Of a DNA stretch of 64,000 nt, positions 1 to 64,000 are shown in pieces. The position numbers and the translations under genes were made by a program. Source of the DNA: Trebouxia sp. TZW2008 (Eukaryota > Chlorophyta > Trebouxiophyceae > Trebouxiales > Trebouxiaceae); NCBI GenBank assembly GCA_002118135.1, contig BDIU01000231.1:1-64000 (forward strand), given 5' to 3'. Every line of letters starts with the position of its first letter. Position 1 is the first letter of the stretch. The notes under the pieces were generated by a model. The model ran no database searches. It had not been told where the DNA came from and saw only the letters and a list, made by a program, of their open reading frames with translations.

Positions 1-72
1 ATTGGGTGGTTATTGGACTAAACCTGGAACATGCCAACGCAGCTGGGCTGGTTTATTGCTTCATGCGCAGCG

Positions 73-777
73 TCAGCTTGGCAGTTGTAACAGTGTATGC
101 TCAAGTACTTCATCAGCACATGGTGCATTCTGTGCTTGCAGCTTACCATCAGGAGGCCCCAAAGAGCCTCTGAATCTTGGTTGTTTGTGCTCAGGCATCC
201 CAGACATAGCACAATGGCAATTGCAGCACAGCATGCTTGTCCGGAACTCATCCACATCGCACACTTTGCAGGTTTTGCCAAGCTGCCTGCGAAGTGCTGT
301 TGTGGGCGTTGGAGCCAAACCCTTGCTGACAGAGGAGAATTTGGCATCTCCATACGCCACAATGGTACTTCGCTTGCTCTGACTGATGGTGTTGCAAGCA
401 CTTTGCAAGGCTGCCTGCCGCCTTATTTTGTGCTTTCGTCTTAGCTTACGATGGCATGGCTTGCCAAAGTATTCAGAAACAAGTGTTTCATGTTGCACTT
501 TCCAGCGTATGGGCGTGCAGTATGCCTGGACATTGGCAACCTTGGGGGTAGGTGTTGCCAGCAGGGCTTGTTGTACAGCTGGTGCACTGAGAAGCCATTT
601 GTCAGCTTTCGCTTTGTGTTCCCTGCAGCCGCTGACTTCTTGCCATCTCCTCTGTCTCCGGCTACTGCTGCTAAATTTTTCTGGTTTTCTGATGTGCTGC
701 TCATGCTTGTGCTGCTTAGCATGGTCTGAGTGCAGCGCTGTTGTAAATGCTGTAATGCTGCTATCAACATCCTGGAG
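73..777 (-). CDS. Fanzor (eukaryotic TnpB-like, RNA-guided nuclease) C-terminal exon, probably degenerate
   Basis: One frame stays open for about 234 codons on the minus strand, entering after an acceptor-like tagctccag at about 778-786. It shows the order typical of the Fanzor C-terminal half: a basic region, then VAYGDAKF near 366, a KGLAPTPTTALRR segment, then VDEFRTS near 255-235 followed by CCNCHC, the first half of a zinc ribbon. The VDE(Y/F)RTS plus CxxC block is characteristic of Fanzor/TnpB-type RuvC nucleases, which use a guide RNA to cut DNA and are mobilised with transposons. The second zinc knuckle and the RuvC-III Asp-Val-Asn-Ala-Ala block are not in this frame; a remnant-like YNCQADAAHEAIN occurs in another frame at about 80, suggesting a frameshift and loss of the catalytic Asp. 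N-terminal exons were not recognised. Family call firm, activity doubtful. Confidence 0.72.
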   Translation of the reverse strand, partial: LQDVDSSITAFTTALHSDHAKQHKHEQHIRKPEKFSSSSRRQRRWQEVSGCREHKAKADKWLLSAPAVQQALLATPTPKVANVQAYCTPIRWKVQHETLVSEYFGKPCHRKLRRKHKIRRQAALQSACNTISQSKRSTIVAYGDAKFSSVSKGLAPTPTTALRRQLGKTCKVCDVDEFRTSMLCCNCHCAMSGMPEHKQPRFRGSLGPPDGKLQAQNAPCADEVLEHTLLQLPS

Positions 778-3202
778 CTAATGCTGACATTTTCGGCAGG
801 ACAAGCAAAACCCGCCTGCTTTCGTAGAGGAGTTATATTGCCTGCTCCTGCTTAGCAGCAGCTCTGGTCAAGTGTTGGGTCAGCTTCATGGGGCGACGGT
901 GAGCGTGAGCGTAGATTAGGGACTCCGATGATCGTATCACTGGGTGGCCTTATCGTATACCATTTCGGTACAAGAGCAATTGATGGCATGAAGCCTTTTG
1001 GTTTCTGGTTTCAGACCTCTAGTCAATGCCTGGCCTCTTGGCGCGACGTACGCGCATGCATGGTGTCCACTTATAGACAATCAACAAAGATGTCGTCCCG
1101 AATGTAGCTACGCATAATCTGGCAGCGCTGTCACTGCAAGAGGAACACAACTAGCTCAAGTGTACAGATCAGCTTGTGAGCGGCCCAGCCAGCTGCTGGC
1201 CATGCAGTGTATGAACACCACCATTCAGTCGAGTATACAGAAGTGTCACCCTCTTTCAAGGCATGCGCTGACGTTTTCCTCTGAAAACTTGGCGCCACAA
1301 AGTGGTCGGCATGCGCCATGCGTGCTACTCTCAGCTCGGACGCCAGCGTCTCATCTACGAATCCAAACATCACGAGCAGTCAAATGCACAGCTGCTGCGC
1401 CTCGAACTGCCAAGCTGGACAGCAGCATGATGTGGGGTGACATCATGATGCTCACTGCAACTGAGCTTGCTTCAGAAAGGCTTCCTAAACATGCAACAGG
1501 GGTCCTGACCTTGACATTGATTGCAGCTTGGCTTGGGGTACGCTTCTGCACAGCTGCAAGCTTGTATGGTGCTGCTTTTGCATTTGCACGCACTCAGTCG
1601 CTGCCTTGAAAAGCCTGAGTAGCAGACCTTTGTAATGACTGATGAATCCTTTTGCACAAGCCTCTCTCTGCTGTACTGCAGGCGGCTGCTGCAAAAGGCG
1701 ACTACACAGCCAAACCACGCCAAAGGGTCAGCTACCAGTATGCGTACAGCATGTGGATTGGCATGGAGCAGGCAGCTATCACCTGGGTACATGCAGCAAG
1801 CTAATGCAGCTTATGTTGTGCTGATTGGACAACTGCTGAACAACGCTTGTGCTTGCAGCTTCTCTTCATACCCACAGCGATGGCGATGTATGCTGCGTTG
1901 GTGTCGCATCATCTTCTGGACAGCGCAGTATTTAAGGTCCCACCTGGATCAAGGACATCACCAGAAGGAGAGGTTATGCTGGCAGCTTTGTTTACGCTGA
2001 TGTCATGGCGAGGCATATATTCTTCGCAAATGTTGTGAGCATCAGAACTTGCAGAATTGGAACTTGATGATAGCAAGTGCTGCTATCTCAAGGGCCAAGA
2101 GGCGCTAAACCTGTTTCAAAATTGAGTAATGAGATGCAACAAGGTAGAATTGTGCACAATTCCTGGCACCCAGGACACTTGCTTGGTTTCAGCAGTCGCA
2201 GTCAGTAGTGAGAGCTGCTTCCAGTAAGTGAGTGGTGAAAATGTAACAAAGTGGGACCAAAGAATGTAAAGAATTGTGCGGCAATGGATCAAAAATGCAG
2301 CCGGGTGTGAGGCAGTGCCTGGGTAGGGTTGTTGGCAGAGAGCACTAACAAAATCTCAAGTGACTGAGGACATGTGTTTCAATTGACGCCACTGACTGGG
2401 ACTGCATGCTTCAACAGTGATGGCCTGTGCATCTAGCTCATGCTATTTAGATGTATGATGCCTGCATGACCATTGAATTTTGTGTTTTTGAAACTTGGAG
2501 TGCTAAACATCTTTGTTAGTCTGCAATTGCAAGGAGAGAAGTCGAAAACAAAACTGTCCTGATTATACTATAAAACCAACAAGCGCTAGCTGATTGTCAA
2601 CAGGTGATGCTGTCTGCTGAAAACCATGAGAATCGGCAATCAACTTCAGACCCAATGTTCAACACATCGCATAACGGGTGTGCAATTAATGCTTACCTGA
2701 ATCGGCTGTCTTCAGTATGAGTTTCTTGACGCAATGCCTACAGCAATGACATCTGCGCAGTGCATCGACATCAAGGCGCAGCGTCTGACTCAGATGCCAC
2801 AGCACTCAGCAGACTCGCAAGCTACCATGCAGGCGGCATGATGGACATTGAAGAATAGGGGTTAGTATTGATTCCAAGTGAGGCGCCTGGGTCAACGCTG
2901 TCACCCAGCTAGTCAACAGAAGCACCACAATTTGGCGATGTGGTACAGCTGTAAAGGATACGAGTATTGATCGAATTTGCCTCAAAGTGTCATTCGTCTA
3001 AGTGTAAATGAGTGACACAGTATCTTTCAAGGAATAGCAAGATAGAAAGCCCTGGAGATGGGCAGGGCAAACAAAAGGCGATTGCAAGCCAGAGCAAAGG
3101 CCGGCAATAGTATCGATTGCAGCCAATGAAAGCAACAAAACAGGCCATGCACCTAATGCTTTGCCTCAGAAGATGTCTGCAGCAACCTGCTATTGTACAG
3201 GA
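778..3202. other. No gene recognised
   Basis: This stretch lies between the Fanzor exon and the 3' end of the MFS gene. N-terminal Fanzor exons and a transposon end would be expected here, but I found no RuvC-I motif, no long frame and no clear terminal inverted repeat. Short frames around 1130-1800 lack recognisable motifs. Confidence 0.5.
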
Positions 3203-6200
3203 TTATATGGAAACAGAGCGGCTCAATGGCTCACTGTGTGGCTGTGCATCTTCATGCAAAGACCTGTCTGAGTCATCCCTACTGACAAAGCGAGCAATTT
3301 GCCCTTGCAACAGCTGTGTTGTCTCTTCCCAGCCTACACCAGCCTCTTGCAACACCACTGAGGATGTCAATCTGTCATGTGACTGCCTCCTGCTGAGTGG
3401 TACTGGTATATCAATACTAGTGTTTCTAGACAGCTGCTGTGCTTCTTCATCAACTATGACTGGTTGTGCTGATTTTGGAGCTGGGCGAAGCCATTTCTGC
3501 AGCATCACAAGCAAGCTTCTGTCCACATGTCCAACTGTCTAAAACTGAAGTTGAACCACTTGCAGGTATTGGCGGCTGTACGACGCAACCATCAAGATCA
3601 ATGCCATTGCATGACCATGTGCGATGGACTGACAGGCTTTTACTGGCAAGCAACAAGGGGCATGCTGACTGCAAGCATTGATTGCATCACAGTCATTATT
3701 TGCATGATCCGTTAAAGCTTGCGCTGTGTTGGAAAGACACCAAAATAGAGTCACTTGCAGATGTTTAGATATGTCGGGGAAACACAAGCCGCCTACTTGC
3801 ATTAAGAGGATGCCACTGAGCGTAGTCATGGCAGTATCAAAACATGCTCTGTGTAAGATCTATGTGAATAAGTGCAACCCATACATCATGAAACCACTGT
3901 ACCTGGAAGATGAGTATGCCAAAAGGGGACATGCAGGTAAGCAAAGTAATAATCAGCCAAAGGGTGTGGCCATGGCACTGATAACCTGGAGTCTGCCTGC
4001 CAGGATCTGCCTCACCACAGTTCACCCCATCATTGGGACAGAACTGCCCCAGCAGATAGCCACTGGCAGTGCCTGCATACTGTCACTTCACAGTCGGTGC
4101 TTTAAACAGTATCAAACTCAACACAACCCATGGCTGACATTGCACTTCCCAGCCAAGATGAGCCACAGAATGTGATCATGGCACTGGTAGCCTGGAGTCT
4201 GCCTCCCAGGATCTGCCTCACCACAGTTGACTCCATCATTGGGGCAGAACTGGCCAAGCAGATATCCACTGGCAGTCCCTGCACCATTGTCACTGCAGTG
4301 TCTTGTAATGGCTACAAGTTAAGCAAGGTGACGATGTGCAGCAGGGTGTGGCCATGGCACTGGTAGTCTGGAGTCTGCCTGCTAGGATCTGCCTCACCAC
4401 AGTTGACTCCATCATTGGCACAAACTTGCCCCAGCAGGTATCCACTAGCAGTGCCTGCGCCACGCCAGTACGACAGGTCACATGTAAAAACAGACAGATT
4501 GTACCTGGGTATCAAATGCATCGCATTGAATGCAGATCAGCATAGCAAGACAGAAGGCAACTGTACTTTGATGATTTTCACATGCAAAATAACTCCACGC
4601 TGACATGGCAACAGTCCTGCTGACACTCAAGCAAGCAAGCAGAATGCATGTACGCTCGTTTGTGCCCTGTGACGTAAATCGCGAGCGAATGTATGCCTCA
4701 GCTGGTGAGTTGAGTGGATCTGAGGGTGTCTGCAGCTAAGATCGTAGTGAAGCTGTCTGTGCTGTCTGTTGCGCTGCCGCTGTCGGTCACGAGCGATAAT
4801 GCACAGGCAGTAATCCAGGTGATGTTATGAGTGTCTACAGGCACTCGTGACCAGCATGTACGCTCCAGACACAGACTATCTCGCCTCTGACATTGTGCAC
4901 CTAGCAGGGTCACAAAACCTCACTGGCAAGCATGCAGATGATATTGACGACAACATGCTGCTCAAATTCAAGCAAGCATTGATTATTATTATTAATCAAT
5001 AATCAATGCTTATGTCTCATCTGGTTTTGCTTCCCACCAGAGAAAGCGCAAAACCCTTACCCTAAACCCTACACCCTAAACCCTACAACCCAATCCCCTA
5101 ACAAAAATACAATTTTGAAATTTTCCTGGGGCTTTTGAAACCCTACCGCCCGAAACCCAATGACTTATAATGTCAGGGGCCAGAGCGCACCTGTGACAAA
5201 CTTGCCCAGAAACAAGGTAGCAGACGCCATGGCTATAAGTAATCCTTGCCTGCTCACCGTCAAACAATCAAGAAGGATACATGCATCTCCAATGCAAATT
5301 ATCTTTCCTGTCGACATGATGCCGTTTGGCGTTAGCAAGCAGGCAGAGCCCACCTGTGACAAATTTGCCCAGGAACAAAGGGGCGGACGCCATGGCTGTG
5401 AACACTCCTTCCCTGCCCTCTGGAGCCACTGACATGCTGTAGTCATACCACCTTGGAGACCAAATGGACTCGCCAAAAGACAGCTGGATCACAAACAGTA
5501 CTGTGGCCCACTCTGCAACACAGCAAAGCACATCAGGTTGTGCGCATCTGCATCGCAACTGTTTTCATGCTTGCTAATCAGCTTCCACGACCCTGCTAGG
5601 TCCAGACCATTTCAAGTCATAAAGAGGCAGCGTGGTGACTCAACAACACAGCAGACCATAGCCAGCCGTCATGAATTACGTGCTCACAAGTCTTTCCTGA
5701 GGAGTTGTACGCTGATCAGGGAGGTTTCGTGCTCACTGCGCAAACAATTTTTGGCAGATGCACCTTGCTGACCAAAGGGATGCTTTTGCTGACTGGACAT
5801 CAGCAGGCTTACCAGTTGTGAAGACAGCCATCCACAGAGGTGACAGAGCTGACACATAGCTGCCATAGTGGATCATGTCAAAGTGGGAGTAATGGGTGGC
5901 GGCTGCTCCTACCAATGGCACCAATGTCATGATCATGGCTGGATTAATACTGTACACTGTGCCCACAGGAGCACTGCAGCCAAATGACCTGCAGCAAGGT
6001 ACAGCTTGTGTCATGCTGATGCTTTGACGCCCACGCTTGAGCATTTGTGATACAGTGGAACCAGCATTTTGATGATGGCGGAATGGATACTGTACTCCGT
6101 GTCCACAGGGCCACTGCAGCCAAATGACCTGCAACAATGTGCAGCTTGTATCATGCTGGTGCTTTGTCACCAATGTATGTATGGTTGCGATACAGCAAAA

Positions 6201-9200
6201 CCTGCATCACAATTGGGCTGGATTGACTGTGCATTGCACCCACAGGAGCACGGCAGCCAAACGACCTGCAGCAGGGTACAGCTTGTGTCATGCTGATGCT
6301 TTGACACCCATGCTTGAGTATTTGTTAAACAGTGGAACCAGCATTGTGATGATGGCTGAATGGATATTGTAATCCGTGTCCACAGGGCCACTGCAGCCAA
6401 ATGACCTGTGGCAATGTGCAGCTTGTGTCATGCTGGTGCTTTGCCACCCATGCTTGAGCAGTTGTGTTACAGCCAAACCAACATCACAAGCTGTGAGTGT
6501 ATCATTCGATTACAAACTTTGCCAGCTGTCTTGGGAAGCAACAACAGCTGTTGACACTGCACCTGACTTGGTACTTTGGTAGAGTAGCGTCGAGGTGCCT
6601 GAAGATGGCCTTCAGATTGACAGTGATGACGCACATGGCCATGTACTTCCTGAACTCCCTTGATGACACCAGCTCCTGTAAACATACACAGTGCCTCAGA
6701 CTTGACAAACAAAGCAAAATGCTTTGGCCATATCCTGGATACACGCTGTGCTCCAGAGTGCTGCATCCGCTAGTCTGCCGAGATGCTCGTCAAATCCCAG
6801 CTGTCTAGACGTTACGTTGAGAGGACCTGCACAATCTGCCTGACTGCTTGCTTGCTTAACAAAGACAGCACATTAACATTGCCGGAGCATGTCCATTGCA
6901 CAGTCCAAGCAAGTTTGAAAGTCACAAAGCTGAGGAGTTACAGCTGTGCCCGCCTGCTTTCGCAAGCTGTTCATTCAGTACATTCATCACAAACGTTTGA
7001 GACTCAGAGGTCACTTGGGCATGAGAGTATCTGTGACACAACTCACACATAAGCTGATGCAACTGTGCGGCACGATTCCGCAGAATATAGATGTCACAAA
7101 TGCTGCTGCTTTTGCTGCTGCACCATCACAAACATTTGCTAGGCAAATTCTGAGACCCAGCAAACAGGTATGTTCAGGCACAAGCAGTGCATCACCTTAA
7201 CTTGTGCTGCAACTCGCTGCAGTGCATTTGGCTGAGCTGGACCGCTCTGCTGTTCTGCTTCTTCACGGCCCTGTTCAGAGCTTGTTGCAGCCTCATAGTT
7301 TTTGCCCCTGGACTTTGCCTAGAAGCATAAAACACAATGATCATTGCAAATAACACTCAACAAACGATACACAAGTCTTCAAGTCAAGTCTTGGAGGAAG
7401 CATCCACTCAGAAGCAGTGCAAACTGTGACACAGGCAAGCGTTGCCATCAGCACGCAGTATGCAACATGGACATTACGGTAGCAATCACTGACATGGAGA
7501 GTGTGGTTACTTACTGTTGTTACATCCTGGGGCACTGGCTTGACGCCTTCACCATCATCAGTCAGTCTGTGCTGGTCAGGCGCCAGGGGCAATCCAACTC
7601 CAGAAGATGCTCTGCTTCTGCTGTGCTTGGCAGGTAGAGAGTGCTCACGGATGGTGAAGTTCAGCAAGAAGCCTGTGCCAGCTGCAAAGCACCCTGCAGA
7701 AGGCAGTTCAGCGATAAGAGACACAGAACTGAGAAGTGCAGAATAAGGGGCGAAAGTCGAGCGGTGATGGGCAGTGGGTAAGGCATGAGGGCTGAGGGAG
7801 AAATTTTGCAAAAGCTCAAGGATGGGCAAGTCTGCAAAGAGGAAGTTTTTGCAGATGTAATAGCAGCCATCAGATCTTAGCTTGCCTCCAAATGCGCAAG
7901 CATCATAACGTCTCAACAGGAGGCTTATGTCAACCTGGTGTTGAGATCTAGCTACACAGCATTTTGCAAGACTTTCACAACATTTACAAGCAATGCTGTT
8001 TTGCTGTGCTTAAATGTATCAAACTCAAATCTTGTTCAATGTTGGAGCCTGGCCCATACAACCAGGCATAGCCCATACGCTAGTGATGGCATTGCTGTTG
8101 CTGCTAGTCATTGATGGTTGCCTCTGTCACGTCTACAAAGCGAGACTCTATGCATGGCTGATTGCTGAGCTCTGATGCAGCAGGCACCTCAATGGCTTAC
8201 CAAGCACCAGATACAGGCGGTAGCCACTGTTGGGCACACGGTCAGCTGGCCGGTCTCTGATCTCAAGGTCATTGTGCATGGTGACTCTGTACAGGTCTAG
8301 AGTTCACCTAGACAAGCCATGAAGGCAATGACGAGAGACAGGATGAGTCGTCATGACACAGAAGATGTTCAATGACTCACCAAGCACAAGATACAGGCGA
8401 TAACCGTTATTCAGCACATTGTCAGCTGGCCAGTCTCTGATAGCAACGCCATCACTCAGGGTGACTCTGAACAGGTCCACAGGCCACCCAGACAAGCCAT
8501 GAAGGCATTGACCAGAGGCAGGATGAGTAGTCATGACACAGAAGCAATCCAATGACTCACCAAGTACAAGATACAGCCGGTAGCCACTGTTCAGGACGCT
8601 GTCAGCTGGCCGGTCTCTGATCCCAAAGCCATCACGCAGGGTGATTCTGAACAAATCCAATGCCCAGCCAGACAGCAGGCTAGCCACATTCATGGCCGCA
8701 TACAGTACGGCATATGCAAAGCCCCTGTTGCTCTGCAGCAGAAAAGGTACTGTTTGTGGTTTCATTGATGACACAGAAACATCCATGAAACTGAATAGCG
8801 CATTGGCGCTGAACTATCCTTTGCAGACTGGCAACCCATCATCATGCATGCACAGACACTCTTCAGAAGCACATGGCAATGCAAGACAGAATGAGAGGTG
8901 AGTACAGAATGACAGCTCAGCTCCAAAATGATGTTGACAGACTTGATCTGTGCTGCATGTGTACTTCACAGGCAGTCGGAAGAGGAGGGGCCACCAGTGA
9001 GCCAGTTTGTGTGCATAGCAGGCAGAGTCTTATAACATGTTGTTCGGCCACAAATGTGCATCCAGCTGCAGCACTATTTGACACAGCTATGCTTGTAAGA
9101 TACTTGGGTGTATGTGAGCTTCAGCACATGGTGAAGAGACAGCTAGTGGTATGTTCTATGTCATGACCTAATGATGGACCAGCATTGTGCATGAAGCCAC

Positions 9201-10117
9201 AGCTTTGTCATATGCATCTGGTTTTTTCTTTGTCTGAGACAGCTTCTTATGTGAATTGACTGTACCTCTATCAGACGCCCCTACAAAGATGCTCAGAACA
9301 AGCCTCCCTGTCAAGACAGGACTTGGGCCATACACACCAGACACATGTGCTGAAGCGTGTAATGATGATGATTGTCATTAATTCTGTACCTCCTTGGTGT
9401 ATCTCTTCACTGCAATAAGCACAGCTGGCGAGCCAAAGGCCAGACCAAAGCTGACAGGGCCAAAGATTGCTGTCAGCAGCATCCATTTGGTGTGGCTCAC
9501 TGCAAGCAAGAGCCTGCATGCAATCACAGGCTTGATTGCCTGCAACAAAGCTTGTTTGATTGCAACAGAGCTTATTTGCCTGCAACAAAGCTCTAACAGC
9601 ATGTATTCGGTATACCAAAGTCATGCCACAGGCCAGCAAAAGCTATTTTCACCTGCCAGTGCCAGTCAAAACGAATGCAACCGCAAGTGTTTTCTTGACA
9701 CCTGCCAAGCGAGAAGAGTGTCAGCGTACTGCAGTCTTTGCTTTCTGCTTTTTGAGCTTAGCCAATGCTTTGCGCAAGTCAAAGGGCTTACCTAGGAAGT
9801 CTACAATGCCCCCAAAGGCGAAACCAAATAATGTGATAGCACAACCCCAGAGCCCATACAATACACCGGTCTGCAATGTGCAACCCAGCTCAAGGAAAGG
9901 GATGCTACTGCATGTGCCTTTGGTGCGTGGCCAGACTTACCTGCTGATCAGTAAAGCCGAATTCTTCTGTAAGGTACAAGGTGAATAGCAAAGATAAAGA
10001 AAAGTAATTAAAATTGTCACAAGCGTTTATAGCGTACACAATGTACAAGTCCCTGCAGCATGTTGCGGCTCGTATGACACAAAGGCTATGGGAGATGCCG
10101 GAAGAGAGTACGACCAC
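3203..10117 (-). CDS. Major facilitator superfamily transporter, multi-exon, 12 TM
   Basis: Exons read from high to low coordinates: TM1 with YFSLSLLFTLYLTEEFG (about 10055-9941); GVLYGLWGCAITLFGFAFGG (9870-9792, TM2); 9701-9653 (GVKKTLAVAFVLTGTG); 9513-9390 (TM4, FGPVSFGLAFGSPAVLIAVK); about 8730-8570 (RGFAYAVLYAAMNVASLLSG); a hydrophilic loop near 7680-7540; KAIFRHLDATLPKY (about 6650-6560); GTVYSINPAMIM with HFDMIHYGSYVSALSP (about 5990-5850); ESIWSPRWYDYSMSVAPEGR and APLFLGKFVTG (about 5500-5360); DGVNCGEADPGRQTPGY and the last TM ending GILIFQ (about 4480-3905); and a Ser/Arg-rich cytoplasmic tail (3526-3203). Junctions are in phase where checked (9870-9390). It matches a family of alga/protist MFS proteins of unknown substrate carrying the RHLDATLPKY and SPRWYDY motifs. 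The exact start and some middle exons are uncertain. The gene shares a divergent upstream region with RAB11. Confidence 0.78.
3960..4480 (-). repeat. Three tandem copies of the MFS penultimate exon
   Basis: The block around aggatctgcctcaccacag recurs near 4001, 4208 and 4383, spaced about 207 and 176 bp. Each copy can be read on the minus strand as NCGEADP followed by QTP-Y-QCH. Only the lowest-coordinate copy runs on into the final TM segment (LWLIITLL...). The upstream copies are shortened versions of the same exon with neighbouring intron. Confidence 0.8.
5049..5100. repeat. Interstitial telomere-like tract (CCCTAAA units)
   Basis: About 50 bp made of perfect and slightly degenerate CCCTAAA units: ccctaaaccctacaccctaaa is the core. 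This is the complement of TTTAGGG, the plant and green-algal telomere repeat. It lies inside an intron of the MFS gene, between the FVTG exon and the DGVNCGEADP exon. Confidence 0.85.
5185..5420 (-). repeat. Two tandem copies of the MFS 'FLGKFVTG' exon end
   Basis: The segments near 5190-5260 and 5351-5420 are about 161 bp apart and both encode AMASA(P/T)LFLGKFVTG followed by a GT donor. The higher-coordinate copy is attached to the conserved SPRWYDY part; the other starts abruptly after an intron-like stretch. Confidence 0.8.
5950..6470 (-). repeat. Four tandem copies of the MFS 'YSINPA' exon start
   Basis: The motif cagccaaatgacctgcagca recurs near 5978, 6119, 6255 and 6396 with a period of about 137-141 bp. 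Each copy contains a TGCAG acceptor plus the first part of the exon (SFGCSAPVGTVYSINPA in the intact copy). The three upstream copies have substitutions such as YSIHSAI or lose the frame, and stop before HFDMIHYGSYVS, which is present only in the lowest-coordinate copy. Confidence 0.85.
6990..7135. repeat. Dispersed repeat, copy 1 (second copy near 27650)
   Basis: A segment containing gaggtcacttgggcatgag, then a ctgatgcaa stretch, cgcagaatatagat and a gctgctgctttt tract. The same order of blocks recurs at about 27650-27775 in an unrelated intergenic region. Here it lies in an MFS intron. No coding capacity is seen. Confidence 0.6.
8161..8720 (-). repeat. Three 180-bp in-frame copies of an MFS exon
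   Basis: The donor-side landmark caatg(a/g)cttaccaagca or its variant lies at 8190, 8370 and 8550, exactly 180 bp (60 codons) apart. Each unit encodes LD(L/V)-F/Y-R-VTL-DG-IRDRPAD, then NSGYRLYLVLG and a GT donor. The highest-coordinate copy carries the additional TM sequence RGFAYAVLYAAMN. The two neighbouring copies stay open together through the intervening sequence; the lowest copy has a stop just before it. Confidence 0.9.
9270..9390. repeat. Dispersed intronic repeat, copy 1 (second copy near 15545)
   Basis: Shares an ordered series of blocks with 15545-15685: atcaga, aaagatgctcagaacaagcc, aaga, gacttgggcc, acacacc, atgtgctg, then an ATG/ATT-rich tail. It sits in an MFS intron on the 3' side of exon 9513-9390. 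The simple-sequence tail is reminiscent of a short retroelement, but no RNA-polymerase III promoter was identified. Confidence 0.65.
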
Positions 10118-10665
10118 ACCTGGGCGACCCCTTCAAACTTCGCAGCCCTTCATGGGTCTGCTTGAGTGCCCTCACGCAGGCACTCTTCATGACACGCTCA
10201 TTGGTTCACGCGCATGCCTGATCCACAGGATCACGGTCAACGAGTCTGGTCACAAGCTGATGTAGGTTATCTGCGACACCAAACGCATTTTACGCGGAAG
10301 CCCGCCTGACGATGGCACTTGCGCCTCGGCAAGCCAATGTTTTACCGCTGACTGACGCTTTTATAGCGGCGACACAACCGGACGATGCAGCGAACATTGA
10401 CTCAGGTTCGTGACGAGCAAGAAGAAGAGTGCGATCAGCATTGGACAGGCGTCAAGAGCTGCACAGGCATACAAGCAGCAGCAGGTTCGCAGTGGCAGTG
10501 ATCTCTGCAGCAGCAGTACAAAGTCTTGTTGCACGCCCCGTATCAGGCACATTGCTTGTCTGGACTTGCTCACAAGCTTAAGAGCGTATAGTCAGCCGGT
10601 CAGCAGGTGCAGCACTTGTAGTTGCAGACGAACACATCAGGCTTTGAAGTTTCACCACCGGCATC
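10118..10665. promoter_or_regulatory. Shared divergent upstream region of the MFS and RAB11 genes
   Basis: About 550 bp lie between two genes transcribed away from each other, so both promoters should be here. Short frames in it look like 5' untranslated sequence. No TATA box or other defined element could be assigned. Confidence 0.5.
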
Positions 10666-11741
<1,076 letters not shown>

Positions 11742-12813
11742 GCTATTAGTCAAGCTGCATCCAACACATTATCAAGCAGCAGCAGCACTTACAACCCTGA
11801 TGGCCTGGCCAATCACCATGGTTTGTCGCGGCTTTTGCAAGTTGAACAAATGTGGACCCTTGTACTTTAGCTTACTTGCAGGTCATCTGCTGTGTCTTAC
11901 CAGATGTGCCTGTATCAAGTGACAATAGCACAGTCCCTTTTCTGCTGTGATTTCAATCCCAGAGGGGCTTGTGTGCTGCAGTGTAACATTCCCACTGCCC
12001 TATGCAGTGTGTTGTGAATCACACATGCTGCAACTTGTCCTGTACTTGGGCGCAACCGCTGCTTGATGAGGCTGTATGTTAGGAATTCCAGCCACATTGA
12101 GCCAGCTATCTATGCAAACTGCTGTCAAATGACAAATGTAACATCTTCATTTGCTACAATAGCTGCACGCCCTTGTTGGCGTGGTTGACACCTTCAGGCT
12201 GCAAGTGCGCTTTCTTTTCACTTTGCACACTGTCTTGTCTGGTACAGCACAAGCTGCTGCAGCCTTTGAAATTCTCAAACTGTCTGCCACGGCCGGATGG
12301 GTCCTTGAAGGCCGCAGGTCAAAGTGCTATGAATTGACATGGCCCATAATGGCAATCATTATGAACCCAAGTTGCATTTGAAAAGCGCTCTTGAGCGTCA
12401 TCATCAGCTGACAACGGAAAAACTTCCGGAAGACATGTTGGTCTGACCAATTCTCGTTTTTGCGCAATGCATGACCTTTGCACTCTGCAGATTCATCGCA
12501 GAACAGCTTGCAAAGTCTGACGAGATAAAGCGTGCATATGGGGCAAGTGTTGTCATGTGGTTACGGTTTTTGTGCCAACACAGAACTGCATGCTTGATCA
12601 CAATAAGGCAGCTAGGGCTTTGCCTACATGTCACGACAAGCTAAATGCAAAAGAGTCTGCATCCATACCTATTCATACACTTGGTTTGCTGAATGCTGGG
12701 CTGCCGCAAGCAGCTCTTCCACTGGCATCAAGTTCGTTTCATGTAATTACTTTATAAAGAAAAAAGAAAAGAAAAGTCTACATCCTTAAGCGTCATGTTG
12801 AGAGCCCCTCGTT
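11742..12813. other. Tail-to-tail region between RAB11 and the DDR4-like gene
   Basis: It should hold both 3' untranslated regions. TGTAA, the usual green-algal polyadenylation signal, occurs near 11980 and 12136 downstream of the RAB11 stop. An A/G-rich tract (gaaaagaaaagtcta) near 12760-12780 resembles one at 60625-60650. No gene was recognised. Confidence 0.5.
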
Positions 12814-15800
12814 TCATGTAAAGAATGCAGAGGTGGTCACATGGCTGTTGGGTTGCTGGCCATGGTTTACACATTCATTGACCACAGCAAAGCTATGCTG
12901 ATACACTGGACCAGCAGCGCCATTCTGTCCCCACCCGTTTGCATACTGATCATTTGAATGGCCTGCTCCATCATGTTGTGCATACGCAGCATGACTGTTG
13001 GCATGAGCATCAGCTGCCCAGCCATTTGCAGCCTGGAACTCAGACTCAGCGTTTGAGTCAGGCTCAAGCCTGTCTGAGCCTTGTTCTGGGGCACCTGACT
13101 GCTCATTTGAGGGGCGATTCTCATCAGGGCTGTAGTGTGCAGCCTCGTCAGGCTTGCCACCTCGCAGGCCAGCCCGTCTGCTTTCCACAGGAGCTGGCCT
13201 GCACAAACCAGTCAACATGTACTTTCTATAAGGAGAATAGTGCCCAGGGGCGACCTATACAGGCGTTGTCAGCATGAATTCATTCCCAGAGATCCACTCA
13301 ATAAAAACGTACAAATGTGAGTGACACCACGAGCGTGCAAATTCAGCATGGCATCAATATTCGTTTCGAACTCTTTGAGTTTCTGCTACTTTCCTGCACG
13401 CTGCATATCAGCCAGTAGCTGCAGACTCACATCAGGAGCAGGCTTCACAGAATAAACGGCACATCCTGAGAGGCTGCAAGCAGCCCAAAGGCGCCTTGAA
13501 GCCAGGAGGAAAAGTCAAAAACGAGTGCTATCGGGTGTTTCACTGGAATCTTCCATGAGTATATGCAGCCCAGAAACAGTCATGATGCGCATTTTGTTGA
13601 GCAGCAATGTACCTTGACCAGTCCCTCTGCATCCTTGCAGATGGCTGCTCCCAAACCTCATGCCGGCCACCCCGGATGGCATCCTTGATAGTCTTGTCAT
13701 ATTCATCGTAGTTGTAGTTGACCTGAATGACAGATTAAGAGGAGCTGAGCAAGGGAAGAAATAATTATAGGAAGAGTTTTGCTGAGTTCATTGGTGTTCG
13801 CAACATCAGTACATGTTGAAGAGCTTGTCTTGGCTGTGCTGTATTGATGGAGGTTATCAGCATTCAAGATTAGCAGCCAGCAACAAGAGTGCTGCCTGAT
13901 CTGGTCAACCAGGAGATGGCTTGATGACTAACAAACAACGAAACAGACAATCAATGGATCTATATGTCTCGACTCAAGCATTGCCAGATTGCAGTTTGAG
14001 GACAAAACAGACCAGAATAGTCTATGCTGCTAAGCGTGTAGCAGGAGCCTGTTTCAACAGACATAGCCTGTAAGTGGGGAAAGCAACACGGAAAGCCCTA
14101 CCTGTGTGCGCTGCCGCCGCGACCGCCCATAATGCCCATTGTCATCAGGCACGATATTACTCAGCTGCGCAGCTACCTTGGCAGCTGCTTTGGCTCGCTT
14201 TTCCAGCGCCTCAGCCCTTGCCACCAGCGTGGGCACAACGTCGTCAAGCAACTGCAGCAACACCCAATGATTGCTGTGTGTATGCGAGCACAAGTCCGTC
14301 AAATTGTGCCAAATCGTTGATGCCAAACATTGGGCTTGAGATTTTGGCCAACTGCCTGTGAAGCTTGACAGAAATCCTCACGCAGGTTGGGATGCATCGG
14401 TGCTTGCACATGCACAGGAAGAGGTCTACATCTTGTGATGCTATGCACCTGCTGACCATTATCTGTGTTGGTTGCAAGGCTCCAAAGGGGCTTAAGGTGC
14501 AACCTGTTTTCGCAAAGTAAACACCAGATGCCAAAAGGGCTTGTGCACTCAGCTTGGCATGCAACAAGTCAAGTTGCTGAGCATTGTCTGAGCCAAAACT
14601 TGCCCAAATCAGCTGATGTGAGGCCGTTAGTGAGGCAAACCTCACCTGGTAACCGATGTCAGCTTCAGCATTGGAGGCACTGCCTGTCAAATCCTCTCCA
14701 ACAGCTTGAAACTCATCAGTACTGCTGCCTAAAAGCTCCCAGCTAGGCGCAGCAGGCGGAGACACCAAGCTGCCCCCATGAGTCATCTTTGCCTTCTTGC
14801 CCCTGCCCTTAGTACCTTTGCCCTTTGCAGGGGCTGCATCCTTACCCCTGGTGGATTTCTGAGGGGTTGGGGAGGGGGGCTGCTCTGCTGGCACCTCTTT
14901 GTACAACCTTGTGCCTGAACATGCCACAGCGCAAGTCTTAGCTTGTCTTGCTTGCAATGGCTGTTGTCCTGGCCCCATGCATCATCTTTGCCATCTGGCT
15001 CCTACTGTTAGCGTCTCTGCCCTTTGCACGGGCTGCATCCTTACCCCTGGTGGATTTCTGAGGGGTGGGGGAGGGGGGTTCCTCAGCTGGCACCTCTTTG
15101 TACAACCTTGTGCCTAAAGACACAAAACCGCAACTGTTGGCATGTCACTTCTTTGCAATTCACACGTTACCCTGCCTTATTGTCAGCAATTGGGTGATTG
15201 CCAAATCTTGCAGACACAGCAGATGGCACATTGCCTTGAGCATCAGGGCACTTTCAGCAGCACTGCCACCTTACAAGCAACAGCAGCTGCTGACGGAGTA
15301 CAGCACTGATAGGTGTCTGTGCTGTACCTTGTGTCTCAGATTGGTCTTGAGCCTATCAAATTCCATGTGCAGCCTCACAATGAGGCAGTGCCAGCTGAGT
15401 GTGCAAGTCAAGCAAATCAGCAAGTGTTCAAGACACACAGAGATGCTCACACGCAAACTCTTGATCCAGTAGCGATGACAGCTGGATTGAAGTGCCTGGT
15501 ACTGCCCTGTACTCTGTCACTTACTTCTCCTTGCAAAAGTTGAGTATCAGAGGTCCCAACAAAGACGCTCAGAACAAGCCTGCCTGGCAAGATATAGGAC
15601 CTAGGCCCCACACACACCAAGCATATGTGCTGGAACATGTAAATATGATCATTACTAGTGTTATTATCATTAGTTCCCTTGTACAATGAGTGTATCTTTA
15701 CCTGTCAGACTTGCATGGTTGCTGGGCCCTAGGTCAAGGTACCAGTACAGCACACCATCCTTGCCTTCCCCAAAGGGCTCATGCCTAACGTCCATGACTA

Positions 15801-18568
15801 CATCAGGGGCCGGCTCAGAGCGCCCCCTTGATGAAGCCCCTGCTGCCCTTGTTTTGCCTGAAGCAAGCAACCCATCAAACAATCAGTCATTCATTCACTA
15901 CTGGCATAGGGACCCAACAGAGGGTCATACACATAGTGTCAGTGTAAGTCAATGATAGTCTGCAGCATGTGACTAAAGCCGTCATCATCAACTTCACATG
16001 CTTGCTAGCGAGGTTGTATGACCCTGCTAGGTGCATACAGAAATTGCTTGCTAGCGAGGGTCCCAGCCTTCCCAGGTGCTTACAGAAGCAATGAACTGCT
16101 TCCAGACAAGGCTGTTAAAAGGTTTTGTATGCAAGACTAAGCTTCAATCCCCTTACCTGAAGGAGGCCTTGGAGGAGCCTTTGCAGGCTTCATAGCCAGC
16201 TCCAACGCTGATCTGAGATCATCCTTGTCCAGACGGACCTCACACAACAGCTTCAGCGCCAAAACCCTGCAAGACCCAACTGCCTTAGGGCAAATCAGGT
16301 GCTGTGCTGGTGATCAAGCCTGTGATTGTGTTGTTGCAAACATGCGCATCTGCCGTACACTAAGCAGACAGGCAGGCAGGCAGGCCGGCAGGCACACAGA
16401 CAAATGTATTCACGTCCTGCAACCGGCCAACAGATCTGATTGGATGCCTACATCATGAATGCTCAAGCAGTCCTTATCACTTGGCAGCAATGATGCAGCA
16501 AACAGCTGCGATGTGATAGTGTCACAGCAGCTTGTAATGGCTGTACCTGTCAGCTGCGTGCAAAGCTGCATAGTCATGGGCTTCCTGGCGTTTGGCAGGT
16601 GCAAATGGCGGTAATCTCTGATGTGAGTGCAAGAGCGGCTTGTGTTGGCTAGTGAAACCCATGGTGCGACATCCGTTGCCACTCTGATACAATGTACAAC
16701 TGATATGAGCAAAGAGCGTGCAAGAGCTTTACCTGTCAGCTGCATGCAAGGCTGCATAGTCATGGGCTTCCTGGCGTTTGGCAGGAGCAAAGGGCGGGGA
16801 GCCTCTGATGTGAGTGCTGGTCCACTGATACTTCAGCCTGTTGGCAAAATAAGCCGCCCAGTTATTGCTGTTCAAATCTGTCCGTGAGGTGATGCCCCGC
16901 AACAGATCCTGCAAATTTGTGCATACTCAGCAAAGGCAAAACCCACAAACTTTGCAATGAAATGACCTAAGGTGCTAGCACATGTCGCTGTCAACCGGAT
17001 ATAGAGTACACCCCCTGACCAGGCATGATTGACAAGGCATCAGCAACTTCACTGGTTGCAGCAGTTGATATAGCGAGACCTTCCGTTATAGCTTTACAGC
17101 TGCATGATCAATGAGGAGATCATCATCATCGGTGCTCATGCCTAGTTCGAAAGGCTTGAGCATTGTGGCAGCTGGTTGTTGAAATGGACCAATAGCTGAT
17201 GATCTGAGATTTGCAAAGCAACTTGAAGGCAATCAATACTGAGTGTCAACCTTACTGCACAAATTGCTGACCTGATGCAAATTGGCCAGCAGGCCAGTCT
17301 GAGCTATGTCAGACACAATGGCAACCTCCAGTTCCTCTGGAGTGAAATTGTCTCTGATGTTGAGATATGCACTGAAAGTGTGCAGGAACTCCAGTATGGA
17401 TGCCATCTGCCACATAGACTGCACCTGCTGCAGCTGCTGTGCATGTTCCTCTGCTGTCAGGTGCCTCTCAATAGCTGCAACACGACGCAAATGCTGTTTG
17501 CACTGGTGTTGTCAAGTGTCTCTCACAGATTGCAGTACCAGGTACTTCCTGTTTGCATCACTGCTGATATGTGCCGCTTGCTCACTGCAACAAGCAGTTC
17601 TTGCTGTTTGACCTGGCACAGTAGGGTGCATCAAATCAAAGACAGGGTTTGGGATTGAGATGCGATGTCGTTGCATGGTGGTACAGGCATGCAATCAGAC
17701 ATACTCGAGGCAAGACTTGCTGAATTGAAAATGCTGCTCAATTCCCAGGTTGCATGCGAACTTGGCAGGCCTGACTCTTCTGCAAGGTTGTTGCAGGGAT
17801 GCTGATCTCAATTGTGCTGTTGGGCAGACCCGACTAATCAAGCATTCTTTGACGCATGGCAGTGTTGACAACCGAAAAGAGAGAGACGCCTTACGTCTAG
17901 ATTGACTATCCATCTCATCATCATCCTCATCTGTGAGCTCTTCTGAACCAGGCACTGCTGCCGCGCTTTCACTGCCTTGCATGCTGTTATGGGCAAAGCC
18001 ATTTGCCACTTGAGCGCTGACTCCACTAGCAGTGCTGGGCTCGTCCTCTGTCAGTGCAGAGCGCAGCTTGCGTGTCTGATCATTGTCTACATGAGGCCTA
18101 ACACGCTTAGCAGCTTTCGCTTTTTGAACCTTTCGCCTTTTCCTGCGGTGACAAGCAAAGTTGGTTCTTGCCCACAGCCAGCAATGATCGACGGCGAGTG
18201 AGGGCATCATGTTGCAATGCTGACTTTGGCTGAGAGCAGGCTGGGGACCTGAGAGGGTGTTGGATATGCTACTTGTTCAGCACTAGCTATGAGCATGGCA
18301 GGTGAGTTCCACAATGGTCACACCTGCCTTGCCCACCATAGAGGCTGTCGTCCGAAAGGTCGTCCTCGCTGCTGCCTGGTCTACTGTGTCCAGCTTCTGT
18401 GGCAGCACCGTCTAGTGCAAAGTCACTGTCAGGCTCGGACTGCTCTGGGGAAGATAGGCTGACTGATGGCGAGTGAGCGTGCTGAGCCTGCGCGGTGCCG
18501 TTCAGGGCTGCGACAGAGTGCCCGGGCTGGCCGTTGCGCTCCGACAGATCGGTAGCAGAGCCCTCCAT
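12814..18568 (-). CDS. DDT-domain nuclear protein, DDR4-like
   Basis: Start ATG at 18568; exon 1 ends at 18324 (SLYGGQG, acidic/Ser-rich). The next exon joins in phase, has a basic nuclear-localisation stretch (RKRRKVQKAKAAKR) and then an acidic run. Order after that: MWQMASILEFLHTFSAYL with FTPEELEVAIV (DDT domain, about 17420-17280); LLRGI...NNWAAYFANRLKYQW (about 16910-16730); VLALKLLCEVRLDKDDLRSA (about 16270); YWYLDLG (about 15750) and RLYKEVP (about 15110), as in WHIM/WSD-type modules; WELLGSSTDEF (about 14740); LLDDVVPTLVARAEALEKR (about 14250); RRQRTQVNYNYDEYDKTI (about 14100 and 13720); and a Gly/Asn/Ala-rich tail. This order matches plant DDR4-type proteins, partners of ISWI-class remodellers. 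Remodelling partnership is inferred from family only. Confidence 0.8.
14770..15125 (-). repeat. Two tandem copies of the DDR4-like 'RLYKEVP' exon
   Basis: Copies around 14780-14925 and 14975-15122 lie about 198 bp apart. Both encode TRLYKEVPAE, a PPSPTPQKSTRGKDAA segment and a basic Lys/Gly-rich continuation ending KMMHG or KMTHG. The two copies differ at several residues, so both are real loci rather than a sequence error. Confidence 0.85.
15545..15685. repeat. Dispersed intronic repeat, copy 2 (first copy near 9270)
   Basis: Diverged partner of the element at 9270-9390, in the same orientation, again in an intron of a minus-strand gene. It shares gctcagaacaagcct and the acacacc / atgtgctg blocks and ends in an ATT-rich tail just before an exon of the DDR4-like gene. 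Confidence 0.65.
16535..16815 (-). repeat. Two tandem copies of a DDR4-like exon end
   Basis: Both copies (near 16540-16630 and 16725-16815, about 183 bp apart) encode PPFAPAKRQEAHDYAALHAADR followed by a GT donor. The higher-coordinate copy is contiguous with the conserved WAAYFANRLKYQW segment; the other lacks it and is probably a decoy exon fragment. Confidence 0.85.
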
Positions 18569-19115
18569 AACACAGAGGACTGCCAAACAGGCAGGACCGC
18601 AGACCCAGCCGGCGATACAGACACAGAAGCGGCCAGGCCTGCTTTGACGCCTCTGCAATCAGTATAACGACGCTCGAACTCGGTCAACTGTGCCCGAACT
18701 GCGTTGCAGCGGCAGATGCACAGCGACGCAGCTCAATATGGTCGCCCGACGATCGCAATTGGATCGCTGTACAACCTCAATCGAGAAAGTGCGGGCAACA
18801 ACACTTATCTGGGCAGTCGCGACCGCGTTCGATTGGTGAAGGCATGCACATGGCCACACAGGAAAGAGACCTGCTGCATAATTCAAAAGCCACAACCCTA
18901 GCTAGGTCCGAATTTAGATTCAGACTTGTGACAACATTGTGTTTGCATGCCTTGCGCATGCCATACCTGCGACGCGCGGTAAGGAAGTGTTACAGAAACA
19001 GCCGGCAGGCTCAAAGACACCTGTCGGTGACGATGGCAAAAGCAGGCACGCTCTTTTTGAGGCCGCGTTCCACTTGCTGCCACGAACCTGATCTTGCTGC
19101 ATTAGTAAGCACGGC
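18569..19115. promoter_or_regulatory. Divergent upstream region of the DDR4-like and amidotransferase genes
   Basis: Head-to-head gene ends place both promoters in this interval of about 550 bp. It may also contain a short first exon of the amidotransferase gene (an ATG occurs at about 19033). No specific motif was assigned. Confidence 0.4.
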
Positions 19116-21041
19116 TTGCGATATTTTGCGTGTGCCAAAGGTGCAGGCAGTCCGACCAAGTTTGCCATATTGGTGACCGGTCACTCTGCACCCCACATTG
19201 AGGAAAGGTACCACGTTGATTTTCTTTGCCACAAGCTAGTGCAACCCACTTACATGCCTACCGGCTTTGCCAAACAGGTTTGGGGATTATGGAAAATTGT
19301 ACAAGGAGCTACTGGAAGACAAGGATAACAATGAAGAATGGGATGTATGGTACCCTGTGGACAACCACTTCCCCACAGATGACGATCTGAAGGGATTCAA
19401 AGTAAGTAGCCAAGCACAGAACAAGAAAGTCATGCTCTGGAGCAGTGTCATGCCTGTGCAGCAAATGCTTGATTCCCATTGCTTCTTGATAAATTAATGC
19501 CAGAGGCAGTCATGCCAACCTGCAGGCTATATGTGTCACAGGCAGCAAGCATGATGCTTATGCAAAGGATGAATGGAATCTCAAGCTGCAGAAGCTACTG
19601 CGAGTTGCCTTTGACAGGCAGCAGCGCATACTTGGCATCTGCTTCGGCTGTCAGACGATGGCCATTGTCTTGGGAGGTCGTGTAGGTCAGCTATGCTGCT
19701 CTCTATGCATGCCCCAACCGTATCTGTATATGTGACAGTCAAGCATGCTGCTAGCAGATGACCTCTGCCTCCTTGCATTGAATACTTCCCCTTCACAAGA
19801 GCTCCTCTGAATTGCAAGGCAGTTCAGGCAATATGCGTGTCAGCCTAAAGCTTATCAAAGCATACTGCCCGCAGTGTAGTACATGCTCATGCAGCTGTAG
19901 CTTACCTTGTTGTGTGTGTCGTTCCTGCAGCAAAAGCCAGCACTGGGTATGAGGGCGGTGCAAGGACCGTCTTCACAACCCCAGACTTTGATAAACAGTG
20001 GTATGCAGGTCAGGCCTGACTATTCACTGATCTTGTCCATACTAAGCTTAAAAAGTGCAGCAACAAGTGGAAGTCAGTGTCTCCTGTTTTGTATAGGGCC
20101 ATACCGTCATGGGACTGTTCATTTGCATGATTTGCTGCATGCATGGTAGTTTTTGAGCTTCCAGTGGCAGTGTCTGAACTGTCAGAGCTGCTTTCGCTCG
20201 TGGGTCATTTGACTTGTACAATGAGCCTGCGTCGCTTTCATCTACCACTAGACCACAGTAGGCTTTCCTGGACTTGCCTGATGTCCAAGTTGAGAGCTTG
20301 CTCAAGCTTGAATTGCCTGTCCCCTGCAAGACAGCAAACACGCCCAATGAGTTTGTCCTGCCAAGGACTTGCTAGGCATCTTTGCTGGACACGTCTGACT
20401 TGTGGCAGTCCGCATGGATCCAAAACTAGCATCAAGCAGCTCATGTCTGTCTGCAGAGAAATTCCCAGAAGGCAAGAACTTTCACCTACATGAAACTCAC
20501 TTTGACATTATTATGGATGTCCCTCCCAATCTGACTGTGCTGGGGTCCTCCAAGAACACTCCAGTGCAAATGTGTTGTGTAGGCGATCACTTCCTTGGTG
20601 AGATTCCACTGCTTCTCCATTCACATAGCTAAGGGGTTTCTGCATTCATTGGCTACATTGTGCACTGCATTTTACTTTGTCAAGTCAAACATGCGCCTTG
20701 ACAGCAGCCTAAAGAGCACAGCAACCCAACAGGCTTGTGGTGCATGCAGCACAACTCCAGCTAGTTGAATGACATCATAGACTTCTTCTGTCTTTCTGTT
20801 CTTTGATATGGAAAATTGCCTTCTTGCAGGACTGCAAGGACACCCAGAATTCACCGACAAGTACATGGAATATGATCTGCAAGACCGCATTCAGTCAGGA
20901 GATCTGCCCAAAGAGGTCGGTGAAGCTGCCATCAGAGACCTGCATGAGAATGCTGTGACTGACGAGCACTGGAGAGACATGCAGAAATTGCTGAAGACGT
21001 TTTTGAAGGTGGACCATCCTAGCGCCGATGTGTACATTTGA
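19116..21041 (+). CDS. Class I glutamine amidotransferase, gamma-glutamyl peptidase-like
   Basis: In-phase exons: up to 19207 (KFAILVTGHSAP), 19278-19401 (FGDYGKLYKELL), from 19526 (ICVTGSKHDAYAKDEW and GICFGCQTMAIVLGGR), about 19931 (GYEGGARTVF), probably one near 20230-20330, 20457-20597 (HLHETHFDIIMDVPPN, SSKNTPVQM) and 20830-21041 (LQGHPEF to the stop). The nucleophile Cys lies in GICFGCQ, and the His and Glu of the triad in GHPEF. The layout matches plant gamma-glutamyl peptidases, cytosolic enzymes that remove gamma-glutamyl groups from glutathione conjugates; the substrate here is inferred only. The 5' end is unsure: the frame at 19116 opens with TTG, so the true ATG probably lies in an earlier exon. 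The donor after GGRVG is a weak GTCAGC. Confidence 0.82.
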
Positions 21042-22599
21042 AAATAGTGCTTCCGGTCTGTTAGGTTGGCTTGTGAGTCAGCTGTGGTGATGTCAAGCAG
21101 AGCAGGAGAAGCTAATGCAACAGTTGTTATCGTGAGGTTATGCATTGTAGCAGTAGCTACCAGGCAAGTCTTGAGCAGTGGTTGCGCCATAAACAGTGCT
21201 GCTACATAATCTTTTGGGGTGTCACTTTCTCCTTGAAAATACAAGTTCTATGCTGGGTATGCCAGCATGGTCCGCTGACGGTCAGCGCAAGGTGTGCATT
21301 GGTGTCATTTGGATTTGCTAGGCGCTGCAAACAGTCCTCATGACATTGATGCTCATTTTGAGCTTTGACGACAGTATTGTGTTGATTCAATTAATGTGAA
21401 GAAGGTGCAAATGTCTCTTCAGGACATACGATGTTGGCTCATGCTTGACAGTGTTGCAATCAACATCCTTGCTTGTGCCCATGGTGTACAAATGTGACGG
21501 CAATGTATTTTCTCTCTGCATGGACAGGCCCGTCGTCTGTGCGGTCAGCAGGACTGCCACATGCTGTTGGTGAATGTTTGCTGCACCAGCCTGGGCTAGG
21601 ATGTGGGAAAAGTGTTTGCCATCACAGCACCATGCAACACAATAATACTACAAGGCCAACACTGTATAGCAGCGCGCATGCATGCATGTTCTCCGTTCTC
21701 AGGAAATATTGCACAACCTTTCACCTTGACAGCCTGCAGCCAAGCGCTGGCCCCTGAGATCTCTCGAGTACGTGTGACCAATCCTGACTACCTATCACGC
21801 GATCGCGTTAGTCAGAAGCCCCGCTGGATCATGTTAGTAAACATAATCTGTGACTGAGTGGCCGCTGACCACGTATTGGCTATCCGGCGAATCCTCGGGA
21901 TGCGAAAAAGAGCACAAACGTGGCTGACTAATGTAACACGTGCCCGTTGTGTGAGCAATCATATACTAACTTCGTACTAAGATCAGGTTAGTATCTGCTT
22001 TGTCATAGGGTCGGTTATGTAAACTGCCAGATCGCAAGCGCGGACACATCTATATGACCTCCAGCACGATACACAACAAGCTGTCAGTGCAACACAACTT
22101 ACTCTGCAGCTTTCGGCTTGTGCGGGAGAGCTTGCTCGAGCCAAGCTCGGCTTGCGCCACTGGCACTGCAGTGCTGGTTGTAGCTTGTACTGTCCATTCT
22201 TTGCAGTTACACTAGGTGTCCGCAAGCACTTGAGTTAAGCGCTACCTCACGGCACAGGTCACTGCCTCTGTCTACACGAGGCCGATAGCAGCAAGCTTGC
22301 ATCCTAATCAGTGTGTGGCGCTAAGCTCAGGTATGTGTTGGCGGCACATTCTGCTTCCTTGTCTCGGGCGCCTTGTCCGTCTGTCGCAGCTGTTATCTTG
22401 AATTTGTTGCAAACTTGCTGGCTATGCTGTTTCGGCCGACAGCACAGGCTGACTGTTGACATGGTGACACCACCTGCTCGTTGTACGATGGTGTTGGTCG
22501 TGCAGATCTGGTGTCCTACTGTGTCGTTGCCACCTACGATGTCTCACCAAGCTTTCGATGCGTGCAGATTTAAGAGTAAGGACCGTCGCATCATCAAGC
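21042..22599. other. Intergenic region upstream of the hexose transporter
   Basis: Contains the 3' untranslated region of the amidotransferase gene and the promoter of the next gene on the same strand. No additional gene, repeat or RNA was recognised; short frames lack family motifs. Confidence 0.4.
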
Positions 22600-25500
22600 A
22601 TGGCATTCGGCAGAAGCCAAAAGCCAGGAGCTGTCGCTGGTCACAACACTGCAGATGGCAAAAGCGCCTTGAACCCAGGTACGCGTGCGTCCTCGCAATC
22701 GCGGGTTGTCCTTTCGGCTGGGTAGTGCTTCCATCAGACTGATTTTCACCAAAGAGATCTGTCGGCTCACTCAGCTTCACACCTTGCTTTGCAGGCGATG
22801 CTACTGCCAGGGCTGGCGACTATGAGGGCCGCGTCACCTTCCGGGTCGTCATGGCCTCCATCGTCGCTGCCACAGGTGGCATGCTTTTCGGATACGATCT
22901 TGGTGTTACAGGTTTGCTATCTACAGTGGACTTCGCCTCACTGCTAGCTCTGCAGTTTCAGCTGTTGCAAACTTGCTGCTGTCCCTACCTGCAACGCTTT
23001 TGCTTTCAGGTGCTCAGCATTCATTCTTACTAAGCATGTCGTTCTGTGCAGGTGGTGTGTCATCCTTCCCATCTTTCCTGAACAAGTTCTTCCCAGAGGT
23101 GTTGGGTGGCAAGGGGAGAAATGCTTACTGTACCTACAACAGTCAGAAGCTACAGATTTTCACCTCATCATACTTTCTTGCTGGTGAGTGTCAGAACCTG
23201 AACCTGACTTCCAGTATTGCATGCTTCTGCATCTGTGACTAATGCAACCCTTACCAGAAACATGTGCAGCATCAGTTGGCTTGCGTGCTTACATGAGGGT
23301 CTGGCATGTGTACACACAAGTCAAGGACAGTTGCTTGATGACTGTAAATGCCCATCAAGGTCTTTGAGCTAAACCGGCATGCGCATCAATCTGACTGGAT
23401 AATTGAATGACTGCTTACACGTGTATTGCATGTCGTCATACACAAATGACTGCTTACGATAGTGTTGCTTTTGGCCAATATGCAAATGACTGCTTACACC
23501 AGTATTGCTTGTTGCCAATCCACAAGCTTTCATCATTCTGTGCTGCATGTCACACAGCAGTCATGTTGCTGAGATTGCTGCAGAGCTTTTACAGACTGAT
23601 AGAGAAGTTTGATGCCCTTGTAGTGCCCTCAGTTGTGTTGCTACTGTTGCAGGTGCCTTTGCTGGTCTGATGTCACATCTGCTGAATGCCCGCCTGGGTC
23701 GCAAGTGGTGCATGGTCATCGCTGGATTTTGGTTCACTATTGGAGCTGTGATCAACTGCGCTGCCCAGGACCTGGCTATGCTCTACGTCGGCCGTATCCT
23801 GCTTGGTTTTGGTGTTGGTTTTGCTAACCAGTCGGTAAGTCTCTGTCTCCAATCAGGCCTTCCATGTCTTTGACCATACCAGGTCTGTCATGATACTGTG
23901 CCTGTCATGATGTGCAAAGCAATGTAGAGTAGCGCCTCGTGTTGCTTGCTTGTTACATGGCTTTGTCAATTAAGCGTTTGCAGTTGGTCCCATGTGCCGT
24001 CTGCTGCGTGTTCAGAATGCAATGCATTTTCTCACGATTCTCGTGCTGATCTTGAGGAAACATCTACCACTCTAATTCACGTGCTAAAGCTGTGTCTGTT
24101 GATTGCAGGTGCCACTGTACCTATCTGAGATTTCCCCACCCAGATGGAGGGGCACCCTGAACCTGCTCTTCCAAACCTACACCATCTTTGGTATCCTAGT
24201 GGCCGCCTGCATCAACTATGGGACAGTCAGAACCTACTGGGGCTGGAGGCTTTCCCTAGGACTGGCTGCTGTGCCTGCTGTCATCTTGGGTACTGGTGCC
24301 TTGTTCCTGCCTGACTCTCCCAACTCCCTGGTGTTCCGTGGCAAGATTGAGGAAGGCCGTAAGGTTCTGGAGGCATACAGAGGTATGCGTGCATTGTTTC
24401 TGCCTTCATGTCTGCTCTCATGCTTGTTGCATGCTGGTGCTGGTCTACAGTTGATCTGAACAATCCTAGATGAGCGCGATTTTGGGCAATTTGAATTTGA
24501 GCCTTGACTATGCATAGCTTGATTGTGTATAGCAAGGTTCAGGAGTCTTACGAGTCTTGCATTGTTCTGCAGCGCTTTTGGCAGGAATGCTCTGCATGCT
24601 GTTGTCTTGAACATGTTGACTTAAACGCCTTTTGTTCAACGTAGTGTTAACCTGACCAAAACCCTGAGTTCAACCCTATTGCCAAGTGTAAATTGCTTTT
24701 ACGGAAGCATGACTTGAACATTTTTACTCACAAATGCAGTGTGCTGAATTCAGATGCTTTGTATGCTGCAGGCACCACCCATGTGGACGCTGAGTTTGCT
24801 GACATCTGTGATGCTGTGGCTGCCACCCAGCGTATCAAGCACAAGACCCGTCTCTTGCTCAAGAAGAAACATGCTCCTCAGTTGGTAAGCCTGCATGCCT
24901 TACACTTCCCTGTACAACAGCAAACAGTTGGAACTGTCTGTTGTTCAGCCATGTCCCTTGGGCTATAGTGTTCGGCAAATGCTCACATGTTCATATTGAA
25001 TACACATTCCAGTGCACGTGTACACATCAAGTCCAGCATGTTCAATCAAGCACTTGGCATGATATACAGTAGGCACTCAACTGCATCTCCCTGTGTCTAA
25101 CCTCAAACACTTGACTTTCATTTGGTTTCTGACACAAACGTTTGTACCTGCAGACTGCTGCTCTCTGTGCTTCACCTCAGACACTTGACTTGTGACATTC
25201 AATTGATTTCTGACATGTATGTTTATGCCTGCAGACTGCTGCCATCCTGATCCCAGCCTTCCAGCAGCTGAACGGAATCAACTCCATCACCTTCTACGCT
25301 CCTCAGCTGTTTGCCTCCATTGGTGCTGGTTTGACTGGCACTTACGGAGCTCTGCTGTCATCTGTGGTCATTGACGCCATTGAGATGGCTGGAACCTTGA
25401 TTGGTCTGGGCACTGTAGACAAGTAAGCTCTTGCATTGGCCACTAATCTCTTTGCACTGTTCACTTCTGACCCATATGTTCTCCATGACAGCATGGCCAA

Positions 25501-27067
25501 TCTGTCTGCGGCACTGTAAAATTGCAAATTTGCGCAAGTCTGCACGCCAAGGCAATTCTCTTTGCGCAATTTGCTCGATTGCAGGAGAAAGCAGACAGTA
25601 TTCACTGTATTGGTTGCGATGTTTTGAGCTTGTGGTCAGTTGCTCTGGTACTGCCTAGTCTTCACTCCACACTTGTAGCAGATGCGTAAGGCATAGCTTC
25701 TGACATTTTGGTCCTGTTTGTGCAGGTTTGGCCGCAAGTTCCTATTGATCCAGGGAGGTATCCAGATGACCGTGTGCCAGATCATCACCGCCATTGTGTT
25801 GGCCACCAAGATGGACAAGGCGACCGGCACCATGCCTGACGCTGCTGGCAAGACTGTGCTGGCCTTCATCTGTCTCTTTGTGGCAGGTGAGCTGCGTGAA
25901 GTCAGTCGCACTCAAATGCAGCAGCATATACTGGAGAGCTGCCATGCCTGTTGAAAGCATACGGTCTGCAACCGCACTTGCTTTCTTGATGGGCCCACTG
26001 CCCACTGCACAATTGTGCTCATTACAAGTTCACTGAGTTTGCTAGCATGCTAGCGTCAGCAGAGTTGAAAACCGTGCTGTTTGCATCTCCTGTCCGCAAG
26101 GCTGGTCATTGCCAGACAGAAGCACAAATTCTGATGGACTTGATCTGATATGCAGGTTTCTCATGGTCTTGGGGACCTCTGGGATGGTTGGTGCCTTCAG
26201 AAGTGCACACCATTGAGACCCGCTCTCCAGCTCAAGGCATCACCGTCTGCATCAACTTCCTCATGTCCTTCTTGGTCGGCCAGGTCTACCTGACCATGCT
26301 TTGCAAGTAAGCCATCACTTGTTCCTTTGCCGTGCTGCATCAGTCTCTGCCTGACTTTTGGGTCAAGTCTGTGAGTGCTGTCTGCTATTGATGCTTTCCA
26401 TACTGTTCTTTGTTGAGAAAGTGCTTCCTGTCATTGCTTGTTCATGTGAGTGCTTACCTGGGGCATATAATGCTAAGGTAGATTTGATGCACTCTGCGCA
26501 GGCATTGTGTGACTGGTCTCAATTGCTACTGTGTACTCATCCAACTTTCATATGTCCTCAGGATGGAGTGGGGTACCTACCTCTTCTTTGCTTTCTGGGC
26601 TGCTCTAATGACCCTGTACGTCATCTTCTTCCTGCCTGAGACCAAGGGAGTGCCTCTTGAGGAGATGCAGGTGCTGTGGGCCCGCCACTGGTTCTGGGGC
26701 AAGTTCGTCAGGAGTGACAAATCGGTAAGCATGAACCCTCGCATGTTAGCCATGCTAGTTGCTATGTCATGTAAAGAGGCTTGCTTATCTCTGTGGTGCA
26801 TTTTAGTGTCCAAGCCTGTGCAGTAGGGACATGTAGCTGCTTACCCGTGACCTGATAGATGCATTTGCTGCTTTGTAGCATGAAAATGGGCCCAGCAACA
26901 TGGTTTTGAATTGTTTCACTACCCAACAAATTCAGGATGCGTGTGATTGAAAGAGCTTCCATTCTGCAGTTGACTGACAGTGACAATGTTTGCTGCAGGG
27001 CATTGTCAACACTGGTGCTGTGATCACTGATGGGTCAGAGCAGGATGTTGTGAAGCCTGTGGCATAA
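22600..27067 (+). CDS. HUP-type proton/hexose symporter (sugar porter family)
   Basis: Eleven exons join in phase: 22600-22678, 22795-22911, 23052-23183, 23653-23834, 24109-24382, 24772-24884, 25235-25422, 25726-25886, 26156-26306, 26562-26724 and 26999-27067, giving 542 residues, the normal size. Sugar-porter signatures appear in order: GYDLGVTG (TM1), [79 protein letters not shown] and [11 protein letters not shown]. These match green-algal HUP and plant STP carriers, which import glucose-type hexoses with protons across the plasma membrane. The start ATG gives a hydrophilic N-terminus in phase with TM1. All junctions are GT-AG. Intron 6 holds an 83-bp duplication that reaches into exon 7. 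Confidence 0.95.
23404..23520. repeat. Short tandem repeat in hexose transporter intron 3
   Basis: Three degenerate units of roughly 45-50 bp, each with aatgactgcttac followed by a tattgc or gttgct block. It lies wholly inside an intron and has no coding role. Confidence 0.7.
25088..25247 (+). repeat. Tandem duplication of an intron end plus exon start (about 83 bp)
   Basis: The stretch ctcaaacacttgactt to cctgcagactgctg is present twice in a row, ending near 25161 and 25241. Each unit contains the intron 3' end, a TGCAG acceptor and the first bases of exon 7 (ACTGCTG). Only the second acceptor leads into the full exon at 25235. It is the simplest example of the duplication process seen throughout the window. 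Confidence 0.85.
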
Positions 27068-27988
27068 GGCAGCTTTTGTGGCGTTAGCACTGACAACATG
27101 AAACACAGAATTGCAAGCAGCTAGAGTGGCCCTCCTTTTGTGTGATCTTCCCCACATAGCTACTTCACATCCAGAAAAGTTTTGAGCGTTTAAGTTATCA
27201 GAAGTGAGAGCGTTTTTTTGGTTTTCCAAGCCATGCAGTTCGCCACTGAGCAGCTGCAGTTTTGCCTATGCTCTGGTCTGCTTTCCACCAGGGCCTTGTC
27301 CTCTTGTCTTTTCCTCTTTTGCTGAGCGGTTTTGCCAGGTGATGAGCTTTTTCCAATCATGGTGTAGCTTTGTGTGCAGTCTGCGCACACATAGCCAGTC
27401 CATGCAGACAATGCAGTCCACACCCACAAATTGGGAGGGCTTATATAACACTGCCATTTTGCTGGTTGCACTGTCGTCTTCAGTTGGAAGACATGGTCAA
27501 TTCTGTAACATCATGAATGATCACACCTCTGCAAGGCACTTTGTGCAAATGCCAGGCCGTCAAAGCACAATGCATGACATCAACTAATTGTAGTCTGTGT
27601 ATGGCTGCGTCCCTTGTGTACGCCAACAAGGCCTTCTTTGATGTGGTGTGTTTGAGGCTGGAGGTCACCTGGACATGAGGACTTTTGTGACACCACTCAT
27701 GCCTGAGCTGATGCATATTCCCACAGAATATAGATTTTACAGGTTGCTGCTGCTGCTGCTGCTTCACCTGTGTTGTACTGTGGTGTCTTTAAGACTTAGA
27801 GGTCACTTGGGCATGTACTGTGGTGTGTTTGTTGAGCAAAGAAGCCATGCATGAAGGTGCCATGACCGTTTAAGCCTCAAGATGCATTTGATGGCATGCT
27901 GCACGCAAGTTTGGCACGCGCGATACGCTCCTGCAACAACACGAAGCATTGCAAACATATCGGAACCATAACTTAGCTGGTCTGATAC
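27068..27988. other. Intergenic region with a dispersed repeat
   Basis: Holds the 3' untranslated region of the hexose transporter (TGTAA near 27504 could be its polyadenylation signal) and the promoter of the following gene. The dispersed repeat shared with 6990-7135 lies in it. No gene was recognised. Confidence 0.45.
27650..27775. repeat. Dispersed repeat, copy 2 (first copy near 6990)
   Basis: Contains gaggctggaggtcacctgg, gagctgatgcat, cacagaatatagat and a gctgctgctgct run in the same order as the element at 6990-7135. A second short echo (gacttagaggtcacttgggc) follows at about 27795. Function unknown. Confidence 0.6.
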
Positions 27989-29131
27989 ATGTTCTGCTCG
28001 ACCGCTGATGCCACAACCTGCGTTGCTGCTCTCTTGATCATCAGCTTCAGCGCGCGTGTTGCTGGACGCGAGTCGACGTTATCGCCCGGGCTTCATTTGC
28101 GTCGAGAAACACTGCGCTTTGACGTTGAGGGTGTACGGTACGCAGTGACACACACCGAGCGTTGGAAAGCTCAGGTCGCTCACAGTCTCTGATCTGCAGG
28201 TATGGCTTGCAGCATCTCAGGCCAAACACCGGCTACGAGGTCAGAGTGTCATATCCTGCCACAGTAAGCCGGCAGAAATCTCTTTAGTGCACTGACACAA
28301 AAGTGCAGTGGCTTCAACACCAGTTGCTGCAGGTCCCTAGCAAGGTAACCTTGCAACTGATCAGGGCTGGTGTGGAACAGCCATCCAACCAGTATAGGTT
28401 TGCCATGGCTAGTCAGTCAAGCTCATTGCAAAGTTCAAGCGCTGCTCCTGGCCGTCACAAGAGCAGCATTGAACAACAGCAAGCCATGTGCTGCTTGAAC
28501 AAACAGGCGGCACCTGCTAGACACAGAGAAGATCATATTTTACACAGACCATGATGGCTTGTACCAAGTACAAGGCTTGCTGCTGTTCTATTATGTTCTT
28601 TTGCTCTGCAGCAGGACCAACTTGCCATACTTGCTTAACAGTGTTGTGCCTCTATAGGGCAAGGAGCATGTCGTGGAAATGCAAGCAGCAGCTACAGGCA
28701 TACACAAGGATGGTCCTGAAGCAAAGCCAAAAGACTTTCTGTACAATATAGGTGTGTGGCACCACATAGCATGTCCATGTATCAATAATGCAGATAGCAT
28801 GGCACAATGTCATCTCAGATGTCCTGTTGACACATGTGACACATTGTTGTTACATGTGTCAACATGGCATGCATGGAACAGCACAAATCATAGCCATTCT
28901 GTAGTTGGAGGCTGCTTCTGTATGCACCTAGCAGGGTCATGGATCCCCACCAGCAAGCATGTAAATGCTGATCAGTACTTGCTCGCTTGTGCACTTCCTG
29001 AGAACCTGCTTTCTGAGCAATAAATCAGCACCTGCTGACAAGTTGTTGATGTTGCAGTTCTGGAGGAGCTTGTGCTGGGCATTCCAAAGGATGCAATTCC
29101 AGTGGTTGCAATGGTCATCATTGCAGTTGTG
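27989..29131 (+). CDS. Unrecognised small membrane protein with signal peptide and C-terminal TM
   Basis: Six exons join in phase: 27989-28137, 28200-28263, 28333-28397, 28507-28567, 28658-28751 and 29058-29131, about 169 residues. The N-terminus is a probable signal peptide (CVAALLIISFSARVAG). The lumenal part contains RFDVEGVRYGLQHL, NTGYEVRVSYPATVPSKVTL and TEKIIFYTDHDGL. The last exon encodes ELVLGIPKDA and then the hydrophobic stretch IPVVAMVIIAVV. The topology would be type I in the ER or a later compartment. The final junction is unclear: acceptors near 29300 or 29355 would both give a stop within one or two codons, so the protein probably ends just after the TM. I do not recognise the family. 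The phase consistency across five introns makes it a convincing gene. Confidence 0.72.
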
Positions 29132-30385
29132 GTGAGCTTGCACACTGTGTTCCTCAACAGTCTCTGCTTTTGTCTGACATCTCAAAGCACTGCACAATGC
29201 TGACGTCTGTGTTTGACAAACCCCAGATGTGACCCCTTTGACAGCTAGGCCTGTCCTCAAGGTCTATGTCCGTGCTTGTTTATGTTCTCTGTACTTCAGT
29301 AGGTGGAGTGTCAGTGAGCGATGCATCAGCATTACTTGTGTTGCTTTTGCATGCAGTGCTGATCTGCATGCCTACTCCAACTGCCATCAAATTGCCAGCT
29401 TAGCCTTGGTTGGCACCAGTGCATTGTATGACGGAGACAGCAGGTCTCTTGTGAAGAGTGTGCTTCATTGCTATGGCCGATATCTGAAACATTGACCATG
29501 CCTCTGTCATGGCAATTGAAATTTGACTACTCTGTGTGCTCTTCAGGGAGTCTGGCTGCTGGTGCCATGGTGGGTGGATGTTGCTGTTCCAGCAATGCTG
29601 AGGTTTATGGCTGCAGGAAGAGACAAGAAAGCAGAAGCTCATGAGAGCTAGTTGTTCACAGAGCACTGCAGCAGCTTTTGACTCAAAACCCTTGATAACT
29701 GCAGGATGCATTGTGTTCTCTGCATGGCCAGAAATGTCTGCTGCAACAGAATTGGTGAAATGCCTTAGGCTTGCTCCCATCAGCAGGAGAAAGCATGTGT
29801 GCCCCAAGCGTTGAAGTGCTGTGTCATTGAGTTGTTGCCACACAAACAACTCAGCTGCAACAGCCCATGAAGTTAAAGCATTGATATTGCATGATGTTGA
29901 GCTAAGGCAGTCGGTATGTCTCATTGTGAGCCTGGGTAAGGTATTGACGAGAGCACCATTGGTGTGTGTTGGTGTCCTGTGATGCAAATCGCCAACGATC
30001 TGTTCCTCAGCAAAGGAGCCAATGATGTTTCGGAGGTTCAGCAGCATTGCAACAAGGCACTCAGGCTGTGGCCTGCGTCACAGTATGCGTCACAGTATGC
30101 GTCCAGACCTCTTTGACAATTCTCACAAACAGCTGCGTCAATACAATGTCATGTCAAGATTTTGTAAGATTATGCATGTCAACAGGCTGCAACGAATCAT
30201 GCTGCAGTTGAGCCTCCCATACAAGAAGGCATCTTTACTCGTGGGATGTCTATGGCGTGTCAAGTCAGAAGTCGGGATCCAGGGCTGCCGCTCTTCACAG
30301 AGGCTACCTTGATGACGTTTAAGGGCACTTTCCTCTTCTTTCCAGAAGTCAGTAACAATGGGCAATATGAGCAAAAGTGTGCCAG
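29132..30385. other. Tail-to-tail region, no convincing gene
   Basis: Lies between the 3' ends of the membrane-protein gene and the RBM42-like gene. A long frame on the minus strand (29400-30047) lacks any domain, has no splice partners and reads as random composition. The tail of the upstream gene probably occupies the first few hundred bases. Confidence 0.45.
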
Positions 30386-32925
30386 TCATTTGTGGAAAAT
30401 GCCAGGCTTCTTAGCCTGGTTGCCCTGAGTGTCTCCTGCTTTTCGTTTGCCCTTGTATGCATTCTGGGGTGTTCGTTCTTGCCATGTGCTTTTCCTCAGT
30501 TTGCAAGGCCGATTGCCAATATACTTGCCGTCCATTTCTCTTAGTGCTTTTGCACCTTCCACAGCATCAGAAAAGCTGACAAAGCCATAGCCTGCAAGTC
30601 ATCCTTGATGGTCATTGATGATCAAAAAAAATTTGCAAAATACGCAAGAGTAAGGAGCATAGCTGCAGAGCGTTGCAGCAATCTTCTGCACATGACTTGT
30701 CATGTAACCTTCACATCACACCATGCAAGATAGCACTGCCGCAAGAGCTGCTTCACTCATCAAGTCAAGACGCAAACTTGATGCAGGATTGCATGTTGTG
30801 ATGACGTAAGAATGTGCAAGCTTTACATACAGTCACTTGCCTTTACTCTTGTTGGAGTGCTTATCCCTCACAATCTTGGCCTTCTGAAAAGAGGCATACT
30901 TTGTGAACGACTTGGTCAAGATGTCATCATTGACTTCATTGCCCATGTCGCCAACAAAGATGCGGAAATCATTTTCAGGCCACTCTGACAGCGTGGAATC
31001 ATACCACTTCTGACCAGCGGCTGCTCTAGGCACAGCCTTGGATCTGTCAATCTTAGGCTTGCCAACTTTCCCTTGGTTTTCCACATCTGCCTGCAGCATC
31101 AGCAGCGCGATCTACAAAACTTGTTTTGCAGTACACAGGCCTGCTGTTGCGTTTGGTCAAGTGACTGTGCATGAATTGCCTTTGCCTGGTGCAAAAGATC
31201 TGGGATGTGCATCAGCTGGCAATACCTCACATGCGGAGAAACACCAGTTGTGCAGAAGGTTGCTATCTGTGGAATGGCCAACTCAACCCTGCCTCCAATT
31301 CATTCAGCAACAGCATGACTGGATGACAATTTGCAGCAGCTGCATGAGAAAGTCTGCGCACATTGTTCTGCATATGCATCATTCAAGCGCACACCATACA
31401 CAGGCATACACATTCAACTTGATAGCAGCCATCATTACAGCTTGCGCAACAGACTGTGACGGTTGCTGTGCAGGCGGTACATGCAACGGCTGTTGAGGAT
31501 ACACACGCACAGGCTGAGCACAATAGGTTGCTAGGGTTGCAGCATACATCACATCATCATGCACGATCAACTGTGGAGCTTACTTTGATGGCAGCCATCA
31601 TCGCAGCTTGCGCGACAGACTGTGACGGTTGCTGTACAGGCGGCACATATGCTGGCTGCTGAGTATATACATGCGCAGGCTGAGCATAATAGGTGGCTGG
31701 GGCAGCAGCAGGGGCGTAGGTGGGGTAGGCAGGGGCTGCCTGCTGGGGGTACATTGGCTGTGAGGCATAGGGAAGCTGGTGTTGGGGTGGCTGTTGGGGC
31801 GCTGGATTTGGCTGAGGGTAGCTATGGTGTGGCGGTGCATAGGCCTGCAGCCACAGAGATCAGCACTGATGCAATGTTTGTTCTCGTGACATGTTGCAAA
31901 AGTTGAAGCCACTTAGCTGCAACAATAGGTAGCCCCGCAGGCAAATGATCGACAGTGACGTCAACAGACGACGCTTGCAAAACGGCCGCTCAACCGGTGA
32001 GAAGGTGCAAGGCATGCAGTGATTCTGAACTGTCACGCACGCATCTGCAGATATGTCTTTGCACACACACATATAACCCTGACCGAGTGGGTGCACAGCA
32101 GCAGGGATGCCATCAGACGCATGATCAGGTGATTGCTACCCTCAGAGTATGTCTGACAGTAAACGTACAGAGACTTTGTGGCACTGCACTGACACTGGGT
32201 TGCATTTTCTTGTGCAAGATTTGCAGGCTGTCTAGCAAAACGATAAAAACACTCTCTAAGTCAATGCCAATAGAGATGTTACAGGGGACCACAACAAAGA
32301 CAGTCAGACAAAAAGCTTTGGCAATGCAGGACATGTCTGCAATCACCTGTGATGTTGCTCCACCTTGTGCACTTGATGAGGCAGCAGCATGTTGTGGCGG
32401 AGGTAGAGAGGCTGCAGCAGACACGCCACACCTGAGATGCTATTCAGCAGGCAATCCAGCTGCTGTTATGCAAGTGTGCAACTTGTATATTAAGCTCTGT
32501 CAGTTCATGTGTGTGTAGCGGCACAACACCTGTCTTGAATTGAAAGCAAACAGGCATTGCTGCAATTTGCAAGCGGGAGAGTTGCAGCCCATGCACCAAC
32601 CTGGTGAGGCATATTGAGGGCCAGAAGCTTGTGCTGCATATCCATTGCTGACAGCTCTCGGGGGCGGGCCTGGCAAGGGTGCTGCCTATAAGCAGCACAG
32701 GCGGCCCTGTCAGGCAGCACACGGATCACCAAAGCCCTTGCTGAGATACAAGAGTACTGAGACAAGGTATGTAGCAGTGAGTGCAAGACTGCTCACCTGG
32801 CCTGAGCTGTGGGCAGGTTGGAACGCGTGAGGAGGCGGCGGTATGGCAGGTGCACTTAGAGCGGACTGTGAGCTGGCTCTGATCTCAGCCTCGAAGCGTG
32901 CAAGCTCGGACTCGAGGTCCGCCAT
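30386..32925 (-). CDS. RBM42: RBM42-like RNA-binding protein (single C-terminal RRM)
   Basis: Starts MADLESELARFEAEI at 32925, the hallmark N-terminus of RBM42 orthologues; exon 1 ends at 32797. Middle exons encode Pro/Gln/Ala/Tyr-rich sequence (for example YPQQAAPAYPTYAPAAAPA and QQPSQSVAQAAMMAAIK, about 32430-31580). The RRM is split over the last two exons: 31090-30841 (RNP2 FRIFVGDMG) and 30591-30386 (RNP1 within YGFVSFSD), ending KKPGIFHK and stop. RBM42 is a nuclear and stress-granule protein associated with mRNA processing and the tri-snRNP in other eukaryotes. The final intron uses a GC donor (G|GCAAGT), required to give SKGYGFVSF. Some middle exon boundaries are unresolved. It is divergent from the GCN5 gene. 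Confidence 0.9.
31420..31760 (-). repeat. Two tandem copies of the RBM42-like Pro/Gln-rich exon
   Basis: The 3' part of the exon (HVYTQQPAYVPPVQQPSQ then SVAQAAMMAAIK plus donor) recurs about 168 bp downstream in gene direction as VRVYPQQPLHVPPAQQPSQ followed by SVAQAVMMAAIK. Both could be spliced and would only lengthen the low-complexity linker. Confidence 0.85.
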
Positions 32926-34250
32926 ACCAAGCTGAGCTCAGATGATCAAGTTTGCCAGAGAGGCAAGAATGTAGGACAGATAGAGGATGTGGTGCTGACT
33001 TGCAACAACGAACTTGAAGTGCGGCGCAGCGTCCTCTGGATATTGCCGAGCAGTTTTCTTATGAGCAAGTTGCTTTGCTATGAGCAAGGCGCTGCTGGAG
33101 GAGATGAATCGACGCTGCTTTCCTGAAGCTGCGCAGCTGACGAGCCTGAAATTTGACTGTCTCTTTTTGCGCAAGGTGGCTTCAGCAGGGCCTTTTCGCC
33201 CTGTTTGATCTGTTCCGAATAACGCTCGAAAGACCAAGCTTGGAGTCGGCTCCTCGACAGCGCCAAGTCAAAGTCAACGTCTTGTGATCTAACGGTTTGT
33301 CTGACGCGCTGCGTCCACGGCTGTTGAGATCATCACCAGACAGCAACGTGTATGCATTGGCGCAGCCAGAGATTGATTTAGGCGAGGGCCATCTCTCGCC
33401 AAAAATCAGGTATCACCCTTGGTCCTGACTGGCCTTGCTCTGCTTTAGTGACTGCTTGGAATGGATAGAACTTGCAAAACTGATAGTACGCAATGTCTCT
33501 GTTCAGTGCACATAAATACCAAGTGATTGAGATGGACATATTCTGGCGCATGACCTGACATGCTGGCTCACTTTCAAACACCTGCAGGCTCCTGCGTTAC
33601 TGACCTGACAGCAGCTTGAATCAGAGCAGCAGTTGTTGCAGTTTGAATAACACGCTCTGTCAGTTTAGACAAGCAAACATGCGGACCTTGTGAGATCTAC
33701 ATGACCATCAACATTGATTCCAGCTGATGACTGAACAAAGCGCTCTCAGCGTGCCACCTTGCCAGCAGCACAGCCACACTGTATAAACCTGGCCATCAGC
33801 AGCATCACATGCTTGGCGATGACAGGAGCCGCTGCCAAGAGACGGAAGCTGACACGGCAGTCTGAAAGTGACGCACAGGTGTGACATAATCAGAGCATTG
33901 TGCAGCCTTTGTTGTGACATTGTGTTTCTCTGTCATGACTCCCTGCTGTTGCATGCTCTGCTGCATCAGTGACTGTCATACCTTGCAAATTGTGTATCAA
34001 GATTGCTTTGCTCAATGTCATTCACTACAAGGCTTCTTGACATTGACATTTTAAGGTGTTGTCATATGCATGGCATCATATAGCCGTCATGATAGGTGCT
34101 GTCATCACGTCATCATAACGCTGAGCAAGGTACTGCACTGTACAGTACATACAGTACACTGTGTTTTGTATTGCTGTATGCATGTCACAGTATCATTCGT
34201 CTTATGGTGTTATACGTAGCGGTCAACAAATGCATCTTTTCAATGTGCAG
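32926..34250. other. Divergent region between RBM42-like and GCN5, with a possible GCN5 first exon
   Basis: The long GCN5 exon opens with an acceptor at 34250, so upstream exon(s) must lie here. One candidate is an ATG at 33080 giving MSKALLEEMNRRCFPEAAQL and a GT donor at about 33175. It is unproven. Both promoters should also lie in this interval. Confidence 0.35.
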
Positions 34251-37200
34251 GACAGTGTTGAAGCAGAGTTGTCGGAGCCTCAGGATGCAGCTGCACCTCA
34301 ACACCACCCAAACATAGTCAGCATAAATGGCAACGGCAACAGCCTGCACCATGGCACAGATTCCAGGGACGTCAGCAAAAAGCAGTTCCCAGCATATCCA
34401 TTCTTCAACGCTGACAGTGCAAGACTGTATCCTGAATGGAGCCTGCCTGAGCCTGTGGCAGTACCAAGGGCAGTCAATGGGGCTCTTTGGGACTCGCCCT
34501 GGCTTCAGCAACAGGATCATCATCAAGCAAAACCTCATCAGGCAATTACTGCTGACCAATCTGAAAACGATGGCAAATTCAATGCACCCACAGCTTCTGC
34601 TTCCTATCAGCATGAGACATTGCCTACGCCAACAGCACAGTCGCAACCATCTGGCGCAGCAGCAGGACAGAGGCAGCACGCAAATCAGCCAGAGGCGGCC
34701 AGTGCTCAAGCTGAGTCTCAGCCTGGGTGCTTACAACACAGCCAGCATCCAAGTGTCAGTCAAGTCACTCTTGCACAGCCTGACCCATTTTCTGCTGCTG
34801 CTGGAGAGCGCATGGCACATCCCTTTACACAACCAGGCCAGGCTGATCCTCAGTCGCTGCTGACACAGCCTCAAGGGCTTGCTAACAGTCACCTGTTGCA
34901 TGCTGCAACAGACAGCTTGCAAGGACAAGGCCTGCCCCCCTCATCACATCAGCAGCTGCTGTCCCAGCAGCAGCAGCAAGCTCATCTAAGAGAGCAGTCC
35001 CACCAACAGCCGCATTTGCCAACTCCAGGTGGTGATTTGTCACATGACACACATCTCAGGCATCAGCAGCCTGGGGCAGGGCCTTCAGGCACAGAGCAGC
35101 TTCCCACAAGCCTCAAGACTGGGGCAGCGCCTTCAGACACAGAGCAGCTGCCCTCTGGCTTCAGTGGTGGGGCAGGGCCTTCAGACACAGGGCAGGTGCC
35201 CGCAGGTCTCAGTGGTGGGGCAGGGCCGCTGGACACAGGACAGGTGCCCAGCGGCCCTAATGTAGGGGCCTACTCACAGAGGGAGTTATTCCTGCAGAAC
35301 ATGGAGCAAGCTGGGGATATGTCCTTTGAGTATGTGCTGAATGATGGACAGCGGCATAACAGCATATGGTGAGATTCTCACAGCACCATCATGCCAAAAT
35401 GTTGCTGAATGTTTGTTGCTGGGCCCTGCTGAAGAATTGCCCTGTGCTGCATATTGTGCATCATGTGCTTGATGTCATCATGTGTTCCTCAGCTTGACTA
35501 CATCCAGCCCAAGTCCCAAATCACTTGCTTGTTAGGCGTTGTGGGTCTATTGCTTGGGTGGTGCTGCAAGGCGAATAAGCAAGCATGACATACAGCCCCT
35601 TTGCCCTCAAATGCTTTGGAGATGTCATCACCCATGTTTTCTGTGGGCTCAGAGCAACAAACAATGCCTGCCCTCAATCTGTCTTGTCTTCTGCAGGCTT
35701 ATTGCATTGAAGGATATCTTCTCCAAGCAGCTGCCCAATATGCCGCGTGAGTACATTGCTAGGCTGATGCTAGACAGGCAGCATTGCTCAGCAGCCATAA
35801 TCAGCAGGCTCATTCTGTACAGATGCATGTGCCCACAGTTGGTCGTGTTCTCTGCAGGCTCATTGCACTGAAGAACATCTTCTCCAAGCAGCTGCCCAAC
35901 ATGCCGCGCGAGTACATTGCTCGACTAGTGCTAGACAGGCGGCATCGCTCAGTGGCCATTGTACGGCGGAAACTGAATGTGGTTGGTGGCATCACCTATC
36001 GGCCTTTCCACCAGCAGAGGTTTGGGGAGATTGCCTTCTGTGCTGTCACTGCCAATGAGCAGGTCAAGGGCTTTGGCACGCGGCTCATGAACTACACCAA
36101 GGTATGCTGTCATGCAGCAAGGACATCTTTCTCTACTTCAGACACATTTGAGGCATGAGTACAATGGCATCACAAATGCACCTTTGAATGTGCATCAGCA
36201 AAGATTTGGGAAGACTGCCTTCTTTGCTGTCCTTGCCAACAAGCAGGTCAAGGGCTTTGGCACGCCGCCCATGGACTACACCAAGGTGCAGGATTGCACA
36301 TGGCGCACATCTTTCTTGGTTTCATGCACACTTTAGGCCTGGACATGAACTGCAAGTACGCTTGATGACAAGCATGTCAGATGACTGTGGTGTTCTGGCT
36401 TGCTAAACTGTCCAACATTTCTGCAGTGCCCATTCATGTCAAGACGTTTGAATATACTCAAACTCAAGCCACAAATGGAGTGTTTACAGATCAGCGTCAC
36501 TTACTGCAGAGCTTGAGAAGACCGTTGTAGCTGTATGTTTCATGTCATGAGTATGTAAGTGCCCATCAACGTCAGCGTTAAGGCATCAAGTACCATGCAG
36601 GAGCACCTGGCTTTTGTCTGCACCTAGCAGGGCCATGCAACCTCAATGTCAAGGATGGAAACGATGAACAGACTCAGGACCAGCTGACTCGTTCCCTGAC
36701 CAACGCCCAACAGAGACAAATTGGACTTGACAGACAACAACCTCAAGGCGATTGCTCCCAGACAGACGAACCTCACTGTGTGGATGTCAAAGATCAGAAA
36801 TTGCCTGTTGAGTTCCACCAATAACACGAATGAACTCTCAAACTCTGCAGGAGTATGCCAAGACTCAGGACCAGCTGACGCACTTCCTGACCTATGCTGA
36901 TAACAATGCGGTGGGCTACTTTGCCAAACAGGGGTTCACTAAGGAGATCACTCTGGAGCAAGAGTGGGTGAGTCACTCCAAGTTCACCCCACCTGCCAGG
37001 CCCCAAATCCCCTCCGTTTCTTTGTCTTTGACAACTGACATCTGCATTCAATACAGCAGTATCTGCTTGGTCTCATGCTAAGGTACAGCAGGCAATTATC
37101 AACAAAGCCACCTGCCCCAACAACATTTCAGCTTGAGCAAATGGCACTGAGCATACAGACAGTAACATTATGTCATATCTATGTCATCCCAGATCTGCAC

Positions 37201-38913
37201 TTCGTCACAATCAGCGTCTGAATGTGTCTGTTCCAATTCCTGTTGCATGGCGCAGCAAACAATTGACTGATTGGCGCATGGGTAGGTACATGGATGGCCA
37301 TACTGATTTGACAGCCAAGGCAAGTGACTGACTGCTTGATTCATGGCTTGCCAGAGGAAAGTTTGTGTAACTGTTGATCAACAGAAAGATCCCTCAACAA
37401 AGTCATTGATGCTTGCAGTGGGTGGGGTACATCAAGGACTATGACGGTGGTACCCTGATGGAGTGCGTCATAGTGCAGCGTCTGCCCCATACGCGTCTGC
37501 CTCACATGCTGCAAGCCCAGAAGAAGGCGCTGGACAGCCGCATCAGGCAGTACTCCAAGTCCCACATTGTGCATGAAGGGCTGACTGCGCTCCAAAATAG
37601 CAGGCGTGTAGACATCAGCAGTATACCAGGTGAGCTGTGTGCTGGGTATCGCATGCACACCTGTCTGCCCCACATGCTGCAAGCCCATAAGAAGGCTCTG
37701 GACAGCCGCATTAGGCAGTATTTCAAGTCCCACGCTGTGCTTGAAGGGCTAACTGCGCTCCAAGATAGCAGGCATCTGAACATCAGCAGTACACCAGGTG
37801 AGCAGCATGCTATGTGCTAATCAAGCACTGGCAAGGTGGTTGACTGGTTCTGGTATAGTCATGGCACATAGCCAGACTGTGTGCGCATGTCAGTTTCACA
37901 ACATCTGGAGATGCCATTTGTCTCCACAATGATACCAGACGACCCTGATCTCCAACGAGTATTTTTGTGACAGGAAGGATTTGTTGATGTTTGGGTTTGA
38001 CATGGCATGATCATGTTTTCCAGGAGTCAAAGAAGCAGGGTGGGACCCTGGAGACCCTTCAGGAACAGGGGTCAAGCTTCTCATGAACAACAGCATTCTT
38101 GATGCCACCCCCAACAACCTGCAGCATTTCATGCTGATGGTGGTGCACCAAGTACAGCAGCAAGAGGATGCCTGGCCCTTTCTACATGCTGTCAGTCCTG
38201 AAGAAGTGCCTGATTACCATGATATCATCAAAGTGAGTCTGAGCCCCATTTGCCTTACTCTGGGCATTCTGTTTCAGCACCAGCAAATCATTGTCCTGTC
38301 AGCCATTGGCACCTCCGTTTGTCAATTTTGGGCATCAATCATCTTTGAAAGTTGACACATGTTTTGTCGCCTTTGACTGGGTGCATGGCAGCTGCCCTGC
38401 GACACGGCAGACAGGCATGTTGCGCTGTCAGTAAGGCATGTCATCTGCGATGCATACGCCGATGCCAGAAACACAGAATCTAAGGAAAACAGCAGTGGCA
38501 TTTTCTGCTGACAGCTTGATTTGCTTGCTGCTTACCTAGTTGGTGATCTGAAAGCAGATTCCTAAAACTGCACTGACGAGCAGGCGTCGGGAAATCACTG
38601 AGATCACATATCTTAGCAACATCCAAGCATTTGTGCCATGGAAAACCTGTTGATCCAATGATGCGGCTGAATGTACGCTGGAGAATCACATGCTTGCTGG
38701 TCTCAGGATCCGATGGACTTGGGACTCATGGAGCAGCGGCTGAAGCAGAAGGACTACTACCTGACTCTTGACATCTTTGCAGCAGACATGCGGCGCATCT
38801 TCTCAAATGCCAGAATATACAACGCCAGCGATTCACCATATTACAAATGGGCTAATAAGCTGGAGGTGTTCTTTGATCAGTATATGCATGCTCATCTTCT
38901 GTTTGGACAGTGA
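34251..38913 (+). CDS. GCN5: GCN5 histone acetyltransferase with C-terminal bromodomain
   Basis: Recognised exons join in phase: 34251-35368, 35858-36101, 36851-36967, 37419-37629, 38024-38232 and 38707-38913, 701 residues plus an unidentified 5' exon. The first is a Gln/Pro/Ser-rich region with a repeated [15 protein letters not shown] motif near 35080-35260. The GNAT domain follows: [19 protein letters not shown], catalytic Glu in FGEIAFCAV, acetyl-CoA loop QVKGFG, then [15 protein letters not shown] and [14 protein letters not shown]. The bromodomain has [20 protein letters not shown] and ends with the acetyl-lysine-binding Asn in [15 protein letters not shown]5 is the SAGA/ADA catalytic subunit that acetylates histone H3. 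Four exon regions are tandemly duplicated, and copies near 35700, 36190 and 36650 are outside the best model. The 36967/37419 junction adds one Trp relative to the family. Confidence 0.95.
35690..35995 (+). repeat. Duplicated start of the GCN5 '[11 protein letters not shown]' exon
   Basis: A copy at about 35698-35805 (acceptor tctgcag, [19 protein letters not shown]) precedes the intact one at 35858 by 160 bp. The first copy diverges after LMLDRQH and loses the rest of the exon. Both acceptors are in the same phase, so the decoy could compete in splicing. Confidence 0.9.
35990..36290 (+). repeat. Duplicated end of the GCN5 catalytic exon, active-site Glu lost in the copy
   Basis: Intact: [19 protein letters not shown] with [10 protein letters not shown] and donor at 36102. 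The copy at about 36185-36285 reads [19 protein letters not shown] with [10 protein letters not shown] and donor GTGCAG. The catalytic Glu is Lys in the copy. Spacing is about 183 bp. Confidence 0.9.
36645..36910 (+). repeat. Degenerate copy of a GCN5 exon start
   Basis: The stretch gactcaggaccagctgac at about 36670 repeats the same sequence in the intact exon at about 36863. The upstream copy then reads ctcgttccctgacc instead of gcacttcctgacc and diverges. It lacks a clear acceptor in phase. Confidence 0.75.
37470..37800 (+). repeat. Two tandem copies of the GCN5 linker exon end
   Basis: [19 protein letters not shown] ... [12 protein letters not shown] plus donor (to 37629) is repeated about 170 bp on as [19 protein letters not shown] ... 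[12 protein letters not shown] plus donor. Both are open and have good donors, so an alternative or additional exon is possible. Confidence 0.85.
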
Positions 38914-39972
38914 CTTGTGATCCACATGTTCCCTGAAGTATTTGACAGTTAGTGTATTCTCAATGTTGCTGAGCTGCGCTTTGCAACCCAGAATATGGTA
39001 TAAGCTGCCGCTGATGCAACTAGCTGTATGACGTGTGTTTCTTGAGCAGTGCTTGGACTTGTATCCTGCCTCTAAATTCGCATAATGTATCGAGAAATCA
39101 TTACCTGGCGAACCATTTTGCAAGCAGGCAATCAGGACATCGTGCGTTATCAGGAGTTTGCGTTAAGAGGGCATATCAGCCTGTACAAGGCCCCGTGAAC
39201 CTGTGTAGTGTGCCATAGAATCACTGTTAGAGCAGTACTGACAGTTTCAAAACTGCTGGCATTACAAGCATCAGTCTGCTTTCTGAAATTGCATCACTTG
39301 TCCGCATAATTCTGAGTTGACTTTCGTGGCATACATTCACTATAATTTGTTGCATGGGAGCTCAGTCTGCAATTCTTGATGCTGCCTCCTTTGGCTTGCC
39401 CTCAGCTACTGCTGCACTTGTCTTATTTAGGTTTGTTGACGAAGTTTTGGATGATGAGGAGGTTGCTCTGCAAACAAGTGGATCAATAAGTCAGTTGCTG
39501 CTCATCTTTCTGACCATGCTAAACTTGAAGCTGAAAAGGCTGTCTTTTCAGGAGTGGATACTTGCAGACACATTCTCATCACCATGCACCATTCCTCCCA
39601 TGTGTTGGCCCGGCATCTGCTGTCAAAGTTCAGGGCAAATGCTGGAGGAAGAGGCTGTCTAAGAGTTACGCAACAGGCCTGGCTTTGCACGTATCACCAT
39701 CAGTCATGCCGTTATGTCACAGGAGAGCTGCAAACTTTACTTCCTGTACACAGCTGTATTCTACAAAGTTCTGTCAAAAGTTGAGGACGTCCTGCAAACT
39801 GTTGAAAGCATCAAATGTCTGTCAGAAGACTTCTGTTTGTGTGGCAAATAAGAAACCTTGTAATAAGTCAAAAAGGTGTAAAAAGCTCTCATCCTCTCAG
39901 AAGTGATGGATACAGCATCTCTGACTTGGGAAACAGGCAATCTGTCAGAACCATTGACATATGCAACATGAC
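38914..39972. other. Tail-to-tail region between GCN5 and CURT1
   Basis: Contains the two 3' untranslated regions. A plus-strand frame at 39354-39662 has no recognisable domain. Nothing else was seen. Confidence 0.45.
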
Positions 39973-40855
39973 TTACTCCTCAGCAGCTCCTGTGATCTTC
40001 TTCTTCAGCTCATCAACATCCTGAATCAGCTCTTGTCGGCTGCTCTGCACACACAAGCAATGCCAGTGAGGTCGATGCCGGCACATCCTGTTCTTGACAC
40101 GCGACATAAGTTGTGGCTGCAAGCTGCATGGCATAGACCAGTGCAGACCATGCAATAGCCTGCTTAAAGGGTAATTTCAAATCTTACCTTGAACAACAAA
40201 TATCTGTAGACAAACCAGGATGTGTATCCTAGACCAACCAGCTCAAGTAGCTTGGGGACCTGCACACTTGAGCGCTTGTCACAGCTTGTCTTTGACTGGG
40301 AAAGAGACCATGCGTTGTAGACCTGATGCTTGTTGTCAAACTTACCAGAGGAACTGAGTTTACTGCTGACACAATGGTGGATGAGAACCACAACAGCACG
40401 ACAGCTCCGACACCGTAAACAGCTACGGCTGTCTTGTTCTCTACACGGTCCCACTGCAGCCAGCAAACATGCATTATGACTTTTCGATCAATCAAGAAAC
40501 ATCAGCAGCACGCAGCTGTGCAAGCAGTCCATACCCTTTCTCGCAGGTCATTGACCAGCTGCTCGACATCTAGACCCTCTTCCGAGCTTGTTGCGGCACG
40601 GATCTGCAGACTTTTTGAGGCTCTGGTCGCCTGCAAAATAGCATGCTTGCATGTGTACAAAAGCTTGTAGACGCGAAACTGCCCACTGCAACACCGTGTG
40701 CATGACATTTTCCGCACCTTCCTCTGGCGGATGGCTGATGATGAGCGGAAGAACGCCTGCTGGCCGACCGGGACCAGCGATCGCGTGCTTGCAACGCGCA
40801 CAGCCTGGCCTACAGGTCTGCTGGCGACATTCATTGCTTGTGTCATCGCGGCCAT
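39973..40855 (-). CDS. CURT1: CURT1 (CURVATURE THYLAKOID 1) chloroplast protein
   Basis: Five exons join in phase: 40855-40718, 40630-40535, 40453-40346, 40259-40188 and 40044-39973, giving 161 residues. The N-terminus is Ala/Ser/Arg/Val-rich with few acids, as in chloroplast transit peptides (about residues 1-55). The mature part has DVEQLVNDLRER, WDRVENKTAVAVYG, a first TM (GAVVLLWFSSTIVSAV), VPLVPKLLELVGLGYTSWF and a second TM region, then a C-terminal amphipathic helix (QELIQDVDELKKKITG). This is the CAAD-domain layout of CURT1, which oligomerises at thylakoid grana margins and bends the membrane. It marks the organism as photosynthetic. Splice sites are standard GT-AG. No exon duplication was found here. 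Confidence 0.94.
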
Positions 40856-41473
40856 GATGCTTTGCTGAAAATCTGCGCTAGCAAGGAACAGACTACTCAA
40901 AATTTGGCGCAATCAAACTATGCTGACGAGCTCGATCGCATTGAGCGGTGGGGACTAGCTGCGGTGCAAGCGCACGGGATTCTGCAGCGCGCGTTTGCCA
41001 TTTCACATTTGCGCAATTCTAGCCAATCGCAGGGCAGCCAGGATATTCGCCACTTTAGTATCCCTTTGTTGCATGCAAGGCCAAGATGCATGCCAGCACA
41101 CGCACTGCAAAATGCCAGCAAGCATGCTCGGTTGGCTTGCAAGCCGCCAGACCAGCTCAGGTCAGGTCAGGAGAGGCAGGGCAGAAGTCATGCGCGATTC
41201 TCAGCCATTTGTGGCATTACGAACTCGAGTCATGCGATGGTACAAATCTAAACAACTTCAGTTCTGCAGTGTTGATAGACTCAAGTCTATATTTTGTTCA
41301 GATTCAACGTCTGCCTACACATGCTACACCTACGTTGACATTTCAACAAGTGTTTTTACATCTATCTGAGCAGGTCTCTAACCCACCAGTTCTACACACT
41401 AAATGCTGCACCATTTCATGAAGGCTGTTGGGCTAATGATACACTCCCCTAACATGCAAGTGCACATAGCACG
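40856..41473. other. Upstream region of CURT1 and 3' flank of the ATRX-like gene
   Basis: About 600 bp with CURT1 promoter expected next to 40855. It contains a short purine run (caggtcaggtcaggagaggcag) near 41157-41180. No gene was recognised. Confidence 0.4.
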
Positions 41474-41710
41474 TCAGGCCTCAGTTAAGTCAATGATGTC
41501 CTCCTCATCATCTGCACCACTGGCAGGACTGTGACGCTGTGCCGGTCTAGCATGTCTGTGAGCATGCTCACGTGACTTTCTTCTTGCAGCTGGGGGTTCA
41601 ACTGGACTCACAAGCTCAATGGCGCTTGCATTTTCACGTGAAGCCTGTGGTTTTTGACTTTGCTTTGCAGTGCTGCTTCTTTTGGCAGCCTGACTTGTTC
41701 TACTGCCAGA

Positions 41711-41759
<49 letters not shown>

Positions 41760-44700
41760 ACTGCATTGGAGTCTGGCGAACTGCTAGCTGCCTTTGCTAA
41801 CAAGCCAGCAGCATGTTTCACCAGATTGGCGTCAACAGGACTTGAACCCTGGACCTTGTCTGACGCAGCAGCAGCTTTGTCGCTGGACGCTGGTCTAGCA
41901 GCTGATGACTGTCCTGGCAATGAGCTGGACTGCTTAGCTCGCTTTTCAGTTGCTGCCTGAGACCGAGAACCAATAGGGGGGTCAGGGGGGTTGACCTCTG
42001 GCTGCTGGGAACCTCTTGGGGCGTCGGAGGTCCCCAACCCTGACCCCTGACCTGACAACCTTGAAGGCAGCGTTGCCTGGTCTGCTTTCCTCTTCTTTGC
42101 CCCACTAGCATTAGGTGAAGCTTGTGAGACCTCACCATTTAGACTATCAAGCAATGAAGAAGAGCCTGTTTGTCTCAGGCGGGCGGCGGCTTTGCCCCTG
42201 GGCTGGCTTTTGGACGCTGAAGAGGAACGGTGCAGCTTCAGAGGGTCAAAGTGCGGTGGTTGTTTGGTGCCTGAAGAGGCACCCTGGGCGTCAGGGGTTG
42301 TGGCCTTGGGGGTCCTTTGGGAAGCCGAAGAGGCACCTGTAGCCTCTACACGGGACTCTGACCGATGATTTGGCTCAGCCAGGTCTTTTGCCAAATTGCC
42401 AGATCTGCGCTCTGACTCAACAGCAGCTAGCCGAGCTGCTTGCTTCTGCTGAACAGGTGACAGCATTGGCTGCCTCCACTTAGCACTACCATGCTGTGCA
42501 CTGTCCACATCCTGCTGCGCTGGACGCTCTGCATGACCGCTCTGGGCCGCATCTGTGGCGCTCTGCTGCCTAACCCCTTGTGCACCAGCATTCTCTGCAG
42601 TGACCGCACTTGGTTGTGCTGGGCGCTTTGTATGGCCTTTCTGAGCTGCAGCTGCGGCGTTGTGTTTCACACCTACAGTTTTGCTGTGCATAGAATTTCT
42701 GCCAACAGAGTCAGGACCTGCTGTCTCCTGTGCCGACTTGGATTGCTGATCTGCCGTTTGACTGTGCATAGCATGTTTGTCAACAATGCTAGGACTTGGC
42801 TTGTCCTGTGCTGACTTGGATTGCTCATCTGTGGTGCCACCGCCAGACAGCTGTGGCAAGCTGGACTTGATGCTGTCAAGTCCAGAGGGAGAAGTGCGAT
42901 TTTGGCGCTCAGTCAGAATCTTGTCAGGTGTTCTGCCCTTACTCAGGGCTTGTTGCCGCACAGCCCTCCACACTACAACAGCACATGTGACAAAGCTGAG
43001 ATACGTTGCTGAGGGCTGAACGTTACAATGCTCAGTGGCAGCAACTTCCCGCTAATCTCAGCAAGCCGCCCAGGTTTGTTAGTCTCTCTGCCTGCTCACA
43101 AAAGCATTCGGCAAATGCTAGTGGTGCTTGCCAGAAACCAAGCAAACACAAACATACCCCACAGTGAACAAACACAGCCTCATTGGCTGCCTTTTGCTAG
43201 AGAACAGGCACCTTCTGATACACACAGTGAACAGCACAAACAGTGACAGGACACTCTACTGTAGGCTAAGCAAAAGCTGCTGCAACATGAACTGCGCCCT
43301 GTATGCGGTGCATGCATAGCAGACACAACCCTCATGCATCCATGCATCCAGGACAACATGACTACAGATCTGGGGAAACTGCAAGCCACAGCTTACCCTG
43401 CGAGGCATCTGCAGCAGTACTGGAAGGATTGAGCTGCTGGTAGCGCTGAAGCCATTGTGTCTTGTGGTCTGTGTTCTTGTCTGCAGGGCTGCGGGCCACA
43501 AACAGCGGGGCTTCTGGAAGACGCTCTGTGACCTTCCTTGCCTCAACCTGTGACGCATCATGATTATCATCAACATATGTCCAGCGAGATTCTATGACCC
43601 AGCTAGGTGCATACAGATGCACGGCTATGTGACACAGCTTTTGTGACATACCAGCAGGCATGAAAGTGGGCTTTGAAGCTGGCTTAGCTGATAATGCTAG
43701 CAATGCATATTATCAGGCCTGTGCAAGTTCAGAAATCGCTTTGAGATGGAGACTTGTCGTGTATGAAACAGCGCTCTGATGCTTCACTTGTTCATACTGC
43801 GCCTGTTCACCACTACCAACTACAGATTGCCTCAACAAACAAAGCAGATGTGGTTGTGTGTTGCAGACATCATGTCATTTGCAGCTGTTGAGCACTGGTT
43901 CAGTCAAGCAGTGGCATTGGATCAGACATTGCATGCGCCCGCCTGCTTGTGCTTTGGCTCTTGAGAAGTGGCAGCAGTAGCATCAGTGTCAGCAGGAGCA
44001 GACTTTCTCTTTCTGCTAAGGAGCGCCTTGTCCACTAGCGGCTTCAAGGGACTGTCACCCTGTCTCTGTGACTTGCTGGCATTGTGACGTCCAAGACTGC
44101 CTGGACTATGCTGAAGGGAAGAGGGACTAGCCATGCCTTGGGGCGGCTGCCAGATGTGACTCTTGCGCTTTGGACTGCCGCCATCAGACACACCCAATGC
44201 TTCAGCAGCTGCTGCAGAAGGTGCAGGAGCAGCAGGACTCGAATGCAGCTCTTGAGTGGATCTGTGGACAGGTGAGTTTGGGACACGCTTCAAGCTGGAC
44301 TTGTTGACTGATGGTTTGTCACTCTTGGCAGCTGAGTCAGCTTCCCTTCTGACTGCTGCTGAAACTTCTGCTGTGCCTCGTGTGGCCATCGTGCCTGATG
44401 GTGTTGCTGCAGCTTTCTCTGATGCTGGTGCTGCCTGTTTCTCAGCTGGCAAAGAGGCAGGCTCTGCTTCTGCTGAGACAGGTGACTGTGTGGCAGCAGT
44501 AGCAAATGCACTGATGCCAGTTGTGGCCGCCGTCTTGGTGTCACGATGCTGCTCTCCAGCTGTGGCTATCATCTCAGTGTCAGGCTGCTGCTCCCCGGCT
44601 GTGGTCACCATTTTGGTGTCAGGCTGTTGCTCCCCAGCTGTGGCCACCATCTTGGTGTCAGGCTGCTGCTTGCCAGCAGTGGCCACTGTCTTGGTGTCAG

Positions 44701-47700
44701 ATTGCTGCTTTTCAGCTGCAGAGGGTTTGGTGTCTGGCACATCATAGTCTTGCAGCTCTGCTGCTTGCTTAGCTATCAAGGCCTTCTGATCTGTGCTTGG
44801 CTCAAAATCATCATCGCTGTCGTACATTTTCTGCATACAAAGCACTGAACTTATTCTCAGGTGCCAGATGCCCCAGGCAAACTCATACAGGGATGGCGAT
44901 ACAGTAGCCATGCAATGTTGTGCTTGAATGTCCTTGCTAGAGGCATGCCGAGTTTGGATCTGTGCAAGGCTGATGCCGCAGAGGGGTCTAACACAAAAGT
45001 TCACTGGAGCATGATCTGGATTGATGATACCGATTCAGCAGCACAACATGTCTTCAGTATGAATGCTGCTTGCCCCAGCATGCTGAGCGGCTCCTCTGGC
45101 AGAGCATTCAAGAACCATGTATGCTATGAGCAGCTGACATATGAAATCGAAATCTGCAGCTGCCTTGCAAGCATGCATAGATGCCTGTTGGCACAGTGTT
45201 TGTCAGATGTGTTCAGTGGAGCACGGGAATGCCACTCAAGCATACCCGTATGCTATGCTCGCATGCTATGCCAGCCATGATTTCTGCACCTCACCGTACA
45301 TAGCTGAGGAAAGTCATACTGCCGCAGCAGCAGAATGTCCATGAGCGAATGGCACAGCAGACAAGTGCATGCAGATGTCGTCTAAAAGGTGACATCAGAC
45401 ATGACCGAGTATCACCCAACAGCAGAATGCCCATGAACACATGGCATGCAACAGACAAGTACCATGCAGATGTCAGCTAAAAGGTGACATCAGACATAAT
45501 TGAGTATCACCCAGCAGCAGAGTGCCCATGAATACATGGCATGCAACAGACAAGTACATGCAGAAGAAGGCTTACAGGTGACAACAGACACAATAGAGCC
45601 AGCCTTCATGTCCAATATGATAGGTTTAAGTTAGCGAATGACGGAACTGGTTGGAGACAGTTGATTGCCTCTGTACGTACCTAGTCGGGCCTGCTGAGCC
45701 TGCCGAACCCATGTTTACAATCAAAGTGAAATGAATGAATGATGGAGTATTACCCTGAGCCGTTTGCGACGCCTACCAGCCCCTGCGCCTGTATTGCCTT
45801 GCTCAAGCGTGTACCGCTTGGCTGCAGCCCTCTTCTGGGCAGCTGTCAGCTCCTGCAACAACCAGGCCTTTTGTCTTGGGAATCGAACTAAGACAAAGCG
45901 AGTTTTTTTCCTGACATCAGTTCCACAGGATGTTCTTTTCCTGCTCCTGTACAGAAACTCTGTTTCATAAACAATGAGGTCTGTGTTGACCTGCTCTGTG
46001 TTGACTGCTCCAGAGGTAAATGCTTGGCTGCAGCCCTGTCTTGGGCAGCTGTCAGCTCCTGCATCAACCATGCATTATTTTGAGAGGGTTGCAGCCCACT
46101 AGTCGATGTCTCTGAAAATGTTATTGCGTGACTTGCATGCCAGCTTGTTTGCTGTCTTGCAACATGCAACATGAACAGGTATAAACAGCAAACAGATCTT
46201 CTGTTCCTCTTGAAATCACGCGTTGAACAGGGGTTTGTGGGCATCAATTTTGCTGAGTGTGAGCTGCTTGGAAAGACCAGCAGTGATTGTCAGATTTGCT
46301 GCTAGTTTCCACAATTAAAGGTGTGAGTGGATGTTTCCTGAGGAGTTTGCCCAAAATGTCTCCAAAAAGCGGCAAAGGGAGAACATCTTCCATGTCAAAA
46401 GTCTAGGTTGAACTGCTTCAGCGAGCACTGCTCAATTGCAGCCTTCCTCTGGTCAGCCATCAGCTTCTGCTTTGAGGGACATGCACTAGAGCTCAATGCT
46501 GTGGTAGCTTGTTCAATGCACAGAATGCTACACCCTGCAGCTTCTGCATGATCTGATGCTGCTTGCATTTCCCAGTTGCTTGTGTATATCCTGTCTGCAA
46601 CTGCATGGCTTGTGTCCATGTACCTACGTATATGCTGCCACTAACGCCTGGTGCGTGCGCTGACAAAAGAGCTGTATACAGCTGTAATCTATCGTTTGGT
46701 GCACTACACGCGAACAGACTTGTTGGCTGGCCAAAGCGTGTAATCTCTCTCTCTCTTTCTCACCAGATGACAAGGCAACATGACAGCTCAGGCTAACTGC
46801 TGACAGAACTTCTGCATTTTTGTCAAGCACTTCCCATCCTGCACTGGCTCGACAAGATGCTGGGGGATACGAATTCTAGTGGCACCTGAGCAGTGCTACT
46901 AGATATTGAGCTGAAACGCAACACTATCCAATCTTATTGCAGTTCACGGCAAAGGTCGATATAGCTGTTAGAGGCAAATCTGAGTAGGATCTCTTGGGAG
47001 ATTAGTTTTATGGTCCTCCCAGCCAGCTATGCACCTGTCATTGGCAAGATCAGCATGCAGCAGGGAATCGAGCTCTTCAGCGGTGCTGCTGGCAGCCACA
47101 TGTCAGACACACAAGGCACAGCATGAGTTAGTCCTCCCAGCAAGCTATGCACCTGTCGTCGGCCAAGTCAGCAGGGACTTCAGCACTTCGTCAGTGCTGT
47201 TGACAGCCACATTGTTGAGAAGCAAAAGCACAGTGTGAGTCAGCTGTTGAAGGCAAACCTGAGCGGGGCCTCTAGGAAGGTTTGCTTTGTGGTCCTCCCA
47301 GCCAGCTATGCACCTGTCGTTGGCCAAGTCAGCGCCCAGCAGGGACTTGAGCGCTTCATCATTGCTGTTGACAGCCACATTGTTGAGAATCCAGCCACAG
47401 TGCGAGTCAGCTCAAAACTAACCTGAGTGGGGTCTCTAGGACAATTTGCTTTGTGGTCCTCCCAGCCAGCTATGCTCCTGTCCTTGGCAAGATCAGTGCC
47501 TTGGCAAGATCAGTGCGCAGCCAGGACATGAGCACTTCAGCGGTGCTGCTGACAGCCACATGATTCAGAATCAAGGCACAGTGTGAGTCAGCTGTTGAAG
47601 GCAAACCTGAGTGGGGTCTCTAGGCAGGTTAGCTTTGCGTTCCTCCCAGCCAGCTATGCACCTGTCCTTGGCAAGATCAGTGCCTTGGCAAGATTAGTGC

Positions 47701-50700
47701 GCAGCAAGGACATGAGCACTTCAGCGGTGCTGCTGACAGCCACATGTTTCAAACTGATGATCTGAAGCTAATCGGTTTGAACAAAAAACAAGTAGCGAGC
47801 AAGCAAGCAGTCAAGCAAGCAAAAACAAGCAAGCATGTCAGGGCACAACTTGATGATCACAGTCCCTGTGGAATTCTTGCCGGTGAGCGTCAAAGGGTCG
47901 AACCCGTTGGCAGTCAGGCTGCTGCTGGTGATGGCTGTCATCGAAGCGCCTGACACGACCATCAAGGCACAGTATGCGTCAGCTGTTGAAGGCAAACCTG
48001 AGTGGGGTCTCTAGGCAGGTTGGCTTTGTGGTCCTCCCAGCCAGCTATACACCTGTCCTTGGTAAGGTCAGCGCGCAGCAGGGACTTGAGCACTTCGTCA
48101 TTGCTGTTGACAGCCACATGGTTGAGGGTGCCAGCCTCTGCTGGCACTGCAGGCTCAAAAGCATAGATGTCCACATCCTCCAGTCTGTTAGTGCCTGCAC
48201 CGCAACAGCAGCAAATCAGCAAACCAGCTGCAAGGCACATGCCGCAGACAACAAAAGCAGACCATTTCAGCAGACCATTGGTGGGAGCAGGAAATGAAGA
48301 CAGCGCAAGGAGACTTGTGGTCAGCCATGCAGTACAATGCAATACATCACAATGAGCAGTCAGTTGTTGACTGCTCTGTTCCAAATTGTCAACTGCTGGA
48401 GCATGGGTGCAGTCTGTCGTTACCTCCTCAACATCTTTGACTACAGCATTGGCCAATCACAAGGGGTACTACAGGACTGGGCCATGATACTGTATTGGCA
48501 ATCACAAGAGGTACTGCAAAACAACCATGAGCTGTGAAGTTGTGTGATGGTAAGTGATCAAGGCCTTTCCTGTTTCTATCTTGGGACTGTGTTGAGAACC
48601 ATTAGCGATATGCCAGAACTGGACCGGATCACAGAGATGTATGCTGATGTATAACTGATGCCAGATCTTTCTCTGTCTCTTCACTATCAAACACCATGAA
48701 AGGCGGTCATTATGCATCAGAATGATACAGTGATGCGATACCTTTGACAGTCTCTTTGTCCACAACCTTCAGGAAGAGCCCCTCCTTGTCCACATTGCGG
48801 CGGTACACCCTGTGCTCTGCTGTCCCCTTGTACAGTAGACGGTACACAAAGGTTGCCTTTGTCTGCCCATATCGGTATATCCTAGCTATTGCCTGCAATG
48901 CAGTGTGGCACTTTGTGGTTCACACCAGCACTGGCAACTGCTTGCAGGTGTCCTGCTGAGGCAGTGTTTGTCCTTTGCTTGTACGTCAGTCCTGAGTTCA
49001 GTGAACAAGTGGATTGTCACAGCAATATACAAAAAGCTGCAGTGTTGTGACACTTGTGGCTGCAATGACATTGACTTGTGTTGTGAACATTCTGACTGCA
49101 ATGAAAGCAGTAGCTGCACAGACACTGTATCACTTGGTTTCAGATCATGTTTAGCTTCCAACAAACAGAGAGACAGAGCCCATGTCCAAGCTTGCACAAC
49201 GAGCATATCACTTTCAAGGCTGAGATACTGTTTGGCAGGTGGCTATATGATATGAAGCACGTGCATGAGACTGGAATGATTATGGTCAGACCATGCCTGT
49301 GCGTTGTGAACAGGATTCCACAGCTCGTCATAGATGATCATCCTGAAGGCTGCTGTCAAGTTGATACCCACTGAGCCAGCCTTGGTGCTGATAAGGTACA
49401 CCTGCACCCACAGTGACATAGTCACACCAGACCTGCTCCCTCATGCAACTGCTTTGCCATTTTGTGCCACGGTCAAGTCTTGCAGAAGCGCGGCGTACTT
49501 CTTGTACTTTGGCACTGTATGGATGTGTCATGCTGAAGATGCCAAGACTGTCATGCAGCAGCAAGTTTAAGGTGCTGACACCTTCTCGTCAAGTCGTTTG
49601 CTGCATCTTGAAGGGGGTATCTCGAGGTGGGGCACATGGGAAAGGGAAGGTCAGCATACATATGTGTGCCTGGTGACGTAGCAAAGCAACACTGACTAAA
49701 CCACAGAGACAGAGATTATGCAAGCAAAATGCGGCAGAAGAGTGCTTGCAAGGGAGTGCTGGCATACCATGACGCCAGATTCTGGGTCATTGAACCTGCG
49801 GGTGTGCTGCTGACGTATCTGAGAGGCCACCTTGCCGTCTAATCTCAGGTACTCTGTACCCTTGGACCACTGCCACTTCTGCAGATTCATACAAGACTGG
49901 TCAGTGTTTCTGTTTGCTTCTCTCAGTAGTGACGAAGCATACCATGCTTACCATTTTTCACGCTTGCCTGAATGGCTGATGGCAATGCACCGTTCCTCAT
50001 CAGCACACAAACACAGCCAGGCAGTACAGATAACATCATAACATGCATGGCAGGTATGCTCCTTCCAGGAATTGCTGTGCCTACGGCAAAGATAGACTTG
50101 CTCAGACAGCTGATCTGTTTGTGCATATGCCAAGTTTTGTCTTGAAAGCTGTCTGGCATGTGTGCAACTGATGCAATTGCATGAAGCTACCAAACAGCAG
50201 ACTGACATCAGACCAATTCTGCATTTGCTGTACACTTGCTGTGTACAAGGACCTCTCCGCCCTTCATGTCCAATACAACTGGTTTAGGTCAGCACATGAG
50301 TGAACTGTACGTACCTAGTTGGGCCTGCTGAGCCTGCCTAGCCCATGATTATAGTGAATGAAATGAATGAATGAATGAATGAATCACACCGCTGCAAAGG
50401 CAGAGTTGCGGCACGCACTGCACTACACTGCATTGCAAGCAAGCATCATCAGTGAGCGCAGGCACAGGGTTTGAACCCAACACCTCTTGAAATACCAGCT
50501 CCAACTCGTCCAGGTCTGTCAGGTACTGACAAAAGAAAACCAGCTTCTCCTTTCTCTTCTGGCAGCTGTTGAGAATGTGCTGCACCGCCCATGCCTTGGC
50601 AGTAGTGACCTCGCCTAATTTGGCTGCAGTGCCTGACTCTTCTTCTGCCAGTGCCAACAGACCCTGAATTGCCTCTGCAAGCAACAGCATGCAATGAGAG

Positions 50701-53700
50701 CTGCATCTGAACTGCTTTTGCTTCGCTGGAATCTATGCTTGTGAGCTGACTCTTCTCCTGCCAGTGCCAACAGACCCTGGGTTGTTTCTGCATGCAATCT
50801 TGTGACATGAGAGGGTTGTGGCAGCATTTGCGACTGTGCTGAAATGCCCACATCTTTCTAGTCTGGCCTAGTTTAAGACGATTGCTTGTATTATGCTTCT
50901 GCCAACGCAAGTAAAGTCTGGATTGCCTCTGCAAGTGAACTATGACACAAGCAACTTCTCATGCTCTGTAGATTGTAAGACATTGCCGAAGCCTGCTGAC
51001 TACTGTTGTCTGACCTTGTGCAACTCAAATATGTCGCAGGTTGGGTACCGCAGGTTTGACCTAGAAAGATCTCAAACGACACTATCTTGTCTGACGTTCA
51101 GCAAGTAAAGATCAGAGCTCCTTACCATGACACTCAAATACGTTAGCCTCGTGAAATTGTGCCACATACACGTAGCACTTTTGTGACTGTTGTTGCTATG
51201 CGTGGTACCTGCTGGCAGCTTCTTGGTCCTAGATCTTGGCTCAGGCATTGAAGTGCCCTCAGAAAGGCCCTCTGAAATAGCCCTGTCCCCCTCTCCTACA
51301 GAGCTGCCTGTTGACTGCTACAGTGCATTATGGTATGACTGACCAATGCCCATCAGTCAACAATGCCACAGTACGAGTATGGCGTTAGTGTGCTGTGTGT
51401 GCTACCTGCTGGCAGGTTCTTGGTCCTGGATCTTGGCTCGGGCGCAGAGTTGCCCTCAGAAAGGCCCTCTGACACAGCCCTCTCCCTCTCTCCCACAGAG
51501 CTGCCTGATGACTTCTCTGGGTTCAGCTCTGCATCTGCTGAATTGCCGGAGGCTTGAGGCTGGTCATCGGCTTGGACTCCTTGACCCTCCACCACAGCCT
51601 CTCTGACAGCTGCAGCACACCCACAACTGGTATGATCAACAAACTGTCTCTAAAACACAATGAAGGCTAGAAACTGCAGTGATTGCAATTTTTGTTTACA
51701 ACTGACAAGCTGGGTCAGCTCTGCATCTGCTGAGTTGCCGGAGGCTTGCGGCTGGTCATCAGCTTGCACGCCTTGCCCCTGTGCAACAGCTTCTCTGACA
51801 GCTGCAAAAAAATCGCAAATGGCATGAGCAGCAACTCACATGCTAGTGTGCAACCAAATTTCATCTGGAAATGTTCTGCCCCACTGCTACAGCCTTTCTG
51901 ACAGCTGCAACACGTGCAAGTGCTGTGATCAGTGAATAGCACAGCCGACGCTATGCAACCACAGTCACAATGAGCTTTGGCCTTCTACAACCGCTTCCCT
52001 AACAGCTGCAACACATACGCAAGTAGCATCATCAGCAAGTTACATGGCCAACCTGTACAAACATCAGCGGATTGCATGGCTGATGATATGCAAACCCAGC
52101 CATTTGAAGCTGCTGGAAGCCCAAGCCCCACAAGATATGGACATGTAATTGCAATGTTGGGCTGGCATGACCAGCTTTTTGGCACCGGAAAAATACATGG
52201 ACCATGTGGAGCAAGCACGTGTGGTCCTACAATGCAGCTGATTGTCCCACAATATCAAACATTGCTGCTATTGGCGTGAAGCTGCACAGTGCAGGGGACA
52301 GACGAACTTCTTCTTTGATTGTGTGGATATGGTCATGCAGACTGGAAGCCAAAGCAAGCAGACCTTGATCGACCTGCATGGCATGGCCCTAAGCCATATC
52401 TTGCAGGTGCTGCGGACCACTGTCAGGAATGTATCTGTAGCAGCATGGTGAGCCGTGCAGACTCTGTTAACTGAAGCTTGAAAGTCTGGTGATGTCCATG
52501 AAAAGCAGACAGACCTTGATCAACTTGCATGGCATGGCCCTGAGCCATCTCTTGCAGGTGCTCCAGAGCCTGTTTGGGCCGGTGACTCAGCAGGTGCAGG
52601 AAGTGGGTGTCCCTCAGCATATCCCTGCCATGCTCTTCGACAACCTGCATGTTGAGCAAGTAGGTTGGTAACACACTACAGCAATGCCTTGCTGCATGTT
52701 TGGCGCCCTAGCATAGTGACAGGTGCTTGGTTGAATAAGCATGGCAGGCACAAAGCCGCTCAAGGTGGGCAAGCTGAAGAGGCCTGAGGTGTGATTAACA
52801 TGAGCTGCTCAAAACAGCAAAAGAAACAATGCATTTTGCCTCCAAACCTTGCAAAACTTCAGGCAATGAGAGCATGCATGTGTTAGCCAACAAGAATTAT
52901 CTCAATCAATGCTTCAAGCCTGCGCAAGTTGCTGTATGGAGTTTAGATATGTGATGCACACACCTCCAGGCAAGCCTTGTACATGCGCTGCTGGGGTCTG
53001 CCCAGCACAGCACTCCCACATGCCCAGACTTGAGCGGCAAGTCCTTGCAGAGGCCCTGAGGTCCCGTTTGATGAATAATCCAACGGTGTTGGACATGAAC
53101 AGCAACATGAAGATGAAGAGCAGCACAAAAGCGGGCATGCAGATGAGAACTGCAACTTTACCAAGCTCCGAGTAGGCCTTGTACATGCGCTGCTGGGCAG
53201 AGCCAAGGCACAGCAGCACCACGTGCTCAGACTTGGGTGGCAGATCCTTGGAGAGGCGCTCAGAGCCCACTCAGTGAATGAAGGCATTGGTGATGATTGT
53301 GAAATGAGCATGGGCACAAGCATGCACAGTAGTCCAAACATGAGCAGGAATGTCAAGGCTGTGGATGCCCCCACCTCCAAGTAGGCCTTGTACATACGCT
53401 GCTGAGCAGACATCAGACATAGCAGCACCACGTGCTCAGACTTGGGTGGCAGATCCTTGGAGAGGCGCTCAGGGCCCACTCGGTGAATGAAGGCGCTTGT
53501 GATGTCCTGAAGCACGCTCAGCTGATTGTACATGTGCTGCAGCTGCTCATCAGCAACTCCTGCCACCTGCCCTGCAATTTTGCATACAGCAACATTGGTC
53601 ATTCTTTTGGATGAATGCAAATGAAGCTGTTGGTGATGTCCTGAAGCACGCTCTGATGGGTCTGGCGAACGTCTCATGGATGTTGTCTTTGTCACCAATT

Positions 53701-56700
53701 AATTCATCATTCATGTGGCACCTGCTCATGGTGTACTGCTCATGCAAGTCGTTCTCTTTAGGCTACAAAGCAGTGCTACAATGAGACCAAGTGAGTCATC
53801 ACCCATGGACCTCCTGATTCTGGTGTACTACTCATCCTCTCTGCAGGGGGTGCACAGCAGTGTCACAGTAAAGCACAGGTCAAACATGTCATACCTCCCT
53901 TGCTGGGCTTGGTAAACGTCTCATGGAAGTAGTCCTTAACACCAAGCAAGTCATCACCCATGCACGACCTGACCATGTTGAAGTGCTCATCCAACTTGAT
54001 ATGTTCAGGGTACAAAGCTGTGCTGCAATAAGGCACATTTTAACAAAGGCTCACCTTCCTTGATGGGCTTGGCAACCGTCCTGTGGAGGTAGTCCTTGTC
54101 AGAAGGTTGGGCATCACCCATGCGGCACCTGCTCATGGTGCAGTACTCCAAGTTGTTCTGTTAAAAGTCCAATACAGTGCCACAACAATGCACAAACGAA
54201 ACATGTCTTAACTTCCTTGATGGGCTTGGCAAACGTCCTGTGGAAGTAGTCCTTGTCAGCAGATTGGGCATCACCCATGCGGCACCTGCTCATGGTGTAG
54301 TACTGCAAGTTCTGTTGAGAGTATAAAGCTGTGCCACGACAAGGCACAGACCAAATCTGTCTTACCTTCCTTGATGGGCTTGGCAAACGTGTCATGGAAG
54401 TAGTCCTTGTTACCAAGCAAGTCGTCCCCCATACACCACCTGATCATGGTGTAGTACTCATCCAGATTGTTCTGCAAGGGGTAGCCTGTCAAGGCAATGC
54501 GGCACTTGGTTTTGACGCTCATCACTGCTGCAAACCTCTGGGTGGAGGGGTTCTTGATTTGGTGTCCTTCGTCAGCAACCACTACTGCAGCTTCATCGCA
54601 CAGCAGTGCAAATGCTCTGCGTTGAGCGATTGCCTGCAAGGAAGAAACAGTCTTAGGCATTTCTGCTGAATTGATGATGTACACTATGAACGCAAGCATT
54701 GGACAAAACTGCTCAGAGGTAGTTCACCACTTCTGTGTAAACCTGGCAGGGTCGCAATTCTTCACTAGCAAGCGTGTACATGATGGCGATGATGGTAATA
54801 GCAATGCTGATGATGAATGCAAAGGTTTCAGTTGTTGGAGAAGGCCTGTTAAGCGGGCGCCGAGCCCCGCTAGCCCTCGTTCATAAAAGCTCACTAGCAA
54901 GTATGTACACCAGAATGATAATGATGAAGAATGCAAAGGCTTGACTTATGCAGAATTTTCTGTGAATTCTGAGCCTGCTGACTTCAGCCTGGTAAGCCTG
55001 GTAAAAAAGTGAAATAAAGAAGCACAGCACAGCACAGCACAGCACAGCACAGCACAGCACAGCACAGCACAGCACAGCACAGCACAGCACAGCACGTAAG
55101 CAAAGTAAAGCAAAGGTAGTCAGTGAACAAGGGACCGTACCTTTTCAGTGGGCTCTGAGCCTGTTGACTTCAGCGTGGCATCCAAGGCCTGCTTCTTCAG
55201 TCTTGCAAACTTGTCATAGCTCACGACTAACACTGCTGCATTGGTGGTGCTCCATTTGTAGATATCAGGGAGGTTGTTGTAGATGGACACCTGCAACAAT
55301 GTCAATGTCTTGGAGGGTGTTCTAGATGAGCACCAGTAGAGAAGAACCCAATTGATACACATGATGCACTTGCACTCTCAATGGTGAATCTGTTATAGCT
55401 CACACAAATGACAGCTGCATTGGTGGTGCTTCATGTGTGGACGTTGTGAAGATTGCTGTAGATGAACACCTGCAGAGTCAAATGGGATTTGAATAGCTAG
55501 CTCATTGACAGTATTCACCATTGACAGTATTCACCATTGACAGTATTCACCATTGACAGTATTCACCATTGACAGTATTCACCATGACGATGATCAACAT
55601 GCACTGCTGCAGCTGTGGTGTTTCAAGGTCAATGTAGATGAACACCTGCATGGTCAATGAGGTCTGCAATTGCAGGCAAAGGGGCAAAACTAACAGTGTG
55701 TTCAGGCACTTTGCTCTGGTTACAGACTTGCTAAGTCAACACCTTCCACCAGCAAGGGGTTGAGACTTTGGGCAGAATTGACCAAGCTGCCAAGATGATG
55801 TGCACAACAAGAGTTAGAAGTCCTGTGCATATAAAGAGGCACACCAATCTCTAATGTGTCACATCTGGCTTCCCAAGGCTGGAGTATCTCTTGTTTGGCC
55901 ATTACTGATGCAAACCGAGAGCCTGCTGTCCCCTTGCTAGATGTAAGGTCATCATCACTGTCTGCTGCCCCAGTAAGCTAGTGCTGAAACTCCTCAACCC
56001 AGTTGTGCAGAACATTGCCAGGGACCAGCAACATTCAGCGTTTGTCCGGTGACCAGGCATGAACAACAATGGCCCGTGTCAGGTCAACAGGCTTGTGCAC
56101 AATGCAAGTGAAAAGGCAGTTAGGCAAAGCATTACTGGGCTACAGTAGCTGGGAGCGCTTGTCTGGCCATAACGCATGTACAATAATGACCCTTGCCAGA
56201 TCGACAGCCTTGTGCACAATGCAAAAGAGAAGGCTTCTGTAACCTTGCTAAGTGTGAGGGCATCAACACTGTCTGCAGCTCCAGGGAGCCAGTGCTGAAA
56301 CTCCTCAACGCAGTTGTGCAGAACATTGCTGGGCACTAGTAGCAGGAAGCTCTTGTCTAGCCGACACGCAGATTCAACAGCCAGCCCTTGTCAGGTTGCC
56401 AGCCTTGTGCACAATGCAAGTGGAAAAGAGTGTTGTTACCTTGCTAAAAGTGAGGGCATCATCACTGTCTGCTGCTCCAGGAAGCCAATGCTGGAACTCT
56501 TCAACCCAGTTGTGCAGAACATTGCTGGGCACCAGCAAAAGAGAGCGTTTGTCTGGCCAGTAGGCATGAAAGGTGTGCAGGAAGGCAATGGTCTGCAGTG
56601 ACTTTCCCAGACCCATGGAGTGGGCTAAGATGCAACCCCCTGCATCTTCTGCATCTTTGTCATCAGCCTGAATATGCACACACGCTCAAATGCTTGATGT

Positions 56701-59700
56701 GTAACTGTATGTGCAGGAAGGCAATGGTCTGCAGTGAGTTTCCCAGACCCATGGAGTGGGCTAAGATGCAGCCCCCTGCATCTTCTGCATCTTTGTCATC
56801 AGCCTGAATATGCACACACGCTCAAATGCTTGATGTGTAACTGTATGTGCAGGAAGGCAATGGTCTGCAGTGACTTTCCCAGACCCATGGAGTGAGCTAA
56901 GATGTAGCCCCCTGCATCTTCTTCATCTTTGTCATCAGCCTAAATATGCACACGCGCTTAAATGCTTGATGTGTAACTGTATGTGCAGGAAGGCAATGGT
57001 CTGCAGTGACTTGCCCAGACCCACGGAGTGAGCTAAGATGCAGCCCCCTGCATCTTCTTCATCTTTGTCATCAGCCTGAATATGCACACACGCTTAAATG
57101 CTTGATGTGTAACTGTATGTGCAGGAAGGCAATGGTCTGCAGTGACTTTCCCGGACCCATGGAGTGAGCTAAGATGCAGCCCTCTGCATCTTTGTCATCA
57201 GCCTGAAGCAGTCAATAAACAGTCAACGACACTGTGTTGATTACAATTGCAAGCGACCACTCTACTTGCTACAATCCTCAGTGCAGAACCCCTCACACAC
57301 AGACATTGCGGCTTAGGCTGTACTTGAGCTCAGTCCATCACTCAACATTCACAAATTTCAGATGTCAGGTTGCATGCCAAGTCTGACTGATGAATCCTGT
57401 GTACATAGCTGTACTTAGGCCATCTCAAGTCAAACACTTTGCCATAGCCAAGATGTCCTCTGTCAGTGAAGCAGATCTGTACTCAAAAAGGCTGCAACCT
57501 AAGAGCCTGGGTTATGTTTTCATACAGCAAGTGCACTACTTACCTCATACTCCAGCACAATGTTCTTCCACAGGAATCTGATGCCCTCCCACTGATGCGG
57601 CTTCAGCTTGACCGCCATGCAGCCAGCCACCAGCACCTGCAAGCCGATACTGTACAATGTCATTACTGACTCATAATAACATAGCCATTCAATAACAACT
57701 AAAATTTGTTCAAAGTTTTGCAAGCCATCATGCCATGTTTGCGTTTACTCACAATTCAATCAATCAGAGTGTATGCTGAGCAGTGTCAGCGGGCCAGCAA
57801 GATACTTGCTAGGCCATCCATTAGCCGTTATGCAGCCAGCCACCAGCACCTGCAAGACACAGCATTCAAGCAAAAAATGATTACCAGACAGGCAGCATAC
57901 TGCTGTCCATAACATATGGTCTGTGTTCATGGTATGAACACCGTATATAGGTACCAAATGGTAACAACTACACAGCTAATCACTGGCAATTCACTGTGCC
58001 AAGCAGCTGCAGTTTAACATCATTACATGTTTGTACTCACTCACAGAGCACTTGATGAAGGTGCATGCCGTGTCAGCGGCCCTACTAGATACTGAGGGAG
58101 GCAAGCATCTGGCTGTAAGCAGGGAACACCCTTGGCTCAATTCAACTGCAACAACCCCAACTGGAAACAAGTGTTCAAAAGTTGGGCCCAACAAAGCGAC
58201 ACACCTTGGAGTCAGTCTGAGAATCAGGAAACAGCGGTACAGCATCAGCCCCCATCTGAGCCCTGTGACTCAACCGTGGGGCAGCAGTGTTGGCAGCCAG
58301 GCTCTGCCGCCTTTCCTTCTTCTCCTTGCGCTTCCTGATCTTCTCTTGCTGAGCCAGTGCATCAGCCTCCCTTTGCTTGCGGCCTTGCTCTTGCCGCTGC
58401 TCCTGACGCTGCTCTTTGTGGGATGGACCATCAGGACTGTCACCTGCATGGTGTACAGGAGCGTCATTTGGAGGCCATGATGGCTTCACAGCCATAGAAT
58501 GATGCAGCTTTTGCAGCCACAAAGACTCCAAGCCACTGCAGCCCTGCTCTTGTCTCAGCTCCTGACATTGCTGTTTCTGAGACGGACCTCAGAAACAGCA
58601 ACCCCTTTGTCTGGGCTATCTGAAGGCAACAACATGCAGTTAAGTAGGGAACTGATATGTACCAGTGCTGCCCTTGTAGCAGCAGCATACAACAAACATC
58701 AGGATGTTGGCAAGATCAATCAGCTGCTGGCAACCCTGCTCTTGCCTCTGCTCTTGCTTACTCCTTCTGGGACTACCCGCCATTTGAGCCATCACCTGGA
58801 GGCAGTGCTCAGGGACTTGTTTCAGTGCTCAGGGACACGTGCAAAGTGCTTCGACCATGCCATCATGTCAATTTGTTGATACACACTGAAGATCTGGAAG
58901 TGGTTTGATGGCACTTTCAGACCAAAGAGATGTGCCGAGTCAGATATTACAGAGCTGCAAACCTGGCTGTCGCCGTGCAGGGGCAGACTTGCGCTTTGGC
59001 TTCTGCTCCAGGGTCTTCTTCTGCAGGTCTCTAGTCAACAGCTCAGGGCAGTCATCCACTTGCAACACCTTTCTGCGCTTTTGAGACATGCCCTGAAGGC
59101 TCAGCAGCTTCTTTGTCTTGTTGAAGAGCATTGTGGGCTGACGAGCCAAGTGCTGGCGCACAAAAGTCTGCTGCAATGCCATCACTGCCTCTGCAGGGCA
59201 TCACAAGTCAGTGTCAAAATGCAACCGCAGAAGAAATATGTTCTGAAGGCTCAGACGCTTCTTTGTCCTTTTGAAGGGCGAGGTCGGCTGACGTGCCAAG
59301 TGCTGGCACACAAACAGTTCCACCTCTGCCTGTGCAAGGCACCACAAGACATTTTCAGAATGCAATTGGAGATGGGACATGCTCTGAAGGGTCAGCAGCT
59401 TCCTTCTGCATATGCAGGGCGTAGTGGGCTGATGGGCTAGCTGCTGCCGCACAAAAGTGTGTTGCAGCTCTTTCTCGGCAGACTCTGCATAGACCACAAC
59501 TTGTCAGGTTTGTGATGTCACATTGGTGTCAGGTTGTGATTGATGGAAAGCAGGCAGAATGCAATCATGTTGGCGTCTGACCTGAGAGCTGTGCGGTAAC
59601 TTGCGCAGCGGGGCAAAGGACACTAACAGAAGGTCACAGAGTGCCGTAAAGGTAATGATCACACCAAGATCAGCCTGGTAGAAGAGCGCAAAAGACAGTG

Positions 59701-62700
59701 AATGCAGATTCATTAGCACTAGGACCCTGCATGCATGCTAAACAAAGGCGATATGTACGACATCTTCAGCGCAACAGGCAAAAATGCATGCAGTCAGCCT
59801 GTGGGTACATCAGAAAGGTGTGCTATTGGACAGGAATATCATTCTGCATAACACCTACCAGAGTTTTCTGAAAACAAAGCCTGTCTTGCGTCCTTGTAGA
59901 GGCTGTGAGTGTAAATGTCTCGCCTAACACCAGCACGACCTGCAAGTGATACAAGCCAGTCAGCCACACAAATGCCCTGTTTTGCCAGTCTCACTACACC
60001 ATCCAGGCTGTCAGTCTGATGTCATGTATGGCAGTCCAGTGGAATGCCATTTGAAACCTTCTTTGTCCATATCTGCATCACAATACAGACATACGCCTGT
60101 GCTGCAGCTGCAGCAACTGGACCTGCAAACTGTTGAGGAAGACAACATGCAGCTTTGCTCAGGGCGCATTGGCTCACGCACCACATGGTCATGCACACAT
60201 GCACAAACAGTGCTATGATTGATGTCTAGGCTGAGACTCGTACAATATGCGGTTCATCAGATGGACGTTGAGAACACTGGGCACTCACCTACAGATCGGC
60301 GTGACTTGTCAAGGGCACAGTGGTCAAGCAGGGCTGCAACCTTTTCTGAGCTGATGGCAAGGAAACTCTGCTGCTCATGGTCAAAGTCCATAGCATAGCG
60401 CAAGCTGGGGCCCATAAGTTTCCAAGGCACGCGCAGGCAACTGCGCCTGCCTGGAGCGTATACCACACAGGCTGCAGCATCTGAACGTAACATACCTGCA
60501 CCACAAAGCAAGCGAACTCTTGAGAGCAGGGCAAAATTTTCACCCATTTTTGTCAATTGCAGGACAGCTAGTGTAAAACACATATGTAGATGACTGAACA
60601 ACCAACATGACAAGAGCTGTACATCTCAAAAGAAAAGAAAAGAAAAGTCTATGCCGTTTGGCGTCACGATGGGCGCCTCTGTCTATCGAGGCAGCCCCGG
60701 GTACACCTGCTGTACTTCTGACTTGCAACACGTGCTATATGGCTGCACCTTCGTTAGACTTGCAGCAAATATATTGGCTGCATGCTTCACACACCTTGAA
60801 ACATAGGCAACCCAACCCAACCCAACCAACACCAATGCAATGTATGTTCTGCTGCACATTGAAGACAGTACAGTGCAAGTTTCTGAATGAAGGTCACCTT
60901 CAGAAGGGTGGTCAGCAATAGCATGAAGGTGCTGAAGGGCCTTGTCAACGCTCTTCTTCTGCTGCGTGTTGCCTTGTGAGGCCTTGACCCTTGCCACAAA
61001 CACAGCACACAGGAACTTGCCATCACCGAGATCCACCTCAAGCGCATCCAGATGCTTCAATCCCCATGGGTGCATGATGTGACTGTTCAAGGGAGCAGGC
61101 TTTCTGAGGCGAGTTACGTCAACGTCCTCCGTTGTCACTGCCAGTTTCTGCCACTTGGCGGCACGAGTGACAGTGACTACCCCTTCTTTGGGCAGAGTGT
61201 CAACGTCCACAAGTGCTGGTTGCCAAGACCACTGGCCAGGTGTGACTGTGCGCTCAATCTCAACCTGAAGACCTGACGGCTGGGGAGTCTTAAACGCATC
61301 TGAGGCTGAAGTTGGGATGTCTGCGTCATGGAAGATGGTGATGTCTACATCTGTTCCATCTTGAGACTGGTGGACGACAGACACAGCAGAGTCAGGTGGC
61401 TCCTGCTGTTGTTCGAGCTGATTTGCTGCTTCTACAGCATGCCCATTGGCAGGTTGCTCAGCCATCTGCTGTTCGTCAGGATCAACATTTACAATATCAA
61501 TATCCTGCTGATCAGAGGCATCCGCGCTATTCTTTTCATGCTCTGCTTTCATCTTGTCAGCAATGTGCTCATTGTCAGAAGCAACATTGACAACGCCAGT
61601 GTCCTGCGGGTCAGGAGCTTCTAAACCATCCTTGGCATTGTGAGCCTGAGCACCAGAGCCTAGCTCATGTGCCTGTTTGACGTCACCAGTGACTCCATCC
61701 TGATAGCTTGCTTGCTTCTGAAAACTCAGCTGCTCATCAGAAAAGCCTTGAGCTGACTCAGCATTGCCTGAATTGGCACTGTGCAAGTCCACATTGTCTG
61801 CAGGCTCTGGGCCTGCAACCTTGAGTGAGTCATGATCATGCTGTGCCTGATGTGCTGCTGAGTCACCTTCATGCTGTGCCTGCTGCGCTGATGACTCCTC
61901 TCCATGCTGCGCCTGCTGTGCTGGTGACTCATCATCATGCTGTGCCTGCTGCGCTGAGGACTCGCCTTCTTGCTGTGCCTGCTGCTCATTGGCATTATCC
62001 ATGATGGGTTTTGCTTCCTGCTCCAACTGCCCTGGGGCAGGTTCCTGCAGCCCCTCAGTGGGTGTTGACAATGCAGGTTCCTCTTCTTCGCCAACAGCTG
62101 CAGCTGCATCAGCGCCATCATCCAACTGAAGTTGCAAGCTCTTGGGTGTGTCTGTCTGAAGCTCCGTCTGAAGCCCCTCCTCAGCAGGCTGATCTGTGTC
62201 CTCTGGGTTCACAGGCTTGCCTGAAGGAGAAGAGGGAAAGGGCAAAGCCTTGTCTGAGGAAGAAGAGGGAGGGATCTGAATGGCAATCTGTGTAGGCCTC
62301 ATGCCAGGCACCACTAGCACTTGCGTCTGGCCAGTGTGCAGTCCAGCAATACCCCAGACAGGTGCTTGTGAGGGTTCCTCAGCCTCTTCATCTGTTCGTC
62401 TTCTTTTCTGTGATACTTCTGCTTCACCTACATCAACTGCAATTGTTGCAGTCATCTACAGCAAGTCTTGCTGCTGGCTTGACTGTTTGCCAAGGCAAGG
62501 AGCGTTTTCCGGCAGGATGCAGTAGAACTGTATGTGCTTGGGCTGACATTATGGCAATGCTGGACGCACTGCAGGCAATGCATTCAGGAAAAGCATGATG
62601 CATGCAGTCATGATGTCATAGTGCATGATGGGTCAAGGTTGAACAGTGTGGTAACAGTCCTCAGTCGCCAACTTGATTGTTTCTGACCATCGAAGGGCTG

Positions 62701-64000
62701 TGCCAAGCGAACATGGGAATCTGATGAGTCAAATGTAACAAGTGAAGAGTGCACAGTTGTGTGCCTTTGATACACTCAGAACTCACCTGGCATGTCTGTC
62801 ACTGCCTCATCGTCAACAAGCCAGGACCCGCTTGCGTTGTCATCTTCATCACCGATGCTGGCATTGCTAATTGCCTCATCAGACTCGGCTTGTGCCTCAC
62901 CAGACCTGCTCAACACCAACACCTCATTACAAGCAATTGCGATTTCTATGCTGCCAGACTTGCCTTGGCTGAGGCAAGAAACAGACAACCAGCAAGACGC
63001 ATGCAGAATACAAGCCATGCACAGCACAGGTAAAACGGACTGTGCCGCTATGAAAATGTTTTATAACATGTGTCTGGTGAGCCAAAGTACAGTAGCGAAT
63101 GAAGCTGCATCTGCTTTGCCAACAACCAGAATGCAATGCTTTGCAATTCACAATGTTGAACTGGCTCAATGTTAATGCCAGGTGAGGCTGATGGCCTGAG
63201 TGATCATCCTGAGGCTAGACTGATGAGCAGGTCTGAGCTTCGCTGTTGATGACTTGAGTTAGCATGTGAGTGTGCAGCTTGAGCCATTTCAGACCATAGC
63301 CGCCTTACCTATCTATCATGGACTGCTTCTGAGATGGCTTCTCAGGCTGTTGCAACAGCCCTGCCACTCTGAGCTTGAACAGCCCCTCTTGCAGGTTGTG
63401 GTACATCTGCTGAACGCCCTGGGTCCCAATCCTTATAGCCCTGACTGGCGCCTTGGCCTTGTGCAAGTGCATCACTGACACCTCGTGCACAAGCTTGGCC
63501 ACAACATTGCGCCAATGAGTAACGTCTTCTTGCCAGGCTAGGACTTGTCTAGCACTTCTGGATTGACGCCACAGCTTGTGTGCTTTGCGCTCCAGCCGAG
63601 GAAGCTGTGTCTCTAGCCACTTGGTCAGCATAACTCTCAAATTGTCTGCAACAGCATTGCCTCAAGTAAACATTGCAGCAGTGGAGTAATGGGGACAATC
63701 GCATGCACACGCTTGGCGACAACATTGCGCCAATGAGTAGCGTCTTCTTGCCAGTGTAAGACTTGACTGACGCTTCTGATTTGTCGCCACAGCTGTGGTG
63801 CTTTGCGCTCATGACGAGGGAGCTGTGTCTCTAGCCACTTGCTCAGCATCACTCTCAGGTTGTCTGCAACAGCATTGCTTCAAGTAAGCATTGCAGCAGT
63901 GGAGTAATGGCAACAATCGCATGCACACGCTTGGCCACAACATTGTGCCAATGAGTAGCGTCTTTCTGCCAGTTTGAGACTTGACTGACGCTTCTGATTT
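41474..64000 (-). CDS. ATRX-like SNF2-family chromatin remodelling ATPase, 5' end beyond window
   Basis: Motifs appear in order from high to low coordinates: [15 protein letters not shown] (about 57600), [20 protein letters not shown] (motif I, 56625), [17 protein letters not shown] (56530), [12 protein letters not shown] (55220), [11 protein letters not shown] (motif II, 54570), [15 protein letters not shown] (54490), [13 protein letters not shown] (53430), [19 protein letters not shown] (50520), [17 protein letters not shown] (49830), [18 protein letters not shown] (49390), WNPVHNAQ, and [20 protein letters not shown] (motif VI, 48870). GCILAH-MGLGK and LPPK(S/H)E are typical of the ATRX subgroup, which moves nucleosomes and deposits H3.3 in heterochromatin and telomeres. 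Upstream exons carry acidic/Gln repeats; downstream ones an acidic exon ([13 protein letters not shown]) and a 499-residue tail with poly-Ala ending [12 protein letters not shown] join the tail because the exon ending RRRKRLR (45764) has a donor in phase with the exon at 44832; it could be a separate gene. Confidence 0.85.
41713..41757 (-). repeat. (CAG)15 trinucleotide run encoding poly-Ala
   Basis: Fifteen uninterrupted CAG units on the plus strand. On the coding minus strand they read as Ala codons (GCT), giving a run of about 15-16 Ala in the C-terminal tail of the ATRX-like protein. The uninterrupted run suggests it is length-variable. Confidence 0.9.
44525..44720 (-). repeat. 39-bp coding tandem repeat (13 residues) in the ATRX-like tail
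   Basis: About five units of the type [13 protein letters not shown] with substitutions ([24 protein letters not shown]). The repeat is in frame and imperfect. The segment is hydrophilic and probably disordered. Confidence 0.85.
45325..45600. repeat. Three tandem units of about 95 bp in an ATRX-like intron
   Basis: Units begin near 45328, 45421 and 45516 with cagcagaatgcccatga and contain atggcatgcaacagacaagta and aaggtgaca blocks. It lies between exons at 45764 and 44832, with no coding frame. Copies differ by substitutions and small indels. Confidence 0.8.
45605..45745. repeat. Dispersed repeat with (AATG)n tail, copy 1
   Basis: Contains ttcatgtccaatatgatagg, gtacgtacctagtcgggcct, gctgagcctgccgaacccatg and ends in a gaaatgaatgaatgatg tail. 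A second copy is at 50262-50390. The simple-repeat 3' end resembles a SINE or LINE fragment. Both copies are in introns of the same gene. Confidence 0.7.
45775..46085 (-). repeat. Duplicated ATRX-like exon 'QELTAAQ'
   Basis: [23 protein letters not shown] (about 45860-45790) is echoed by [23 protein letters not shown] (about 46080-46015). The lower copy continues into the basic RRRKRLR end and a donor. Confidence 0.8.
46980..48115 (-). repeat. Six tandem copies of an ATRX-like exon
   Basis: The landmark tcctcccag(c)cagctat recurs at 47014, 47132, 47294, 47458, 47641 and 48032. The highest copy is complete ([52 protein letters not shown] plus donor). The others keep AV(N/S)S..EVL(K/M)SLL..DLA and parts of the end, with in-frame stops or indels in several. 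The copy at 47260-47395 also reads well ([19 protein letters not shown]). Confidence 0.9.
50262..50390. repeat. Dispersed repeat with (AATG)n tail, copy 2
   Basis: Diverged copy of the element at 45605-45745 in the same orientation, with gtacgtacctagttgggcct and gctgagcctgcctagcccatg followed by several gaatgaat units. Tail lengths differ between the copies. Confidence 0.7.
50635..50945 (-). repeat. Three tandem copies of the ATRX-like '[10 protein letters not shown]' exon start
   Basis: [13 protein letters not shown] (about 50675-50635), [13 protein letters not shown] (about 50790-50750) and [11 protein letters not shown] (about 50930-50895) follow each other, each after an intron-like TTGCAGAGG or CAGAAAC stretch. 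Only the lowest copy continues into the motif IV helicase segment. Confidence 0.85.
51200..51945 (-). repeat. Repeated exon 'AVREAV ... NSADAEL ... SVGERERA' in the ATRX-like gene
   Basis: The best copy spans about 51610-51410 and includes [20 protein letters not shown] and [13 protein letters not shown] plus donor. A partial copy of its first half is at 51800-51715. A partial copy of its second half ([13 protein letters not shown] plus donor) is at 51315-51215. Further fragments of the first bases lie near 51900 and 52000. Confidence 0.85.
52955..53490 (-). repeat. Three copies of the ATRX-like '[13 protein letters not shown]' exon
   Basis: Complete copy about 53560-53375 ([40 protein letters not shown]). 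A second reads [16 protein letters not shown] and [12 protein letters not shown] (about 53270-53165). A third at 53090-52960 is frameshifted and clearly decayed. Confidence 0.88.
53640..54480 (-). repeat. Five copies of the ATRX-like '[20 protein letters not shown]' exon
   Basis: The intact exon ends near 54366 and is contiguous with motif III. Downstream copies lie near 54300-54210, 54160-54055, 54005-53915 and about 53690-53645. They read [61 protein letters not shown] and [11 protein letters not shown]. Each is followed by a donor or donor-like site. Confidence 0.9.
55018..55095. repeat. (AGCAC)n pentanucleotide microsatellite
   Basis: About 15 perfect AGCAC units in an intron of the ATRX-like gene. 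It is uninterrupted and therefore probably length-variable. Confidence 0.95.
55190..55650 (-). repeat. Copies of the ATRX-like 'VSYDKFARL' exon start
   Basis: The intact copy (about 55290-55142) reads [20 protein letters not shown] then [12 protein letters not shown] second at about 55470-55385 keeps [15 protein letters not shown] and VSYNRF-like sequence, and a third fragment near 55645-55595 keeps only the acceptor side (caggtgttcatctacatt). Spacing is about 180 bp. Confidence 0.8.
55504..55585. repeat. 16-bp minisatellite (attgacagtattcacc), five units
   Basis: Five nearly perfect units of 16 bp in an ATRX-like intron, between two decayed exon copies. Confidence 0.95.
55975..56560 (-). 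repeat. Four copies of the ATRX-like '[19 protein letters not shown]' segment
   Basis: The functional copy (about 56550-56440) continues from motif I and ends ALTFSK plus donor. Copies near 56340-56240 and 56060-55980 keep PSNVLHN(C/W)[11 protein letters not shown], and a shorter one lies near 56190-56130. They follow the intact exon in gene direction, about 160-190 bp apart. Confidence 0.88.
56560..57205 (-). repeat. Five copies of the ATRX-like Walker A exon start
   Basis: The unit (intron end catattcag, then [20 protein letters not shown] and [11 protein letters not shown]) recurs with a period of about 133-140 bp. Only the lowest copy (56670-56440) continues into [11 protein letters not shown]. 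In the next copy GLGKS is GLGNS; in the highest it is GPGKS with a deletion; the other two keep GLGKS. The extra copies end at FLH without a GT donor. Confidence 0.92.
57540..57860 (-). repeat. Duplicated start of the '[11 protein letters not shown]' exon
   Basis: The exon beginning [15 protein letters not shown] (about 57642) has an upstream partial copy near 57857 with the same acceptor (cttgcag) and VLVAGCITA, after which similarity stops. Spacing is about 215 bp. Confidence 0.8.
58365..58770 (-). repeat. Three copies of an ATRX-like Gln/Arg/Glu-rich exon start
   Basis: Copies near 58400-58440, 58550-58595 and 58730-58770 share rc of ctgctcttgc..ctg(c/a)tcctgac..ctgctctt with degenerate continuation. 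Only the lowest continues into a charged helix ([20 protein letters not shown]). Confidence 0.65.
59055..59490 (-). repeat. Three copies of the ATRX-like '[13 protein letters not shown]' exon
   Basis: Copies near 59485-59380, 59335-59225 and 59185-59065 read [47 protein letters not shown] and [25 protein letters not shown]. Only the lowest continues with [16 protein letters not shown]. The period is about 140-150 bp. Confidence 0.88.
61825..62000 (-). repeat. Coding repeat of AQQAQH-type units in the ATRX-like N-terminal region
   Basis: About five units of 10-11 residues of the type [11 protein letters not shown]. It lies in a long acidic exon (from about 62455 to 60915) that ends [14 protein letters not shown] plus donor. 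Confidence 0.85.
63430..64000 (-). repeat. Three copies of the ATRX-like '[14 protein letters not shown]' exon
   Basis: Copies at about 63640-63310 ([35 protein letters not shown] and a longer end), 63852-63690 ([35 protein letters not shown]) and from about 63905 to the window edge. The acceptor landmark ttgtctgcaacagcattgc is at 63642 and 63860, 218 bp apart. Only the lowest copy continues into [18 protein letters not shown]. Confidence 0.9.

Follow-up and report, generated by a model that had tools for sequence, protein, structure and literature searches.

The window, that is, the whole stretch of DNA analysed here, comprises positions 1-64,000 of contig BDIU01000231.1 (assembly GCA_002118135.1, Trebouxia sp. 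TZW2008). It holds an MFS transporter gene, a Ras gene (9.6-14.7 kb), a DDT-domain gene, a sugar-transporter region, an RRM gene, GCN5, a CAAD gene (38-42.6 kb), and an ATRX-like gene. Domain searches uphold the gene assignments at the domain level. In particular, RRM_1, Ras, and CAAD domains are found, and the putative names RBM42, RAB11, and CURT1 are supported as far as these domains.

Comparing the window with itself by blastn (E ≤ 1e-4, at least 40 bp, copies at most 3 kb apart), we find 30 direct tandem-duplication loci, which occupy 18.1% of the bases at a density of 0.47 per kb. Only one inverted locus is present (direct:inverted 30:1), and a single first-order shuffle of the window yields no loci by the same comparison. 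The MFS transporter gene contains four loci, the DDT-domain gene two, the RRM gene one, GCN5 four (three at exon edges and one short coding array), and the sugar-transporter region one (a 74-bp repeat); the ATRX-like gene and its flanks account for 18. The Ras and CAAD genes have none by self-comparison, in accordance with the first-pass annotation, which had described both as free of duplication. That annotation had also counted more than twenty loci in 60 kb and had called the copies diverged; the 30 loci in 64 kb bear this out, and the longest alignment in each locus is 69-95% identical. Four of the 30 loci are short arrays within open coding frames, with units of 48, 78, 39, and 33 bp, all divisible by three. 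The remaining loci have longer periods, which are not confined to multiples of three. The loci are as follows (offsets in bp).

3935..4462, minus strand: MFS acceptor-side array, offsets 206 and 382; two spare copies lie upstream of working exon 3903-4072
5181..5416, minus strand: MFS donor-side duplication, offset 163; downstream of working exon 5354-5512 lies spare copy 5181-5253, which retains its GT
5930..6489, minus strand: MFS acceptor-side array, offset 140; upstream of working exon 5813-5988 lie three spare acceptors, each AG
8189..8674, minus strand: MFS donor-side array, offset 180; downstream of working exon 8561-8732 lie two spare donors, each GT
14770..15159, minus strand: two-copy duplication in the DDT-domain gene, offset 199 (self-comparison and domain search)
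16529..16817, minus strand: two-copy duplication in the DDT-domain gene, offset 186 (self-comparison)
25080..25242, no strand assigned: 74-bp tandem repeat in the sugar-transporter region (self-comparison)
31419..31710, minus strand: two-copy duplication in the RRM gene, offset 166, probably donor-side (self-comparison and domain search)
35055..35249, plus strand: short in-frame array in a GCN5 coding exon, 48-bp unit
35669..35959, plus strand: GCN5 acceptor-side duplication, offset 161; spare copy 35669-35798, which retains its AG, lies upstream of working exon 35858-36101
36009..36341, plus strand: GCN5 donor-side duplication of exon 35858-36101, offset 184; spare copy 36193-36341 downstream, GT intact
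37495..37811, plus strand: GCN5 donor-side duplication, offset 168; working exon 37419-37629, spare copy 37663-37811 downstream, same donor in both
42678..42831, minus strand: 78-bp in-frame repeat within a 525-codon open frame
44515..44718, minus strand: short in-frame array in an ATRX-like coding exon, 39-bp unit
45325..45598, minus strand: intron-only array in the ATRX-like gene, unit about 92-95 bp
45816..46076, minus strand: ATRX-like acceptor-side duplication, offset 206; exon 45754-45852
46963..48136, minus strand: ATRX-like donor-side array; exon 47998-48194, five spare copies downstream, four aligned across the donor (three GT, one AT)
50633..50797, minus strand: ATRX-like acceptor-side duplication, offset 113; exon 50484-50674
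51194..51516, minus strand: duplication in the ATRX-like gene, offset 197, in the stretch without exon placement
51517..52046, minus strand: array in the ATRX-like gene, offset 193, in the stretch without exon placement
52351..52562, minus strand: ATRX-like donor-side duplication, offset 151; exon 52515-52644
52953..53504, minus strand: ATRX-like donor-side array, offset 202; exon 53375-53571 has two spare donors, of which one is GT and the other CT
53654..54474, minus strand: ATRX-like donor-side array, offset about 155; downstream of exon 54366-54633 lie about five spare copies, of which three align across the donor (two GT, one TT)
55212..55474, minus strand: ATRX-like acceptor-side duplication, offset 179; exon 55141-55290
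55908..56570, minus strand: ATRX-like donor-side array, offsets 194 and 507, downstream of exon 56440-56667; one GT, one GG
56574..57207, minus strand: ATRX-like acceptor-side array of exon 56440-56667, offset 136; four spare acceptors upstream, all AG
58378..58592, minus strand: ATRX-like spare copy, offset 159, upstream of exon 58205-58443; the alignment ends before the acceptor
59082..59466, minus strand: ATRX-like acceptor-side array, offset 150; upstream of exon 58963-59190 lie two spare copies, one of which aligns across the site (AC)
61807..61985, minus strand: short in-frame array in a long coding exon, 33-bp unit
63486..64000, minus strand: window-edge array, offset 218, left out of the formal counts; the continuing copy is the most downstream one, as in the acceptor-side arrays

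Exon maps and the position of spare copies

To place the copies relative to exons, we use the proteins of three genes. The window spells exactly, via spliced exons, the 721-residue GCN5 protein P0001, which comes from two contigs of at most 3226 nt, and the 606-residue MFS protein P0241, which comes from a 2098-nt contig. The genes span 5.1 kb (GCN5) and 7.0 kb (MFS) in the window. Since these spans exceed the contigs, the contigs derive from spliced RNA of the same species, as judged from the proteins and contig sizes rather than the contig sequences. The nearest relatives of the GCN5 protein are from Trebouxia sp. C0006, C0005, and C0010. The exons of the ATRX-like gene are placed with protein P0122 of Trebouxia C0005; this map follows relatives rather than transcripts and is less certain, and the stretch 50675-52514, where exons are not placed, is left out of the counts. 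At the MFS array 3935..4462, a chain through all three copies spells the same protein as a single exon. The single-exon parse, which also translates exactly, is preferred as simpler.

Forty alignments pair a working exon with a non-exonic copy. Of these, 31 cross a splice site; the other nine do not and were not counted. All 14 spare copies that cross the acceptor lie upstream of the working exon, and all 17 that cross the donor lie downstream of it. Each of the 31 carries one splice site of the working exon and never both, so that a spare copy has an acceptor or a donor without a usable second end. This position rule follows in part from the working exon being uninterrupted. Its informative part is that there is no exception and that no unit of this size entered the coding sequence of these genes. 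Among the uncounted alignments, a 34-bp match at 53620-53653 sits upstream of an exon whose other copies are downstream.

Most of the spare splice sites are intact (13 of 14 AG, 13 of 17 GT). In GCN5 and the MFS gene, all 11 spare sites are intact, and all 11 are skipped by the same-species spliced products (one product per gene). Certain spare donors are identical to the working donor over nine bases, such as CAG|GTGAGC in both copies at the GCN5 duplication 37495..37811. In the 140-bp MFS array, the 25 bases preceding each spare acceptor share 84-96% identity with those preceding the working acceptor. The choice is therefore not explained by site sequence alone; proximity to the remainder of the exon would account for it. 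Duplicated splice sites were reportedly studied by Reed and Maniatis in 1986.

Decay of spare copies and intron length

The first-pass annotation had proposed that usually one copy matches the family and continues. In accordance, where the copies differ in residue, the nearest ortholog agrees with the working copy at 261 positions, with the spare copy at 21, and with neither at 55 (working:spare:neither, ATRX 102:18:43, GCN5 41:1:2, MFS 118:2:10). Two other relatives of GCN5 give working:spare ratios of 28:2 and 30:0. The distant ATRX relative P0124, a weaker test, agrees with the working copy at 39, the spare copy at 12, and neither at 35.

Relative to the rate at 4-fold degenerate sites, non-synonymous differences between copies occur at 0.45, stops at 0.50, and synonymous differences at 1.17; a value of 0.5 is the expectation for one neutral and one fixed copy. 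The pooled dN/dS between working and spare copies is 0.35 (GCN5 0.40, MFS 0.24, ATRX 0.38), compared with about 0.5 expected if the spare copy is neutral. Upstream spare copies appear more conserved than downstream ones, with relative non-synonymous rates of 0.38 vs 0.49 and relative stop rates of 0.21 vs 0.70. We read this as near-neutral decay, perhaps slightly slower, with a possible small residual constraint. The substitutions between copies have a transition/transversion ratio of 1.65, and the rate at CpG is 0.225 vs 0.070-0.075. Biased substitution of the kind left by repeat-induced point mutation is not seen in them, the CpG excess being the usual one.

The spare copies could instead be functional, either as alternative or mutually exclusive exons or as regulatory decoys that tune splicing. 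The low pooled dN/dS, the scarcity of stops in upstream copies (2 vs 9.7 at the full 4-fold rate), and the retention of spare splice sites (26 of 31 kept vs 21.7 ± 2.4 expected) hint at some residual constraint or use. We nevertheless regard a functional role as unlikely, because no spare copy in the resolved genes holds both exon ends, the GCN5 and MFS products skip the spare copies, the residue changes fall mostly in the spare copies, and no internal repeats are found in ten proteins (four gene models of other Trebouxia and six further relatives). The alternative exons suggested by the first-pass annotation are thus not upheld, and the spare copies look like intronic relics. Internal gene duplication, reportedly described by Gao and Lynch in 2009, and tandem duplication of mutually exclusive exons likewise repeat exon sequence beside the original. 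Those processes add coding sequence or exons used one at a time, whereas the Trebouxia copies are truncated, decaying, and limited to one side.

Median identity on the intron side of the duplications is 0.60 over 25 bases and 0.50 over 50, compared with 0.84 on the exon side, so that the intron side has decayed further. Intron-only duplications of the same age would therefore mostly escape detection. Where the exons of the three genes are resolved, contact with an exon is seen at 18 of 19 non-coding loci, compared with 36-42% under random tolerated placement. Targeting of exons by the duplication process is not supported. Poorer detection of intron-only copies explains the excess at least partly, and not provably all of it.

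Spare copies make up at least 4,659 of the 20,078 intron bases of the three genes (23.2%). Introns with spare copies have a median length of 771.5 bp (n = 14), compared with 405 bp for those without (n = 20; one-sided Mann-Whitney p = 0.00017), a difference that is no proof of cause because longer introns offer more room.

A link between tandem duplication and introns is already described. In the Rogers model, introns are born by tandem genomic duplication of exon segments, with GT supplied by the first and AG by the second copy of a duplicated AGGT, and passages of PMC3443670 and PMC4974935 describe this as a prevalent route of intron gain. The kind of mutation is the same as here: in both cases a genic segment with splice signals is duplicated in tandem, and splicing conceals the extra sequence. 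Yet the signature of that model, an intron one period long whose donor and acceptor fall at one point of two neighboring copies, so that its left and right boundaries match, occurs in none of the 35 introns of the three genes (best 0.43 identity over 60 bases), and the Trebouxia duplications sit at existing introns and lengthen them by exon-edge copies that do not serve as exons. We consider intron birth a very unlikely explanation of these loci. A potato paper on duplication-born introns mentions an 83-bp duplication within an existing intron.

Spread, unit size, and age of the duplications

The genome assembly is 68.5 Mb in 527 contigs; Trebouxia genomes span 63-74 Mb according to passages of PMC11523091. 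We sampled 24 stretches from other contigs or positions (238,092 bases, 0.35% of the genome), picked by contig number and convenience rather than at random. The sample contains 82 direct loci and six inverted ones (82:6); the direct loci occur in 23 of the 24 stretches, at 0.34 per kb, and cover 16.7% of the bases. Shuffles of the 24 stretches (one each) give no loci, and neither do phage T4 and E. coli (50 kb of each) run with the same script in 10-kb pieces. Counts per 10 kb are near Poisson (variance/mean 1.30), and the window is only slightly denser than the sample. Scaling by length, an extrapolation from 0.35% of the genome in non-random stretches, gives about 23,600 loci genome-wide. 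The self-comparison confirms that the tandem duplication in the window is real and wider than first stated. The pervasive local process claimed for the window extends across the genome.

The position rule also holds outside the window. From genome profile searches (138 protein kinase and 112 helicase-C rows), we chose by eye seven pairs of nested exon matches within about 1 kb. All seven are tandem repeats at the DNA level and obey the rule. In four pairs (C73, C361, C130, and C352) the copies have their 5' side in common and the short one lies upstream; in the other three (C15, C44, and C100) they have their 3' side in common and the short one lies downstream. This set excludes several non-nested overlaps, such as C273:616217/616613, C285:77599/78061, C155:63172/63900, and C57:38842/39728. 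No DNA repeat lies behind a third helicase match in C44.

The duplications might be thought products of mobile elements or satellites, and passages of PMC11523091 note many unclassified repeats in Trebouxia genomes. This is most improbable here, as no unit of the 30 window loci resembles another or any in the 238-kb sample, one array probed against the whole genome matched itself alone, and the units include parts of host exons. Equally improbable is an assembly or annotation artefact. Near-identical copies are absent, as collapse would produce; yet many differences separate the copies and their substitution pattern is ordinary, loci are present in nearly all sampled stretches, and errors would not obey the splice-site rule.

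We define the unit as the smallest start-to-start offset at a locus, which in short coding arrays may be a multiple of the true unit. Over the 112 loci of window and sample, the median unit is 151 bp (quartiles 119-184); 18 units are shorter than 100 bp, 86 are 100-220 bp, seven are 221-440 bp, and one is longer. Among units of at least 100 bp, remainders of 0, 1, and 2 after division by three occur 27, 26, and 41 times, which is not clearly uneven. In simulations with 5-30% divergence, 23-24 of 24 duplications are recovered at each size from 120 to 1000 bp, 21 at 100 bp, 20 at 80 bp, 14 at 60 bp, and none at 40 bp. As recovery is flat from 120 to 1000 bp and falls below, the lower edge of the size range is a detection limit and the upper edge is not. 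Splice-site selection was considered as a source of the cap and rejected. On the exon maps of the three genes, the share of placements tolerable to splicing (touching at most one splice site and not wholly coding) falls too gently, from 0.83 at 150-200 bp to 0.77 at 300 bp and 0.68 at 400 bp. Because neither detection nor splicing tolerance cuts near 220 bp, the cap belongs to copy formation.

Young copies are scarce. The longest alignment exceeds 95% identity in none of the 82 sample loci and 90% in four; the youngest array found is the 136-bp ATRX-like array in the window, at about 95%. The claim that the process is ongoing is not supported by these values. Either it has slowed, or near-identical copies have been collapsed in the assembly, or young copies are still rare and unfixed. 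The scarcity fits a steady process poorly, which counts against the reading that we favor.

Origin and consequences of the duplications

We consider it probable that introns are lengthened by tandem duplications of limited size, largely blind to position, which selection filters and splicing hides. This reading takes in what is observed: the size cap, the directness of the copies, their spread through the sample, the position rule, the skipping in two genes, and the near-neutral decay. Very many head-to-tail duplications of short, unrelated local stretches, mostly 100-220 bp, would arise. We infer that selection purges those adding sequence to the mRNA, and the survivors would hold at most one splice site. 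Where the copy comprises the acceptor and the 5' part of an exon, the old exon would survive whole at the array's end; where it comprises the 3' part and the donor, the old exon would survive whole at the start. The spliceosome would go on joining the sites nearest the real exon. The spare copy would turn intronic, lose constraint, and decay, and introns would grow by exon-edge pieces.

The copies may form most likely by end-joining after fill-in of staggered breaks or nicks, or by faulty handling of lagging-strand fragments; both routes could yield products of roughly nucleosome size. Duplication mutants of RAD27/FEN1 are known, Okazaki fragments are reportedly nucleosome-sized (Smith and Whitehouse, 2012), and short duplications in plants were reportedly treated by Vaughn and Bennetzen in 2014 and by Schiml and others in 2016. 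A nucleosome- or Okazaki-sized intermediate, tentatively suggested by the unit size, would suit the 100-220 bp range. It is conceivable, though rather doubtful, that a dedicated or defective step of replication or repair, past or present, re-copied about a nucleosome length (60-220 bp) tens of thousands of times. Break repair and template switching, both named in the first-pass annotation, are possible, and the choice is narrowed by the upper size limit near 220 bp and the scarcity of inverted copies. Microhomology or filler at the junctions would be typical of break repair; in the present loci the intron-side junctions have decayed.

Among routes to short tandem duplications, staggered-break fill-in and end joining is the best described. 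In passages of PMC8355091, the fill-in is by CST-guided polymerase alpha-primase, and the resulting duplications are called frequent in human and plant genomes. Those duplications are, like the present ones, head-to-tail, local, and free of elements. They differ in that the insertions are shorter than 100 bp, whereas the Trebouxia units, known here from sequence, have a mode of 140-180 bp and a cap near 220 bp. By title or opening of the abstract, no alga paper in the literature within reach, which leaves out most subscription journals, describes exon-edge tandem copies. In two Trebouxia genome papers, the words "tandem" and "exon" are absent, and "intron" occurs once, in a reference.

The size cap renders the formation mechanism testable. 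Annotators are warned that gene prediction and profile searches will encounter spurious exon copies next to real ones. The thousands of natural arrays of near-identical acceptors or donors, where use is confined to the site closest to the true exon, amount to an exon-definition assay in a green alga. On the doubtful reading of a dedicated or defective re-copying step, duplicated exon edges would account for a large share of intron length (at least 23% in three genes), and Trebouxia would offer a separate route of intron growth along with duplicated splice sites in their thousands as a natural set. Should the favored reading hold, size-limited tandem duplication rather than mobile elements would drive the length of introns in a major group of lichen algae.

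Spare exon copies

In the three genes with exon maps (GCN5, the MFS transporter and the ATRX-like gene), the spare copies, tandem duplicates left in introns, carry fewer non-synonymous changes when upstream of the working exon than when downstream (0.38 and 0.49, respectively, of the rate of difference between working and spare copies at 4-fold sites). Stops are likewise fewer in upstream spare copies (0.21 vs 0.70 downstream, of the 4-fold rate). In the genome sample (24 stretches elsewhere, L002-L010 and L020-L034), none of the 82 tandem loci has an identity above 95%. In the ATRX-like gene, hand reading of the sequence suggests a possible GC-AG intron at 49297, following an exon that ends in NAQ.

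Perfect and dispersed repeats

The window also contains the following repeats:

41713-41757, perfect CAG x 15 run; minus-strand reading, polyalanine
55021-55095, AGCAC x 15 array; copies 100% identical
55503-55585, 16-bp unit x 5.2 array; copies 100% identical
5051-5091, telomere-like AAACCCT units; contig-internal
4896-4949, 15980-16042, 28916-28965 and 43583-43617, short dispersed repeat; both orientations

The polyalanine stretch sits within a 525-codon open frame. The AGCAC and 16-bp arrays adjoin longer arrays with diverged copies. In contrast to the local duplications, the dispersed repeat is common to four sites in the self-comparison of the window.
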